Part shown: positions 1-64,000 of the stretch, in pieces
Position numbering within the stretch: the first letter of the stretch is position 1
Layout: each line of letters begins with the position of its first letter
Source of the DNA: Bathymodiolus brooksi
Lineage: Eukaryota; Mollusca; Bivalvia; Mytilida; Modiolidae
Length of the DNA stretch: 64,000 bases
Direction: 5' to 3'
NCBI GenBank assembly: GCA_963680875.1
Contig: OY804590.1
Coordinates: forward strand, 19,344,640 to 19,408,639
Made by a program: the position numbers and the translations under genes
Notes under the pieces: model-generated
The model's input: only the letters and a program-made list of their open reading frames with translations
What the model was told of the DNA's origin: nothing
Database searches by the model: none

Positions 1-790
1 CTAAGAGCATCTAAGTCAAAGGTATTTAATACTATTCCACCCAGGGCAGTGGGGCATGATAAGACATGGAATAGCACTTTACGAGACTTTTGAATCTTTC
101 TGTACAGACGGTCTTACATAATACGATACTATTTTATCATGTACATTCAAAGCACAGAATATTGATCAAAGCTTAGAGTTACGAATATTACTTACAGACA
201 TAGTGATAATTTAAACGATAATATATCCGTTCTAAAGAAATTAAGTCATCCCACATCCCGGCTCATGTGAATTATTTACTTTAAATACCCATTTTATGCC
301 GAGTTTTATAAAAGCCGCCATCAGGAAATAAGCTGAGTTGCTTTCATGGTTTTTCATAGGCTTGAAGTTATTCATATTGTTGAGTTCTTAACTATTTTCT
401 TTTTCCGTGAAAAAAGCAACAAAAATATGAAGAAGAAATAAAATACCGATTCAACAGTCCCTCAACAGTCCCACGACAATAGAATATTAAAAGGAAAGAC
501 AAAAGTACCAAAACTTTATTTATTCAAATGCAAGTAAGAACGTCATAAAATCAGAGATACATTCATGACCGTCCAAACTACTGACTTGGTACAGACATTT
601 CAATACAAAGTGGCGGCGGAGTTAAGCAAGTTTTATATGAAATGATGTGGTCATGTTTTTCTGTAAAAGATTGTAATGTCTATCATCACCTATGATTTAA
701 TGAGAAGCACCGTTGTAAAGAATTTAGTACACATGCTATACTATTTGAATAGGACTTCCGACAGTGGGGTATTTTTTTTCATTTTTTTTT
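1..790. other. No gene seen; old dispersed repeat near 560-635
   Basis: I see no convincing exon, RNA gene or ORF here. Around 560-635 there is a stretch (ACTGACTTGGTACAGACATT, then a GTGGCGG-GAGTTAAGC motif) that recurs, diverged, at about 22945-23006, so it is an old interspersed repeat. The rest is AT-rich sequence with no structure I can name. Confidence 0.5.
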
Positions 791-794
791 GGTG

Positions 795-908
795 GTCAAC
801 ATTTAGAAAACGTGTTACTTGATCTTTAGTTTTCTATTTAGTGTATTGCAATTCATTGTTTGTCCTTTTTCGTTTGGCCATTTTATTGTCTGTCTTTCAT
901 TGATTCAC
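795..908 (+). repeat. Retroelement 3' tail (family 1), diverged copy
   Basis: Carries the family-1 tail landmarks in order: GATCTTTAGTTTTCT, then TTGTTTGTCCTTTTTC, then GGCCATTTTATTGTCTGTC. The family is defined by comparing about fifteen copies in this window, several joined to RT-coding remnants (24.2, 32.0, 44.3 kb). This copy is truncated at both ends; a tRNA-derived SINE follows immediately. Confidence 0.6.
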
Positions 909-912
909 TTAC

Positions 913-1282
913 CGCACCGATGGCGTAATGGCTAGCGTGCTTGCCTCGAGTGAGATAGGTTGTGAGTTCTTGCCCCGGTCGTGTCAAAAGACTATAAAAT
1001 TGGAATGTGTTGCCTCTCCGCTAAGCACGCAGCATTAAGGAGAACGAGCAAAGACTGGTTGGATCGGAATCAGAATAATGTGTCCGAGTGGAGCGACACG
1101 TCTACCCGCGGACTGTTGTTTCAGTCAGCTAACACTATAAAAATCCAACTCAGCGTGTTGGTCTAGAACAAAGCGGACCTCATCATCATCTCATTGATAA
1201 TTAACTTGTTCTCGCCATGATATAGCTGAAAAATTGATGAATTGGCGCTAAACAGCACTCACTCACTCACTCACTCACTCAT
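913..1282 (+). mobile_element. tRNA-derived SINE, family SINE1, near full length
   Basis: The head is tRNA-like: GATGGCGTAATGGCTAGCGTG fits an A box and GTTGTGAGTTC a decayed B box of an internal RNA polymerase III promoter. The body contains GACTATAAAATTGG, GCACGCAGCATTAAGGAG, GAGCGACACGTCTACCCGCG and GTGTTGGTCTAGAAC. The tail has CGCCATGATATAGCTGAAAAATTG, GGCGCTAAACA and a run of ACTC units. The best matching copy is at 26402-26715. SINEs do not encode protein and depend on a partner retroelement. Confidence 0.82.
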
Positions 1283-1434
1283 TGATTCACTGCATCTGAT
1301 TACTCTGTGGTGTCTCAAAACTTAGCAAAGCTAGGGTTCCTTAACAATATAATTTTTATCAAAACTAGGGATCTACTCCCGCGGTCACATGTGACCTTAC
1401 CTAGGTTTGTTTATCCTCTTTTGGTTCTTTGGTT

Positions 1435-1495
1435 TTCATGTCATCTATATTTGAGCTGATGAAGATTATTCCAGAAACGCGAAAACAAAGCTTAA
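1435..1495 (+). repeat. Dispersed repeat with hammerhead-like core, short copy
   Basis: Contains GCTGATGAAGATTATTCCAG directly followed by AAACGCG, the core of a family found about eleven times in the window. Little flanking homology is left. A family-1 retroelement tail starts about 20 bp downstream. Confidence 0.6.
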
Positions 1496-1514
1496 ATAGT
1501 GATAATTAATTAAC

Positions 1515-1702
1515 ACTTCCGGAGCACCTAAATTCACCCCCGGTTTTTAATGGGATTCGTGTTACTCGATCTTTAGTTTTATATGCATGTTTTATAGATC
1601 GTTGTTTGTCCTTTTGTCCTTTTTCTTTTGGCCATTGTGTTGTTTGTTCGTCTTCGATATACGGATTCTGATTGCCCCTTTGGTATCTTCAAACTCTTCT
1701 TA
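1515..1702 (+). repeat. Retroelement 3' tail (family 1)
   Basis: A well-preserved tail: CTTCCGGAGCACCTAAATTC, GGGATTCGTGTTACTCGATC, GATCGTTGTTTGTCC, TTTTGGCCATTGTGTTGT, ATACGGATTCTGATTGCCCC, TTTGGTATCTTCAAACTCTTC. It matches the segment downstream of the RT stop codon at 44682, so it is the 3' untranslated end of a retroelement, 5'-truncated. The ORF predicted on the other strand here is not a gene. Confidence 0.8.
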
Positions 1703-1704
1703 AT

Positions 1705-1812
1705 AATTACACCCATATCAACAAAATGAAAAATCACCCCCAATTCAACCACTGAACACAAAAAGAACACGACATGTGACGTTGGAAATCCAGATCATGG
1801 CGTGGGACAGGC
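1705..1812 (+). repeat. Dispersed repeat D
   Basis: Segments such as ATCAACAAAATGAAAAATCA and GACGTTGGAAATCCAGATCA recur with changes at 2490-2640, 4005-4145, 28390-28475, 29510-29600 and 32865-32950. It often sits beside retroelement tails. No coding potential seen. Confidence 0.55.
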
Positions 1813-2479
1813 ACATGCTTTTTTTTAATTTTGATTGACTGCCATATAAACATGTAATATCTAAAACATTCAAAAATTAATCAAAATATAAATATTCACA
1901 AAGGGGAATGTATTGAATTTTGATTTGTCATGAGAGACCGGAAAAAAATATATCGTAGTCTCCATGGGGTCATACTCTTGAATGCTAGAGTTTTGAATAC
2001 AACTAAAAATGAAAAATGCGTATATTAGCTCATATTTAATATTTACGTTAATTAATACAAAATACCTCAATCAAATTCAATCCCATAATTCTGTTTTCTA
2101 GAAATTTACTATTAACTTAAAGTAAGACAAATAGATACAGCTATAGATTCCACAGATTACTTTAAGCAACGTCACAATCAGCAGTTGATTTAGTAAGAGA
2201 CCTGTCACCTGATGACATGAAGCTATACGTCTGTCTACAGGGGGTGTGGCATAGATATTGTTGGGTCTTTAGAATATATTAATTTGGTTGATTTTGTGTT
2301 CTGAATTGACATACATATGACAAAAGGATTTGACAGACATTCAGTAAAAGTTTGATAATTTGAGCACTCTGGGTACGTCACGTTGTCGAACTACTTTCGA
2401 ACATGGGTCATGTCTATTATTGGATATACTTGTTCGACTTCGAGACAATGCATGAAAAAAGGTGAAATACATAACAATT

Positions 2480-2640
2480 GCACCAATATCAATAAAATAA
2501 ATAAGTTCTTCTCACCTCAAACCACTGACCACAAACAATACACCACAAGATAAGATATGACGTTGGTAATCCAGGTCATGGCTGTAGCGAAAATGTGTGG
2601 AGGGTGCAAACTGGTTAAAAAAATCATTCTATCGAACTCA
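2480..2640 (+). repeat. Dispersed repeat D
   Basis: Same family as 1705-1812: CAATATCAATAAAATAAATA, then CTCACCTCAAACCACTGACC, then GACGTTGGTAATCCAGGTCA. The short ORFs on both strands across this repeat are unrelated to any protein I recognise. Confidence 0.55.
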
Positions 2641-3084
2641 ATTGGACTACCAACGACAATACATATATCAACAAACAAACAAACAAAAAACAAAACAAAG
2701 CAAACAGATTCGCCTCTACGCAATAAAAACAACACACTATCACAAAAGTGAATGACAGCATATACACAAACATGCATTCGATAGCATGGTATGTGAATGC
2801 TCATAGGCATGTACATGTATGTATATATAATGGGAGATTTGTGTTACGTCAGGTAAGTAGTAATATATTATGTAGGTAGAAATATGGCATTCCGAATGAC
2901 CTATGGGCGAAAGCTTAGATCGACATAGGACAAGATGATGTAATTAGCAGAATTTGTAAATTTTGTCCTTCAACAGACTATACACGACCACTGATTGCAA
3001 ACTGGTCTATTTTAGGTGTTTTTGACTGGCATGTTATATATGATTACATTGATATATTGATTTAATCAAGCTTTATTTTAAGAT

Positions 3085-3275
3085 TGTGGTATGAGCGATC
3101 GCATGGTAGTGTAACTTATATCTACCTATGTAATAGGTGATCTTCACCACTAAAGTTCACAAAGATTTTCATATTATTTGGCTTTCAAATACGTTGGCCC
3201 TGAGCGTACCTGATGAAGGTTATATCAGAAAAGCGTTGTTCTCACGAAATAAAAAAATATCTACGATTTTATTTT
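3085..3275 (+). repeat. SINE2-like fragment followed by hammerhead-like repeat
   Basis: 3085-3150 resembles the body of SINE2 (GGTAGTGTAACTTATATCTACC, CACCACTAAAGTTCAC in part). From about 3165 the hammerhead-type family begins: TATTTGGCTTTCAAATACG, TGAGCGTACCTGATGAAGG, then a diverged AGAAAAGCG and AATATCTACGATTTTATT. The core here has lost the intact GAAAC-GTC segment. Confidence 0.6.
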
Positions 3276-3359
3276 GTTTTGCTCGCTCCGATCGTATGGC
3301 AGTTGGAATTACATCTTCTTACTATTAGGCAACCAGTGTTTATACAACAATACTTATGA

Positions 3360-3615
3360 GTTCATGGTGGCGATCGAACGGTAGATTGAGTTACATACAC
3401 TAATGCAATGAGTGCTCATCACCACGAACGTTGTGTCGTTGATAACCACCCATGGTGAGGTGTATTTGATACAATTTCGTGTAATATACTTTGCTTATGA
3501 ATTTCGGCAGATTTATGTTTTTCCTTCTTGACACTGCGGTTTCCACCACTGTATTAGTATAACAACGATATAACTGAAATCTTTTTGACACGCATATAAC
3601 CCACACCATTATGAA
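3360..3615 (+). mobile_element. Diverged tRNA-derived SINE, family SINE2
   Basis: Shares with other SINE2 copies CATCACCACGAACGTTGTG (compare CACCACTAAAGTTGTAAG at 23780), the GGTGAGGTGTATTTGATAC segment, GCGGTTTCCACCACTG and ACGATATAACTGAAAT. Heavily mutated. The 69-codon frame on the other strand is incidental. Confidence 0.6.
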
Positions 3616-3617
3616 AT

Positions 3618-3805
3618 CACCTGATGCAGATATTTTGGCGCTTTAAAAAATCTGATTCAACCCACCATTTCTTTAGAAATGCCTGTACCAAGTCAGGGTC
3701 ATTACGGTTTTCACAGTTTTCTGGTTGTTGACTGATTTTGTCTGTTTATATACTTATGAGTTTTGACTTTCCCTTTGTTAGATTGTTCGGAGTTCGGTAA
3801 TTTGG
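3618..3805 (+). repeat. Retroelement 3' tail (family 2)
   Basis: Matches the reverse complement of 30863-31113 and 42914-43165: AATCTGATTCAACCCACCAT, ATGCCTGTACCAAGTCAGGG, TTTTGACTTTCCCTTTGTTA, GTTCGGAGTTCGGTAATTTG. At 30863-31640 this sequence lies downstream of an RT stop codon, so it is the 3' end of a second retroelement family. Confidence 0.72.
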
Positions 3806-3819
3806 TTATTACCCTTATT

Positions 3820-3972
3820 GTTGTTTCTGTTTTGTTTTGTTGTTGCTTGTTTGTCTTCGTTCTGTGTCTTCAATCCATTTTTGCCGGTGTCTCTGGGTTG
3901 CCCATTTTAATTATTACCCCCTCGGTTTCCTCTAATGTTTGTTTAGCTAAACGCTCTAGTCATTTATAAAAC
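3820..3972 (+). repeat. Retroelement 3' tail (variant B)
   Basis: A variant tail with TTCGTTCTGTGTCTTC, TCCATTTTTGCCGG, ATTACCCCCTCGGTTTCCTC and TCTAATGTTTGTTTAG. Related copies lie at 27300-27470, 30215-30410, 33155-33360, 38750-38925 (-) and 48520-48800. It keeps the layout of the family-1 tail but its end reads TTTTCTCTAACGTTTGTTTA instead of GGTATCTTCAAACTC. Confidence 0.6.
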
Positions 3973-4004
3973 GAACATTTAAACAGTGATGATGAACATT
4001 TATA

Positions 4005-4145
4005 ACAATATCAACAAAATGAACAACCACCTCTCATCTCAAACAATTAAACACAAAAAAGACCACGACATATGGCGTTAGAAATCCAGTCCCTAGGTTG
4101 TGTCAGACACAAATATGTGGCGGGTTCAACAGGTTAATGGAATCC
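4005..4145 (+). repeat. Dispersed repeat D
   Basis: ATCAACAAAATGAACAACCA, CACCTCTCATCTCAAACAA, ATGGCGTTAGAAATCCAGTC place this with the copies at 1705 and 2480. Confidence 0.55.
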
Positions 4146-4149
4146 CAAC

Positions 4150-4900
4150 CATCTCTCGCGGGTAACTGCATTTATGAGATGACTAAATAAAGACAGAATG
4201 TATATGTTTCAACTTTATAATATTAAGATCTCCAGACTGTCGTAACAAAATAAGTCATGCCTTTAATAATTAAATCTGCAATTAATTGACGATATGTTAT
4301 ACTTTCATTAACATCGTGTCAGAAGGATTTACATTCATGTCCAAAATGCTTCTTTTTGAGCATAACAAACAGTCAGAAATAATATTGGGAATTTTTTTCT
4401 CAGGCGTCATATAGTGTACGTGCGATATTAATTCCTGACATTAATATCTGGGAATGTGTTCCTCCACAATAGAAATGTGAAAACACCTTTCAGATAAAGC
4501 TGGCGAAGCCAAGTACGAATTGATGAAGATTAGGATCGACCATAGTGAATCTAAAATTAGCTGTCAATTTGATCTTCCTTTGATAAATTAGTACAATCTA
4601 TACTATTATATGGATATGAAAACACAAATCTTAGGATACAGGAATAATTATATATCTGATATATTTTCGGCTTATATGTAGCAAGCTTTTGCACTACTTG
4701 TAAAATTACTACTCACACTTGTATTGTTTATAGACAATTGAGACGGTTGCCTATTGAATTAAATTTCCTTTCGAGCAGAATTGGAATCGCGAAAAGGATC
4801 ATAAATAGAAGCTATTATACGTTTATGCTACATTTTTACACGTGCATTGAAAACAAAATTTTATTGATAAAAAGATACAGAAAATGTTCTGAATTAATCT
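4150..4900. other. AT-rich stretch, nothing recognised
   Basis: No exon with plausible splice sites, no tRNA-like head and no repeat shared with the rest of the window was seen. Confidence 0.4.
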
Positions 4901-4904
4901 GATC

Positions 4905-5065
4905 TCTTATAGTAAAAACGTAGATATCCCACTTAGTGCAAGAATAACCTTCATCAGGTACGCTCATGATCAACAGATTAGAAAGTCAAATAATTCAGAA
5001 TTATTTGGGAGCAAGTAAACCAAAGGTTCAAAACAGAATAACTAAAATCAGCTTACGTTCCTTGT
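4905..5065 (-). repeat. Hammerhead-type dispersed repeat
   Basis: Read on the - strand: AACCTTTGGTTTACTTGCTC, TTGACTTTCTAATCTGTTG, ATGAGCGTACCTGATGAAGG, TTATTCTTGCACTAAG, ATCTACGTTTTTA. The family layout is complete but the GAAAC half of the ribozyme-like core is lost. Confidence 0.62.
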
Positions 5066-5194
5066 ACATGAGTGAGGATAACTTTAGTTTTAACTCTTAA
5101 TTTCAAACATAAACATATCTAATTAGACAAGCGGGAAGAACCAAACTCTGTGACTTTTATATATATCGGTTGTATTAACCCCTCTATCAAACAT

Positions 5195-5350
5195 CGGTTT
5201 AATAATGACAATGAACAAAGCTGACGGTTTAATAATGACAATGAACAAAGCTGACGGTTTAATAATGACAATGAACAAAGCTGACGGTTTAATAATGACA
5301 ATGAACAAAGCTGACGGTTTAATAATGACAATGAACAAAGCTGACGGTTT
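5195..5350. repeat. Tandem repeat, 30 bp x 5.2
   Basis: Five apparently identical 30-bp units containing GGTTTAATAATGACAATGAA followed by CAAAGCTGAC, plus a partial sixth. The unit is a multiple of three and stop-free on the - strand in two frames, which explains the repetitive ORFs predicted there; I do not regard them as genes. Not related in sequence to the two large arrays. Confidence 0.92.
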
Positions 5351-5934
5351 TGCGGTATTACGGTTACGGTATATGCAATAATCGATTTAGTAAGTAGTTA
5401 CCTGATTGGCTGATTTAAGTCTATTATAGCTATATTCATGGAGATAATTAGTTAACTTACAGGGCTTCTCCTGTCCTTAGATACCACGTTCCACCAAAAA
5501 CCTGAAGACATGTTGTATATATTGTGCATACCCATTTAGTATTTGTTTTTGTATATGTATGTCTTCTCTGTACCGTTGTAATTGTATGGTTTGTGAGAAT
5601 AAAGATGATTGTATTGGACAAAAGATGACTAAATCATGAAGGTAGAACGGATGGGGTTTAGACTTGATACCGGTTATAATGCTCCTACGTTGTAAGAGAT
5701 GTTTAGCATGCGGAAAGTATGACACTCCCAAAGCACAAAACACACTGTGATCTACGTATTGTAACCTTATTGTAACAACTCACATATAAGGAGCATTCCC
5801 TATCCACCACCTGTTGACGAACTAAGCAGCTATGTGGATTGTTTCCTGGGAATCACCACCGGTACCAAGCAACACTAATCATAAAGGACAGAAAATCAAG
5901 TCCGAGTGTGTTATGGTATGGCTGCTTTATTTTT

Positions 5935-6060
5935 AATAAATGAATGGCATCATTAGACTTCAATTGTCTTCATGTTAAGACCATGAGCGTACGTGATGGA
6001 GGTTGTTCTAGAAACGTGTCATGCATACTCTATTAGATATCTGCAGTATTATTAAGATTA
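5935..6060 (+). repeat. Hammerhead-type dispersed repeat
   Basis: CATGAGCGTACGTGATGGAG, TTGTTCTAGAAACGTGTCAT, then TTAGATATCTGCAGTATTAT. The core has the cleavage-type GTC but the conserved C and A of CTGATGA are changed to G, so this copy should be inactive. Confidence 0.62.
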
Positions 6061-6069
6061 AATGAAAAT

Positions 6070-6765
6070 TATAACCGACATGAAAAATCAATTACAAAAT
6101 AAATTAATCTTTGATATTGACCTACAAAACAAACAAGTGCTTCGGGTTCCAAAGGCCACAACTTATATTGTTTTTTTCTTTTTGAAGATAACACCATTAT
6201 GTGATGGCATAATCGGAATATTAAATGTGTAGGAGCCTAAGCTCATTCACCTTAATGTGTATTGGTGCATTAAAAGAGCATATTTACAAGGAAGCTCTAG
6301 AAATAAAGAAAAACAAACTAATTGTTATGAGAACTATTATCTGTAAGATGAATATAAAACAAACATAATATACTTGATAATATCCTCTTTAATATGTCAA
6401 TGATAATATGTTTTTGTAGCACGCAAATGTCATTTATTTAACCTGTGTTACAAAACCGATAATATACAGCATTCATTGATGACATATCTTGATTTTTCTC
6501 TAAGTCTTAATTTAAATTCTTAGATACCATTTTTTGTAATATCAAGCAAAATTGTATTGTCGTAGATACGTAAGAGTTTGCAGGCACTAAAGGGACAATC
6601 AGACAGTATCCTCTTTTTACTTTGGAGCCTTCAGTCATTTATTATTTATTTCTGAGTAGTTTTGAAATAGTCCTCTGAGTATAAGAAAAGTCACAAAAGT
6701 GTTGGTCATGTATATTGCTTAAGCCTTGTCACTGTACGTACTATCTCAAATTTGAATTAATGATA
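6070..6765. other. AT-rich stretch, nothing recognised
   Basis: No supported gene or repeat. The sequence is low-complexity AT-rich throughout. Confidence 0.4.
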
Positions 6766-6767
6766 GT

Positions 6768-7335
6768 TGCTTAACACCAAATAACATTTGTTTTCAGCTA
6801 TATCGTGGCGAGAACAAGCTGCATTTGATGAGATACTGATTGTACTATACCAACACGCTGGTCACTAAAACGATAGTCCGAGGGTAGAAATGTCGCTTCA
6901 CGCGCACACATTATCCTTATTCCGATCAAAATAGTATTTAGTCTTTCTCCTTAAAGCTGCGGGTTAGGCTTAGAGTTATGATGTTTAATGCCACTATCAA
7001 CAATATTCCCGTTATATCATGGTGGTCAGTTTTATTGGTGGAAACCATAGCACCCTTAGTACACCACCGACCTGTTGCAAAGTCACTGACAAACTTTATA
7101 TAGTATAACCCACAACATTAGCTATGATAGGCACTGAGTGCACAGGTAGCTATAAATCCAACTACATACGATCAAAACCACGACACAACCCTTATTGCTG
7201 TGTGTTTAGCGAAGAAGCAACAAATACCAATATTAAAGTCTTTGGTTTGAAATAACCGGAGGCTAGAACCCACGATTCTCCACATTCGAGGCGAGCACGG
7301 TAACCATTATATCACCGATACGGTTTCTATAATTC
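6768..7335 (-). mobile_element. SINE1 split by an inserted SINE2
   Basis: On the - strand the tRNA-like head is at 7260-7330 (GATATAATGGTTACCGTGC as A box, GTGGGTTCTAGCC as B box), followed by AATATTGGTATTTGTTGC down to about 7190. The rest of SINE1 (AAGGAGAAAGACTAAATACT, GAGAACAAATGT-type tail) resumes at about 6964 and runs to 6768. Between them lies a complete foreign SINE2. The SINE1 sequence around GCAG-ATTAAGG appears on both sides of the insert, as a target-site duplication would. Confidence 0.72.
6968..7190 (-). mobile_element. SINE2 inserted in SINE1
   Basis: Reads as the SINE2 consensus on the - strand: GATCGTATGTAGTTGGATTT, AGCTACCTGTGCACTCAGTG, CTATATAAAGTTTGTCAGTG, TGGTTTCCACCAATAAAACTG, CCACCATGATATAACGGG, GATAGTGGCATTAAACATC. 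It must be younger than the SINE1 it interrupts. Confidence 0.72.
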
Positions 7336-7359
7336 TGGTCTCAGTGCTACCGGTCGTAG

Positions 7360-7670
7360 ACTCGCGCCCGCCAAACTGGAATTAACAGCATCTCTGTTAC
7401 GCAGGCAGTAGTAATTGGTAAATGCAAACTGAAGGCTGGTTAGCGTATATTCATCAAGACGTGGCCGAATGGACGACATATCAACTATGGACTGTTGATT
7501 CTGTGGGCTAGCACTAAAACATTATAATCATGTTGCCTAGTACAAACATACGTGATCATATTCTCTTCAAAATGTAACCTTTCCTCAGCATCACATAGCT
7601 GAAAACAAATTGTGGTGTTCGTGGATAACATCAAATCGCGAAATTAAGAATTCAGCGAATAATTGTTACC
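7360..7670 (+). mobile_element. Diverged SINE1
   Basis: Recognisable pieces: CGTGGCCGAATGGACGACAT (compare GTGTCCGAGTGGAGCGACAC at 1080), CTATGGACTGTTGATTCTGT, GGGCTAGCACTAAAAC, GTTGCCTAGTACAAA and a tail with ATCACATAGCTGAAA. Head not clear. Confidence 0.5.
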
Positions 7671-7729
7671 ATATTAACATGAATTGATTATAGCAGGGAT
7701 CCATGAAGTTATGTATCCAGGATGATATT

Positions 7730-7965
7730 TAACAAGTCTAACACAACGGGTACCACTAGTAGAGCAGGAATTGCTCACACATCCGGAGAACCTGTGTGCG
7801 CCTCCGAATGTGTATACCGTTCGTGTTGCTCTATCTTTATTCTGCTATTTATTGTAAATCTAATTTTGTTTTTTGTCCCTTTTATTGTCTTACATTCGAT
7901 TTACAAAATTTGATTACCGTTTTCGTATCTTTTTTGGCTCTCTCAGAAAATGTGTGCACTCGGCG
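7730..7965 (+). repeat. Diverged retroelement 3' tail
   Basis: Starts with AACACAACGGGTACCACTAG, AGAGCAGGAATTGCTCACAC and CCGGAGAACCTG, the entry of the family-1 tail. The later part (TTCGTGTTGCTCTATC, TTTTGTCCCTTTTATTGTCT, TTCGATTTAC, TTTCGTATC) fits loosely. Confidence 0.55.
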
Positions 7966-8271
7966 TTAAAGATCAATCACTCCCTCTAAATATAATGCAA
8001 TTAATTATATGTTTTAATATGAGTTTGTTCAGGTATCATACGACGTCTACATTTGACAAGTTCACCTATATAGTATAACATACTATACATTAATCTTGAA
8101 CCTTGTTTATAATGTATTTATCATTGTCATATTCCGTGTTTAATTTTGTCTACAGAAACTAATGATAAGAGGTCCGGCAATTGACAAGGTCACGGTGACC
8201 GACTCATCCATTCGTCAGTTATCTACATCATTGTCAGTATCAGCAAAATCGATGTTTGTCATGTTGAGAAA

Positions 8272-8482
8272 AGTTTGAAGATATTAAAGGGGTGATCAGA
8301 AACCGTAACTCAAAGTAGGAGACGATACAATGGGCCAACGGACAAACAATGCTCTAGAAAACACTATACAGAACACTACAGATTGAGCAACACGTACCTC
8401 ACCAAAACCAGGCGGTAAGTGCAGGTATTGAGGAAGTGTAGGGAGCTCCTGATCCACTAGTGGCACCAAACTCTCGAGCATG
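8272..8482 (-). repeat. Retroelement 3' tail (family 1)
   Basis: On the - strand: GTGCCACTAGTGGATCAGGA, GGTTTTGGTGAGGTACGTGT, TGCTCAATCTGTAGTGTTC, GAGCATTGTTTGTCCGTTGG and a 3' end ATATCTTCAAACTTTT. Orientation opposite to the copy at 1515. Confidence 0.7.
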
Positions 8483-8521
8483 TCTATCAGATTTGATTAA
8501 TAAGAATTGAAATATTATATA

Positions 8522-8661
8522 CAGATATATCATGCTTAGGAGGGGTATTTGCAAAAAATACCAATCGAGAGACGAAAAATTTCCCGAGCCGAATGTCGAG
8601 GGAAATTTAGTCTCAAGACTGGTATTTTTCGCAAATACCCCTCCCAAACATGATATATCTG
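8522..8661. mobile_element. Foldback (inverted-repeat) element, 140 bp
   Basis: CAGATATATCATGCTTAGGA and GGGGTATTTGCAAAAAATACCA on the left are answered by TGGTATTTTTCGCAAATACC, CCTCCCAAACATGATATATCTG on the right. Arms of about 43 bp with few mismatches enclose a GAATGTCGAG-type loop. This is the shape of a non-autonomous foldback or MITE. A fragment of its outer arm (AACATGATGTATCTGTTTAA) recurs at 8736. Confidence 0.8.
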
Positions 8662-8763
8662 TTTAATTACACCGAATATTATTTAGAACACTGGCTAAGT
8701 AAATAATACCTTTTGTTTGTCGTTTTCAGGACCTAACATGATGTATCTGTTTAATTCTACCGA

Positions 8764-8925
8764 ATGATGTTACATAAAACGCACAACTGATAACGTTTGA
8801 CAAATTTTGTTACAAGCGTCTTGGTGAAGGGTAAAAGCGGCAAATACGATTTTGCAATAAAGCGCACAACTGATAACGTTTAACAAATTTTGCTACAAGC
8901 GTCTCGGTGAAGGGTAATTATTAGG
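8764..8925. repeat. Tandem duplication, 83 bp x 2
   Basis: CGCACAACTGATAACGTTTG, ACAAATTTTGTTACAAGCGTC and GGTGAAGGGTAA occur twice, 83 bp apart, with only a few base differences. Confidence 0.85.
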
Positions 8926-9114
8926 CAAATACACCGGCAATGGCGGAAAAGCTGGAAAAAAACTAAGAATTGGTAAGAAATAATACCCCTTTCATCAACC
9001 AATCAGAAGACAGCATTCTGATATAAGGTGTAATTATATAAAAAAACACATTCGTCATATCCATGTCAACGCAATGTTATATTTATCTAAGACCAACCAT
9101 AGCCAATGTCGGCC

Positions 9115-9268
9115 ACACTGTTTAGGACTTTTGGTTTTCCTGCTCCCAAAGACTTTTACATTATCTGGTTTTCAAATATGTTAGCTTTGAGCGTACTTGG
9201 TTAAGATTTTTCCAGAAACGCCTGGTGTGCACTAAAAGATATCTACGTTTTTATTACCAAATATAGAT
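9115..9268 (+). repeat. Hammerhead-type dispersed repeat
   Basis: Full family layout: TTTAGGACTTTTGGTTTTCC, GCTCCCAAAGACTTTTACAT, GGTTTTCAAATATGTTAGC, TTGAGCGTACTTGGTTAAGA, TTTTTCCAGAAACGCCTGGT, GTGCACTAAAAGATATCTAC. The core GAAAC is intact but CTGATGA is mutated to TTGGTTA. Confidence 0.68.
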
Positions 9269-9519
9269 ATACATATATTTATTTTAATGATTATAAATCT
9301 CAGTAAATTGCTAGACATGTTAATTTTTACTTCCGGTTTATTTAAGTTTAGGTCAATGTTTGTCTGTGTGGTTTCTTTTTACTTCTTCTTTCCTTTTGAT
9401 GTTCGGCTTGAATATCATTTGTATATTTAAAAAAGTGGAGGAAATGTATATTCTGTCGATCAGGTAATTGAAATCACGTACTTTCATCATTCATGACTTA
9501 CCACCAGATTTTGACAAGA

Positions 9520-9965
9520 GGAACACAACAGGTCGACTAGTGGAGCAGAGACTACTTAGCCTTCCGGAGCACCTGGATTCGCCCAGGTGTAATTTATTTG
9601 GTGGACGTTTTCACGTTTTAAAATCCAATATCTGAAATCTCCGGCACGATTTCCACGACAAAACGATGTTCAATACGTCTTTGCTCTCATTTGTTTTGTA
9701 GGAAGTTCATATTTTGTTTATTTTATTTGTTTTAATTTACATATACTGGTGTCCAATACGATTTTCATGTCAGATGATGTTCGTGTCGTTTAACAGTAAT
9801 GCGGTGATGTCACTTGTGGTACTAAAACTGCTTATGCTTCCGGAGCACTAGAGTTCATGCCTGATATTCTGTGGGTTTCGCACTGCTCAATCGTTAGCTG
9901 TTTGTGTAGTGGTTTGTACATCATGGTCTGTCTTTTGTCGTATGGACCATATCTGTCAGCACATT
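9520..9965 (+). repeat. Two diverged retroelement 3' tails
   Basis: 9520-9600 has AACACAACAGGTCGACTAGT, GGAGCAGAGACTACTTAGCC, TTCCGGAGCACCTGG, the entry of the family-1 tail, then breaks off. 9775-9965 has a second partial one: GATGTTCGTGTCGTTTAACA, GGTACTAAAACTGCTTATGC, TTCCGGAGCACTAGAG, GGGTTTCGCACTGCTC, TTTGTACATCATGGTCTGTC. Confidence 0.55.
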
Positions 9966-10074
9966 ACTACAATAGTTTATTTATATTGCTAAAGTTAGTA
10001 ACAGTTTATACCTTTCTGTTGATCAAATGAATTACTATGTACGTCATTGTATTTTGAAAATAAGTAGTATTTGG

Positions 10075-10196
10075 TAGCCGTCAGTTTCTGGAATAACCTT
10101 CATCAGACACGCTCAAAATCAAAAGAACCCTAACAATGCTTAATGTGTTGAGAGCAACAAAACCAAAGGGTCTACACAGGATAGCCAGAATCGGTT
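10075..10196 (-). repeat. Hammerhead-type dispersed repeat with intact CTGATGA and GAAAC
   Basis: On the - strand: GATTCTGGCTATCCTGTGTA, GACCCTTTGGTTTTGTTGC, TTTTGAGCGTGTCTGATGAA, GGTTATTCCAGAAACTGACG. Both halves of the hammerhead core are preserved; the sequence after the core does not pair well with GAGCGTGT, so helix I is doubtful in this copy. Confidence 0.68.
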
Positions 10197-10200
10197 CAGG

Positions 10201-10340
10201 TCACCTATATATAACTTACATGTAAAACAATGGGTAAATTCATCGGTTAAAGTCACCTATATATTAGTTACATGTAAAACAATGGGTAAATTCATCGGCT
10301 AAAGTTACCTATAAAACAATGGGTAAATTCATCCTTTTCA
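10201..10340. repeat. Tandem repeat, about 52 bp x 2.7
   Basis: TCACCTATATATAACTTACA, TGTAAAACAATGGGTAAATT and CATCGGTTAAAG recur at 10201, 10253 and, with an internal deletion, 10305. Confidence 0.85.
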
Positions 10341-10341
10341 A

Positions 10342-10490
10342 ATCGTAGCTGCAAGTGATAAAGTTTGCCAGTTGCTTGTCCATAGCCGGTGGTTATCTTC
10401 GGGTACTCCAGCTTCTTCCACCACTAAAACTTTTCGCCATGATATTGCTGAAAGTGGCGCCAAATACCAAAAATCAATCAATCAATCATC
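10342..10490 (+). mobile_element. SINE2, 3' half
   Basis: GCTGCAAGTGATAAAGTTTG, CCAGTTGCTTGTCCATAGCC, GGGTACTCCAGCTTCTTCCA, CCACTAAAACTTTTCGCCAT, GATATTGCTGAAAGTGGCGC, then an AATC-repeat tail. 5'-truncated; no tRNA head. Confidence 0.75.
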
Positions 10491-10639
10491 CTTTACAATA
10501 TCCTGTATAGTGGTCACTTCAGACTGGTTGACCATAGTAATGTTTCATTTGCATACATATTAACGGAATCATATTTTTGTCTTTGATCCACATACACAGA
10601 TATATGATTTTTAACATTAGCGAGCATCTCATACTAAGC

Positions 10640-13600
10640 TACAAGAAGAATTTGAAGATACCAAAGGGGTAATCAGAATCTGTATATAGAAGAAGAACAG
10701 ACAACACAATGGCTACAAGATACCAAAGGGGTAATCAGAATCTGTATATAGAAGAAGAACAGACAACACAATGGCTACAAGATACCAAAGGGGTAATCAG
10801 AATCTGTATATAGAAGAAGAACAGACAACACAATGGCTACAAGATACCAAAGGGGTAATCAGAATCTGTATATAGAAGAAGAACAGACAACACAATGGCT
10901 ACAAGATACCAAAGGGGTAATCAGAATCTGTATATAGAAGAAGAACAGACAACACAATGGCTACAAGATACCAAAGGGGTAATCAGAATCTGTATATAGA
11001 AGAAGAACAGACAACACTGGCTACAAGATACCAAAGGGGTAATCAGAATCTGTATATAGAAGAAGAACAGACAACACAATGGCTACAAGATACCAAAGGG
11101 GTAATCAGAATCTGTATATAGAAGAAGAACAGACAACACAATGGCTACAAGATACCAAAGGGGTAATCAGAATCTGTATATAGAAGAAGAACAGACAACA
11201 CAATGGCTACAAGATACCAAAGGGGTAATCAGAATCTGTATATAGAAGAAGAACAGACAACACAATGGCTACAAGATACCAAAGGGGTAATCAGAATCTG
11301 TATATAGAAGAAGAACAGACAACACAATGGCTACAAGATACCAAAGGGGTAATCAGAATCTGTATATAGAAGAAGAACAGACAACACTGGCTACAAGATA
11401 CCAAAGGGGTAATCAGAATCTGTATATAGAAGAAGAACAGACAACACAATGGCTACAAGATACCAAAGGGGTAATCAGAATCTGTATATAGAAGAAGAAC
11501 AGACAACACAATGGCTACAAGATACCAAAGGGGTAATCAGAATCTGTATATAGAAGAAGAACAGACAACACAATGGCTACAAGATACCAAAGGGGTAATC
11601 AGAATCTGTATATAGAAGAAGAACAGACAACACAATGGCTACAAGATACCAAAGGGGTAATCAGAATCTGTATATAGAAGAAGAACAGACAACACAATGG
11701 CTACAAGATACCAAAGGGGTAATCAGAATCTGTATATAGAAGAAGAACAGACAACACAATGGCTACAAGATACCAAAGGGGTAATCAGAATCTGTATATA
11801 GAAGAAGAACAGACAACACAATGGCTACAAGATACCAAAGGGGTAATCAGAATCTGTATATAGAAGAAGAACAGACAACACAATGGCTACAAGATACCAA
11901 AGGGGTAATCAGAATCTGTATATAGAAGAAGAACAGACAACACAATGGCTACAAGATACCAAAGGGGTAATCAGAATCTGTATATAGAAGAAGAACAGAC
12001 AACAAAATGGCTACAAGATACCAAAGGGGTAATCAGAATCTGTATATAGAAGAAGAACAGACAACACAATGGCTACAAGATACCAAAGGGGTAATCAGAA
12101 TCTGTATATAGAAGAAGAACAGACAACACAATGGCTACAAGATACCAAAGGGGTAATCAGAATCTGTATATAGAAGAAGAACAGACAACACAATGGCTAC
12201 AAGATACCAAAGGGGTAATCAGAATCTGTATATAGAAGAAGAACAGACAACACTGGCTACAAGATACCAAAGGGGTAATCAGAATCTGTATATAGAAGAA
12301 GAACAGACAACACAATGGCTACAAGATACCAAAGGGGTAATCAGAATCTGTATATAGAAGAAGAACAGACAACACAATGGCTACAAGATACCAAAGGGGT
12401 AATCAGAATCTGTATATAGAAGAAGAACAGACAACACAATGGCTACAAGATACCAAAGGGGTAATCAGAATCTGTATATAGAAGAAGAACAGACAACACA
12501 ATGGCTACAAGATACCAAAGGTGTAATCAGAATCTGTATATAGAAGAAGAACAGACAACACAATGGCTACAAGATACCAAAGGGGTAATCAGAATCTGTA
12601 TATAGAAGAAGAACAGACAACACAATGGCTACAAGATACCAAAGGGGTAATCAGAATCTGTATATAGAAGAACAGACAACACAATGGCTACAAGATACCA
12701 AAGGGGTAATCAGAATCTGTATATAGAAGAAGAACAGACAACACAATGGCTACAAGATACCAAAGGGGTAATCAGAATCTGTATATAGAAGAAGAACAGA
12801 CAACACAATGGCTACAAGATACCAAAGGGGTAATCAGAATCTGTATATAGAAGAAGAACAGACAACACAATGGCTACAAGATACCAAAGGGGTAATCAGA
12901 ATCTGTATATAGAAGAAGAACAGACAACACAATGGCTACAAGATACCAAAGGGGTAATCAGAATCTGTATATAGAAGAAGAACAGACAACACAATGGCTA
13001 CAAGATACCAAAGGGGTAATCAGAATCTGTATATAGAAGAAGAACAGACAACACAATGGCTACAAGATACCAAAGGGGTAATCAGAATCTGTATATAGAA
13101 GAAGAACAGACAACACAATGGCTACAAGATACCAAAGGGGTAATCAGAATCTGTATATAGAAGAAGAACAGACAACACAATGGCTACAAGATACCAAAGG
13201 GGTAATCAGAATCTGTATATAGAAGAAGAACAGACAACACAATGGCTACAAGATACCAAAGGGGTAATCAGAATCTGTATATAGAAGAAGAACAGACAAC
13301 ACAATGGCTACAAGATACCAAAGGGGTAATCAGAATCTGTATATAGAAGAAGAACAGACAACACAATGGCTACAAGATACCAAAGGGGTAATCAGAATCT
13401 GTATATAGAAGAAGAACAGACAACACAATGGCTACAAGATACCAAAGGGGTAATCAGAATCTGTATATAGAAGAAGAACAGACAACACAATGGCTACAAG
13501 ATACCAAAGGGGTAATCAGAATCTGTATATAGAAGAAGAACAGACAACACAATGGCTACAAGATACCAAAGGGGTAATCAGAATCTGTATATAGAAGAAG

Positions 13601-16600
13601 AACAGACAACACAATGGCTACAAGATACCAAAGGGGTAATCAGAATCTGTATATAGAAGAAGAACAGACAACACAATGGCTACAAGATACCAAAGGGGTA
13701 ATCAGAATCTGTATATAGAAGAAGAACAGACAACACAATGGCTACAAGATACCAAAGGGGTAATCAGAATCTGTATATAGAAGAAGAACAGACAACACAA
13801 TGGCTACAAGATACCAAAGGGGTAATCAGAATCTGTATATAGAAGAAGAACAGACAACACAATGGCTACAAGATACCAAAGGGGTAATCAGAATCTGTAT
13901 ATAGAAGAAGAACAGACAACACAATGGCTACAAGATACCAAAGGGGTAATCAGAATCTGTATATAGAAGAAGAACAGACAACACAATGGCTACAAGATAC
14001 CAAAGGGGTAATCAGAATCTGTATATAGAAGAAGAACAGACAACACAATGGCTACAAGATACCAAAGGGGTAATCAGAATCTGTATATAGAAGAAGAACA
14101 GACAACACAATGGCTACAAGATACCAAAGGGGTAATCAGAATCTGTATATAGAAGAAGAACAGACAACACAATGGCTACAAGATACCAAAGGGGTAATCA
14201 GAATCTGTATATAGAAGAAGAACAGACAACACAATGGCTACAAGATACCAAAGGGGTAATCAGAATCTGTATATAGAAGAAGAACAGACAACACAATGGC
14301 TACAAGATACCAAAGGGGTAATCAGAATCTGTATATAGAAGAAGAACAGACAACACAATGGCTACAAGATACCAAAGGGGTAATCAGAATCTGTATATAG
14401 AAGAAGAACAGACAACACAATGGCTACAAGATACCAAAGGGGTAATCAGAATCTGTATATAGAAGAAGAACAGACAACACAATGGCTACAAGATACCAAA
14501 GGGGTAATCAGAATCTGTATATAGAAGAAGAACAGACAACACAATGGCTACAAGATACCAAAGGGGTAATCAGAATCTGTATATAGAAGAAGAACAGACA
14601 ACACAATGGCTACAAGATACCAAAGGGGTAATCAGAATCTGTATATAGAAGAAGAACAGACAACACAATGGCTACAAGATACCAAAGGGGTAATCAGAAT
14701 CTGTATATAGAAGAAGAACAGACAACACAATGGCTACAAGATACCAAAGGGGTAATCAGAATCTGTATATAGAAGAAGAACAGACAACACAATGGCTACA
14801 AGATACCAAAGGGGTAATCAGAATCTGTATATAGAAGAAGAACAGACAACACAATGGCTACAAGATACCAAAGGGGTAATCAGAATCTGTATATAGAAGA
14901 AGAACAGACAACACAATGGCTACAAGATACCAAAGGGGTAATCAGAATCTGTATATAGAAGAAGAACAGACAACACAATGGCTACAAGATACCAAAGGGG
15001 TAATCAGAATCTGTATATAGAAGAAGAACAGACAACACAATGGCTACAAGATACCAAAGGGGTAATCAGAATCTGTATATAGAAGAAGAACAGACAACAC
15101 AATGGCTACAAGATACCAAAGGGGTAATCAGAATCTGTATATAGAAGAAGAACAGACAACACAATGGCTACAAGATACCAAAGGGGTAATCAGAATCTGT
15201 ATATAGAAGAAGAACAGACAACACAATGGCTACAAGATACCAAAGGGGTAATCAGAATCTGTATATAGAAGAAGAACAGACAACACAATGGCTACAAGAT
15301 ACCAAAGGGGTAATCAGAATCTGTATATAGAAGAAGAACAGACAACACAATGGCTACAAGATACCAAAGGGGTAATCAGAATCTGTATATAGAAGAAGAA
15401 CAGACAACACAATGGCTACAAGATACCAAAGGGGTAATCAGAATCTGTATATAGAAGAAGAACAGACAACACAATGGCTACAAGATACCAAAGGGGTAAT
15501 CAGAATCTGTATATAGAAGAAGAACAGACAACACAATGGCTACAAGATACCAAAGGGGTAATCAGAATCTGTATATAGAAGAAGAACAGACAACACAATG
15601 GCTACAAGATACCAAAGGGGTAATCAGAATCTGTATATAGAAGAAGAACAGACAACACAATGGCTACAAGATACCAAAGGGGTAATCAGAATCTGTATAT
15701 AGAAGAAGAACAGACAACACAATGGCTACAAGATACCAAAGGGGTAATCAGAATCTGTATATAGAAGAAGAACAGACAACACAATGGCTACAAGATACCA
15801 AAGGGGTAATCAGAATCTGTATATAGAAGAAGAACAGACAACACAATGGCTACAAGATACCAAAGGGGTAATCAGAATCTGTATATAGAAGAAGAACAGA
15901 CAACACAATGGCTACAAGATACCAAAGGGGTAATCAGAATCTGTATATAGAAGAAGAACAGACAACACAATGGCTACAAGATACCAAAGGGGTAATCAGA
16001 ATCTGTATATAGAAGAAGAACAGACAACACAATGGCTACAAGATACCAAAGGGGTAATCAGAATCTGTATATAGAAGAAGAACAGACAACACAATGGCTA
16101 CAAGATACCAAAGGGGTAATCAGAATCTGTATATAGAAGAAGAACAGACAACACAATGGCTACAAGATACCAAAGGGGTAATCAGAATCTGTATATAGAA
16201 GAAGAACAGACAACACAATGGCTACAAGATACCAAAGGGGTAATCAGAATCTGTATATAGAAGAAGAACAGACAACACAATGGCTACAAGATACCAAAGG
16301 GGTAATCAGAATCTGTATATAGAAGAAGAACAGACAACACAATGGCTACAAGATACCAAAGGGGTAATCAGAATCTGTATATAGAAGAAGAACAGACAAC
16401 ACAATGGCTACAAGATACCAAAGGGGTAATCAGAATCTGTATATAGAAGAAGAACAGACAACACAATGGCTACAAGATACCAAAGGGGTAATCAGAATCT
16501 GTATATAGAAGAAGAACAGACAACACAATGGCTACAAGATACCAAAGGGGTAATCAGAATCTGTATATAGAAGAAGAACAGACAACACAATGGCTACAAG

Positions 16601-19600
16601 ATACCAAAGGGGTAATCAGAATCTGTATATAGAAGAAGAACAGACAACACAATGGCTACAAGATACCAAAGGGGTAATCAGAATCTGTATATAGAAGAAG
16701 AACAGACAACACAATGGCTACAAGATACCAAAGGGGTAATCAGAATCTGTATATAGAAGAAGAACAGACAACACAATGGCTACAAGATACCAAAGGGGTA
16801 ATCAGAATCTGTATATAGAAGAAGAACAGACAACACAATGGCTACAAGATACCAAAGGGGTAATCAGAATCTGTATATAGAAGAAGAACAGACAACACAA
16901 TGGCTACAAGATACCAAAGGGGTAATCAGAATCTGTATATAGAAGAAGAACAGACAACACAATGGCTACAAGATACCAAAGGGGTAATCAGAATCTGTAT
17001 ATAGAAGAAGAACAGACAACACAATGGCTACAAGATACCAAAGGGGTAATCAGAATCTGTATATAGAAGAAGAACAGACAACACAATGGCTACAAGATAC
17101 CAAAGGGGTAATCAGAATCTGTATATAGAAGAAGAACAGACAACACAATGGCTACAAGATACCAAAGGGGTAATCAGAATCTGTATATAGAAGAAGAACA
17201 GACAACACAATGGCTACAAGATACCAAAGGGGTAATCAGAATCTGTATATAGAAGAAGAACAGACAACACAATGGCTACAAGATACCAAAGGGGTAATCA
17301 GAATCTGTATATAGAAGAAGAACAGACAACACAATGGCTACAAGATACCAAAGGGGTAATCAGAATCTGTATATAGAAGAAGAACAGACAACACAATGGC
17401 TACAAGATACCAAAGGGGTAATCAGAATCTGTATATAGAAGAAGAACAGACAACACAATGGCTACAAGATACCAAAGGGGTAATCAGAATCTGTATATAG
17501 AAGAAGAACAGACAACACAATGGCTACAAGATACCAAAGGGGTAATCAGAATCTGTATATAGAAGAAGAACAGACAACACAATGGCTACAAGATACCAAA
17601 GGGGTAATCAGAATCTGTATATAGAAGAAGAACAGACAACACAATGGCTACAAGATACCAAAGGGGTAATCAGAATCTGTATATAGAAGAAGAACAGACA
17701 ACACAATGGCTACAAGATACCAAAGGGGTAATCAGAATCTGTATATAGAAGAAGAACAGACAACACAATGGCTACAAGATACCAAAGGGGTAATCAGAAT
17801 CTGTATATAGAAGAAGAACAGACAACACAATGGCTACAAGATACCAAAGGGGTAATCAGAATCTGTATATAGAAGAAGAACAGACAACACAATGGCTACA
17901 AGATACCAAAGGGGTAATCAGAATCTGTATATAGAAGAAGAACAGACAACACAATGGCTACAAGATACCAAAGGGGTAATCAGAATCTGTATATAGAAGA
18001 AGAACAGACAACACAATGGCTACAAGATACCAAAGGGGTAATCAGAATCTGTATATAGAAGAAGAACAGACAACACAATGGCTACAAGATACCAAAGGGG
18101 TAATCAGAATCTGTATATAGAAGAAGAACAGACAACACAATGGCTACAAGATACCAAAGGGGTAATCAGAATCTGTATATAGAAGAAGAACAGACAACAC
18201 AATGGCTACAAGATACCAAAGGGGTAATCAGAATCTGTATATAGAAGAAGAACAGACAACACAATGGCTACAAGATACCAAAGGGGTAATCAGAATCTGT
18301 ATATAGAAGAAGAACAGACAACACAATGGCTACAAGATACCAAAGGGGTAATCAGAATCTGTATATAGAAGAAGAACAGACAACACAATGGCTACAAGAT
18401 ACCAAAGGGGTAATCAGAATCTGTATATAGAAGAAGAACAGACAACACAATGGCTACAAGATACCAAAGGGGTAATCAGAATCTGTATATAGAAGAAGAA
18501 CAGACAACACAATGGCTACAAGATACCAAAGGGGTAATCAGAATCTGTATATAGAAGAAGAACAGACAACACAATGGCTACAAGATACCAAAGGGGTAAT
18601 CAGAATCTGTATATAGAAGAAGAACAGACAACACAATGGCTACAAGATACCAAAGGGGTAATCAGAATCTGTATATAGAAGAAGAACAGACAACACAATG
18701 GCTACAAGATACCAAAGGGGTAATCAGAATCTGTATATAGAAGAAGAACAGACAACACAATGGCTACAAGATACCAAAGGGGTAATCAGAATCTGTATAT
18801 AGAAGAAGAACAGACAACACAATGGCTACAAGATACCAAAGGGGTAATCAGAATCTGTATATAGAAGAAGAACAGACAACACAATGGCTACAAGATACCA
18901 AAGGGGTAATCAGAATCTGTATATAGAAGAAGAACAGACAACACAATGGCTACAAGATACCAAAGGGGTAATCAGAATCTGTATATAGAAGAAGAACAGA
19001 CAACACAATGGCTACAAGATACCAAAGGGGTAATCAGAATCTGTATATAGAAGAAGAACAGACAACACAATGGCTACAAGATACCAAAGGGGTAATCAGA
19101 ATCTGTATATAGAAGAAGAACAGACAACACAATGGCTACAAGATACCAAAGGGGTAATCAGAATCTGTATATAGAAGAAGAACAGACAACACAATGGCTA
19201 CAAGATACCAAAGGGGTAATCAGAATCTGTATATAGAAGAAGAACAGACAACACAATGGCTACAAGATACCAAAGGGGTAATCAGAATCTGTATATAGAA
19301 GAAGAACAGACAACACAATGGCTACAAGATACCAAAGGGGTAATCAGAATCTGTATATAGAAGAAGAACAGACAACACAATGGCTACAAGATACCAAAGG
19401 GGTAATCAGAATCTGTATATAGAAGAAGAACAGACAACACAATGGCTACAAGATACCAAAGGGGTAATCAGAATCTGTATATAGAAGAAGAACAGACAAC
19501 ACAATGGCTACAAGATACCAAAGGGGTAATCAGAATCTGTATATAGAAGAAGAACAGACAACACAATGGCTACAAGATACCAAAGGGGTAATCAGAATCT

Positions 19601-21270
19601 GTATATAGAAGAAGAACAGACAACACAATGGCTACAAGATACCAAAGGGGTAATCAGAATCTGTATATAGAAGAAGAACAGACAACACAATGGCTACAAG
19701 ATACCAAAGGGGTAATCAGAATCTGTATATAGAAGAAGAACAGACAACACAATGGCTACAAGATACCAAAGGGGTAATCAGAATCTGTATATAGAAGAAG
19801 AACAGACAACACAATGGCTACAAGATACCAAAGGGGTAATCAGAATCTGTATATAGAAGAAGAACAGACAACACAATGGCTACAAGATACCAAAGGGGTA
19901 ATCAGAATCTGTATATAGAAGAAGAACAGACAACACAATGGCTACAAGATACCAAAGGGGTAATCAGAATCTGTATATAGAAGAAGAACAGACAACACAA
20001 TGGCTACAAGATACCAAAGGGGTAATCAGAATCTGTATATAGAAGAAGAACAGACAACACAATGGCTACAAGATACCAAAGGGGTAATCAGAATCTGTAT
20101 ATAGAAGAAGAACAGACAACACAATGGCTACAAGATACCAAAGGGGTAATCAGAATCTGTATATAGAAGAAGAACAGACAACACAATGGCTACAAGATAC
20201 CAAAGGGGTAATCAGAATCTGTATATAGAAGAAGAACAGACAACACAATGGCTACAAGATACCAAAGGGGTAATCAGAATCTGTATATAGAAGAAGAACA
20301 GACAACACAATGGCTACAAGATACCAAAGGGGTAATCAGAATCTGTATATAGAAGAAGAACAGACAACACAATGGCTACAAGATACCAAAGGGGTAATCA
20401 GAATCTGTATATAGAAGAAGAACAGACAACACAATGGCTACAAGATACCAAAGGGGTAATCAGAATCTGTATATAGAAGAAGAACAGACAACACAATGGC
20501 TACAAGATACCAAAGGGGTAATCAGAATCTGTATATAGAAGAAGAACAGACAACACAATGGCTACAAGATACCAAAGGGGTAATCAGAATCTGTATATAG
20601 AAGAAGAACAGACAACACAATGGCTACAAGATACCAAAGGGGTAATCAGAATCTGTATATAGAAGAAGAACAGACAACACAATGGCTACAAGATACCAAA
20701 GGGGTAATCAGAATCTGTATATAGAAGAAGAACAGACAACACAATGGCTACAAGATACCAAAGGGGTAATCAGAATCTGTATATAGAAGAAGAACAGACA
20801 ACACAATGGCTACAAGATACCAAAGGGGTAATCAGAATCTGTATATAGAAGAAGAACAGACAACACAATGGCTACAAGATACCAAAGGGGTAATCAGAAT
20901 CTGTATATAGAAGAAGAACAGACAACACAATGGCTACAAGATACCAAAGGGGTAATCAGAATCTGTATATAGAAGAAGAACAGACAACACAATGGCTACA
21001 AGATACCAAAGGGGTAATCAGAATCTGTATATAGAAGAAGAACAGACAACACAATGGCTACAAGATACCAAAGGGGTAATCAGAATCTGTATATAGAAGA
21101 AGAACAGACAACACAATGACCAAACAAAAAAGGACACAATGACAAACAACGATATAAAAACATTACACACAAAGCTAAAGATCGAGTTACACTAGAAGCT
21201 AGGGGTGAACTCAAGTACTCCGGAAGGGCAAGCAGCTCCTGCTCCACATTCGAAGCTGATACGTGGTCTA
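10640..21270 (-). mobile_element. Retroelement 3' tail (family 1) hosting the 62-bp array
   Basis: On the - strand the right flank (21270-21119) is an ordinary family-1 tail: GAGCAGGAGCTGCTTGCCCT, TCCGGAGTACTTGAGTTCAC, GTAACTCGATCTTTAGC, GTTTGTCATTGTGTCC. It then enters the array at the CATTGTGTTGTCTGTTC landmark. The left flank (10656-10640) is the normal 3' terminus, CTTCAAATTCTTCTTGTAGC. The 10.5-kb array therefore replaces, inside one tail copy, the segment that is single in other copies. Confidence 0.8.
10657..21118. repeat. 62-bp satellite array, about 169 copies
   Basis: Unit in + orientation: GATACCAAAGGGGTAATCAG, AATCTGTATATAGAAGAAGA, ACAGACAACACAATGGCTAC, AA. Copy number follows from (21118-10657) with 62-bp spacing. 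Variants I can see: a 2-bp deletion giving ACAACACTGG at 11011, 11381 and 12247; ACAAAATGG at 12001; AAGGTGTAATC near 12521; a 3-bp deletion near 12670. From about 12700 to 21118 I see no variant. 62 is not a multiple of three, so no long ORF exists. There are no spacers between units, so it is not a CRISPR array. Confidence 0.97.
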
Positions 21271-21289
21271 AGTAATTAATCATCCATAT

Positions 21290-22065
21290 TGATCGGGATC
21301 AAATTTTAAATTAATTGTTCCAAATTAAACAGACGGGTACTACATTTCTCGACAAATAGTTTACAATATATTTGTTGTATCGTATCTTTACTTCTTTTAT
21401 GTAAGGTATACAATACAGCACAAAAATCTGATTTTGTTTCCATGGTTACTATTAATTTCGAGTATACTGTGATCATTTTACACCATCGTGGTATCAGTCC
21501 AGAATCATTTCTACTAAGATTCATTAAGCATGTTACTTCATTACGAAGATGTCATTTTTTGCAACAATTTGTAAGCCAACATGACGATTTTTCCCAAAAA
21601 CAAGAAAACGTGTATATGCTCGTTACATTAACATAGAAGTCGTGCCTGTAATTGTCACGCGATATTGATATAAGATAGTAATTTAGACAACATATGAATA
21701 ATATGCTTGTCTGACCTACAAGACATCGGTCTCATAATTCTGGTGAAGAACACGTTTTCTAAACAGTACAGTTTACAGATAATACAAATCGATATATAGC
21801 AGTAAAATACTTTCTTGAAAACATGTCAAATTATCACAAACTATGTTGTCTTTTCCACGCTTAACCAGTATAATAACATATAATTTTGTCCAATGAAATT
21901 GTCATGCAAAACTATTAAACACTTGACTAATGTATAATATATAGTATAATATAATATATGTATATAGTTTGAATGATTATCTATCATCTGTCCAGTAGTC
22001 AGTGTTTCGCCACTGACATGGTTTATTAGACATATTTACTATTGAAATTTACAGTTCCTAAAAGC
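21290..22065. other. AT-rich stretch, nothing recognised
   Basis: Two overlapping short ORFs on opposite strands (21306-21636) show no motif I know and no splice context. I see no gene or repeat here. Confidence 0.4.
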
Positions 22066-22069
22066 ATAA

Positions 22070-22465
22070 TTGTTATCAAACTACGGTACTCCTCCCCTAG
22101 ACATATGTGATTTTAGGCTATTTTGGCTATTATGTTAAACACATTGGTTGTCTTACTCTCAAAGACTTTTAATCAAACTACGGTACTCCTCCCCTAGACA
22201 TATGTGATTTTAGGCTACGAGGGTTGTCCGTAAAGTTCCTGGACTATCTCAATAAAATCTTACTGGTATTTTGGCTATCATGTTAAACGCATTGCTTGTC
22301 TTACTCTGAAAGACTTTTAATCAAACTACGGTATTCCTCCACTAGACATATGTGATTTTAAACTACGAGGGTTGTCCGTAAAGTTCGTGGACTATCTCAA
22401 TAAAATCTGACTAGTATTTTGGCTATCATGTTAATCACATTGGTTGTCTTACTCTCAAAGACTAT
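22070..22465 (+). repeat. Imperfect tandem repeat carrying mariner-like terminal sequence
   Basis: ATCAAACTACGGTACTCCTC starts units at about 22076, 22172 and 22319; each contains CTAGACATATGTGATTTTA and TTTTGGCTATCATGTTAA-type sequence, TTGGTTGTCTTACTCTCAAA and GACTTTTA. Units 2 and 3 also contain about 50 bp absent from unit 1, starting ACGAGGGTTGTCCGTAAAGT, which resembles the terminal inverted repeat of mariner transposons. The end of the third unit runs into a hammerhead-type repeat. Confidence 0.8.
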
Positions 22466-22530
22466 TACATGATTTTGACTTTCCAATCATTTGACTTTGA
22501 CCGTATCTGATGAACGCTTTTCCATTAAAG
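22430..22530 (+). repeat. Hammerhead-type dispersed repeat, decayed
   Basis: CACATTGGTTGTCTTACTCT, CAAAGACTATTACATG, CTTTCCAATCATTTGACTTT, GACCGTATCTGATGAACGCT, TTTCCATTAAAG. CTGATGA is intact; GAAAC is lost. Confidence 0.6.
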
Positions 22531-22939
22531 GCGATATCAACGGATTTTTTTTTATTATTTTTAAAATCAGGTGAACAATTTTCAAGACATTTATTGTTTG
22601 GCCTTATCGAGGATTGCACCAACTGTATACTGTCGAAAGGGTTCTCTGAATTACTGCATTGTGATCCTTTTCTGTTGTCCAGTTTTGGACTCATTAATAA
22701 TATTCAATAATTTTAATTTTTTATAAAGAGTTGATATTTCAAGCTAAAAATATACAAGCAACAAATTTGAGATGGGAATCTCGATTTCCTCTGTAAACTT
22801 GTAGACCACTGTATTTAAAACAACAAGACTTGGTAGTATGAATAAAATGAAACAATAAAAACTACCACACTGTCAGTACAGTTCTTATATCCACTACAGA
22901 GTGTAGTAAGAGGCAACATCGATATACCTAACACACAAA

Positions 22940-23006
22940 TACATGACCAGCTCACTTTCCTGGCTTGGCACAGGCACTTCAATAAAGAGTGGCGGAGTTA
23001 AGCTAT
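22940..23006 (+). repeat. Dispersed repeat shared with 560-635
   Basis: ACATGACCAGCTCACTTTCC, GGCTTGGCACAGGCACTTCA, ATAAAGAGTGGCGGAGTTAA. Same pattern as the stretch at 562-635, probably an old remnant of a retroelement tail. Confidence 0.5.
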
Positions 23007-23009
23007 TTA

Positions 23010-23690
23010 TTGCGTCCAAGTCTATATCTGCATTCTATATTCCAGCTTAGTTATATACGCACCCTATATGCTTGTCTTAACGCGGTTAGTCGGGCAAGTA
23101 CCGTTTATGTAGATATAAAGGGAATAAACATAGATAAAAAGAAATCGATATTAGAGATAACGTTAAATTAAGACAATATCAATTGCATGCAAATAATAAG
23201 GTTGTGCATATCTACAAAGGTGTATTGTCAATTTAATTCATGTTTTATATTTTTGTGATGATTTTGTTTTGTCGTACCATGCTATTTTATTTCTATTGTA
23301 TATACATATTGATTGTAAAGTTTGGTATATTACTCTGATTCAGATAATATCAAATCTCTGAAATGTAATAAGATAATTCAACATTTAATGACTAAATTAA
23401 ACAGGTTCCATCGGAATTATCTGCATTTATGCATATTGTCTTTGAAACACCATCGTCCTGAACATAACTGAAATTCTGGACATTAAGCAATAATCAATCA
23501 ATCGTATAAAAATCCAACCCAGTCTCACTCCTATTGCTATCACTGTGCCGATACCTCTGCTGGTAGACTATTAATATCAGAGGGTATCAACCGTCCAATA
23601 GTCATTGTTTCGGCACTGCATGCTTTATTAGATATATCCATGTCTGAAATGTACAGTTCCTAAATAATGTAATTTACTAAAACTAATGCC
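23010..23690. other. AT-rich stretch, nothing recognised
   Basis: No supported gene, RNA or repeat. Short ORFs are not conserved in anything else visible here. Confidence 0.4.
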
Positions 23691-23694
23691 ATTC

Positions 23695-23940
23695 TTCCTA
23701 AGGCACGGGGACCGTCGTGGTCGTGAATGTATGGTAGTTGGATTTACAGCTACCTGTGAAAACAGGGCCTATCACCACTAAAGTTGTAAGTTCGAACCCC
23801 GTTCATGGAGAGATGTAATTGATGCATGGTTTTCTACGGGTACTCCGGTTTCCACCACCAGTGAAACTGACCGCCACGATATAACTGAAATATTGTTGAA
23901 AGTGGTGTTAAAAATCATAAACCAAACCAAATCAAACCAT
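23695..23940 (+). mobile_element. tRNA-derived SINE, family SINE2, near full length
   Basis: TGAATGTATGGTAGTTGGAT, TTACAGCTACCTGTGAAAAC, AGTTCGAACCCCGTTC (good B box), GGAGAGATGTAATTGATGCA, ACGGGTACTCCGGTTTCCAC, GACCGCCACGATATAACTGA, AATATTGTTGAAAGTGGTGT, TAAAAATC and an ACCAAATC-repeat tail. This is the clearest + strand SINE2 for defining the family. Confidence 0.8.
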
Positions 23941-24029
23941 TTGTTGGGAAGGAAATAGCATTAATTGTTCTCACTTGACGATAAACATTAACCAATCATT
24001 GTATTTACTCTCACCAATAGTAAGAATAG

Positions 24030-24227
24030 TACGACGTGTGCAACCTGTAGAAAAGAACATCAAATCCAATGACCAAAATTAAAAAGACATTAGGACAATC
24101 AATGATGTACAAAACACTACACAGAAAACTAAATATTGAACATCACGAACTCCACTAAAACCCTCGGGTTAAGTCCGTTGCTCAAAAATGGTAAGCAGTT
24201 CCTGCTCCACTGGTGAAACCCATCGTG
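24030..24227 (-). repeat. Retroelement 3' tail following RT remnant
   Basis: On the - strand, directly after the RT fragment: GTTTCACCAGTGGAGCAGGA, ACTGCTTACCATTTTTGAGC, GGGTTTTAGTGGAGTTCGTG, TTTAGTTTTCTGTGTAGTG, TTTTGTACATCATTGATTGTC, TTTTAATTTTGGTCATTGG. It ties the tail family to an RT-coding element. Confidence 0.75.
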
Positions 24228-24479
24228 TTACTCTTGTTGTAGACACGTTGATAAGTCATAAATCAGGAAAGGATCGAACAAATGGAACATATCAGTGTTA
24301 ATTTGTGAAACAGATATACCGTAAAGGTTGACAAAGTCACCATGACGACCGTAAAGGTTTACAAAGTCACGATTACGACCGTTAAACGTTCTAAATAATG
24401 ACTTCAAATTAACCAGTAGGAACCTTTGATACAGTAACCTGTATGATAAAGTTATTCCGAGAATGCAATTTGACTCCAC
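24228..24479 (-). pseudogene. Reverse transcriptase C-terminal remnant
   Basis: The residues after about 18 (LLYQRFLLVNLKSLFRTFNG, then RDFVNLYG, ISVSQINTDMFHLF, FLIYDLSTCL) match the extreme C-terminus of the RT-type protein seen at 32022-32222 (LNQGFILAKLKSSLRKLYGR, DLVDRYGISVSQ). Within it about 30 bp are tandemly duplicated, giving two copies of the GR-x-x-DFVNLYG block. 5'-truncated, so only a non-functional tail of the protein remains. The stop codon is followed by the family-1 3' tail. Confidence 0.72.
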
Positions 24480-24484
24480 CGATA

Positions 24485-25560
24485 GTTTTCGTTGTCATTC
24501 GAAACATCTAATTAAATAGCCAATCAAATTATTCGTAAATCAAATATGTAAAATGAACTATTGGTTTGCTTAGATGTACAAAATTTAATTCTAATATGAC
24601 GTATCTAAAACGGCACACACGATAATACTCAACAACTCTATATTTAGCGCAAGTGCAGTACACTACAAATCTGGCTGTTCCATGTGTCTCCTGCTGTGAA
24701 ATTACCGTGACGACCGAGTGTAAACAAACAAAACACCGGCATATAACGTATTTTTCAAGTCCTAAAATAAAAATTTCCCCTCAGTTATAAATAGATATTC
24801 TGTAACTAAGTATTTTTTTATCATTTGTTTGGAAAATTTACATTTGGGGATCCCCAGTACGCACACATACATTCCATTGATATGTGTCGGCCATGAATAA
24901 CCGGAAAATACACTAACCTTCATGTTTTCCTACGTATACATTGATAACTGGACGGTGATGTAATTAAGTTACTGATATTTTCCAATTTGATGGCATTTTG
25001 AATTTTGCTACTCAAACAAGTAAAATGCTCACAAAATCGTAAAATAAATCAGTAACCAGCTTGTGTCAATCAGCGTCCCTTGAAAACAACGTCACAGGAT
25101 GACGATATATTACAAAAGTCAAAGTCGATAGATGGTTGTCTTAAGTATTTAATCCGAAATTTTTGTTTATATTCAACAATAGAAGCTTTTTTTTCCATTG
25201 GCAATTATTTATTTTATTTCATATCTAACAATAATTGTCGATTATTAACAACTGTTCAAGTGTTCGATATTATGTTTGACAACTCCGCTCCGCCATCTTG
25301 TTAGCGCACGAAATGACGAGCGAATGAATTCCGACTTTTTTTAAATATTTTTACGCAGGAATTGTTCAATCGAATCTATATTGGAAAATACACAATAAAT
25401 ATGTGTTTCATGTTAACATCCATAACTTTGTTTTAAAATATCTCGTTCAAATACAAATAATTCAAAATCAATTCAAAATTTCTGAGGGAGGTAAATGGAA
25501 CAGCCACCAAATGCCGTGTAACAGTTCACGAATGGTTAAACAATACCGAATTTGTCCTAT
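24485..25560. other. AT-rich stretch, nothing recognised
   Basis: I see no exon with splice sites or RNA gene. ORFs at 25080-25304 and 25403-25693 show no recognisable motif; the second runs into the foldback element and ends there. Confidence 0.4.
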
Positions 25561-25567
25561 TAGAATC

Positions 25568-25728
25568 GAAATAAATCATGCAGGCATAGAGTTGTGCAAA
25601 TTTACACATGGGCGGGGCCTTTATATTCTTATATTTTACCCCTCGCTATCGCTCGAGTTAAAATTCGAATATAAAGGCCCAGCCCATGTGTAAATTTGCA
25701 TAACTCTATGCCTGCCATGAATTATTTC
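25568..25728. mobile_element. Foldback element with 61-bp arms
   Basis: The left arm (25568-25628: GAAATAAATCATGCAGGCAT ... GGCCTTTATATTC) is the near-exact reverse complement of the right arm (25667-25728: GAATATAAAGGCCCAGCCCA ... ATTATTTC), with only a few mismatches. The 38-bp loop holds CCCCTCGCTATCGCTCGAG. No coding capacity. This is a compact, recently formed or well-maintained foldback/MITE. Confidence 0.88.
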
Positions 25729-26401
25729 TTAATTATAAATAGAACCAATTACACCACATCAGAAAGTAGGATCTTGACTGATATACACAACCGTCTTGAT
25801 TAATTGAAGGAAATAACAGAGATTATAAAACATGCCGTGTTACATACGAGAACAATTAACAAATGACGAACTCGATGAACTGCTTTTGTTGTCAGTGGTA
25901 GTAGGTGTCAGAACGCTAAGAAATTGAAAATCGGTCAATAGTACAATTGATACATATTTTCCACAGTCTAACCATGGATGCTCTGATGCAAGGTTCTCCT
26001 CTCTTTAGTTGGTTGCTACATACGCTGTGTTACCCGTATCAGCAAGATATGGAATGGTTTCCCAAATAAAACTCCGGGTTACAGAGGTAGGACCTTGTTT
26101 CTCAACTTTGGGTTACAACCACGCAGAATCGACCGTTCACTTGTGCGGACCAAATCAATAAAACAGCTCGACAATACGATGGGACGAACATAAATGTCTC
26201 GTGAAAGGAGAATGCAACGCTCTTTGCATGTAAAAAAACCGAAATGTTCAACAACTCCTAATGAGACACACGTTCCTGGGAGTGGCAGTTGGTGTCCGCC
26301 TTTTTTAACTATTGTAATATCAAATTTCGATCTATTGGCCATCCCATTATCCCCCCTACACGATTCATCGTCTGTATACGTGTATTCGTCATATAACCGA
26401 A

Positions 26402-26715
26402 ATATCCCGCATTGGTGGCGTAATGGCTAGCGTGCACGCCTCGAGTGCGGTAGATCGTGGTTCGAGCCCGGGTCGGGTCAAACCAAAGACTATAAAATTG
26501 GTATTTGTTGCTTCTCCTCTATGCACGCAGCATTAAGGAGAAAGAGCAAAGACTTGTTGGCTCGGAATCAGAATAACTTGTCCGAGTGGAGCGACATGTC
26601 TACCCGCGCACTGTTGTTTCAGTGAGCTAGCTCTATTAAAATCCAACTAAGCGTGTTGGTCTAGTAAACAAATTCTGAATTGCCGTTAAGCAACAATCAC
26701 TCACTCACTCATAAC
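26402..26715 (+). mobile_element. tRNA-derived SINE, family SINE1, best-preserved copy
   Basis: Head: GGTGGCGTAATGGCTAGCGT (A box) and GTGGTTCGAGCCC (canonical B box, GGTTCGANNC). Body: ACTATAAAATTGGTATTTGT, GCACGCAGCATTAAGGAGAA, GGCTCGGAATCAGAATAA, GTCCGAGTGGAGCGACATGT, CTGTTGTTTCAGTGAGCTAG, GCGTGTTGGTCTAGTAAAC. The usual CCATGATATAGCTGAAA segment is deleted here; the tail is AACAATCACTCACTCACTC. The intact pol III promoter makes it the youngest-looking SINE1 in the window. Confidence 0.87.
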
Positions 26716-27049
26716 CAAAATACTACTCACTTGACTTTAAACAGAAATTATTCAATTCAACATAGACGTTATCAGAAATATTCTTTATATATCGAAACAT
26801 TTTCACAGTTCAATGGGAAGCACTTTTGTAGACAATGTTGATAATAGACAAATGGAAAGGTTAAGGATATGCGTATCTCGGGTCAAACTGTCGATCCTTT
26901 ATCAATTAATGAATAAATTAATACATAAAAAAAATTATCGTCTAGTACAACATATGAAACGGCTTATGTTTACCAATTTAGTATATTCAAGCTTTTCGTG
27001 ATAGGAACTGCTCACCTTGGACGGCTGGTGGATATATTAATTACACTTT

Positions 27050-27215
27050 AACGTGAGTGAGCGAGTAATTGTTGCTTAGCGCCAACTCGGAAATATTTCA
27101 GCTATATCATGGCGAGAAAAAGTTAATTTTCAATATCATGATGATAATGAGACCCGCTTTGTACACGCGCTTAATTGGATTTTTATAATGCTAGCTCAAT
27201 TGTTACTGTATCTGT
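27050..27215 (-). mobile_element. SINE1, 3' part
   Basis: Begins with GTGAGTGAGCGAGTAATTGT and, read on the - strand, ends with TTTTTCTCGCCATGATATAG, CTGAAATATTTCC, GTTGGCGCTAAGCAACAA. Upstream part ATTGAGCTAGCATTATAAAA and TCCAATTAAGCGCGTG also fits. No head. Confidence 0.68.
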
Positions 27216-27299
27216 TTTACCATATTTAAATCAAATAGACAAACACGGATGTTGTCACGAAATTCACATTAAAACACAGTTTTGAAACGATGGTCTTTA

Positions 27300-27475
27300 C
27301 CTCCAGTTGTTTCTAGGAAGACGCATGTCTTACATACGTTATTTGTGTTTGCTTGCGTATAGTGGTGTCCAATTTAGTGTTGTGGTTTTCTTTCTTCGTC
27401 TTGTGTACGCTTTGTTGCCAGTTCCTCTAGATTCCATTTTTGATTGCCCCTTCGGTATTCTGTAGTTTATTTACC
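27300..27475 (+). repeat. Retroelement 3' tail (variant B)
   Basis: GCTTGCGTATAGTGGTGTCC, TTTCTTCGTCTTGTGTACGC, CCATTTTTGATTGCCCCTTC, GGTATTCTG. The GGCTTATAGTGGTGTCGAAC at 48540 is the same segment. Flanked by two short repeats of ATATTTAAAT-AAATAGACA and TTGTCACGAAATTCACATTA (27220-27290 and 27475-27535), which may be a duplicated target region. Confidence 0.58.
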
Positions 27476-27917
27476 ATATTTAAATAAAATAGACAGATAA
27501 GGATGTTGTCACGAAATTCACATTAAAACACAGTTTAATAAACAAATGAATCGACTCTCACACGATATATTTGCTGGTCGTGTCCTTCATTTAATTAAGG
27601 ACACATGTTGGCAGTAATATATGTGGATTTCTGACATTTAAATTCAATGGAAAACGTCATCTAATATTTTGTTTTATAAATGATAATTATCAATAGCTAT
27701 CTCGTCCTGTAATTAAAGATTTCATGTCTAACATATTACCAGACAGATCAAATGTAAAATCTGTTTTACCTAAGGTCTATGCCTTTGACGTGCTGGACTT
27801 GAAAAGGTAGGTCTCCAATTATATTCATGTTTCAAAGTCATTACCCCTCATGTAATTAGTTTGCCCTCCGTAATTACATAATGGACACAAAGTAATTATC
27901 ATCTCGATTTGAAATCC

Positions 27918-28668
27918 ATCTAAAGATGAGATTTAATATTAATCAATAGACAAATAGTCCGATAAAGATATTAGGTTTAAGGAAGATCAGAAAAATAATC
28001 GTGTTACATCACGATTAGAAAAAAACATATTACCGACATAATGTTCTGATTTGTATCTGGTTTCACAATATGGGTATATATATATGCAGTGTTCAAATTT
28101 CTCGTTTCAATTGCTATCATCGTGGGCTTTAAAATGGGTATATACGATTTTATTTGCGAAATTTGAATTGTGTGAAATAAATGAAAAGATAAACAAATAT
28201 AATCAAAACAGATAAGAATACCTTCTTTAATTTTCTGCAAACTCTTTATGATACAACAATATCGCTGGGGAACACAATGGATTGGAATATATTGACTTGG
28301 ATGAATGAGCTAACAAATGTTCATTATTCATTATTTGTCAGATATTGAATACAGATTAAATGGCTATGATCAACATTTCCACCATTAGAAGAAAAAAAGA
28401 CCAAAAACACTCATTTATCATCTCAACTCATTAAATATATAAAATAAAACCACAACATACAACGTTAGAATTCAGAGAGAATATTCTACAAAGCCTTGTT
28501 AATCTGAAAAAAACTATAGCTATTTATTCTGTATACATTCCAGCACATTCACTTCTAAATCTGCCGCATCTTTTTTTTCATTTGGCCATTGTGTTGTCTG
28601 TTCTTCATCGATATACGGATTCTGATTACACCTTTGGTATCTTCAAACTCTTCTTAAGAAGCTAACAG
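27918..28668 (+). repeat. Local segmental duplication, copy A
   Basis: First of three related segments. Shared runs include AAAGATGAGATTTAATATTA, GTCCGATAAAGATATTAG, CGTGTTACATCACGATTAGA, CGACATAATGTTCTGAT, TTCAATTGCTATCATCGTGG, and GAAATAAATGAAAAGATAAA. It ends in a family-1 tail fragment (GGCCATTGTGTTGTCTGTTC, ATCGATATACGGATTCTGAT, GGTATCTTCAAACTCTTC at 28570-28665). Confidence 0.8.
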
Positions 28669-28769
28669 ATCAAATACCTTCTCCACCCATGACAATAAGT
28701 GATTTGGACGGTCACAATTCTATACGGGGCAAGTAGTAAATCTATAAATGGACAGAGTAAATATATGAT

Positions 28770-29045
28770 TGATTGATTGATCTTTGGTGCTTAGCGCCAC
28801 TTTCAACAATATTTCAGCTATAACATGGCGACCAGTTTTAGTGGTGGAAGAAGCCAGAGTACCCGGAGAGAACCACAGACCATGGGCAAGCAACTGGTAA
28901 ACTTTATCACTTGCAGCTGCGAGTCGAGTGCACCCTTTTTGTAATTTACTAAGCCGGGCGCGAACCCACGCCGTATTGGTGATAGGCTTGCATGGTTGTT
29001 AGGTAATCCAACTACCTAACTCATTGAGCCATCCGGGCCCTCAGT
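28770..29045 (-). mobile_element. tRNA-derived SINE, family SINE2, full length with intact head
   Basis: On the - strand the head is GGGCCCGGATGGCTCAATGA, GTTAGGTAGTTGG (A box) and GGCGTGGGTTCGCGCCCGGC (B box GGTTCGCGCC). Then CTGCAAGTGATAAAGTTTAC, CAGTTGCTTGCCCATGG, GGTACTCTGGCTTCTTCCAC, CACTAAAACTGGTCGCCATG, TTATAGCTGAAATATTGTTG, AAAGTGGCGCTAAGCACC. It separates duplication copies A and B. This is the best evidence that SINE2 is tRNA-derived. Confidence 0.85.
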
Positions 29046-29075
29046 GTAAATATAATGACGAAAGATATATCCCAT

Positions 29076-30858
29076 AAAGATGAGATTTAATATTAAACAA
29101 TAGACAAATTGTCCGATAAAGATATTAGATTGAAGGAAAGAACAGAATAATCGTGTTACATCACGATTAGAGTAAAAAATATCATCGACATAATGTTCTG
29201 ATATTTATCTGGTTTGACAATCTGGGTGAATCTGTAGTGTTCAAATTGATCGCTTCAATTGCTATCATCGTGGGCTTTAAAATGGGTATGTACGATTCTA
29301 TGTGCGAAATTTGAATTGTGTGAAATAAATGAAAAGATAAAAAAATCTAACTATTACAGATACGATTCGTCAGTTTATTGCAAGTTCTTTCTGATACACC
29401 AAGAAGGTCAGAACATATTGACGAGAATGAATGGGCTGCCAAATGCTCAAACATCTTTAGCTGTCAGAGATGAAATAATGATTAAACAGTGATCATTCCA
29501 TCAAGAGCAAACAACAAACGACCAAACACATATTCTCTCACCTCATTGAATATATTAAAGAAAACGATGACATACAACGTTGGAAGTCAAAGAGAATATT
29601 TTATAAAGTCTTGTTAATCTGAAAAAGGCTATAGCTATTTATTATGTATACATTCCAGCAAATTCACTTCTAAATCTGCCGCATCTTTTTCTTGTGGCCA
29701 TTGTGTTGTCTGTTCTTCATCGATATACGATATTTTTGTAGAAGTGACCAGTTATCTATATACTTAGAGAATTCATCTTTCAAAAGACATGAAAACTCTA
29801 CAAAATTTACATTTAATCAAGATTATTGACCATGCTATAAACAATTAGGTAGCGATGAAAAACGCAAATATTTGAAAGTATTTCGGATCTTGTTTTGAAA
29901 TATAACTTTATCGAAACTAACAGGTAAATTCGAATAAATAATTTCTATGACCTCGACAACTTTTAACATCCGGGTAAATATTAGTATGTAGATAAGTGTG
30001 ATGAAGCTCTAACAACTTGTAGAAAGACTGAACGACGGCTCAGTGAACAACTACAGATAATATTAACATTGTACGTATCTTTCGAGTGAAAGGGCACCAA
30101 GAGTGTGTAAATCTATTTCTAACATAAATGGTCCCTTTTACGTATTTTTATTTCCTCTATCACCAACAATATTTCTAATGGACTTGACTATGAATAACTC
30201 AGCGGGTGTCTTATAAGAAACATGAACTTCTTACAATTCGTGATCAGCTGTGTTCAACCGCGGAGTTTTGGTGGGTTCCATGTTGCTCATCTTTCTAGTT
30301 TGCTGTGCTGTTTTGAGTATTCGTCCTGTGTCTTGTGTTCATTTTGACATATGCCTTGGATTTTCCATTATTGATTTCCCCTTCGCTTTTCTCTAACGTT
30401 TATTTATAATTAACTTTCACAAAGCTTTAATATATATATAATTGATAAAACAATGCCAAAGACATCGGCAACCTTCAACATCCAGATAAACATGATTGTA
30501 ATGAAGACCTTGGAAATTGTGAAAAAAAAAGATAGATTAGCAATTAAATAGTGGCAAAAAGCACTTCTTGGAGAATTGATTTCTAAAATAAACTGTCACA
30601 CATTACTCTAATTAAAGTTTATAATGGGGTCGAACACATGTATGTAACTTTGTCATTCATATATACATAATTTGTTATATAAATGAAATTGGTATGTGAC
30701 ATTTGTTCATGACGCCAAGTTGTTAAATGTGTAGGCATGTCAAATCAACAGAAACAGCGTCGACTGACAACCTGTGAAATGTTATTCACAATTTATTGAT
30801 GCAAAGTTTTATCTAATCGTTATGTAAAAGAAATTATTCATAGGTTTCATTTCTTTTT
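29076..30858 (+). repeat. Local segmental duplication, copy B
   Basis: Its first part (29076-29735) matches copy A; the whole (to 30858, resuming at 31645 after an insertion) matches copy C. Shared with C: ATCTTTCGAGTGAAAGGGCA, GTGTGTAAATCTATTTCTAA, CTTGACTATGAATAACTCAG, CGGGTGTCTTATAAGAA, ATGTCAAATCAACAGAAACA, CAACCTGTGAAATGTTATTC, ACAATTTATTGATGCAAAGT. Contains a variant-B tail at 30215-30410 and a family-1 fragment at 29690-29735. Confidence 0.82.
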
Positions 30859-30862
30859 GCAA

Positions 30863-31645
30863 ATAAGGGTAATAACAAAATTACCGAACTCCGAACAATC
30901 TTACAAAGGGAAAGTCAAAACTCATAATTATATAAACAGACAAAATCAGTCAACAACCGGGAAACTGTGAAAACCGTAATGACCCTGACTTGGTACAGGC
31001 ATTTCTAAAGAAATGGTGGGTTGAATCAGATTTTAAGGCGCCAAACCTCCCGCTCTCATTACGGTTCAAAGGTTCCGGCTGTCACTGTAACAGTATTTAA
31101 ATACAGGAACAAAATAGGTAAAATAGTTGTCAAAGCAGTACCATATTCGGTGACGTAAATGTCAAAAATATTTTTACGTCACACATTGACAAAAAAAAAA
31201 TTTGACTTCTTTATCTTTATACATTTTCACTATATGAAAATGCATCGCTTATAATTTTTTCTGCAGAGACGGAATATATTTCGACAAGATATTGGTATCG
31301 GAATATAAACTTTTTAAGAGATCGAATAAGGCGAATCTTTTTATAGCCCTGGTCCAGTAGCCTGTTTCTCAGATGAAGATGACGTTTCAGGAAATCAGAA
31401 TAATTGCTACTGGCCCTTGCATAGCGAATCAATTGCGAGATGTAAACACCATATGCAGGAGAAGCTGGTATATTGCTGCACATATTTGGAAAATTTATGA
31501 TTTTAAAATTGAAGTCGTCCCGCTTATCATAAATTTTAGTACTGAGTTGACCACTGTCGTCAAATTCGAGGTATAAGTCCAAAAATGATGCGGACGAAGC
31601 TGTATCGGTGGTCTCTTTAACTTCCAGCTCTGGAGGATATATCAA
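30863..31645 (-). mobile_element. 5'-truncated retroelement (family 2) with RT fragment and 3' tail
   Basis: On the - strand it reads: RT C-terminal coding from about 31640, stop at 31217, short AT-rich spacer, then the family-2 tail (31113-30863) ending TTATTACCCTTATTT. Comparison with copy C of the surrounding duplication (TTTCCTTTTGTAAACGACAG at 33770) shows the site without the insert, so both ends are defined within a few bases. 5' truncation is the usual product of target-primed reverse transcription. Confidence 0.78.
31217..31645 (-). pseudogene. Reverse transcriptase C-terminal fragment
   Basis: The first residues of the open frame (up to about VCRF) come from flanking DNA. The protein proper starts at IYPPELEVKETTDTASSASF and continues LDLYLEFDDSGQLSTKIYDK, RDDFNFKIINFP, SSNIPASP-like CSNIPASPAYGVYISQLIRY, ARASSNYSDFLKRH, LLDQGYKKIRLIRSLKKF. 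This is the region C-terminal to the catalytic core in a family of metazoan RT proteins related to Penelope-like elements (my assignment, from memory of the pattern). The catalytic motifs are absent because of truncation, so it cannot be active. The frame is open to its natural stop, so the copy is fairly young. Confidence 0.72.
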
Positions 31646-31699
31646 GAAACGACAGACATAATATACTTGACTAAATATATATTTGTTTATCATGTTCAA

Positions 31700-31790
31700 A
31701 TGTTAGATCACAGTGGAATAGAAATGGTTACGATATCTGCCACAAGTGTGGGACATGGATGGTTCGATCCTCGATCGGGTCGACTTAAAC
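31700..31790 (+). mobile_element. SINE1 head fragment
   Basis: AGATCACAGTGGAATAGAAA, GGTTACGATATCTGCCACAA, GATGGTTCGATCCTCGATCG, GGTCGACTTAAACTATAA. It is the duplicate of 33870-33960 (copy C), where the SINE continues to its tail; here it is cut off after ACTATAA by a family-1 retroelement tail on the - strand, apparently a later insertion. Confidence 0.65.
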
Positions 31791-31794
31791 TATA

Positions 31795-32021
31795 AGAAGA
31801 GTTGAAGATACCAAGGGGTAATCAAAATCCGTAAATCGAAGAACAGACAATACAACGGCCAAAAGAAAAAAAACAAAAGGACAAACAATGATCTACAAAG
31901 CATAATCATAAAACTAAAGATCGGGTAACATGAACCCCACTAAAAACTGGAGGTGATCTCAGGTGCTCCGGAAGGGTAAGCAGTTCTTGCTCCACTAGTG
32001 ACACCCGTCGTGTTAATCTAG
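31795..32021 (-). repeat. Retroelement 3' tail (family 1) joined to RT remnant
   Basis: On the - strand: GGGTGTCACTAGTGGAGCAA, GAACTGCTTACCCTTCCGGA, GCACCTGAGATCACCTCCAG, TTTTTAGTGGGGTTCATGTT, ACCCGATCTTTAGTTTTATG, GATCATTGTTTGTCC, GGCCGTTGTATTGTCTGTTC, GATTTACGGATTTTGATTAC, CTTGGTATCTTCAACTCTTC. Complete and contiguous with the coding end at 32022. Confidence 0.83.
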
Positions 32022-32222
32022 TTATAAGCCCAGTGATAGGTCATGAATGAGGAAAGAATCCGGAAGTGTTTGCGACAAGTGGAGCATATTCGTGGTCATT
32101 TGTGACACAGATATTCCATAGCGGTCAACCAAGTCATGGTGACGACCGTACAACTTTCGCAGTGATGACTTCAACTTAGCTAATATGAACCCTTGGTTCA
32201 GTAGCTTCTTTGTTAGCAGCAA
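32022..32222 (-). pseudogene. Reverse transcriptase C-terminal remnant
   Basis: Sixty-six codons: LLTKKLLNQGFILAKLKSSL, RKLYGRHHDLVDRYGISVSQ, MTTNMLHLSQ, DSFLIHDLSLGL and stop. This is the last part of the same RT-type protein as at 31217 and 44292. 5'-truncated at about 32225, so only the C-terminus is left. The start methionine is incidental. Its immediate continuation into the 31795-32021 tail fixes the 3' structure of family 1. Confidence 0.75.
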
Positions 32223-32279
32223 CCATCTATCAAGAGAATCCTGATAGGAACCACAAGCTCTGGAATATCACATTTTAAT

Positions 32280-32425
32280 TGGATCCTTCTGCGTCCACTC
32301 AGCATTAAGAGCACGGACTAGTTGGCTAGAAATCAGGATAATGTTTCAGAGAAGAGCGACATGTCTATACGCGGATATGTGTTTCATTGAGCTAGCACTA
32401 TAAAATCTAAGCGTGTTGGTCTAGT
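32280..32425 (+). mobile_element. SINE1, body fragment
   Basis: TTCTGCGTCCACTCAGCATT, AAGAGCACGGACTAGTTGG, AATCAGGATAATGTTTCAGA, GAGCGACATGTCTATACGCG, TTGAGCTAGCACTATAAAAT, AAGCGTGTTGGTCTAGTACA. Neither head nor tail; it abuts duplication copy C. Confidence 0.7.
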
Positions 32426-33870
32426 ACAAAGAGTCCGATAAATATATTAGATTTAAGGAAGAACAGAGGAGAATTGTGTTACATCACGATTAGAAAAAAC
32501 ATATTACCGATATAATGTTCTGATATTTACCTGGTTTGACAATCCTGAGTATATACGTAGTGTTAAGATATGTAGGGTTTATATTTCTCGTTTCAATTGC
32601 TATCATTAAATTAGCCATCTACGATTTTATGTACTAAATTTGAATAACCTGAAATAAATGAAAAGATAAAAAAAATCCAATCATAACAGATACGATTCGT
32701 CAGTTCACTGCACATTCCTACTGATACATCAATAGAGCTGGGAAACACAAGGGATGAGAGCATATTAATGAGGATGAATGAGCTACCAAATGCTCAACAC
32801 TTATTACTTGTCAGATATTAAATACAGATTAAATGGCTATGATCAACATTGCCACCAATAGAAGAAAACACAACAACAATCACCTATTATCTCAACTCAT
32901 TAACCATAGAAACAGATCACGAAATATGACGTTAGAATTCAGAGAGAATGTTTTGCATTAGCCTTGTTCAATCTGAAAACAGATCTACAGACGGATGATG
33001 TACGGAAATCTTTAATAAAAAAGCTTTCGCTATCTCTTTCGAGTGAAAGGGCATCAAGGGGAGTGTGTAAATCTATTTCTAAAATAAATTATGTTTTTCT
33101 TTCCTCTATCACTGACAAGATTTATAATGGACTTGACTATGAATAACTCAGCGGGTGTCTTATAAGAAGCAGGAAGAGCTTACAATTCATGATCAGCTGG
33201 GTTCAGTCCCGACGTTTGGGTGGGTTCTATGTTGCTCATCTTTCTAGTATTCTATGATGTTTTTATGTATTCGTCCTGTCTTTTATATATGGCCAATTTG
33301 ACCTATTTATCTGGATTTTCCAGTCTTGATTGCACCTTCTCTTATTTAACGTTTGTTTATAATTTAACTTCAGCGAAAAATATATATATATAGTTGACAA
33401 ATCAATTTCAAACACCTCGACAACATTAATTAAAATTAGAAATTGACATAAACTGTCACACATTACTCTGAATAAAGTTTATAATGTGGTCGAACACTTG
33501 TATGTACTATTGTGTTTTCGCGTCATTCATATTTACACAATTTGTTATATAAATGAAATTGGTACTTAGTCTGGTCATGACATTTGATTATGATACTACG
33601 TTGTCAAATTGCTAGACATTGTCTATAACAGCAAGCTCACAGAAATAGATTCATGCTATGTCAAATCAACAGAAACAGCATCGACTGACAACCTGTGAAA
33701 TGTTATTCACAATTTATTGATGCAAAGTTTTATCTAATCGTTATATAACAGAAATTATTCATAGGTTTCATTTCCTTTTGTAAACGACAGGCATAATATA
33801 CTTGATTAAACATACATTTGTTGATCAACAATGATTATTTTCTCTACTACGCATGTTCAAATGTTAGATC
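32425..33870 (+). repeat. Local segmental duplication, copy C
   Basis: Matches copies A and B (GTCCGATAAATATATTAGAT, TGTGTTACATCACGATTAGA, CTATCTCTTTCGAGTGAAAG, CTTGACTATGAATAACTCAG, ATGTTATTCACAATTTATTG). It lacks the family-2 retroelement present in B and so preserves the empty site near 33793. It carries a variant-B tail at 33155-33360. The short ORF at 32964-33146 overlaps this repeat and is not supported as a gene. Confidence 0.8.
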
Positions 33871-33874
33871 GCAG

Positions 33875-34170
33875 TGATAGAGTATTGGTTACTGTGCTTG
33901 CCACATGTGTGGTATATTGTTGGTTCGAGCCTCGGTCCGGTCAAGCGTAGACTATAAAATTTGTATGTTATCCTTCTCCGTCCGGTATGCATTAAGAGCA
34001 GAGAGACATGTCTACACGCAAACTGTTGTTTCAGTGAGCTAGCACTATGCAAACTAAGTGTGTTGGTCTAGTATAAAGCAAGCATCATCTCATTGCAATG
34101 TAGCTTATTTTCACCATGATATACCTGAAATATAGATCATTTGGCGTTTAACAACAATCACAAACTCCCT
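33875..34170 (+). mobile_element. tRNA-derived SINE, family SINE1
   Basis: Head: GAGTATTGGTTACTGTGCTT and TTGGTTCGAGCCTCGG (B box). Body: GTAGACTATAAAATTTGTAT, AGAGAGACATGTCTACACGC, AACTGTTGTTTCAGTGAGCT, AGCACTATGCAAACTAAGTG, TGTTGGTCTAGTATAAAGC. Tail: TTCACCATGATATACCTGAA, ATATAGATCATTTGGCGTTT, AACAACAATCAC. Confidence 0.82.
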
Positions 34171-34424
34171 TGCGCAAACGTTGGTTGTTTTATTATTTCA
34201 TATAGTATTTAGATTTGATAAATGGAACAGGAAATCGCATAGAATAATTTTAACATACCAACAATGATGAAACAGACAATACGAGAAACTATGTACGGCA
34301 TCTTCAACAGAACTGAATAAAGGGTCAATATAAAAGAACACGTTGCAAACTATTTAGAAGGAAGGAAGTACATGTATATCGCTCGCTGTCCAAATGTTAA
34401 CATGCATATGTTCTGTTTGTCGTA

Positions 34425-37400
34425 ATCACAATCCGGTTCTTTCCTCATTTATGACTTATTACCGTGTTTGTAAGAAGAGAAACACAACGGGGGTCACATG
34501 TGGAGCAGGAACTGCTTACCCTTTCGTAGCATATGAGTGATGCTTTGTAGATCGTTGTTTTGTCCTTTTTACCATTGTGTTGTCTGTCCTTCTTCTTTTT
34601 ACCATTGTGTTGTCTGTCCTTCTTCTTTTTACCATTGTGTTGTCTGTCCTTCTTCTTTTTACCATTGTGTTGTCTGTCCTTCTTCTTTTTACCATTGTGT
34701 TGTCTGTCCTTCTTCTTTTTACCATTGTGTTGTCTGTCCTTCTTCTTTTTACCATTGTGTTGTCTGTCCTTCTTCTTTTTACCATTGTGTTGTCTGTCCT
34801 TCTTCTTTTTACCATTGTGTTGTCTGTCCTTCTTCTTTTTACCATTGTGTTGTCTGTCCTTCTTCTTTTTACCATTGTATTGTCTGTCCTTCTTCTTTTT
34901 ACCATTGTGTTGTCTGTCCTTCTTCTTTTTACCATTGTGTTGTCTGTCCTTCTTCTTTTTATCATTGTGTTGTCTGTCCTTCTTCTTTTTATCATTGTGT
35001 TGTCTGTCCTTCTTCTTTTTACCATTGTGTTGTCTGTCCTTCTTCTTTTTACCATTGTGTTGTCTGTCCTTCTTCTTTTTACCATTGTGTTGTCTGTCCT
35101 TCTTCTTTTTACCATTGTGTTGTCTGTCCTTCTTCTTTTTACCATTGTGTTGTCTGTCCTTCTTCTTTTTACCATTGTGTTGTCTGTCCTTCTTCTTTTT
35201 ACCATTGTATTGTCTGTCCTTCTTCTTTTTACCATTGTGTTGTCTGTCCTTCTTCTTTTTACCATTGTGTTGTCTGTCCTTCTTCTTTTTACCATTGTAT
35301 TGTCTGTCCTTCTTCTTTTTACCATTGTGTTGTCTGTCCTTCTTCTTTTTACCATTGTGTTGTCTGTCCTTCTTTTTTTTACCATTGTGTTGTCTGTCCT
35401 TCTTCTTTTTACCATTGTGTTGTCTGTCCTTCTTCTTTTTACCATTGTGTTGTCTGTCCTTCTTCTTTTTACCATTGTGTTGTCTGTCCTTCTTCTTTTT
35501 ACCATTGTGTTGTCTGTCCTTCTTCTTTTTACCATTGTGTTGTCTGTCCTTCTTCTTTTTACCATTGTGTTGTCTGTCCTTCTTCTTTTTACCATTGTGT
35601 TGTCTGTCCTTCTTCTTTTTACCATTGTGTTGTCTGTCCTTCTTCTTTTTACCATTGTGTTGTCTGTCCTTCTTCTTTTTACCATTGTATTGTCTGTTCT
35701 TCTTCTTTTTACCATTGTGTTGTCTGTCCTTCTTCTTTTTACCATTGTGTTGTCTGTCCTTCTTCTTTTTACCATTGTGTTATCTGTCCTTCTTCTTTTT
35801 ACCATTGTGTTGTCTGTCCTTCTTCTTTTTACCATTGTATTGTCTGTCCTTCTACTTTTTACCATTGTGTTGTCTGTCCTTCTTTTTTTTACCATTGTGT
35901 TGTCTGTCCTTCTTTTTTTTACCATTGTGTTGTCTGTCCTTCTTCTTTTTACCATTGTGTTGTCTGTCCTTCTTCTTTTTACCATTGTGTTGTCTGTCCT
36001 TCTTCTTTTTACCATTATATTGTCTGTCCTTCTTCTTTTTACCATTGTATTGTCTGTCCTTCTTCTTTTTACCATTGTGTTGTCTGTCCTTCTTCTTTTT
36101 ACCATTGTGTTGTCTGTCCTTCTTCTTTTTACCATTGTGTTGTCTGTCCTTCTTCTTTTTACCATTGTGTTGTCTGTCCTTCTTCTTTTTACCATTGTAT
36201 TGTCTGTCCTTCTTCTTTTTACCATTATGTTTTCTGTCCTTCTTCTTTTTACCATTGTGTTGTCTGTCCTTCTTCTTTTTACCATTGTGTTGTCTGTCCT
36301 TCTTCTTTTTACCATTGTGTTGTCTGTCCTTCTTCTTTTTACCATTGTGTTGTCTGTCCTTCTTCTTTTTACCATTGTGTTGTCTGTGTTTCTTCTTTTT
36401 ACCATTGTGTTGTCTGTCCTTCTTCTTTTTACCATTGTGTTGTCTGTCCTTCTTCTTTTTACCATTGTGTTGTCTGTCCTTCTTCTTTTTACCATTGTAT
36501 TGTCTGTCCTTCTTCTTTTTACCATTGTGTTGTCTGTCCTTCTTCTTTTTACCATTGTGTTGTCTGTCCTTCTTCTTTTTACCATTGTGTTGTCTGTCCT
36601 TCTTCTATTTACCATTGTGTTGTCTTTGTTTCTTCTTTTTACCATTGTGTTGTCTGTCCTTCTTCTTTTTACCATTGTGTTGTCTGTCCTTCTTTTTACC
36701 ATTGTGTTGTCTGTGTTTCTTATTTTTACCATTGTGTTGTCTGTGTTTCTTCTTTTTACCATTGTGTTGTCTGTCCTTCTTCTTTTTACCATTGTGTTGT
36801 CTGTCCTTCTTCTTTTTACCATTATGTTGTCTGTCCTTCTTCTTTTTACCATTGTGTTGTCTGTCCTTCTTCTTTTTACCATTGTGTTGTCTGTCCTTCT
36901 TCTTTTTACCATTGTGTTGTCTGTCCTTCTTCTTTTTACCATTGTATTGTCTGTCCTTCTTCTTTTTACCATTGTGTTGTCTGTCCTTCTTCTTTTTACC
37001 ATTGTGTTGTCTGTCCTTCTTCTTTTTACCATTGTGTTGTCTGTCCTTCTTCTTTTTACCATTGTGTTGTCTGTCCTTCTTCTTTTTACCATTGTGTTGT
37101 CTGTCCTTCTTCTTTTTACCATTGTGTTGTCTGTCCTTCTTCTTTTTACCATTGTGTTGTCTGTCCTTCTTCTTTTTACCATTGTGTTGTCTGTCCTTCT
37201 TCTTTTTACCATTGTGTTGTCTGTCCTTCTTCTTTTTACCATTGTGTTGTCTGTCCTTCTTCTTTTTACCATTGTGTTGTCTGTCCTTCTTCTTTTTACC
37301 ATTGTGTTGTCTGTCCTTCTTCTTTTTACCATTGTGTTGTCTGTCCTTCTTCTTTTTACCATTGTGTTGTCTGTGTTTCTTCTTTTTACCATTGTGTTGT

Positions 37401-37575
37401 CTGTCCTTCTTCTTTTTACCATTGTGTTGTCTGTCCTTCTTCTTTTTACCATTGTGTTGTCTGTCCTTCTTCTTTTTACCATTGTGTTGTCTGTCCTTCT
37501 TCTTTTTACAATTGTGTTGTCTGTCCTTCTTCTTTTTACCATTGTGTTGTCTGTCCTTCTTCGATACTTTTAAAG
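34425..37575 (+). mobile_element. Retroelement 3' tail (family 1) hosting the 30-bp array
   Basis: 34425-34560 reads as the end of the RT protein (TTTCCTCATTTATGACTTAT, then a stop) and the start of the family-1 tail: AACACAACGGGGGTCACATG, TGGAGCAGGAACTGCTTACC, CTTTGTAGATCGTTGTTTTG. At the point where other copies read CTTTTTCTTTTGGCCATTGT the array begins. After the array TTCTTCGATAC follows as in the normal tail (TTCTTCGATATACGG), then homology is lost. Confidence 0.82.
34561..37563. repeat. 30-bp satellite array, about 100 copies
   Basis: Unit in + orientation: CTTTTTACCATTGTGTTGTC, TGTCCTTCTT. Substitutions are scattered throughout (for example ATTGTAT, ATTATGT, CTGTGTTTC, CTATTT), and one unit near 36690 is 27 bp. 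Because 30 is a multiple of three and the unit is stop-free in five of six frames, the array produces artificial frames of about 1000 codons on both strands, such as a - strand one with the ten-residue period MVKRRRTDNT. I see no promoter, splice site or unique domain attached, so none is called as a gene. Confidence 0.96.
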
Positions 37576-37634
37576 TATGTGAGAGTTTTGTAGCTGGTCG
37601 GACTTTTCTCCGTTTACTTTCACCAGAAAAACTG

Positions 37635-37900
37635 ATCGCCATGATATATATATAAATCCAATTACTACTTTGGCACAGGAGTTGTAGCATGGTAGTTAGA
37701 TTTAAAACTAACTGTGCATATCACCCTTATAGTTATGAGTTGTGCGGTGTACTCGATAGAACTTTATGTTTTTCAATGACTTGCTGCTGGTCGGTGTTTT
37801 TTTTTTTCGGGTACTCTGTTCTCGTCCATCAATAAAACTGACCGCCACGATATAGTTATATTATTTTTGAAAGTGACGTTAAACACCCTAAGTCTAACCG
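37635..37900 (+). mobile_element. SINE2
   Basis: TAGCATGGTAGTTAGATTTA, AAACTAACTGTGCATATCAC, CTTATAGTTATGAGTTGTGC, GGTGTACTCGATAGAAC, TTTTCAATGACTTGCTGCTG, CGGGTACTCTGTTC, CAATAAAACTGACCGCCACG, ATATAGTTATATTATTTTTG, AAAGTGACGTTAAACACCC. Head decayed. Confidence 0.72.
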
Positions 37901-37904
37901 TCAG

Positions 37905-38585
37905 TTATTATTTTCGTGTCTGTTTATCGTGCAACAAAATTGACGTTTTGTCAACAAATATGTTCTGCTATTAAGGTTTGTAACATTGAAATTAGATAAC
38001 GGGGAATTGTATTTATGTTCAATTGGTGTTTCAATTAAAAGCCACGTATGTTAATGAGATGGTGATCAATGTACAAAGAAAGACACAATGTTTAGATACA
38101 ATTTTAATTCGATTAAACAACTTTCTAAACATGAAATTTTCTCAACAATGTTTTAAGGGAAATTATATTTATTTTCTATGTTTGTGCAGTCAGTATGTTG
38201 TATTCAAAACTCGTCAGTGAAGAAATTCAATACCAAAACGCTTTTAAAACATTTTACAGTAAACATTAAATTCCAGATGATGAATTTTAAAGCAAAGGAT
38301 GTTATTTCAATTTTCACTTTGATGAAGTTGATTTATTTAAGATGCATAAATTGGCCATTAGAGTTTCATGATGTTCAAACAGTGATGGAGTTTCCTATTG
38401 TCTCCATGGTTGACAAACCAACAAGGTTATCATGCACTTGGCATTTAGCAAGTTGCTCAGCAGAGTATGAATGTTGTGCAAGATGACGTAATTGACAACG
38501 TATAATAAAGACGGACCAATAGTACTTGTGTTATAACCAGTGAATCGTTATCACGATTCGGGGGGAGAGGGAGGGGGTGGTCATG
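37905..38585. other. No supported gene; G-rich tract at 38560-38580
   Basis: Two short overlapping ORFs (38023-38220, 38178-38486) have no recognisable motif. The run GGGGGGAGAGGGAGGGGGTGG at 38561-38581 has four G-tracts and could form a G-quadruplex. Nothing else identified. Confidence 0.45.
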
Positions 38586-38749
38586 GAATCCAATTGACCA
38601 GTTAGTTTAAGCCTGTCACATATTTGTGTCTGTCTCAAGCCAGGATCTGGATGTCCAACGAAATATGTCAAGATCTTTTTTGTTTGTGTTCAGAAAGTTC
38701 AGGTCAGCCATGATTTTTTGTGTTGTTGATATTCGTGAAATTGTTGATA

Positions 38750-38925
38750 ATCACTGTTTAAATAAACGTTAGAGAAAACCGAAGGGGGTATCAATAATAG
38801 ACAATCTAGAGACACTGGCAACAATGGGTTCACAAGACACATGACGAAGACAAACAAAACAAAGAATAAAACACAGAAAACTACACGGATGAGCAACAGG
38901 GACTCACCAAAAACTTTCATTCCAT
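38750..38925 (-). repeat. Retroelement 3' tail (variant B)
   Basis: On the - strand: TTTTTGGTGAGTCCCTGTTG, CTCATCCGTGTAGTTTTCTG, TTTGTCTTCGTCATGTGTCT, CCATTGTTGCCAGTGTCTCT, ATTGATACCCCCTTCGGTTT, TCTCTAACGTTTATTTA. The ORF across it reads through the tail and is not a gene. Confidence 0.65.
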
Positions 38926-39299
38926 TACTATGCATTTTGAAATACGCAAAGAATAAAAATGAAAAATAAAACACTTTCTTTTTCCATTTAAAGTTAAAGA
39001 AGCATTGTATTAATCATCTGAATATGTTCTTACGAGAATTGATTTTCACATTAATGAATGATTTACATACCAATTAAATGTCAGCTTTGGCTGGAAGAAA
39101 AACATCAGGCATACATTTGAGTCCTTAAAAAAAACTTCTCACAATTCTACGACCTCCAGTGAAGGAAGTATAATATATTTCCAATTTAAATAGTTACTTT
39201 GTAGTTAATTTAATCTTATATTCCATTTGAACTGTTTTCCGAATGGATAACTTCATCTTGCGTGTTTTGAAAATGTAAAGTTAAAAAATGTTCTTTTAT

Positions 39300-39415
39300 C
39301 ATGTTTCTCTCTATCATTTGACTTTCAAGTCGTTTGACTTTGAACGTACCTGATGAAGACTATTCCAGAAACGCGCCGTCCACAATAAATTGGATATCTG
39401 CGCTTTTATTTATAA
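39300..39415 (+). repeat. Hammerhead-type dispersed repeat with intact core halves
   Basis: CTATCATTTGACTTTCAAGT, TGACTTTGAACGTACCTGAT, GAAGACTATTCCAGAAACGC, GCCGTCCACAATAAATTGGA, TATCTGCGCTTTTATTT. CTGATGA and GAAAC are intact; the TC of the cleavage-type triplet is changed to CC and part of the helix I partner is deleted. Confidence 0.7.
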
Positions 39416-39427
39416 TAATGAAAAAAA

Positions 39428-39495
39428 AAGAGTTTGAAGATACCAAAGGGTAAATAGAGTACGTAAACTGAAGACGAAGAGACAACACAATGTCA
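39428..39495 (-). repeat. Retroelement 3' terminus (family 1), short
   Basis: AAGAGTTTGAAGATACCAAA, GGGTAAATAGAGTACGTAAA, GACGAAGAGACAACACAATG: only the last ~65 bp of the family-1 tail, reversed. This is nearly the same segment that is amplified in the 62-bp array, here as one copy. Confidence 0.72.
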
Positions 39496-39499
39496 CTTT

Positions 39500-39910
39500 A
39501 TGCAAAGTAAACATTTTATTAAATGCTTCCTGTAACTGTGGCACACCATGCGAACATTTTCGCCAGTTCATTTCTGATTATAATACATATACAGACTATG
39601 GAGAAATAGTATTTAATAGTCTTTATTGGTTATCTTCTAACATTAATATTGATGTAAATCTACTAATAAAGGGAAGTGATCTCCTAACATATCAAGAAAA
39701 TACAACTATTCTTAAGCATGTGTTTCAATATATTAAAGACTCCAAACGATTTACAAATATCTAGATGATCTAGAGAACCAACACACATCTCCAAAAGTAT
39801 TTATTTTCCTTTCACGTATTGTCTCTACCTATGTTTTTGTATTCAATCGTTCCGAGTTTATTTATCTCTATGCATATTATATCATTTCATGTGCACATGC
39901 TAATACATAT
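39500..39910. other. No supported gene
   Basis: AT-rich. No repeat, splice signal or RNA gene recognised. Confidence 0.4.
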
Positions 39911-39916
39911 TTATAT

Positions 39917-39988
39917 AATAATGTTGTGTTAGCAATGATTATGTCAACATAGTGGTCAAGGATGAAGACATAGTCATTGCTAACACAA

Positions 39989-40027
<39 letters not shown>
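39917..40027. repeat. Inverted repeat ending in an (ATT)n microsatellite
   Basis: AATAATGTTGTGTTAGCAAT continuing GATTATGTC (39917-39945) is answered by its reverse complement at 39967-39995 with one mismatch; the loop is 21 bp. The right arm runs straight into about eleven ATT/TTA units. The asparagine run in the ORF on the - strand comes from this microsatellite. Confidence 0.88.
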
Positions 40028-40534
40028 GCTGACTGTTATATGTAGACAAAATATATTGAAAACTATTACAATAAAGGAGGTCCTGATATTGGTGACTAAT
40101 ATATTGGATCAGATAGTCTTGAAAGTGTGAGAATATTCTTTGTTTCATATAAGGCTTTAAAAATATAAAGATTTTTGAAGTTTGAAATTTAATTAACAAC
40201 AATAACAGTATCAAAAAACAGTAACATGCATACTAGACGACTATAATAGATTGACAGATTGGATCCGTCCCCTTTCACGTGGACTAGCTATATATAGCTT
40301 GACAGACAGCTGAAAACCCAACCTTACCCGCGTGAAACTGGCATAGTAGATGTACTATTTTCGCATAGTATATCAACGCTATATAATTTGTTGTGATATA
40401 TGCCAAAATATCGTATGAACTTATATTACAGAAGAAATTTACAGAAAGCATAATAATATAGATTATTGTATTCAGGAGAAGACTTCAAAAGTGTCCGATC
40501 CCAATTTGTTATATTTAACAAATAAAATATGTTT

Positions 40535-40640
40535 AAGCTAAAACACAATGCTAAAAGAAAAAGGCCAAAGAACGATCTACAAAACACTACACAGAATACT
40601 AAAGATAGAACAACACGAAACGAAAGTTTAAACAGTGACA
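40535..40640 (-). repeat. Retroelement 3' tail fragment (family 1)
   Basis: On the - strand: TTTCGTTTCGTGTTGTTCTA, TCTTTAGTATTCTGTGTAGT, GTTTTGTAGATCGTTCTTTG, GCCTTTTTCTTTTAGCATTG. Both ends missing. Confidence 0.62.
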
Positions 40641-41049
40641 GCAGACCACACACTATCACAAAAATGAATGACAACTGAAACATGGACAGTACAATAGCAG
40701 AGTCATCACACTTGCAGGAAAAAACCACAATCCGTTTTAGAGAAATCAAAATATAATTAAACGTTCTCATCATAATAAATAGATAAAATTGATTTTACAT
40801 ATTTAAGTTAATTTAAATATTTGTATGTATCTATAGATATAATCTTGTTCCCCTATTATTAAACAGAGGCCATTAATGTGTAAGAATGAGAGACAACCAC
40901 TAATATACAGGTTAGAGGCCATGTCACACAATGATATGCTTACCCCTCATTGCGAAACACACTAGAAATCATAAACTTGTTCATTCATACTGTTTGAAAA
41001 TGGTCACAATAAAACCAACCTCCAAACCACGGATAATTCTTATGGAAAA

Positions 41050-41118
41050 TATTTAGGGTTATGGTGTTTAACTCCACTTTCAACAAAATTTCAGATATAT
41101 AGTGGCGGCTGGCAAACC
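41050..41118 (-). mobile_element. SINE2 tail fragment
   Basis: On the - strand: GCCAGCCGCCACTATATATC, TGAAATTTTGTTGAAAGTGG, AGTTAAACACCATAACCC. Just the conserved 3' end. Confidence 0.62.
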
Positions 41119-41129
41119 CTAAATTCTAA

Positions 41130-41135
41130 CAACAG

Positions 41136-41169
<34 letters not shown>

Positions 41170-41340
41170 GTATATATACGTCTTAAAATTAAACCAAACA
41201 GTGTTAGAATTAGATTTTAGAGCTGTAAAATGTTTGTTCTTCCCTCGATGGGATTTGAAACCACACCACTGCAGCACCATTCGCTTAGCCTTACGCCCAG
41301 CGCCCTAGACCACTCGACCACAGCCACTCCGACATAAACC
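41130..41340 (-). mobile_element. tRNA-derived SINE, family SINE3 (tRNA-Leu-like head)
   Basis: On the - strand the head reads GAGTGGCTGTGGTCGAGTGG, TCTAGGGCGCTGGGCGTAAG, GCTAAGCGAATGGTGC, then GTGGTTTCAAATCCCATCGA as B box, AGGGAAGAACAAACATTTTA, TTCTAACACTGTTTGGTTTA and a TA-rich microsatellite. The head resembles a tRNA-Leu/Ser type D-arm region. The second copy is at 54040-54215 in the opposite direction. Confidence 0.75.
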
Positions 41341-42079
41341 ACTAAAGCGGAATGGATGAAGCAAGGGTTAAATTTGTTAATTGATTAATTGATATCTGAA
41401 AATATAAACAAACAATGAAAACCCTATACATATTTACTTCCGCGTCATATTCTTTCCCAGAGATGACGCTATATACACACGAACACTAAACACACCTGAC
41501 CAGTGCTCGATAATTGTATATGGTTTTCCTGGAATATGTATGGCTTGTTTTATTTTTATTTACAAACAATTTGTCACGTCTTAGTACATCTATTTGGAGT
41601 TACATAAGCAGAAGAGAGAATCCGAAATCGTAGTGACGTCATTATGGAGCGTTTTATATGAACTTGGTCTAATGAATTTGTATGACAAATGTATTATTTT
41701 TTTCTGATATTGACAGCAAAAAATGTTTTTTAAAAATGTACCATTAAGTTGAACGTACCCGGAGTGTGTAAGCCGGGATAATCAGATGGAGCCGACGTTT
41801 GCTTACACAGTCAACATGGCGTCTCAAGAGAATTCGGAGGAAAATACTGTATCACAAATAAATGGATGAACATGTCAGTGTTAATTCACTATGTACTGGC
41901 GAAGGACTAATTGTTCTACAAATATAATTACTTTTCATGATAAATAAATGCAACTTGCGATTTAAATGGTACTTTAGGCACACGGCGACATAAAATCGTT
42001 GGTTTTCATTTTGATAAAGGTTGGCTACTGTGGAGCCCCAATGCGGATTCGCATTCATTAGGCCACTCGAAAATCTCAC

Positions 42080-42905
42080 GAACGAGGAGATGTAGTGGGA
42101 ACAAAACCCGCCAAATATCGGTAATAGAAGCTTTTACTTTGAAAACATCCCATGCAAGCAACCAGTTACCAAGCACTGGTCATGGTAGTCTACAAAGACG
42201 TGAGGGACACTATTCATCGATGGTGCAAACGGGGGTCAGTTAAGGATAACAGTTGACCGAATGCTGGTTACAGAAGTACAATAAATATATTACTTCAGTG
42301 TATTATTTGGCCTACAATCATGTCCATCATTTTCATCTTAAATTAAACATCGTAAGATAGATTCCCATCATTTACTTACAAGATTTCCGGATACTATTGT
42401 GATGAGTTTTAGCATTTAAGTTTATTGGAGAATTGTGTACACTGTTGACCAACAATTGACGCCATGTATTTAACCTGTCAGATGACATTGATGGAAACCA
42501 ATCAAATTAATAGACCAACCATATGGCCATAGCATTCTATTTTGTCACGTACCGGAAGTTAATTTGTCTATTTGACATTAAGCTATTAGTGTAAGATTAA
42601 AGCTATTAGCGATCAGAATGATCTTTGTCTAAACCAACTGACAAGCCATGTCTTGTGTTTGACACTAAGAGACGTGTTATATTAATATCAGTACCTGCAT
42701 GATATATGTCCATGTTCCTTACTTACGTATTATCTATATATGGTACACGTCTAAGACAGGCATCTTCCGATAATAGATTTATATAATATATAATATGCAC
42801 GTCTACGACAGGCACCTAGCGATGCTAGACAAGTACAAATGTATCGCAACCAGGATAAACTAAACACCACAACTACTTGTACAAACTAATACACTCAACC
42901 ATGAC
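42080..42905. other. No supported gene
   Basis: No exon, RNA or shared repeat identified. At 41786-41869 upstream an ATG-rich short frame exists, discussed under rejected items. Confidence 0.4.
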
Positions 42906-42913
42906 TTTAAATA

Positions 42914-43165
42914 AGGGTAATAACAAAATTACCGAACTCCGAACAATCTTACAAAGGGAAAGTCAAAACTCATAATTATACAAACAGACAAAATCAGTCA
43001 ACAACCGGAAAACTGTGAAAACCGTAATGACCCTGACTTGGTACAGGCATTTCTAAAGAAAGGTGGGTTGAATCAGATTTTAAAGCGCCAAACCTCCCGC
43101 TCTCATTACGGTTCAAAGGTTCCGGCTGTTACTATAACAGTATTTAAATACAGGAACAGAATAGG
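42914..43165 (-). repeat. Retroelement 3' tail (family 2)
   Basis: Nearly identical over 250 bp to 30863-31113 (same orientation): AAGGGTAATAACAAAATTAC, CGAACTCCGAACAATCTTAC, GACCCTGACTTGGTACAGGC, CCTCCCGCTCTCATTACGGT, TATTTAAATACAGGAACA. Few differences, so the two copies are recent. No RT-coding sequence is attached here. Confidence 0.82.
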
Positions 43166-43169
43166 ACAC

Positions 43170-44285
43170 CTCTATATAGCAAATCACTGTCTATAACAGA
43201 CAGCCTCATTTCCCCCATTTATGAGTAGTGCATACTGTCAAACATGTTTTAGTGACCACCTCTATAAAGCAATAACTTGTATTATGTTACCTTAATTGTG
43301 ATTTTCCTTCAAAGTGCATTTCATATTAATTAAACCTGTGTTATGGTTATGTGACACTACTTCAATGTTCTCTTTGAAGGTCGCATAGAACAGATTTGAC
43401 TATGATTTTAACCTGGCAATAAAGAGCACATTTTCAGGTTCCCTTGCATACCCTTTATAAAAGATCCAAATTACATCCCATTAAAAATCGAGGAGACTGG
43501 GTGTATGAAAGGGTCGAACCCCCAATTCAATTCATGACTCTCACCCACCCATCGTGTATTATGACGACGCGAACATTGTTTCTATAGTGACAGAAATCAG
43601 CCAATGAAAGTTGATTTTGGGATTGATATTGGCAACAGAACAGATGTACATGATAGCAAAAAAAGGCGAGAAATCGAAAACAATTAGCAAGATGAGCACG
43701 ATTGTTCTGTTGGACTTTGTAACTATTTTGACAATGTGGTATTGTTTGTTTTTCATTTTAATGCCTCGACAACCAATTAATTTTCTCTATAAAGTTCCTT
43801 CACGACAAACAACAATAAATCATGTCTTCCCGTCCACAGATCCATCTTAGCGCCACATAGGTACCAATAGGATTTATTGTTTGTTTCGTTCACTTCCTGA
43901 ACACATCTGCAATATGGTTTCATTCAGGCAAAAAAAAACCAAAATGAATCATGCATAAATACGGCATTTGTACATAATAAAATCAAACAAGGAACACTTA
44001 AGATAATAACTTAATCATTTCACTTGTGCTTAAATTAATCTGACCTTTTAAAGAAAAGGATATATGCAATTGGAATATTGTAAGTCAAGGACTCGTGATA
44101 TTGTAGACAGATAAAATTCACTTCATAAATAATTGAAAATCGTAGTGTTTGAACTATAATATGTACAATGTTTTCACAATTTAGTAAAATTATATCCTCT
44201 GTCATTGAGTAAGCTTTCGTAATATTTATTATATCTTTAAACAAAAACTCTCTTACTGCAAAATGGTAGGCAACGTTCCCAGGTT
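43170..44285. other. No supported gene
   Basis: Short ORFs on both strands at 43559-43850 overlap each other and have no recognisable motif. No repeats shared with the rest of the window were seen. Confidence 0.4.
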
Positions 44286-44291
44286 ATAGTT

Positions 44292-44682
44292 TTAGATCAC
44301 GGATACGTTTATTTTGACAAGCGCGAAACGAAAGGCAAAAAGGACTACACAGAAAATAAAGTCATTGTGGATAAGATATTTTTTGAGTTCGGAGGCAACA
44401 TTTTTCAACAAATCACCGGCATTCCTGTTGGTACAGAGTATGGCCTTCTTGCCAATCTTTTCCTATACTCATATGAGTCTGAGTTTACACAAAAACAAAG
44501 ACAAAATAACACAGAAGCTAAAGCATTTAATCTCACTTTCAAGTATAATGATGATGTTCTGTCAATTAATAATCCAGACTTTGCTAACGGGATTCCATGA
44601 ATATACACACAAAGAACTTGAGATACAGGAAACAACAGAAACAGGTCCTTTCCTCGTTCATGACTTATTACGGGGTTTGTAA
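44292..44682 (+). pseudogene. Reverse transcriptase remnant including the catalytic motif region
   Basis: In the frame of 44316 the translation reads GYVYFDKRETKGKKDYTENK, then DKIFFEFGGNIFQQITGIPV, GTEYGLLANLFLYSYESEF and FNLTFKYNDDVLSINNPDF. The GIPVGT motif and the Y-x-D-D motif (YNDD) are hallmarks of the RT palm. Near 44597 the frame breaks: the stop follows NGIP, while another frame continues THKELEIQETTETGPFLVHD, LLRGL and stop at 44682. About a hundred codons between ETTET and the C-terminus are deleted, as seen by comparison with 31217-31645. Broken and inactive. A family-1 tail follows. Confidence 0.78.
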
Positions 44683-44915
44683 CTAGATTAACAGGACGGA
44701 TGTCACTAGTGGAGCAGTAACTGCCTACCCTTCCGAAGCACCTGAGTTCACCCCCAGTTTTTAGTGGGATTCGTGTTACTCGATCTTTAGTTCTATATGT
44801 ATGTCTTGTTGATCGTTTTTTGTCATTTTGTACTTTTTCTTTTGGCCATTGCGTTGTCTGTTCTTCGATATACGGATTCTGATTGCACCTTTGGTATCTT
44901 CAAACTCTTCCTACT
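44645..44915 (+). repeat. Retroelement 3' tail (family 1), complete
   Basis: The reference copy: AACAGGACGGATGTCACTAG, TGGAGCAGTAACTGCCTACC, CTTCCGAAGCACCTGAGTTC, CCCCAGTTTTTAGTGGGATT, GTTACTCGATCTTTAGTTC, GGCCATTGCGTTGTCTGTTC, TTCGATATACGGATTCTGAT, CCTTTGGTATCTTCAAACTC. It directly follows the RT stop codon. Confidence 0.85.
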
Positions 44916-45179
44916 AGCCTTTATGACAATTGATAACATTTCAATTTTGCCGTTTTAAATGTTCTACACCTTGATAGTAATATACCAACCGCTCCCTAGT
45001 ATGAAGTTTATATTTCATAACCGATACGCTACGCGCGAACTTGCAATTTGTTTTCAGACGTTTCACAACCTCACAATATTCTGAGTACTAAGCTATTAAA
45101 TCAAGGATTCTTCAAGAATCGTCTTATCTTATTTTTCAAAACGTTTTTCGGAAGAAATCAACAATCGTGTAGAAAAGTT

Positions 45180-45813
45180 TTCTGTCAGATGCGTACAAGA
45201 TGACGAAAGATGGTATTGACAATTATATTAAGGTTCTAACTTGACTATTGTTTCATTATTATGTCTTACGATGGTCTTGTATGGTATCTATCAGATGCGT
45301 ACAGATGACGAAAGATGGTATTGACAATTATATTAAGGTTCTAACTTGACTATTGTTTCATTATTATGTCTTACGATGGTCTTGTATGGTATCTATCAGA
45401 TGCGTACAGATGACGAAAGATGGTATTGACAATTATATTAAGGTTCTGACTTGACTATTGTTTCATTATTATGTCTTACGATGGTCTTGTATGGTATCTA
45501 TCAGATGCGTACAGATGACGAAAGATGGTATTGACAATTATATTAAGGTTCTAACTTGACTATTGTTTCATTATTATGTCTTACGATGGTCTTGTATGGT
45601 ATCTATCAGATGCGTACAGATGACAAAAGATGGTATTGACAATTATATTAAGGTTCTGACTTGACTATTGTTTCATTATTATGTCTTACGATGGTCTTGT
45701 ATGGTATCTGTCAGATGCGTACAGATGACGAAAGATGGTATTGACAATTATATTAAGGTTCTAACTTGACTATTGTTTCATTATTATGTCTTACGATGGT
45801 CTTGTATGGTATC
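45180..45813. repeat. Tandem repeat, 105 bp x 6
   Basis: Units begin at about 45180, 45286, 45391, 45496, 45601 and 45706. Each holds CAGATGCGTACAGATGACGA, AAGATGGTATTGACAATTAT, ATTAAGGTTCTAACTTGACT, ATTGTTTCATTATTATGTCT and TACGATGGTCTTGTATGGTA. Only single-base differences (ACAAAAG, TTCTGAC, ATCTGTC); the first unit has one extra A. 105 bp is divisible by three but stops occur in every frame. Confidence 0.93.
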
Positions 45814-45819
45814 TAATAT

Positions 45820-46265
45820 CTAGATAATGGTTGAGGTCATCGGGTCTCTTTAATATAACTGACAGCTTCTGTGTCATGAAGATTAAGTCTATTATGCATA
45901 ATGTTCAAGATTGTATCGTTCGTCATAATAACGGTTATATGTGAGGGTTTACATTATACTCACATGTGGGGGAGCACATGCATGACCGCTTCAGATCACT
46001 AAGAGTGGAGGTTTGGACACACAAAATGGTTTAACCAAGATACATTTTATTGAAGTGTCTGAACCAAGACAGGAAAGTGATTGGTCACCTTTTTGTGTGT
46101 TAGTGGTATCGATTGTGCTTGTTTCTACGATTTTCATATTTAATTTTGGAGTTGTTCCGACAGTATTCTATTTTTAGTTTCTCATTTAATTCTTCATACA
46201 TTGTATATATTAGAATTTAAAACGGCTTTCTTAATATAGGTTAGCACTGAAATGGGGTTCTACAT
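45820..46265. other. No supported gene; possible repeat remnant
   Basis: 45975-46080 (CATGACCGCTTCAGATCAC, AGTGGAGGTTTGGACAC) faintly resembles the repeat at 22940. Otherwise nothing seen. Confidence 0.35.
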
Positions 46266-46269
46266 AAAC

Positions 46270-46445
46270 ATAGTTTAGAACTTAAAAAGCATTCTTAATA
46301 TCGACAAGAATGTAAAAAGCATTCTTAATATCGACAAGAATGTAAAAAGCATTCTTAATATCGACAAGAACGAATATTTTAATATATATAAGAATGTAAA
46401 AAGCATTCTTGATATATATTAGAACTTAAAAGACTTTTTAATAAC
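46270..46445. repeat. Tandem repeat, about 30 bp x 3 plus decayed units
   Basis: AAAAAGCATTCTTAATATCG followed by ACAAGAATGT is repeated three times at 30-bp spacing (46286-46372), then two decayed units with ATATATA replacing ATATCGAC up to 46440. Confidence 0.82.
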
Positions 46446-46449
46446 AATG

Positions 46450-47085
46450 AGTATTATAGTTAGCATTCCTTCTACTAAGCTTACAGAATAAGCAGTAATG
46501 TATATGTGAGTAGCTGTACTGATAATACCTCTGTATCTAACATTGCTTAAATTAGATTTTGGAACTGTTCGACAGTCTGGCATTTCTTATTTTATTTTAA
46601 TATTTCCAAACAAATCTTGAAAAACAGTAGACGAATTTAATACCATGTTCTTAATCGTTTGTACTTAGTTAATTTGTAAGTACATCTTTAACATACAATA
46701 ATAATTATAATAACATATATTTATGCTGCAGTTCTGCATTCCTGTCTATACTTATAAAGTATTTTCAACATTGAAGTGCTATATTTTGTCAATTAACGCA
46801 CGGTAATATAAGTTGTTCTGATGTTTTATGTCTATTGGGGGAAATAAAAGTGATGTAAAAACAATACATATTTGTTAAATTTCAAACGAAGTGTCGGCAA
46901 TTTGTATTTTCATGCATATTCCAGAAGTGAATAATCAACAATAAACATGTAATACAGAAATTACTTTCTTTTCGAAAGCGATACTGTTTTTCAAACCGTG
47001 ATCTGTAAGATATCACTTAATTTCAATTTAATTTAAAAAAAATTGAATTTGCACCTAATAATAAATATGTCGACTTCAAAACCAC
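46450..47085. other. AT-rich stretch, nothing recognised
   Basis: No supported feature. Confidence 0.4.
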
Positions 47086-47255
47086 TTTCAACAATATAAC
47101 AGTTATTGTAATGGCGGGGGAATTTTATTGGTGGCTGACACCGGAGTTCCTGAAGAAATGACTACTCGCTTGCCGAAAATCACTGACAAACTTGATCCCT
47201 TTTATCGAGTTCACCTCGCCACAATCAGCAATCGATCTTGCAACTCTAAACATGT
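47085..47255 (-). mobile_element. SINE2
   Basis: On the - strand: GAGGTGAACTCGATAAAAGG, GATCAAGTTTGTCAGTGATT, TTCGGCAAGCGAGTAGTCAT, AACTCCGGTGTCAGCCACCA, ATAAAATTCCCCCGCCATTA, CAATAACTGTTATATTGTTG, AAAGTGGTTTTGAAG. Head lost. Confidence 0.66.
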
Positions 47256-47599
47256 ATTGAATATATCCACAAGAAGCCCTATATGTTATGTTTTATAATA
47301 CGTTTTTGAATTATACAGAGTTGAATGACATTTTAATATATTTCATCTTAAAACATGACCCCTGTGGGATTGAAAAAGGGGTCCTAGCTTCTCCGATGCC
47401 GGTTACAATTCCTCTGAATGATTTATTGTTTGGTGCCATGATCTCGTCATGGATATGACTAACCTTGACATTAATTTAACCAACAATTAATCATAAAATA
47501 ATGGAAGTCCATGTATTAATATTAGTACGACATATTATCTTAATGTTCGAGTTTCTTGATCTTGTCTTTAATCTTTGAAACTGATATTAATATGTAATC

Positions 47600-47890
47600 T
47601 TTTTATTAATGAATACAACACATTACATTATCCTTTAAATCAAAGCGGTATTGACAAAAAAAAAACATTCAACAAAATTCTGATTGCTTTTATTTCATAA
47701 AATAAAAATATGATGCATATCTAAGAGAGAAAAAACAACGTTTGACTGATATTAAACAAATAGAACACATTACATTAATCTTTAAGTCAAACCAGTGTTC
47801 ATTAAAACATTAAACGACATTGTGATTACTTTTATTTCATAAAATCAAAATATATTGCATATCTAAAAAAAAAGAATCAGATAAAAGCTT
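47600..47890. repeat. Diverged direct duplication, about 145 bp x 2
   Basis: ACACATTACATTA, CTTTAAATCAAAGCGGT, GACAAAAAAAAAACATT, GATTGCTTTTATTTCATAAA, ATGATGCATATCTAAGAG at 47627-47730 recurs with substitutions at 47767-47875. Confidence 0.75.
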
Positions 47891-47894
47891 GAAT

Positions 47895-48515
47895 CGTAGG
47901 AGTATCAGTAGAACATCTATCGCTTAAACAAGCACCTTGCCAATTTGTAAAGAGTGCGCAGTTCACAACAAACGTTTTTATTCGTTTTAGATTATAATGT
48001 ACTTTATCAATTAGATATTGTCTTAAATGTTATGACTTAATACAAATTATTTAATGAACAAGAATATACATATTACCGCCCATTCCTCTTTTTCAAAAAT
48101 TAAAAACTCATTTCGAATTACAACAGCTTACGTCAAGCACGTTCTCATGATGGTGTTTTAGATAAAATGCCAAAATAACTTATATTTAATATTCCTTTAC
48201 TGTTTACATACAATTCAAGAGATGAGGACATAAAGAAAGAAATGCTATCAGAACAGAGAATGAGAAAGTGTTTTGCCCATTTGATGAAATAAATATATAT
48301 TACTTCAAAAGCATTTTTGTTTTTATTTTCCCACAATGCACCTGTTTAGAAAAACCCGCCAATTTATCATATATACCATCCGGATGTAAACTCTCAATTG
48401 AATAACAGTGGAGAAATAAAGCATTTTATCGCCACATTGCTTTGAACTTCCAGTACTAAGCCAGTAAAATGAGCGGTCATGTATGTGTGTGTTAGGGATA
48501 ACGATTTTGTAAGGA
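47895..48515. other. AT-rich stretch, nothing recognised
   Basis: No supported feature. Confidence 0.4.
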
Positions 48516-48519
48516 GGGC

Positions 48520-48800
48520 TTATGTCATTTGTGTTTGTTGGCTTATAGTGGTGTCGAACACGTCTTGACTATGTGAATAATATGGTTGGTGTCTTATAAG
48601 AGGTTGGAACCGCTTACCCTGCGCGAGCACCATGGTTCATTCCCGGTTTTTGTTGGGATCCGTGTTGCTTATCTGTTTTGTTTTCTTTGTTGTGGTGTGT
48701 TGCTTTGTTTTCTTTGTGGTCGTCTTGTGTTTGGTGAGCCCAAATGTTGCCAATATCTCATTCTTGATTACACATTCGGTTTTCTCTAACTTGTATTTGC
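48520..48800 (+). repeat. Retroelement 3' tail (variant B), longest copy
   Basis: GTTGGCTTATAGTGGTGTCG, ATGGTTGGTGTCTTATAAGA, GGTTGGAACCGCTTACCCTG, CGAGCACCATGGTTCATTCC, CGGTTTTTGTTGGGATCCGT, GTTGCTTATCTG, TCGTCTTGTGTTTGGTGAGC, ATTCTTGATTACACATTCGG, TTTTCTCTAACTTGTATTT. The order of elements mirrors the family-1 tail (GGAGCAGGAACTGCTTACCC, GAGCACC, AGTGGGATTCGTGTTAC), so variant B is a diverged relative. A (GTT)n run follows at 48848-48870. Confidence 0.72.
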
Positions 48801-48944
48801 TTCTGTTTCTACGATTGTTATGTTGAGCTTTGAAACTTTTCTGATAGTGTTGTTGTTGTTGTTGTTGTTGTTTGTTATTTTTGTAGTTTCAATTTTCACG
48901 CTACAGCCTTAAAACAAATCGAAAAGACACAAAATAATTTTGTG

Positions 48945-49080
48945 CGAAGATAGCAAAGGGGTAATCAGTAAATCGAAGAAGGATGGACACCACAAGGAAG
49001 AAACAATGATTTACAAAACATTATACAGAAAAGAAGAGATCGAGGAACACGAACTCCACGGAAAACCTGTGACAATTTAA
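48945..49080 (-). repeat. Retroelement 3' tail (family 1)
   Basis: On the - strand: TTTTCCGTGGAGTTCGTGTT, CCTCGATCTCTTCTTTTCTG, TATAATGTTTTGTAAATCAT, TGTTTCTTCCTTGTGGTGTC, CTTCTTCGATTTACTGATTA, CCCCTTTGCTATCTTCG. Confidence 0.72.
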
Positions 49081-49608
49081 AGTTCCTTCATTAGAACTCT
49101 TCTGACAGTGTGATATTATTCGTTTTCTATTGTTATTGACATTAAGCAAATATGATCCAGGCGTTAATTTGAGAACAAATGGGGTTTGTTTTTGTTTTTG
49201 TTTTTTTTAATTTTCAATTGTAGCTCCCACTGTTCCATTAGTGGAGGGATTTGATTTCTCTTCCTTAAATTTTGAAAGATAATATAGCAGATTAATACGT
49301 ACAAATGTATATACTTTGATTATCCATTACCAGTTCCTGGGTGATCAACCTTTGCACAATGTATGCTAAATATTAACAGGGATACAATGTAACTGAGAAC
49401 TTTCGTTTGTCCTGATAATGGTAATTTATTTGAAAATGTTAAATTTATGGCCACTTTAGAAGGAACTAATAAATAAGATGAGTAAACGACAAACACTGAG
49501 ATTTATTGTCGATATAGTTTTGCAACAGAAGTTAGTTTTTATACCACAATAGAGCTATGTCTCCTATTTTGTTCCTTTTATTTCTTGTTATTACTTTATG
49601 GTTTTACA

Positions 49609-50867
49609 TATACACAAAGAAAAAAGTTAAGCACCCCATGTTTTTTTGAAATGACAAATGATACGACAAATATCACGAGATTACTGAACAGATAATCTCA
49701 AGAACGCAATGGTGACCTGTTAGGACATTACATTGGCTGTAAGAAACCACAAAAAAAATCAAGAATTTTTTAAATTTAATGAATATTTAATCACAATATC
49801 ACAAGACCAGTTTTTTGCAGTAAGACATGTCAATTTTAAGTATTGACCTTCACAGTTCAAAAAGCACGATAAGATAGTCATTTAACTTTCAAAACGTCAC
49901 TTATGAATCACTTGACGACATTTATTGTTCAAAGTTCAGTACCGGGTGTAACTCCCACGTGCTTGGATGACGGCCTCAACCCTGCGTCTCATCCCTCCAG
50001 TTAGACGTCGGATGTCCTGTTGTGATAGCTGCTGCCATTCCCGATGCAATGCTGCTTCCAACTGACGAATGTTTTGCACAGGAGGTTCCCGAGCCTGAAT
50101 ACGACGGCCTAACATGTCAAAAATATGCTCTATGGGATTCAAATCCGGGCTCATGGCTGGCCAAGGAACTGAAGTCAAGGCTCCGCTTTGGAGGTAGGCG
50201 GTTACTGCTCTAGAACGATGAGGCCTGGCGTTGTCATCCATATACACAGGCCTTGTAGCTAGTGGGTGGTTGTCGAAATGGGGGACAAGAACTGGTTGCA
50301 AGACGTCTCTGATGTACTGATCATCAGTTAGGTTGCATTGTATGGTGGCTAAATCCAGCTTGCAGTCATGAGAGATACACCCCAAACCATTACTGAGCCT
50401 CCATCGTAAGGGACAGTTGGCTGGATGTTCCTTGAGGGTATAGGCTGTATTTTTGTGTCTCCAAGCCCTCACTAGTCGGCTGACGACAGCATAGTGGTAG
50501 CCCATCTGACGTCCAAGAGCTCTGAAGGACATCCCCGTTGTATGCATGCCGATTATTTGCAATCTTTGTGTTTCTGATATTCGCCTTCGTACCATGCTTA
50601 CTGAGAATGAATACATTTATTAAAACATCGGACTTAAATACCCAAATTCGAAGCGTGAATATACTGAATTTTGAGTAATGCGCGAGAGGCATGGTTCACG
50701 TGCATGACTAGTCGATATTAGACGTAATTGTCACACCTGTGTGAGCACATCGTATTAATGGAACATTGTTCTTTCTATAATCAATATACATATTATAATC
50801 TAAACTTAGTGTAACTTATTATGTTTTAATATATCAGGGGGTGCTTAACTTTTTTCTTTGTGTATAT
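49609..50867 (-). mobile_element. Tc1/mariner-type transposon with terminal inverted repeats
   Basis: The left end TATACACAAAGAAAAAAGTT (49609 on, continuing AAGCACCCC) is the exact reverse complement of the right end (GGGGTGCTTAACTTTTTTCT, TTGTGTATA, to 50867): 29-bp terminal inverted repeats. TA dinucleotides flank the ends, as expected for this superfamily. Length about 1.26 kb, shorter than a typical 1.6-kb element of this kind because of the internal deletion in the transposase. Confidence 0.9.
49936..50616 (-). pseudogene. Tc1-type transposase, internally deleted and frameshifted
   Basis: A 226-codon frame. Residues 8-55 form an N-terminal helix-turn-helix (RRRISETQRLQIIGMHTTGM, SFRALGRQMGYHYAVVSRLV). 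After about residue 65 it jumps into the catalytic domain: CKLDLATIQCNLTDDQYIRD, VYMDDNARPHRSRAV (second catalytic Asp in DNARPH), WPAMSPDLNPIEHIFDMLGR (third catalytic acidic residue region, SPDLNPIEH), ending RRRVEAVIQARGSYTRY. The second DNA-binding subdomain and the first catalytic Asp (SDES-type motif) are missing, about 110-120 residues. At about 50370 the preceding frame reads GGSVMVWG before a shift. Cannot be catalytically active; it might still bind its ends. Confidence 0.88.
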
Positions 50868-50879
50868 ATGAAATGTTTT

Positions 50880-51108
50880 AGCCTATGCAGCATTGAGGCA
50901 GAATCAGGACAATGTATCCTTAAGAGATATTTATACCTGTTGGTTGTTGTTTCAGTGAGCTAGCACCATGCAAGTCCACCTGAGGGTATAGGTCTAGTGC
51001 AAGGCGGATATAATTATCACCTCATCGACTGCAACTAGTTCTAGCTGTGGCATACCTGCAAAAATTGCTCATTTTGGCGTTAAACAACAATCATTTACTC
51101 ACTCTTAA
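50880..51108 (+). mobile_element. SINE1, head-less copy
   Basis: CCTATGCAGCATTGAGGCAG, AATCAGGACAATGTATCC, GTTGTTTCAGTGAGCTAGCA, CCATGCAAGTCCACCTGAGG, ATAGGTCTAGTGCAAGGC, GCTGTGGCATACCTGCAAAA, ATTGCTCATTTTGGCGTTAA, ACAACAATCATTTACTCAC. It begins ten bases beyond the Tc1 element's right end, so the transposon may have landed in the SINE. Confidence 0.72.
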
Positions 51109-51109
51109 C

Positions 51110-53260
51110 CTATATTTCCTTGCTTAATTTTATTGATCGATTGCATATTGCTGAACATCTATTTTTTTTTTAAGCATATTTTGATTGATGAATTACATAT
51201 TACATTTTCTTTCACAATACAATATAACATAGGATTCAGAAACAAGCGTAACGCTTATATTAATCCATTTCCTAACATCTATTTCAGCTCTATTCAGGAC
51301 GAGAACAAGTTATATAAACATGCGACAGAAATATAGCAGGAAAAACGACTATTGACTAACAATGAAAATGCATAGAGAGAACATGCGTAGTCATCTATGG
51401 TGTGTATTCTTTTCCGAAATCAACAATAGCTGTGAGTAGTTGTCGTGCAGGCGCTTGGCACTCTCCAAATATGTTAACCATTATGGTTAGCGTTCAGGTT
51501 TTTCTGACATCCCTCCCATCGAAAGGACATCCCCTATTAGCTATCTGAGTATGTGATGTGCAGCTTTGAGGATCGAGGTCTTGGAACCATCAATAATATC
51601 CAGTATCAGAATACCACACAATAATTACTATCATGACTTTAAACAACACACAATAATAATATATATGTCCACATTACGCTTTGGTTCTTTCAATTAAATG
51701 ACAAGCAAACGTTTAACAAGAGAATAATAAAACAGAGGAGTACCAGTCTAATGTTTACTCCAAGAAACAAGAATGCAGTTTTAAATTTTAATTAGTGTAG
51801 CAGCTATTCGTTCGGAAAAGTTTGTAGATGTATGTAATCATTGCTCTGTTAACAATGTCATATCAAAACATTTGCATTGTAAAGACTAATTGGTGAAAAC
51901 CGTTTTTACTGTCCTGTCCCAGTTGCATGAAAGTTTGCATGTGCATTTAGAATCTCCAGCAAAAGAAAATACAATGCCATTAAGTAGAAATGGAATAGTC
52001 AACCTAGGGGTAAATTATAATAAACAATCATTGCCTTCTTGCGAGATGAATATCTAGAAGTGTCAGCACGAGGGTATCAAAATGTGTGATCATCGACAAT
52101 TGTGACTTTCACACGAAAGCTATAATAGCTTTAATTACAGAACAGTTGCTATTTTTATTGTTTAAATAATGGCGGTATTAAAACCTCCATTCTTAGGTAA
52201 ATATCTCGATCTTTCGAACTCAACACGTGCACTTGAACCATTGTCACACCGAGCTTTGAGTCGATCGTGTGCCTGTGTAACATTTACATGTTAAAGTGCA
52301 GATGAACTGAGTTCTGAAATCATCTTGAAAATCTAGCTAAAAAATGGAATAGTTTACATTTAACGGTGTTCATAACAACACTACAAAAGTTCAAATGAAA
52401 AAACTATTTAATGAAGCCGATAATGTCTTGATGTATCTTTGTAGACACATTATAAGTTAATAGATCATTACTCTTTCATATCAGCCTATCTAATTTTACA
52501 ACTGAATTATTTCGTTTCTTAAATAGTTATGCTAAATAGTCCAAACTGCCCGATTACTGCAGAAATAGAGTAAATTAACGACCATACGTCTTTACGATAT
52601 GAAAACCCTCATTATTACGTCACCTACCGTTAACACATTCCACGGAGATAAGCAAAGAATTCCTTCCCGGTTATAACGTATGCATGATCGTTAAGGGAGT
52701 CGGTTATTGCATTGTATATGGCGGAATAATTTCCTTATCAACGATTTCACATTAGGAAACAAAGCTGACTGGTTGATAACAAAATCTATTCTTAATTCCG
52801 TCCATTACGAAAAAGATTACGGCAATTAACGCAAAAGTTGTAAAGGTGCTTAGTATAGAGCAGACAAAATACCATGTTATTACTTAAAGCGAGAAAAAGA
52901 TATTCTGTGGCGACATTTAATCTCTTCATTAAAGAGAGGAGGGGAGGGTTTCGTTTTACAATTATAGTAATTATATGTTTCTTCCGTTAAATTACTGGAG
53001 AGCAGTTTCTACATATAGAAACGAAACTGTAAGCAATACAATCAATACAATAATATAATATATATTTTGAGTTCGTTCCATAACTTTCGGCAAATATTTG
53101 GTAATCAGATGAATTGCAATGCTCATTAACGTGGTTTAATATTTCATCAAAACATAATTAAAGATGTAATTATTAGACTCAAGAAATGTGTACCCAAGTC
53201 AGCAACATATCATATTTCATACTTAAGCCATTTTCTAAAGTGTAACAATGCTAATATAAA
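51110..53260. other. Longest stretch with nothing recognised
   Basis: About 2.1 kb of AT-rich sequence. No SINE, retroelement tail, tandem repeat or exon with convincing splice sites seen. The only 60-codon frame (51133-51336) has no motif. It may be unique intergenic DNA or contain very old repeats. Confidence 0.4.
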
Positions 53261-53264
53261 CGTA

Positions 53265-53445
53265 GATATCTAATTTAGAGCACACGGCATGTATCTGGAA
53301 TAACCTTCATCAGGTGTGCTAGAAGCCAAAAGATTGGAAAACAAACTAATTTAAAGTCTTTGAGATCAAACAACCTTAAAGGGCTTAACATGATACCCGA
53401 TATCTGCTAACATAAAGATTAGCTATACCCGAGGTAGATGAACCT
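53265..53445 (-). repeat. Hammerhead-type dispersed repeat with perfect helix I
   Basis: On the - strand: GGTTGTTTGATCTCAAAGAC, CTTTTGGCTTCTAGCACACC, TGATGAAGGTTATTCCAGAT, ACATGCCGTGTGCTCTAAAT, AGATATCTACG. AGCACAC before the core and GTGTGCT after it are exact reverse complements (7 bp), at the place of hammerhead helix I. The core has one change in GAAA (GATA) and the cleavage triplet reads GCC instead of GTC, so this copy is predicted inactive. Confidence 0.7.
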
Positions 53446-53519
53446 TAGTTTCAATAATAATTTGATTATGTGGGGAATACAAAGTATGCTAATTGATGAC
53501 TTCAGATGTTACATGTATT

Positions 53520-53708
53520 AAATGTTATCATTGCCTGTCGCCACTCATCAAGGTTTGCTTCAAGGTGCATTCGATACAATATAATGTGTATGTGTTAGGA
53601 GGTGGGGAACGTCAATCATTTTCACCATGGTACTCCGGTTTTCCCTTACCAATGCCAATGGCATCACATATAACTCGAATATCGCTAACAGTGGCATAAA
53701 ATAGATCC
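53520..53708 (+). mobile_element. SINE2, diverged 3' half
   Basis: CGCCACTCATCAAGGTTTGC, AAGGTGCATTCGATACAAT, GGTACTCCGGTTTTCCCTTA, CATCACATATAACTCGAATA, TCGCTAACAGTGGCATAAAA fit the SINE2 order. Confidence 0.58.
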
Positions 53709-54039
53709 AATTGAAAATTCAAAAAGAATTATATATATATATATAGTATTAACCTAGTATTTCAAGTACCTTTGAGATCCAGTGGGACAGATATAGTGTA
53801 TGGTTGTCACCTGCTTTGATGTTTGTATAATATACTTTATTTCCTGTGACTGTATGATGAATTCTTCATCATCCTATACAATATATTAAAAGTTGCTGAG
53901 TTAGATTGCTGTCAAATCATACTATTAAGTATATATGTACCATCTACACACGCATAGACACGTGTCTTATGTCTATCTCTAGCTTGTCCTTACGAGACAA
54001 GGTAGCACTTCGAATATTGAAGCTATATTTTTACATAGC

Positions 54040-54215
54040 GGATGTGGTTGAGTGGTCTAGGGCGCTGGACATAAGGCTAAGCGATTATTGCTGCAGTGTA
54101 TAAATGATGTGAGTTCAAATCCCGTCCAGGGAAGAACAAACATTTGTCAGCTCAAAGATCTACTTCTAACACTATTTGGTTTAGTTTTCAGACGTATATA
54201 TATATATATATTAGA
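54040..54215 (+). mobile_element. SINE3 (tRNA-Leu-like head)
   Basis: GGATGTGGTTGAGTGGTCTA, GGGCGCTGGACATAAGGCTA (A-box region), GATGTGAGTTCAAATCCCGT (B box GGTTCAAATCC-like), CCAGGGAAGAACAAACATTT, CTTCTAACACTATTTGGTTT, AGTTTTCAGACGTATATATA. Matches 41130-41340 reversed, including the TA microsatellite tail. Not a functional tRNA gene: the acceptor stem does not close and the body extends well past 75 bp. Confidence 0.76.
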
Positions 54216-54219
54216 CATT

Positions 54220-54845
54220 AATAAAGTCTCTCGGTGAGACAAAGATTTTGTAATTCAACAAAGTGTTTAATTCTTTTCACCTTGTTTTGTGTACTTGGTG
54301 TTGTTTTACAAACCATTTTAGTCGTCTATAATTTAACTTACATGTATAGTATCGTTATACTGTAACGATCCAACACCCCGTAAGATTGATCGTTGACTGG
54401 TTTTTCAGACAATATATTTATCACAAATTTGCATTTCTGATAAACCAATGCAAAACACATTCGTAATAACCAAAAGCTCATTATTTTAAGGACAACAGCC
54501 AGGAAATTAATCTCCTAATCCGAGCAAAGCTATTTTTCTGTCATATACAGTACTTTCAAAGCAAAATGTTTCCACTGAGTCATATGTGTTATATTGTGAA
54601 TAAATACTGCACAGTAATCTCAAATATATGTCCTATATACATAAAGGGGATGGGGTCAGTGAAACACGAAGGGCACTCTGCATACAATATAAATATCAAA
54701 TGAACAAACCCAAACATTATTGTTATAACTCAATTTACTAGCTTGAAAAACAGTTCATCTATTGAATATGTGTTTTAATCTCAGGCGAGCAGTATTTCAC
54801 CTGTATTCATAAATATAAATTAAATGGAGTACTTTCACTATGATT
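54220..54845. other. AT-rich stretch, nothing recognised
   Basis: No supported feature. Confidence 0.4.
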
Positions 54846-54849
54846 GTTC

Positions 54850-55125
54850 TAAGGATGGGTTGGAGTTATGGTGATTAATGCCACTATTTCAGTTATATCG
54901 TTGCGGTCAGTTTTACTGGTGGAGAAAACCAGAGTGCCCGGGAAAAAACGACCGACCTGCCGAAAGTCACTGACAAACTTAATGGCATACTGGTGTATCG
55001 AGTACACCTCGACAATTGCAGAATTCGATCTCACAACGTTAGTGGTGATATGCACTGGCTGCATAGGTAGTTGTTATTCCAACTATCGTACGACCACAAC
55101 TGCCCCCTCCAAGGATGGTATCTGG
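54850..55125 (-). mobile_element. SINE2, near full length
   Basis: On the - strand: GGTCGTACGATAGTTGGAAT, AACAACTACCTATGCAGCCA, TATCACCACTAACGTTGTGA, GATCGAATTCTGCAATTGTC, GAGGTGTACTCGATACACCA, TTTGTCAGTGACTTTCGGCA, GGGCACTCTGGTTTTCTCCA, CCAGTAAAACTGACCGCAAC, GATATAACTGAAATAGTGGC. The overlapping ORFs on both strands here are shadows of this element. Confidence 0.78.
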
Positions 55126-55127
55126 TT

Positions 55128-55205
55128 GCCCCAAGAAGAGTTTGAAGATCCCAAAGGAGTAATCAGAATCCGTAAATCGAAGATAATGTGGTGTACATTG
55201 ATGAA
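55128..55205 (-). repeat. Retroelement 3' terminus (family 1), short
   Basis: AAGAAGAGTTTGAAGATCCC, AAAGGAGTAATCAGAATCCG, TAAATCGAAGATAATGTGG. Again only the terminal ~65 bp, as at 39428. Confidence 0.68.
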
Positions 55206-55264
55206 ACATTGCATCCTCCAACAAACCACCAACAATTGTCCATTAGGCTAGTTCTGCTGTAATA

Positions 55265-55450
55265 AACACGTAGATATGTTTTAGCCGCGATGGACGAGTA
55301 TCTGGAATAAGAAAATATTGAAAATGTCAATAACATTCATCGGGTACGCTCCTGTCAAAAGATTAGGAAGCCAAATAATATAGAAGTCTTTGTGAGTATG
55401 TTAACCAAAGGGCCTAAACAGGATAGCCAAAATCGGCTACCTATCAGATT
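55265..55450 (-). repeat. Hammerhead-type dispersed repeat, decayed core
   Basis: On the - strand: GCCGATTTTGGCTATCCTGT, TTAGGCCCTTTGGTTAACAT, ACTCACAAAGACTTCTATAT, TATTTGGCTTCCTAATCTTT, TGACAGGAGCGTACCCGATG, then a small insertion before CTTATTCCAGATACTCGTCC and AAAACATATCTACGTGTTTA. Best copy for the 5' part of the family consensus. Confidence 0.68.
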
Positions 55451-55479
55451 TTTGCATAGTTTTAATCAATTATATTATG

Positions 55480-56435
55480 TAGGAACTATATATTTCAAAC
55501 ATAATCATATCTAATTAACCATGTGGCGGAGCACTAACAGGTAACAGACAGATTTGTCGACTAATAAAAACATAAATATATAATATACACAACGTATTTC
55601 TAGAATAACATTCACCAGGCAATTTATGTTTTACTTGAAATTAATGTAACTTCCGTCAGAATTTTTTAAGTTCCGCCTCAAGGGCTTGGTAGTATTTGAA
55701 TCTTCCCCAGCAACATATACCGTACTATTGTGATCGCTGTGGGTACACTCGGGGGGAGGGGGCAAGGGTGAGACTGGATTTGTTACAATTAAATATATCG
55801 TTGCCATCGAAAGTTCACATATAATTATATTTTATTGTATTTTTATGTAATATCAATATGCATGTATAATTGTTAGACGTGGTCATTGGTACCTCGCTAA
55901 TGATCACTCCCTCCCCCCCTCCACACACACACACTGTAAAGGGGCAGATTCTAAATATATTAAGAAATATATATATATAGAGAAATGTTTGTTAAAGTAC
56001 AAGGTCTGGCGATGATACCAACACAGAGTTCTCATGTTTTAATAAAAAATAAATAAATGCCGAATGCAGTGCGTCGGATACCAAAATAAATATGATCAAG
56101 ATTAGTAGATTGATTAGAATAATTTACAAGACACTCAACAGATACTACAACATTATGAAATGTCTAATCAGTATTCACTTAAAGTACAGTTAGCTTATCA
56201 CAGCCATACATTACACTTAAAACATCACTTACAATATAAACTTCAAAGCAGATTACATCATCAATTGACTAATAACTTTAAATGCACTAGACAAGTGATA
56301 GAACAAAAAAATAGATAATAAATACACAACTTTATTATCAAATCGATAAATAGAAATTAGAATGGCAATATGCGTTCAGCTTGAATTTATAACCAGGTGT
56401 ATAAATTAGATAAATACATCATCATTTCACTAAGA
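55480..56435. other. No gene seen; two G/C-skewed tracts
   Basis: 55750-55770 carries GGGGGGAGGGGGCAAGGG and 55905-55925 carries CCCTCCCCCCCTCCACACAC. Both fit G-quadruplex-forming tracts, on opposite strands about 150 bp apart. No exon or interspersed repeat recognised. Confidence 0.45.
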
Positions 56436-56439
56436 CGGA

Positions 56440-56522
56440 AGGTTTTGTGTCACACAAAATATGATGAAGGTTATTCCAGAAACGTGTCATGCGCACTAAA
56501 TTTGATATCTACGTTTTTAGTA
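56440..56522 (+). repeat. Hammerhead-type dispersed repeat, 3' half preserved
   Basis: ATATGATGAAGGTTATTCCA, GAAACGTGTCATGCGCACTA, AATTTGATATCTACGTTTTT. The GAAAC-GTC and the following ATGCGC segment are intact; the upstream GAGCGTAC is replaced, so helix I cannot form here. Confidence 0.68.
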
Positions 56523-56754
56523 ACCCTGTCTCAAGAATTGTGAGTGATGGGTCCTGTATATATGTATGTAAAGCGTATCACCGTTTTCCAGTTTCTACGA
56601 TTCTCCGATTAGATTGTATTCCTTTATAAAGGACATTCCGTGGTTGTAAGATGCGACTAAGCGTCCCCCTCCACACTTCTAACACGTTAGGAATTCCCAC
56701 AACAACACGTAACAAGCAACTGGTCACTAAACGTATATATATGCCTTAGTAGTC

Positions 56755-57010
56755 TGTTACAATCTAAAGAAAAGCTTGAAGGTGCCAAAGGGATAATCAG
56801 AAACCGTATATCACAGAAAGGGAGATAATTCAGTGGCCAAAAGAAAACTTACAACAGACAAACAATGACTTACAAAACTATACATTAAATTAAAAATCGA
56901 GCAACACGAACGCCACTAAAAACGAGGGTAAAATTAAATGCTCCAGAAGTATATGCAGTTCCTGGTCCACCAGTGGCACCCGTCGTGTTAACGTTAAACG
57001 ACACGAACAT
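56755..57010 (-). repeat. Retroelement 3' tail (family 1)
   Basis: On the - strand: ACGGGTGCCACTGGTGGACC, AGGAACTGCATATACTTCTG, GTTTTTAGTGGCGTTCGTGT, TGCTCGATTTTTAATTTAAT, GTAAGTCATTGTTTGTCTG, TTTTCTTTTGGCCACTGAAT, ATACGGTTTCTGATTATCCC, TTTGGCACCTTCAAGCTTTT. Confidence 0.78.
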
Positions 57011-57204
57011 CATGTCATACGGACAATTTCACATCTCCATTATATTGTCTTTGACCTCAATCAATTCCAAACCAGTGATGAGCGAAGATCATAACTTATA
57101 GCCGAAACTGATTGTAAAATAGTAGCAGCGCTGTAGATCCGCAAAGGGAATATGGACTGCTTGTAAATAAACGCTACTTTTGAATATTATGTTATCATTG
57201 TTTA

Positions 57205-57525
57205 TGTGAAGAAGGAACTGCTGACCTTTCTAGAGCACCTAAGTATGTTAATCGATCTCAAGTTTGTTGTGTATGTTTTGTAGATTGTTTGTCCTTTCTT
57301 TTTTGGCCATTATGTTGTTCGTCATTCATCGATTTACGGATTCTGATTAACCCTTTGATATCTTCAAACTCTTTTACTGGGATTCGTGTTGCTCGATCTT
57401 TAGTTTTCTGTGTAATGGTTCATAAATCTTCGTTTGTCCTTTTTCTTTTGGCCATTGTATTATCTGTCATTCGCTTTACCTCTTCTGATTGCCCCTTTGG
57501 TATCTTCACGCTTTTCTTATTGGTG
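57205..57525 (+). repeat. Two retroelement 3' tails joined head to tail
   Basis: The first tail runs 57205-57374: GAAGGAACTGCTGACCTTTC, GGCCATTATGTTGTTCGTCA, ATTTACGGATTCTGATTAAC, GATATCTTCAAACTCTTTT. The second begins at once, in mid-tail: ACTGGGATTCGTGTTGCTCG, ATCTTTAGTTTTCTGTGTAA, GGCCATTGTATTATCTGTCA, TTCTGATTGCCCCTTTGGTA, TCTTCACGCTTTTCTTA. Same orientation with no spacer: a natural dimer of 3' ends. Confidence 0.8.
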
Positions 57526-57639
57526 TATACATATAATATATATTACAGATGTCATGGTATCAATCATGTATAATAAACGCGTGAAAATATTCAATGCAAA
57601 CCGTGATAATGTCAGCACGACCATAGGTTCTCTAATCAT

Positions 57640-58660
57640 GTAATATGTCGGAATACTTGACCTGTTGACAGTTGTATATAGTTAGTAGTAAACTGGCACA
57701 TGCCATGTATCTACGTTCTTATCATATCGCTGTATATAATGAATGTGAAATTCAAGAACAACATCTGTATATAACTCTGCGTGAAAGGAAAACTGAATTC
57801 ACATTACTTTTTTTCTACATACATTTCTCAGAGGGGGGAGTGGGAAGAGGGGGGGGGGGGACAATCCCGGTAATAGAATAGGAGATAGGACATGTTTTCT
57901 GCGCTTCCGGGTATATTTAAAGTTTGTTCGGTATAGATCAAATATACAGCTCGTCCCCTCATTGTACGCAAAAAAGCGTCTCATGTATATGGAATGCCAC
58001 ATTCTTTTCACGCAATATAATCATGCCACAAAATGACATGGTTTGTCCATTGTGGATTACGGCAACTAATATAAGTTATAAGCTCCATAGTGACCGACTA
58101 TGCTTATTTAGACGGTCAGTAAATCGTTGAAGTGTTCGCGAGGGAGCTTAACACATGTCTGTACGATGTTGATCTATAACTTGAAACAGTAACTAAGTTT
58201 TTGTCCACGAACTATGTTTGACGGACTTTGCTGGAAGTTATAAGGCTAAATACGTAATGGTCACTAGGTAAAATTAAGCGCCACCCACTGACCTTTTGTA
58301 ATCTTCCATCTGCATCGTTTCATAACTGCACATTTATCTATCGTCTGTATCGCTGTGCAACGGAGTAACGTAACACAATGGACAAAAAGGGAAGATTTGT
58401 TTCAACTACCGATGAGGAAATCGAACAAAAGAGACTTAAAGGGATATTGTCTACCAGCTGCGTAATTTTTTCATACCCAAAATTATTGTCGATTTCCGTA
58501 CTGACCTTCATAAAATGAAGATTAAACACCGAATTATTGATGAATACGCTCCGAAACGTTGTTTTTTCGACTAAAAAAGCTGACCATCGTTACCGGAAGC
58601 TATTTAATTATGCACTGACCTGGGCGAGGCCAACTCTATTTATTTATCTATTTTTATGTC
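57640..58660. other. Region upstream of the + strand gene; G-rich tract
   Basis: Mostly unassigned. At 57830-57862 a purine run with four G-tracts (GGGGGG-AGT-GGG-AAGA-G12) could form a G-quadruplex. A 5' untranslated exon or promoter for the gene that starts at 58681 could lie here but I cannot place a TATA box or initiator with any confidence. Confidence 0.35.
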
Positions 58661-58662
58661 AG

Positions 58663-58692
58663 TAGCCCGGATGCTGCAGCATGGATATTGAG
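58663..58692 (+). CDS. Start exon of P2X7-C-domain-like gene
   Basis: A 30-bp exon bounded by a good acceptor (TTTTTATGTCAG before it) and a consensus donor (GTAAGT after it). It ends with ATG GAT ATT GAG, giving M-D-I-E in phase 0. A TAG lies in the same frame at the very start of the exon, so the ATG at 58681 is the first possible start if the acceptor is right; the bases before it would be 5' UTR. The next recognised exon (60185-60367) also begins in phase 0, so the two join without a frame change. Inference from splice signals only; an extra exon in the 1.5-kb intron is possible. Confidence 0.5.
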
Positions 58693-59334
58693 GTAAGTTT
58701 CTATAAAAGTTGAGGAAAAAAGCTATTTGCGAACCGATTGTATCTAAAAGACGTAGAATAAATAATTTCTGTATCAGGAATAGATTTTCTTTGATGAAAA
58801 CTACATGCCTTAACAGATTCAGCCGATATTTCCACGATAACCATTGAAAACATGCCAGGAGGCACCCCATGGGGACAAGCTCAACTACGTATTTTCGATC
58901 GGAAATTTTTGCCGGCGTTAAAAATAACTAAATTAGTTTTTTTCTTCTTATAAGTTATGAAGTTGTTCCCCGAGATTTTGATACACGTGTTAAATTAATT
59001 TATTTTAGCCAGTTTTACCGACAATATGAAAACAGAGACATACACGTAGAACACTGAAATACATGTCTGATGAAAACGAATGACGTAGCCAGTGTTGTTT
59101 TATTTGTTAATTGACTGGAATGTTTCAGAGAAATTTGGGCTGGATTAGAAACAAAAGAGACCTTACTTCTAGTTCCACAAAACAGTTGCTGCAAAATAAT
59201 ATGGGACTGACCATTTACCTTGAAGGGGGCTATGTAGACATGTTTTTTTCAGACGCCACAGAAATCATATTTTCTTATTTTCCGGCGAAGTGCCAATCTA
59301 ATTAAAACAAGGTTAACTGTGATCTAATGCTCAC

Positions 59335-59662
59335 TTATGATACCCCTGCCACTTCCCATGATATGGGGTACCTATATGAAGCTTGTGACCAAATACCAGA
59401 TTTCTGCCATCAATAGTTGTTGAGAAAAATGTGCATATATGTTCAATGTGGATAAAAACCAACTAAGTCGGCAAACAGGAAGTAAGAATTTGATGGTTCC
59501 AAAAAACGCTTCCCACGATATGGCATACCTATATGAAGCTTGTGACCAAATATCAGATTTCTGCCATCAATATTTGCTGAGAAAAATGTGACGAAAAATA
59601 GTTTGGAAGGACGGACGGACAGAGGTAAAACAGTATACCCCCTCCCCCTTCGGGGGTATAAT
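59335..59662 (+). mobile_element. Dispersed element ending in GGACGGACGGACAG and a hairpin
   Basis: An internal segment (ACCTATATGAAGCTTGTGAC, CAAATACCAGATTTCTGCCA, TCAATAGTTGTTGAGAAAAA) is present twice, at 59370 and 59530. The 3' part reads GGAAGGACGGACGGACAGAG, GTAAAACAGTATACCCCCTC, CCCCTTCGGGGGTATAATTA; the last forms a hairpin with TATACCCC...GGGGTATA. The matching end at 61840-61986 shows it is a repeat family. It lies in the intron of the + strand gene. Confidence 0.75.
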
Positions 59663-59664
59663 TA

Positions 59665-60180
59665 GATCTAAAATAGGGAGCAAGTGCGTAGATCTAATTT
59701 TAATTATATTGGCGAAGTGCTGGAATAATTTTTTTTCTTCAAAGTTTTGTATATGATTATACTGTGAAAATGGCAAGTATATGAATACTATGAAAATGTC
59801 AAGTCGGAATATATTTTTTTCTCCTATCCAGCCAAATTGTTTTCTTCAAGATTCAGAATCAAAATAATTTTTTAGGAAAAAAACCATAAAATTAAAATTG
59901 AATAGCTTGAGGGGTAAATTGATAAAATAAAATTGCAAGACCAAAATGGTTCTCCCATATACCAACAAAAAAAAACGAAATAAAACTGTGGTCATAATAA
60001 AGTCCCACGAGAAAATCTTTCCTTCCAAAATAAGACTTTTTTTTTATTTCTCTAAACTGAATTTGTGCAAACTATTTCACTTATAATGAATTATATTTCT
60101 TTTTTAAATAGCTCATTTTTCTAGATGAATGTATAACCATCTGTCTTTACTCTGTTTTTATTAAATCTCTTGTCTTTATT
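59665..60180. other. Intron sequence, nothing else recognised
   Basis: AT-rich intron between the element at 59335 and the acceptor at 60184. Short ORFs show no motif. Confidence 0.45.
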
Positions 60181-60184
60181 ACAG

Positions 60185-60367
60185 GACGAGGATTACAACA
60201 GATCCAATAGGTATGCAGCCTACCGCCAGTATACCATTTGGGCACATGGCCGACTTGGAGCTGGGGTCAGACATGTGATCCCAAGCTGTTGCACTTGGAA
60301 AATTAGGGACAAGTATCCTGATCTATATGGACAATACAAGGGTTTCATTCCTAGACGATTTAATTAA
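60185..60367 (+). CDS. P2X7 C-terminal-domain-like protein, last exon
   Basis: Sixty codons and a stop, preceded by a clean acceptor (CTTTATTACAG). The translation contains [39 protein letters not shown] and YGQYKGF. This pattern (R-Y-x-A-Y-R-Q, W-x-x-G-x-L-G-x-x-x-R-x-x-x-P-S-C, I-R-x-x-[FY]-P, Y-x-G-F) is that of the C-terminal half of the intracellular domain of vertebrate P2X7 receptors, which in invertebrates is common in stand-alone proteins. Only the C-terminal half is present: the Zn-binding cysteine cluster and H-P-G-F segment expected upstream were not found, and no channel domain is present. With the exon at 58663 the protein is 64 residues. The two Cys of PSCC may belong to a metal site. 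It may be a small paralogue or a partial gene copy. Confidence 0.75.
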
Positions 60368-60404
60368 AACTTGTTCATGAAATATTTTGTATTTTATCCC
60401 ATAT

Positions 60405-60550
60405 ACCCTAATGATAAAGTTTACCACTTGCTTCCCTATGGTCGGTGGTTGTCCGGGTACTCTGGCTTCCTCCACCACTAAAACTGGTCACCATGATATA
60501 GCTGAAATATTGCTGAAAGTGGCATTAAAACACCAAAAATAAAAAATAAA
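60405..60550 (+). mobile_element. SINE2, 3' half
   Basis: ATGATAAAGTTTACCACTTG, CTTCCCTATGGTCGGTGGTT, GTCCGGGTACTCTGGCTTCC, TCCACCACTAAAACTGGTCA, CCATGATATAGCTGAAATAT, TGCTGAAAGTGGCATTAAAA, CACCAAAAATAAAAAAT. Begins 40 bp past the stop codon of the + strand gene, so it may lie in its 3' UTR. Confidence 0.8.
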
Positions 60551-60694
60551 TCAACCCTAATGAGTTGTTAATTACACAAGTTGGTCAGTTGGAATTGTAA
60601 ATTTAATTTGAAAGTTTTGCCATCTTATTATTATTTTTTGTTCTATCAGCACTGACAACTTCTTCTAAAATGGACTGACAGTCTTTTATATAAT

Positions 60695-61060
60695 TCAAAA
60701 CCAAACTTGGCAGAGATGTTTTCTATGAGGTCCTACACAAGAGTTGTTACTTTTGTGCAGATTCGTCAAAAAACATGGCCACCATGTGACTTTGAAAATT
60801 CTGATTGGTCGATTTTCAAGAAACTTCTTCTTAAGAACCGCTGAAGGGATTGAAATGAAATCTGGTATATATGTTCCTATGAATGTTTTTAACATGTGTT
60901 GTTACTGTTTGCGCCATTTGAAAATTCAAAATGGCCACCAGCGGAGGTCAAAGTTTGCATTGAAACCCTATGGGAAACAACATTTTCATCTTCTTCTTGA
61001 GAACAGCCGAACAGAATTTAACCAAACTTGGCAGAGATGTTTCTTGTGAGGTCCTAAAAA
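60695..61060. repeat. Dispersed repeat with duplicated segment
   Basis: CCAAACTTGGCAGAGATGTT and ATGAGGTCCTA / GTGAGGTCCTA occur at 60702 and again at 61020. Between them are AACATGGCCACCATGTGACT, TCTGATTGGTCGATTTTCAA, TTGAAAATTCAAAATGGCCA and CTTCTTCTTGAGAAC. The ORF through it is a chance frame. Confidence 0.6.
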
Positions 61061-61387
61061 GTTGTCCTGGTTTGTACTAACTAGACCAACACACTGAGTG
61101 CTATCATTATTGTGCATTGGACAATTTGTAATGCCCATTATCCTGACTTGGGTACTTTTCTGCTCTAAATGTGCAGAACTTCTGTTAGACCAGGAAAAAC
61201 AAAGAGTGACAATCTAAATTTATTTTATGCGACAATATAATCAATTGTTTTGTCTTGGTCTTCAAATCTGGATTTCTGAGATGCTACAATATTATCCTGA
61301 GTTGGAGGTTGTGGAATTGGTGCAAGATGGACCGAGATTCTTCTGGGATCATCTACTTCCAACTGCACACGTTAATTCATTCCTTCA

Positions 61388-61502
61388 TTATCTTGCAGTC
61401 TCATACAAATGATGACCCTTAATAGTCTTGGAACATGACTTGTCAGCTTTAACAGGCTGCACGGACCATCTAGCTGTCTTTTTGTTGTAACTTCTCTGCC
61501 AC
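61388..61502 (-). CDS. Unrecognised protein, last exon
   Basis: Read on the - strand, an acceptor (TTTTTCTACTTCAG) is followed by 115 bp ending in a TAA. One base completes the codon left over from exon 62086-62175 (AG + G = Arg), then WQRSYNKKTARWSVQPVKAD and KSCSKTIKGHHLYETAR. Basic, Lys/Arg-rich. I do not recognise a domain; W-S-V-Q-P-V-K looks like a conserved core but I cannot name a family. The phase agreement across three exons is the main evidence that this is a gene. It ends about 1 kb from the stop of the convergent + strand gene. Confidence 0.62.
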
Positions 61503-61839
61503 CTGAAGTAGAAAAATACATACAATGTAATTTACAAGAATAAAACAATAGAATTGAGATTATGATCTATGGAGCCCTAACTTTCAATTCAAGATGAATA
61601 TCTCGAATGTATAGTGAATGAGCAACTAAACATATCATTACAAGTCCACTTTATGAAGGATTTGAGTGATTTGTAGACAGATTTTAGGTTGTGGTCATCC
61701 CTCAAGAAGTTCTACGGCAGGCATCACGAGCTGGTCAAATCAGAACTGATCTTCATTTGTTGTTGATGTCTTTCCCTTCATCGGATGGGACTTCTACTGG
61801 ACTTGACCATGGACAATGCAGCGGGTTTGCGACTTTCGA

Positions 61840-61986
61840 TTGACCCTTCTGAAGCCTATGATCAAATATCAGATTGCTGCCATAAATAATTACTGAGAAA
61901 AATGTTATGAACATCTTGGGACGAACGGACGGACAGAGGTAAAACAGTATACCCCCCCCCCCCTTCCAGTGGAGCGGGAGTATAAT
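61840..61986 (-). mobile_element. Dispersed element, end with GACGGACGG and hairpin
   Basis: Related to 59335-59662 and in the same direction as written on the + strand: CCTATGATCAAATATCAGAT, TGCTGCCATAAATAATTACT, GAGAAAAATGTTATGAACAT, GGACGAACGGACGGACAGAG, GTAAAACAGTATACCCCCCC, GGAGCGGGAGTATAATAA. It sits in the last intron of the - strand gene. The strand label is arbitrary. Confidence 0.7.
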
Positions 61987-62085
61987 AAAGCTCCTATGAC
62001 ATATGATCATGCATGGTTCTGTTATTAGGACAAAATTTCAAGTATGTAAGTTACAACTGAAACATATGAAATTAACATGACAAAC

Positions 62086-62175
62086 CTTAGAGTGAAGTTG
62101 AGGCTAGGTTCAAAATCTCCATCGTCAGAATCATCACCAACATCACTGCCCTCTTCAGTAATATCTATTGAGAGA
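62086..62175 (-). CDS. Unrecognised protein, internal exon
   Basis: Ninety bp with an acceptor TTTATTCTTACAG and donor GTTTGT. Translated in the phase set by both neighbours: LSIDITEEGSDVGDDSDDGD and FEPSLNFTL, strongly acidic. One base (T) pairs with GA from the upstream exon to give Asp, and AG at its end is completed by the G of the next exon. Asp/Glu/Ser-rich linkers of this sort are common in nuclear proteins, but no function can be assigned. Confidence 0.66.
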
Positions 62176-62640
62176 CTGTAAGAATAAAAAATAATTGTTT
62201 ATTACAGTGTATGTGTATAATATCGAAACAAATTTTGTTATATGGTTCTGATGTGCAGCTGTATAACGAAAAAGCTTTTCAAAATAATATTAAATCTATA
62301 TACATGTATCCAGCACACATCTACACAACCCAATATAAAGAGACAAAATTACATCAAAGTTCCAGGAAAAAATTTGGTGCGCCAATTCTGTCCCAGTTTG
62401 GTTTCATTCCCGTAAGTAGCTAAGGAGGACTGGCCATTTCAGCTTGTGGATTGATGAAAATGTAACGATGACGTAGAAGCCAACATGATCCCTATATAAT
62501 ATAGCTACTAGTAGTATCACTATGCAAGCCACAATAATTAATAGGAAACTGTTATACAAGTGACTGTGTTGAACAATATTGACAATGTTACCTATAAACA
62601 TAATGTAGAATATGTCTAATCTTTAACAAAATGAACATAC

Positions 62641-62745
62641 TCAAATGGGTTCACAAATGAACTCGATTTCTCCAGTTTCATCCGTTTCGTTGAAATGTGA
62701 TGGCTGCTCATTTCTTCTACTCTAGAAATACCTTGGTCAAAATAT
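62641..62745 (-). CDS. Unrecognised protein, internal exon
   Basis: 105 bp with acceptor (GATTTAG) and a perfect donor GTATGT. Translation: YFDQGISRVEEMSSHHISTK and RMKLEKSSSFVNPF, plus GA carried into the next exon. The upstream part of the gene was not found; the next 1.3 kb to the window edge contains a transposable element (63007-63671), so the rest probably lies beyond 64000 or in a small exon I missed. Confidence 0.62.
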
Positions 62746-63006
62746 CTAAATCAAAAGTACAAATATCAATCACTACAAAATCACATTTGTCTGAAATTAC
62801 CAGTTTTTGTAGTAATTTGCCTAAAAAATTAAGATAATTTTACAAAAACCTGCATGATTTTAACACAGACATGGGCCATCGGTCTACTGTTAAATTCACA
62901 CCCTGTGAAACATGCAAATTGCTATGGATCTTCACATTATTTCTTAAAAATCTTGTTTATAAATCATACTTACAAGATCCAAACTAAACAAGGGCAAAGC
63001 GTGGCG

Positions 63007-63671
63007 TATCCCCTCGCCTAAAAATTTGACCCGGTGACCTTGACCTTTGACTTTGAAAATCAATAGGGTTTCAGATTCTCTTAAGGACTAAGTATGTACC
63101 AAGTTTGGTCAAAATCCATTGAAGGATGTTGATTCTAGAGTGTTCACAAGGATGTTACGCAGTAAAATTTTGACCCGGTTATCTTGACCTTTGACCTATG
63201 AGGTTATGACCTTGAAAAACAATAGGGTTTCGGTTATCTTAAGGACTAAGTATGTACCAAGTTTTGTCAAAAATCCATTGAAGGATGTTGATTCTAGTGT
63301 TCACAAGGATGTTATGCGGTAAAAATTTGAGCCTGTGACCTTGATCTTTGACATATGACCTTGAAAATCAATAGGGTTCCAGACTCTCTTAAGGACTAAG
63401 TATGTACCAAGTTTGGTCAAAATCCATTGAAGGATGTTGATTCTAGAGTGTTCACAAGGATGTTACGCAGTAAAAATTTGACCCTGTGACCTTGACCTTT
63501 GACCTTGAAAATCAATAGGGTTTCAAATTCTCTTAAGGACTAAGTATGTACCAAGTTTGGTCAAAATCCATCGAAGGATGTTGATTCTAGAGTGTTCACA
63601 AGGATGTGACGGACGGAGAGACGGACGGTAGCGTTACTATATCCCTTCGCATCTTCGTTGGCGAGGGGATA
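63007..63671. mobile_element. Non-autonomous element with 12-bp terminal inverted repeats and internal tandem repeats
   Basis: The left end TATCCCCTCGCC (63007-63018) is the exact reverse complement of the right end GGCGAGGGGATA (63660-63671). Inside are about four direct repeats of 143-158 bp starting near 63018, 63161, 63319 and 63470, each with AATTTGACC, GACCTTGACCTTTGAC, CAATAGGGTTTC, TCTTAAGGACTAAGTATGTA, CCAAGTTTGGTCAAAATCCA and GATGTTGATTCTAGAGTGTT. The right end has GACGGACGGAGAGACGGACG and a terminal hairpin (TATCCCTTCGC...GCGAGGGGATA). No coding capacity. It lies upstream of the - strand gene's recognised exons, probably in an intron. Confidence 0.85.
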
Positions 63672-63674
63672 AAA

Positions 63675-64000
63675 AGCAGTTCAAATGACAATTCTTTAAA
63701 TAGAAAGCCTTTATATGAAAAATACATATTGATTTCCCTCTATCATGTCTATGTTGATAATTCTAAGATAGTAAAGTATAATTTTGGCTCCCTGAACTAA
63801 AAATTATGCCCAAAATTGTTGAAATGTAGTCAAAAACTAGTTAATGTAATGTTTTTAGAATAGTCAAGAAATAAACTTGGTTTGCATAAGGAAATTGAAA
63901 ACGATTTTCATTTAGTCATAGTCTAAACTATGTAGTTCAGGACATTTCAGTAAAATTTTATAGTCAGATATATAGAAAAGTTTCTGAAACTTGCAAATTT
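63675..64000. other. AT-rich end of window, nothing recognised
   Basis: No exon of the - strand gene could be placed here. Confidence 0.4.

Follow-up and report, generated by a model that had tools for sequence, protein, structure and literature searches.

In the model of Haber and Louis (1998), relayed in PMC6947457 and PMC3389668, a minisatellite begins when short direct repeats on either side of a segment slip or exchange unequally. This start is hard to study because each minisatellite is usually seen once, after it has grown. The human genome contains minisatellites derived from Alu and other transposable elements (PMC3389668, citing Jurka and Gentles), and the mechanisms postulated so far account for only 6% of human TE-derived tandem repeats (PMC3389668). 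In Lathyrus, satellites arose from short tandem arrays in the 3′ UTRs of Ogre LTR retrotransposons (PMC7004042), and the satellitomes of oysters are largely TE-related, mostly matching the central repeats of Helitrons (PMC11136912). Here we describe two satellite arrays in a 64-kb window (the whole stretch of DNA analysed) that derive from the tail of one abundant retroelement, a tail that has been converted into arrays repeatedly, apparently in part because short look-alike stretches within it allow copying to slip.

Two arrays in one retroelement tail

Units were placed on a 311-bp tail consensus in which position 311 is the 3′ end. The two arrays, their flanks and the other tail copies in the window are as follows:

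10655..21118, minus strand: array 1, a 62-bp unit repeated ~169 times, consisting of tail positions 241-299 plus a junction
21119..21247, minus strand: single-copy tail flanking array 1 on its upstream side (5′ with respect to the tail)
10643..10712, minus strand: last copy of array 1, continuing into the normal 3′ end CAAATTCTTCTT
34565..37562, plus strand: array 2, a 30-bp unit repeated 100 times, consisting of tail positions 235-264
34387..34564, plus strand: single-copy tail flanking array 2 on its upstream side and carrying an internal deletion
1513..1702, plus strand: ordinary tail copy
28571..28656, plus strand: the tail's terminal ~85 bp on a different upstream body, with an exact core
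31793..32267, minus strand: ordinary tail copy whose 3′ end lies at 31793, preceded by the last part of an RT reading frame at 32025-32267
44241..44913, plus strand: RT fragment (44241-44597), then an ordinary tail copy (3′ end 44913)
57245..57520, plus strand: two 5′-truncated tails in head-to-tail order, the second attached to the 3′ terminus of the first

At these coordinates TRF reports 168.9 copies of period 62 with 99% match for array 1 and 100 copies of period 30 with 97% match for array 2. The spacings between units are the identical 62-mer in 159 of 165 cases in array 1, and 73 of 99 are identical in array 2, where 16 types occur. Since the first unit aligns at 241-299 and the second at 235-264, 24 bp of tail are common to both, which bears out the preliminary description in deriving both arrays, in opposite orientations, from a shared segment of one retroelement tail. 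The flanks it took for tail are indeed tail, on both sides of array 1 and, for array 2, upstream and then for about 5 bases downstream, after which the tail is lost. The units thus align to the element and the arrays are flanked by it, as expected of TE-derived tandem repeats.

The core CCATTGTGTTGTCTGT matches the window 249 times, against 0 matches with dinucleotide shuffles. As an exact single copy it occurs in the window only at 28586 and 29698. The single tail copies reported earlier do exist, but they are not uniform in this segment, those at 1515, 31795 and 44645 being 1 or 2 bases off the exact core. The pair at 57245/57372, possibly two adjacent insertions, has not expanded into an array.

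RT fragments in the window gave no Pfam match; four relatives matched RVT_1 below the cut-off, and the predicted RT fold (mean pLDDT 48) was too poor for comparison. The RT motifs of the relatives look Penelope-like, a candidate assignment. Penelope-like elements are marked by a reverse transcriptase of the PLE clade and by a GIY-YIG endonuclease or a pseudo-LTR. They also carry a hammerhead motif, though not in every lineage; an Rfam scan of the window returned nothing at gathering scores, the hammerhead motif included. The viral contigs searched held no relative.

Tandem copies across the genome

Random placement of both window units on the tail DNA of the window gave an overlap of 24 bp or more in 18% of trials, so the window alone gives no evidence of a hot spot. 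It is the genome-wide counts of the core that turn the coincidence of two arrays into a strong one. The core 16-mer occurs 62,529 times in the 2.0-Gb genome. As control we used one 16-mer from the same tail, lying ~140 bp upstream of the core and having a similar density of single copies (3.1 per Mb for the core and 3.9 for the control, both extrapolated from listings counted by eye over the first ~14-25 Mb of C1). Genome-wide the core yields 20,122 pairs at spacings of 24-54 bp and the upstream 16-mer 248 pairs at 22-52 bp, and the genome total exceeds the extrapolated single copies ~10-fold for the core and for a terminal 16-mer but 1.4-fold for the upstream 16-mer. Short arrays number 7 for the core in 27.6 Mb and 9 control loci in ~821 Mb, a rate per extrapolated single copy ~29-fold higher for the core (Fisher p 9e-8). 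Within the first 13.93 Mb of C1 taken by themselves, tandem loci do not differ (3/46 for the core vs 1/61 for the control, p 0.31), and array-free tails predominate there, with 43 of the 46 core loci single. Genome-wide, the core is in excess against one upstream control. These counts support the recurrent starting stretch proposed in the preliminary description.

At 71 grid sites we found 25 distinct long arrays, four with strong and four with weak matches to the tail, taking two pieces of L025 and L028 as one array and leaving out arrays of fewer than 5 copies such as L050; C10, C12 and C13 are under-sampled, and L013-L019, picked for clustered core matches, are excluded from every grid count. 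These arrays are tied to the tail by unit alignment only, whereas the window arrays and the loci read individually are tied to it by their flanks as well. Their units align to positions 13-298, with array depth roughly following copy depth. Other segments of the tail thus also generate satellites, with different units, and nucleation confined to the last ~100 bp, or to the terminus, was dropped on these grounds. L029 matches the RT region at 39.7 bits, a score equalled by unrelated window DNA, and was not counted. In a contig filed under a Bathymodiolus symbiont this tail contains 7.3 copies of a 24-bp unit, at a site where two GGAGCA motifs stand 24 bp apart in the consensus.

Proposed birth, dispersal and growth of the arrays

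The best repeats within the tail at spacings of 20-80 bp are two, 225/255 and 12/84. The first is a pair of near-identical 10-mers (9/10 match) whose spacing of 30 equals the length of the 30-bp unit; the second corresponds to a 72-bp duplication at L050. Over ten unit classes, array boundaries fit direct repeats with p 0.005. The 62-bp class has no boundary direct repeat beyond TCTT (best 10-mer match 5/10) and falls short of the 5-10 bp flanking repeats of Haber and Louis, and direct repeats longer than this likewise fail to account for the 64-, 66- and 39-bp classes. Replication slippage, as suggested earlier, therefore suits the 30-bp class but not the 62-bp class.

Eight further tandem loci were read at both edges. 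All of them sit inside ordinary tails whose sequence extends past the last copy as far as the 3′ end (degenerate in L013), a finding that speaks against RT priming at the terminus. Array 2, with ~5 bases of tail downstream, is an exception to this continuation. Copy number at these loci ranges from a dimer to ~65, in separate tails with their own flanks, and overall we see tails that are single, dimeric, or carry about 4, 7, 15, 18, 65, 100 and 169 copies. Unit lengths (29, 30, 31, 32, 36 and 38 bp) and junctions vary among loci. A private TTTTAAG stands in both units and the left flank of L098. The junction TTCTGTCTTTT is common to several 31/32-bp loci (L094, L091/L092, L098 and one unit of L014), two of them short 5′-truncated tails, and this could mean one ancestral dimer instead of repeated birth. 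The exact 62-bp junction of array 1 recurs at 11 further loci, all outside C19 and most listed once or twice, which makes it probable that the founding duplication took place somewhere other than the window locus. Array 1 is probably a dimer that spread with the element first and, once carried in, expanded there; array 2 is more likely a locally born array.

We consider it reasonably probable that this abundant retroelement has in its tail a ready-made pre-minisatellite, in which local slippage gives birth to duplications and dimers carried by the element grow at some sites. In the consensus, a ~24-bp core near the 3′ end is flanked by the near-identical pyrimidine-rich stretches TGTTCTTTTTC and TGTTCTTCTTC, 30 bp apart. 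We infer that slippage, or unequal exchange, between these two could duplicate the segment and yield dimers of ~29-32 bp; a weaker pairing, of TCTT near 233 with TCTT near 296, may yield the dimer of 62 bp. Further slippage, unequal exchange or conversion would then amplify dimers at some insertion sites to tens or hundreds of copies, and some dimers appear to have been transported to new sites by retrotransposition and to have expanded there later.

The closest competitor, which we hold possible though doubtful, is that one or a few source elements bore dimers, that retrotransposition spread these and that growth alone is recurrent. In its favour are the 11 loci outside C19 that carry the junction of array 1, and the shared TTCTGTCTTTT, found in part in short truncated tails; the differing junctions and unit lengths, the TTTTAAG private to L098 and the different units from other tail segments speak against it, and a mixture of dimer dispersal and local birth is likely. 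It is unlikely that no hot spot exists, arrays being proportional to copy number and the 3′ part merely the most abundant because copies are 5′-truncated. Array depth does track copy depth at grid sites and the overlap of the window units has a chance of 0.18, but the upstream 16-mer, whose single copies are at least as dense, is ~29-fold rarer in short arrays.

Still less probable is a first duplication made during insertion, by template jumping or slippage of the RT at its 3′ priming region. The unit of array 1 does fall inside the tail's last 71 bp, the 57245/57372 pair is joined at a 3′ terminus, and tandem organisation and internal initiation are described for a Penelope-like element (PMC11167929); yet the 30-bp unit stops 47 bp short of the terminus, the tail runs on in the eight loci just described, and arrays also come from segments far from the terminus. 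The terminus or priming site as origin, as first proposed, is not supported in the light of the first two of these observations. Very improbable, finally, is that array 1 arose through a second insertion, or through a duplication extending 4-5 bp into host DNA. GTAGC is present at its junction and again after its last copy, but the same junction exists at 11 other loci, L093 has GTGG at the junction without such a flank, and single tails bear CTTGTGGCC (29686; flank of L096), so that a host-boundary origin is largely refuted.

Comparison with known systems

A satellite studied by McGurk and Barbash (2018) reportedly descends from two independent, nested or adjacent insertions; for array 1 the junctions at other loci are evidence against such an origin, and the candidate pair at 57245/57372 is unexpanded. 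Among the open papers listed in a literature search (titles and abstract openings) none reports a satellite from such a tail, an absence that is weak evidence, and in the main text of a Limnoperna satellite paper neither 'Penelope' nor 'retrotransposon' occurs (PMC12818792).

The 30-bp class resembles the minisatellites of Haber and Louis, in which a unique segment between short direct repeats is duplicated and then grown; the 62-bp class does not. Unlike those cases, the same segment stands here at thousands of sites, and births are therefore replicated. Like the human TE-derived minisatellites, the arrays arise inside a retroelement with short direct repeats; here the element is another one and the source its non-coding tail, and the genome share is apparently far larger, though the shares were measured in different ways. 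As in the cited account of Lathyrus Ogre, short arrays in the 3′ region of a retroelement spread along with it and expand at some loci, but the element here is not LTR as far as seen and most tails are array-free. The oyster satellites share the tie of bivalve satellites to transposable elements, theirs mostly matching the central repeats of Helitrons and ours coming from a retroelement tail that is normally single. In Penelope-like elements whole or partial elements are in tandem, according to PMC11167929, in contrast to the 30-62 bp tail pieces seen here.

The family may, at somewhat less than even chance, be a satellite foundry, with slippage-prone tails and ready-made dimers at thousands of sites supplying up to one third of the long arrays, in a genome that may itself consist of tandem arrays to perhaps one quarter. 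If so, its near-identical tails are natural replicates for measuring the birth rate of minisatellites. With a ~300-bp tail at thousands of sites and in several stages, birth rate per copy could be related to the identity and spacing of repeats, and it could be told apart from growth; a single element is seen here to supply satellites with many different units. TE-derived minisatellites are already known as a kind, and it is the scale and the replication of this case that are notable beside the systems described before.

The tail and the two arrays in the window

The preliminary description attributed two tandem arrays to one retroelement tail, and this holds: both consist of 3' tail sequence of a single retroelement, of which the window, with the arrays masked, contains 25 additional tail-matching segments. 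Ordinary tail copies end sharply near GGTATCTTCAAACTCTTCTT, and fragments of a reverse transcriptase frame stand upstream of two tails.

Arrays and reverse transcriptase fragments in the window
10655-21118, tail on minus strand: array 1, 62-bp unit, 168.9 copies
34565-37562, tail on plus strand: array 2, 30-bp unit, 100 copies
32025-32267, minus strand: reverse transcriptase frame fragment, upstream of a tail
44241-44597, plus strand: reverse transcriptase frame fragment, upstream of a tail

Array 1 is near perfect, with an identical 62-mer in 159 of 165 spacings and variant units confined to the portion below about 12.7 kb, whereas array 2 has 16 unit types over 99 spacings (73 identical), so age or turnover differs between the arrays. 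On the 311-bp tail consensus, in which position 311 is the 3' end, unit 1 aligns to positions 241-299 and unit 2 to 235-264. Since random placement of both units on the window's tail DNA gave an overlap of at least 24 bp in 18% of trials, the coincidence of the two units in the window is, taken alone, not strong.

In protein searches the reverse transcriptase fragment at 44241-44597 matched 10 proteins, including two from the window itself; a relative used as query matched 5472. All four relatives submitted to a Pfam scan matched RVT_1 below the cut-off; motifs such as YIDDVLS and PKLHK in relatives are reminiscent of Penelope-like elements, of which this may be one. The same tail is present in contigs filed under Bathymodiolus symbionts (L001 is 88% identical across 272 bp), which indicates an element common to mussels; four such contigs (L001-L004), filed as symbiont genomes yet carrying an animal-type retroelement, are probably host DNA.

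Several other features lie in the window. A tandem pair of about 1.1 kb (27921-29729), possibly a non-autonomous element with a borrowed tail, combines a different body with 3' parts that finish in the final ~45-85 bp of the tail. At 57245-57520 is a head-to-tail pair of tails (73-79% identity to other copies), the second 5'-truncated and joined to the 3' end of the first, and at 24318-24390 a 30-bp x 2.4 duplication lies within the reverse transcriptase reading frame of one family member. Two arrays, a perfect one of 30 bp x 5.2 (5195-5350) and one of 105 bp x 6 (45181-45815), are without match to the retroelement tail, and a transposase-like frame on the minus strand (49936-50616) matches Pfam DDE_3 above cut-off.

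Tandem copies of the tail elsewhere in the genome

We counted a core 16-mer, lying inside the ~24 bp of tail common to both units, in the whole genome (2.0 Gb, 136 contigs). It occurs 62,529 times (its reversed-sequence control, 0) and forms 20,122 pairs at 24-54 bp spacing and 27,301 at 55-85 bp, the latter including next-but-one copies of 30-bp arrays. The upstream control, one 16-mer of the same tail ~140 bp upstream of the core (CACTAGTGGAGCAGGA), is present in 10,813 copies and forms 248 pairs at 22-52 bp; the terminal 16-mer of the tail has 49,027 copies. By a by-eye count of listings from contig C1, single copies per Mb number 3.1 for the core, 2.4 for the terminal 16-mer and 3.9 for the control, and totals exceed the extrapolated singles 10.1-, 10.1- and 1.4-fold, respectively. 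These totals are dominated by a few long arrays. Short arrays numbered 7 in 27.6 Mb for the core versus 9 loci in ~821 Mb for the control, which per extrapolated single copy amounts to a 29-fold difference (Fisher p 9e-8); within the first 13.93 Mb of C1 alone, where most tails are single (43 of 46 core loci), the comparison was not significant (3/46 versus 1/61 loci, p 0.31). The core lies far above the upstream control in tandem pairs genome-wide, which supports the proposed role of this segment as a place where satellites repeatedly begin. Among the matches listed, copies of the terminal tail segment formed a further array, spaced at 59 bp, at C1:13637223-13641604.

Other tandem loci read (L013, L014, L091-L099)
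L093: 62-bp dimer; both edges read
L094: 31-bp dimer; both edges read
L014: 29-bp array, ~4 copies; both edges read
L096: 30-bp array, 7 copies; both edges read
L097: 30-bp array, 15 copies; both edges read
L098: 32-bp array, 18 copies; both edges read
L091/L092: 31-bp array, ~65 copies by coordinates from the edges alone; both edges read
L013: 64-bp array, 62 copies; both edges read
L095: 62 bp; left edge only
L099: 30 bp; left edge only

Each array read at both edges is embedded in a separate tail copy and has flanks of its own, and L098 has a private TTTTAAG in both its left flank and its units. Beyond the array the tail continues to its 3' end in all eight of these loci (degenerate in L013), unlike array 2, where it is lost ~5 bases past the array.

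Origin of the units

Two direct repeats (9 of 10 bases) stand out in the tail consensus among those spaced 20-80 bp. One, at 225/255 with a 30-bp spacing, encloses the core and would yield the 30-bp class; the other, at 12/84 with a 72-bp spacing, corresponds to a duplication of 72 bp at grid site L050. Exact repeats of at least 6 bp at such spacings number 10 versus 4.4 in shuffles, a count reached by 7 of 200 shuffles. Across ten unit classes boundaries fit the direct repeats (p 0.005), with no contribution from the 62-, 64-, 66- and 39-bp classes. On symbiont-filed contig L002 the tail carries a 24-bp x 7.3 array at the place where GGAGCA occurs twice in the consensus, at a distance of 24 bp. 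The direct-repeat evidence supports slippage for some, not all, of the unit classes.

The unit junction of array 1 is GGTATCTTGTAGCCATTG, and GTAGC, also present directly after the last copy, suggested a duplication across the element boundary. This is countered by the presence of the junction elsewhere: its 20-mer is found at 193 genomic positions, 164 of them inside the window, and among the matches listed lies at at least 27 places at at least 11 loci outside C19. One of these (C10:54.06 Mb) is a second array, and we infer that the junction-bearing loci are dimers. A boundary origin is countered also by L093, which has GTGG in place of GTAGC, and by single tails that carry CTTGTGGCC. Most likely the duplication had one or a few births, was then carried along by the element and grew at the window locus.

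Tail-matching arrays among the genome's satellites

Of 71 grid sites sampled, 21 were filled to more than 85% by tandem arrays, whose periods range over 28-151 bp (seven of the 11 sites at 2 Mb, perhaps an atypical set, and 14 of the 60 interior sites), and minisatellite or satellite DNA may constitute about a quarter of the genome. Arrays of at least five copies numbered 27, or 25 with two L025 pieces and L028 taken as one satellite. Four of the 25 (L021, L024, L030, L045) matched the tail strongly, above 42.5 bits, the level that 0.1% of the 2200 shuffles attained; four more (L023, L025/L028, L052, L080) matched at 41.1 to 29.7 bits, each outscoring all 40 of its own shuffles. Against the tail's 2.8% share of non-array DNA at grid sites, binomial p is 0.005 for 4/25 and 3e-7 for 8/25; interior sites alone gave 3/15 (p 0.008), or 2/15 with L080 excluded (p 0.07). 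All these values are rough, since a long array has a greater chance of being sampled and some arrays may belong to related clusters.

The preliminary description also proposed the 3' terminus as the cause, for instance through reverse transcriptase priming. Neither idea is supported: the tail continues past the array in eight of eight other loci read at both edges, and grid-site arrays, at tail positions 139-298 with the L050 duplication at 13-72, are distributed about as expected from copy depth. The terminus does not stand out among them.

The 39-bp tail-like satellite flips orientation inside L025 (C6, around 7575-7584) and recurs on C11 (L028). A motif like TTCCGACAGTGTGGTA is common to L022, L033 (109-524), L048 (1078-1138) and L084, with units of 41, 27, 28 and 28 bp, and seems to be another dispersed sequence founding arrays repeatedly in the same manner.

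The kind of process is already known; what makes the present case valuable is how many natural replicates it offers and how much of the genome may be involved. Minisatellites are described as arising from transposable elements via short direct repeats (PMC6947457, PMC3389668), and short arrays as expanding within retroelements (PMC7004042).
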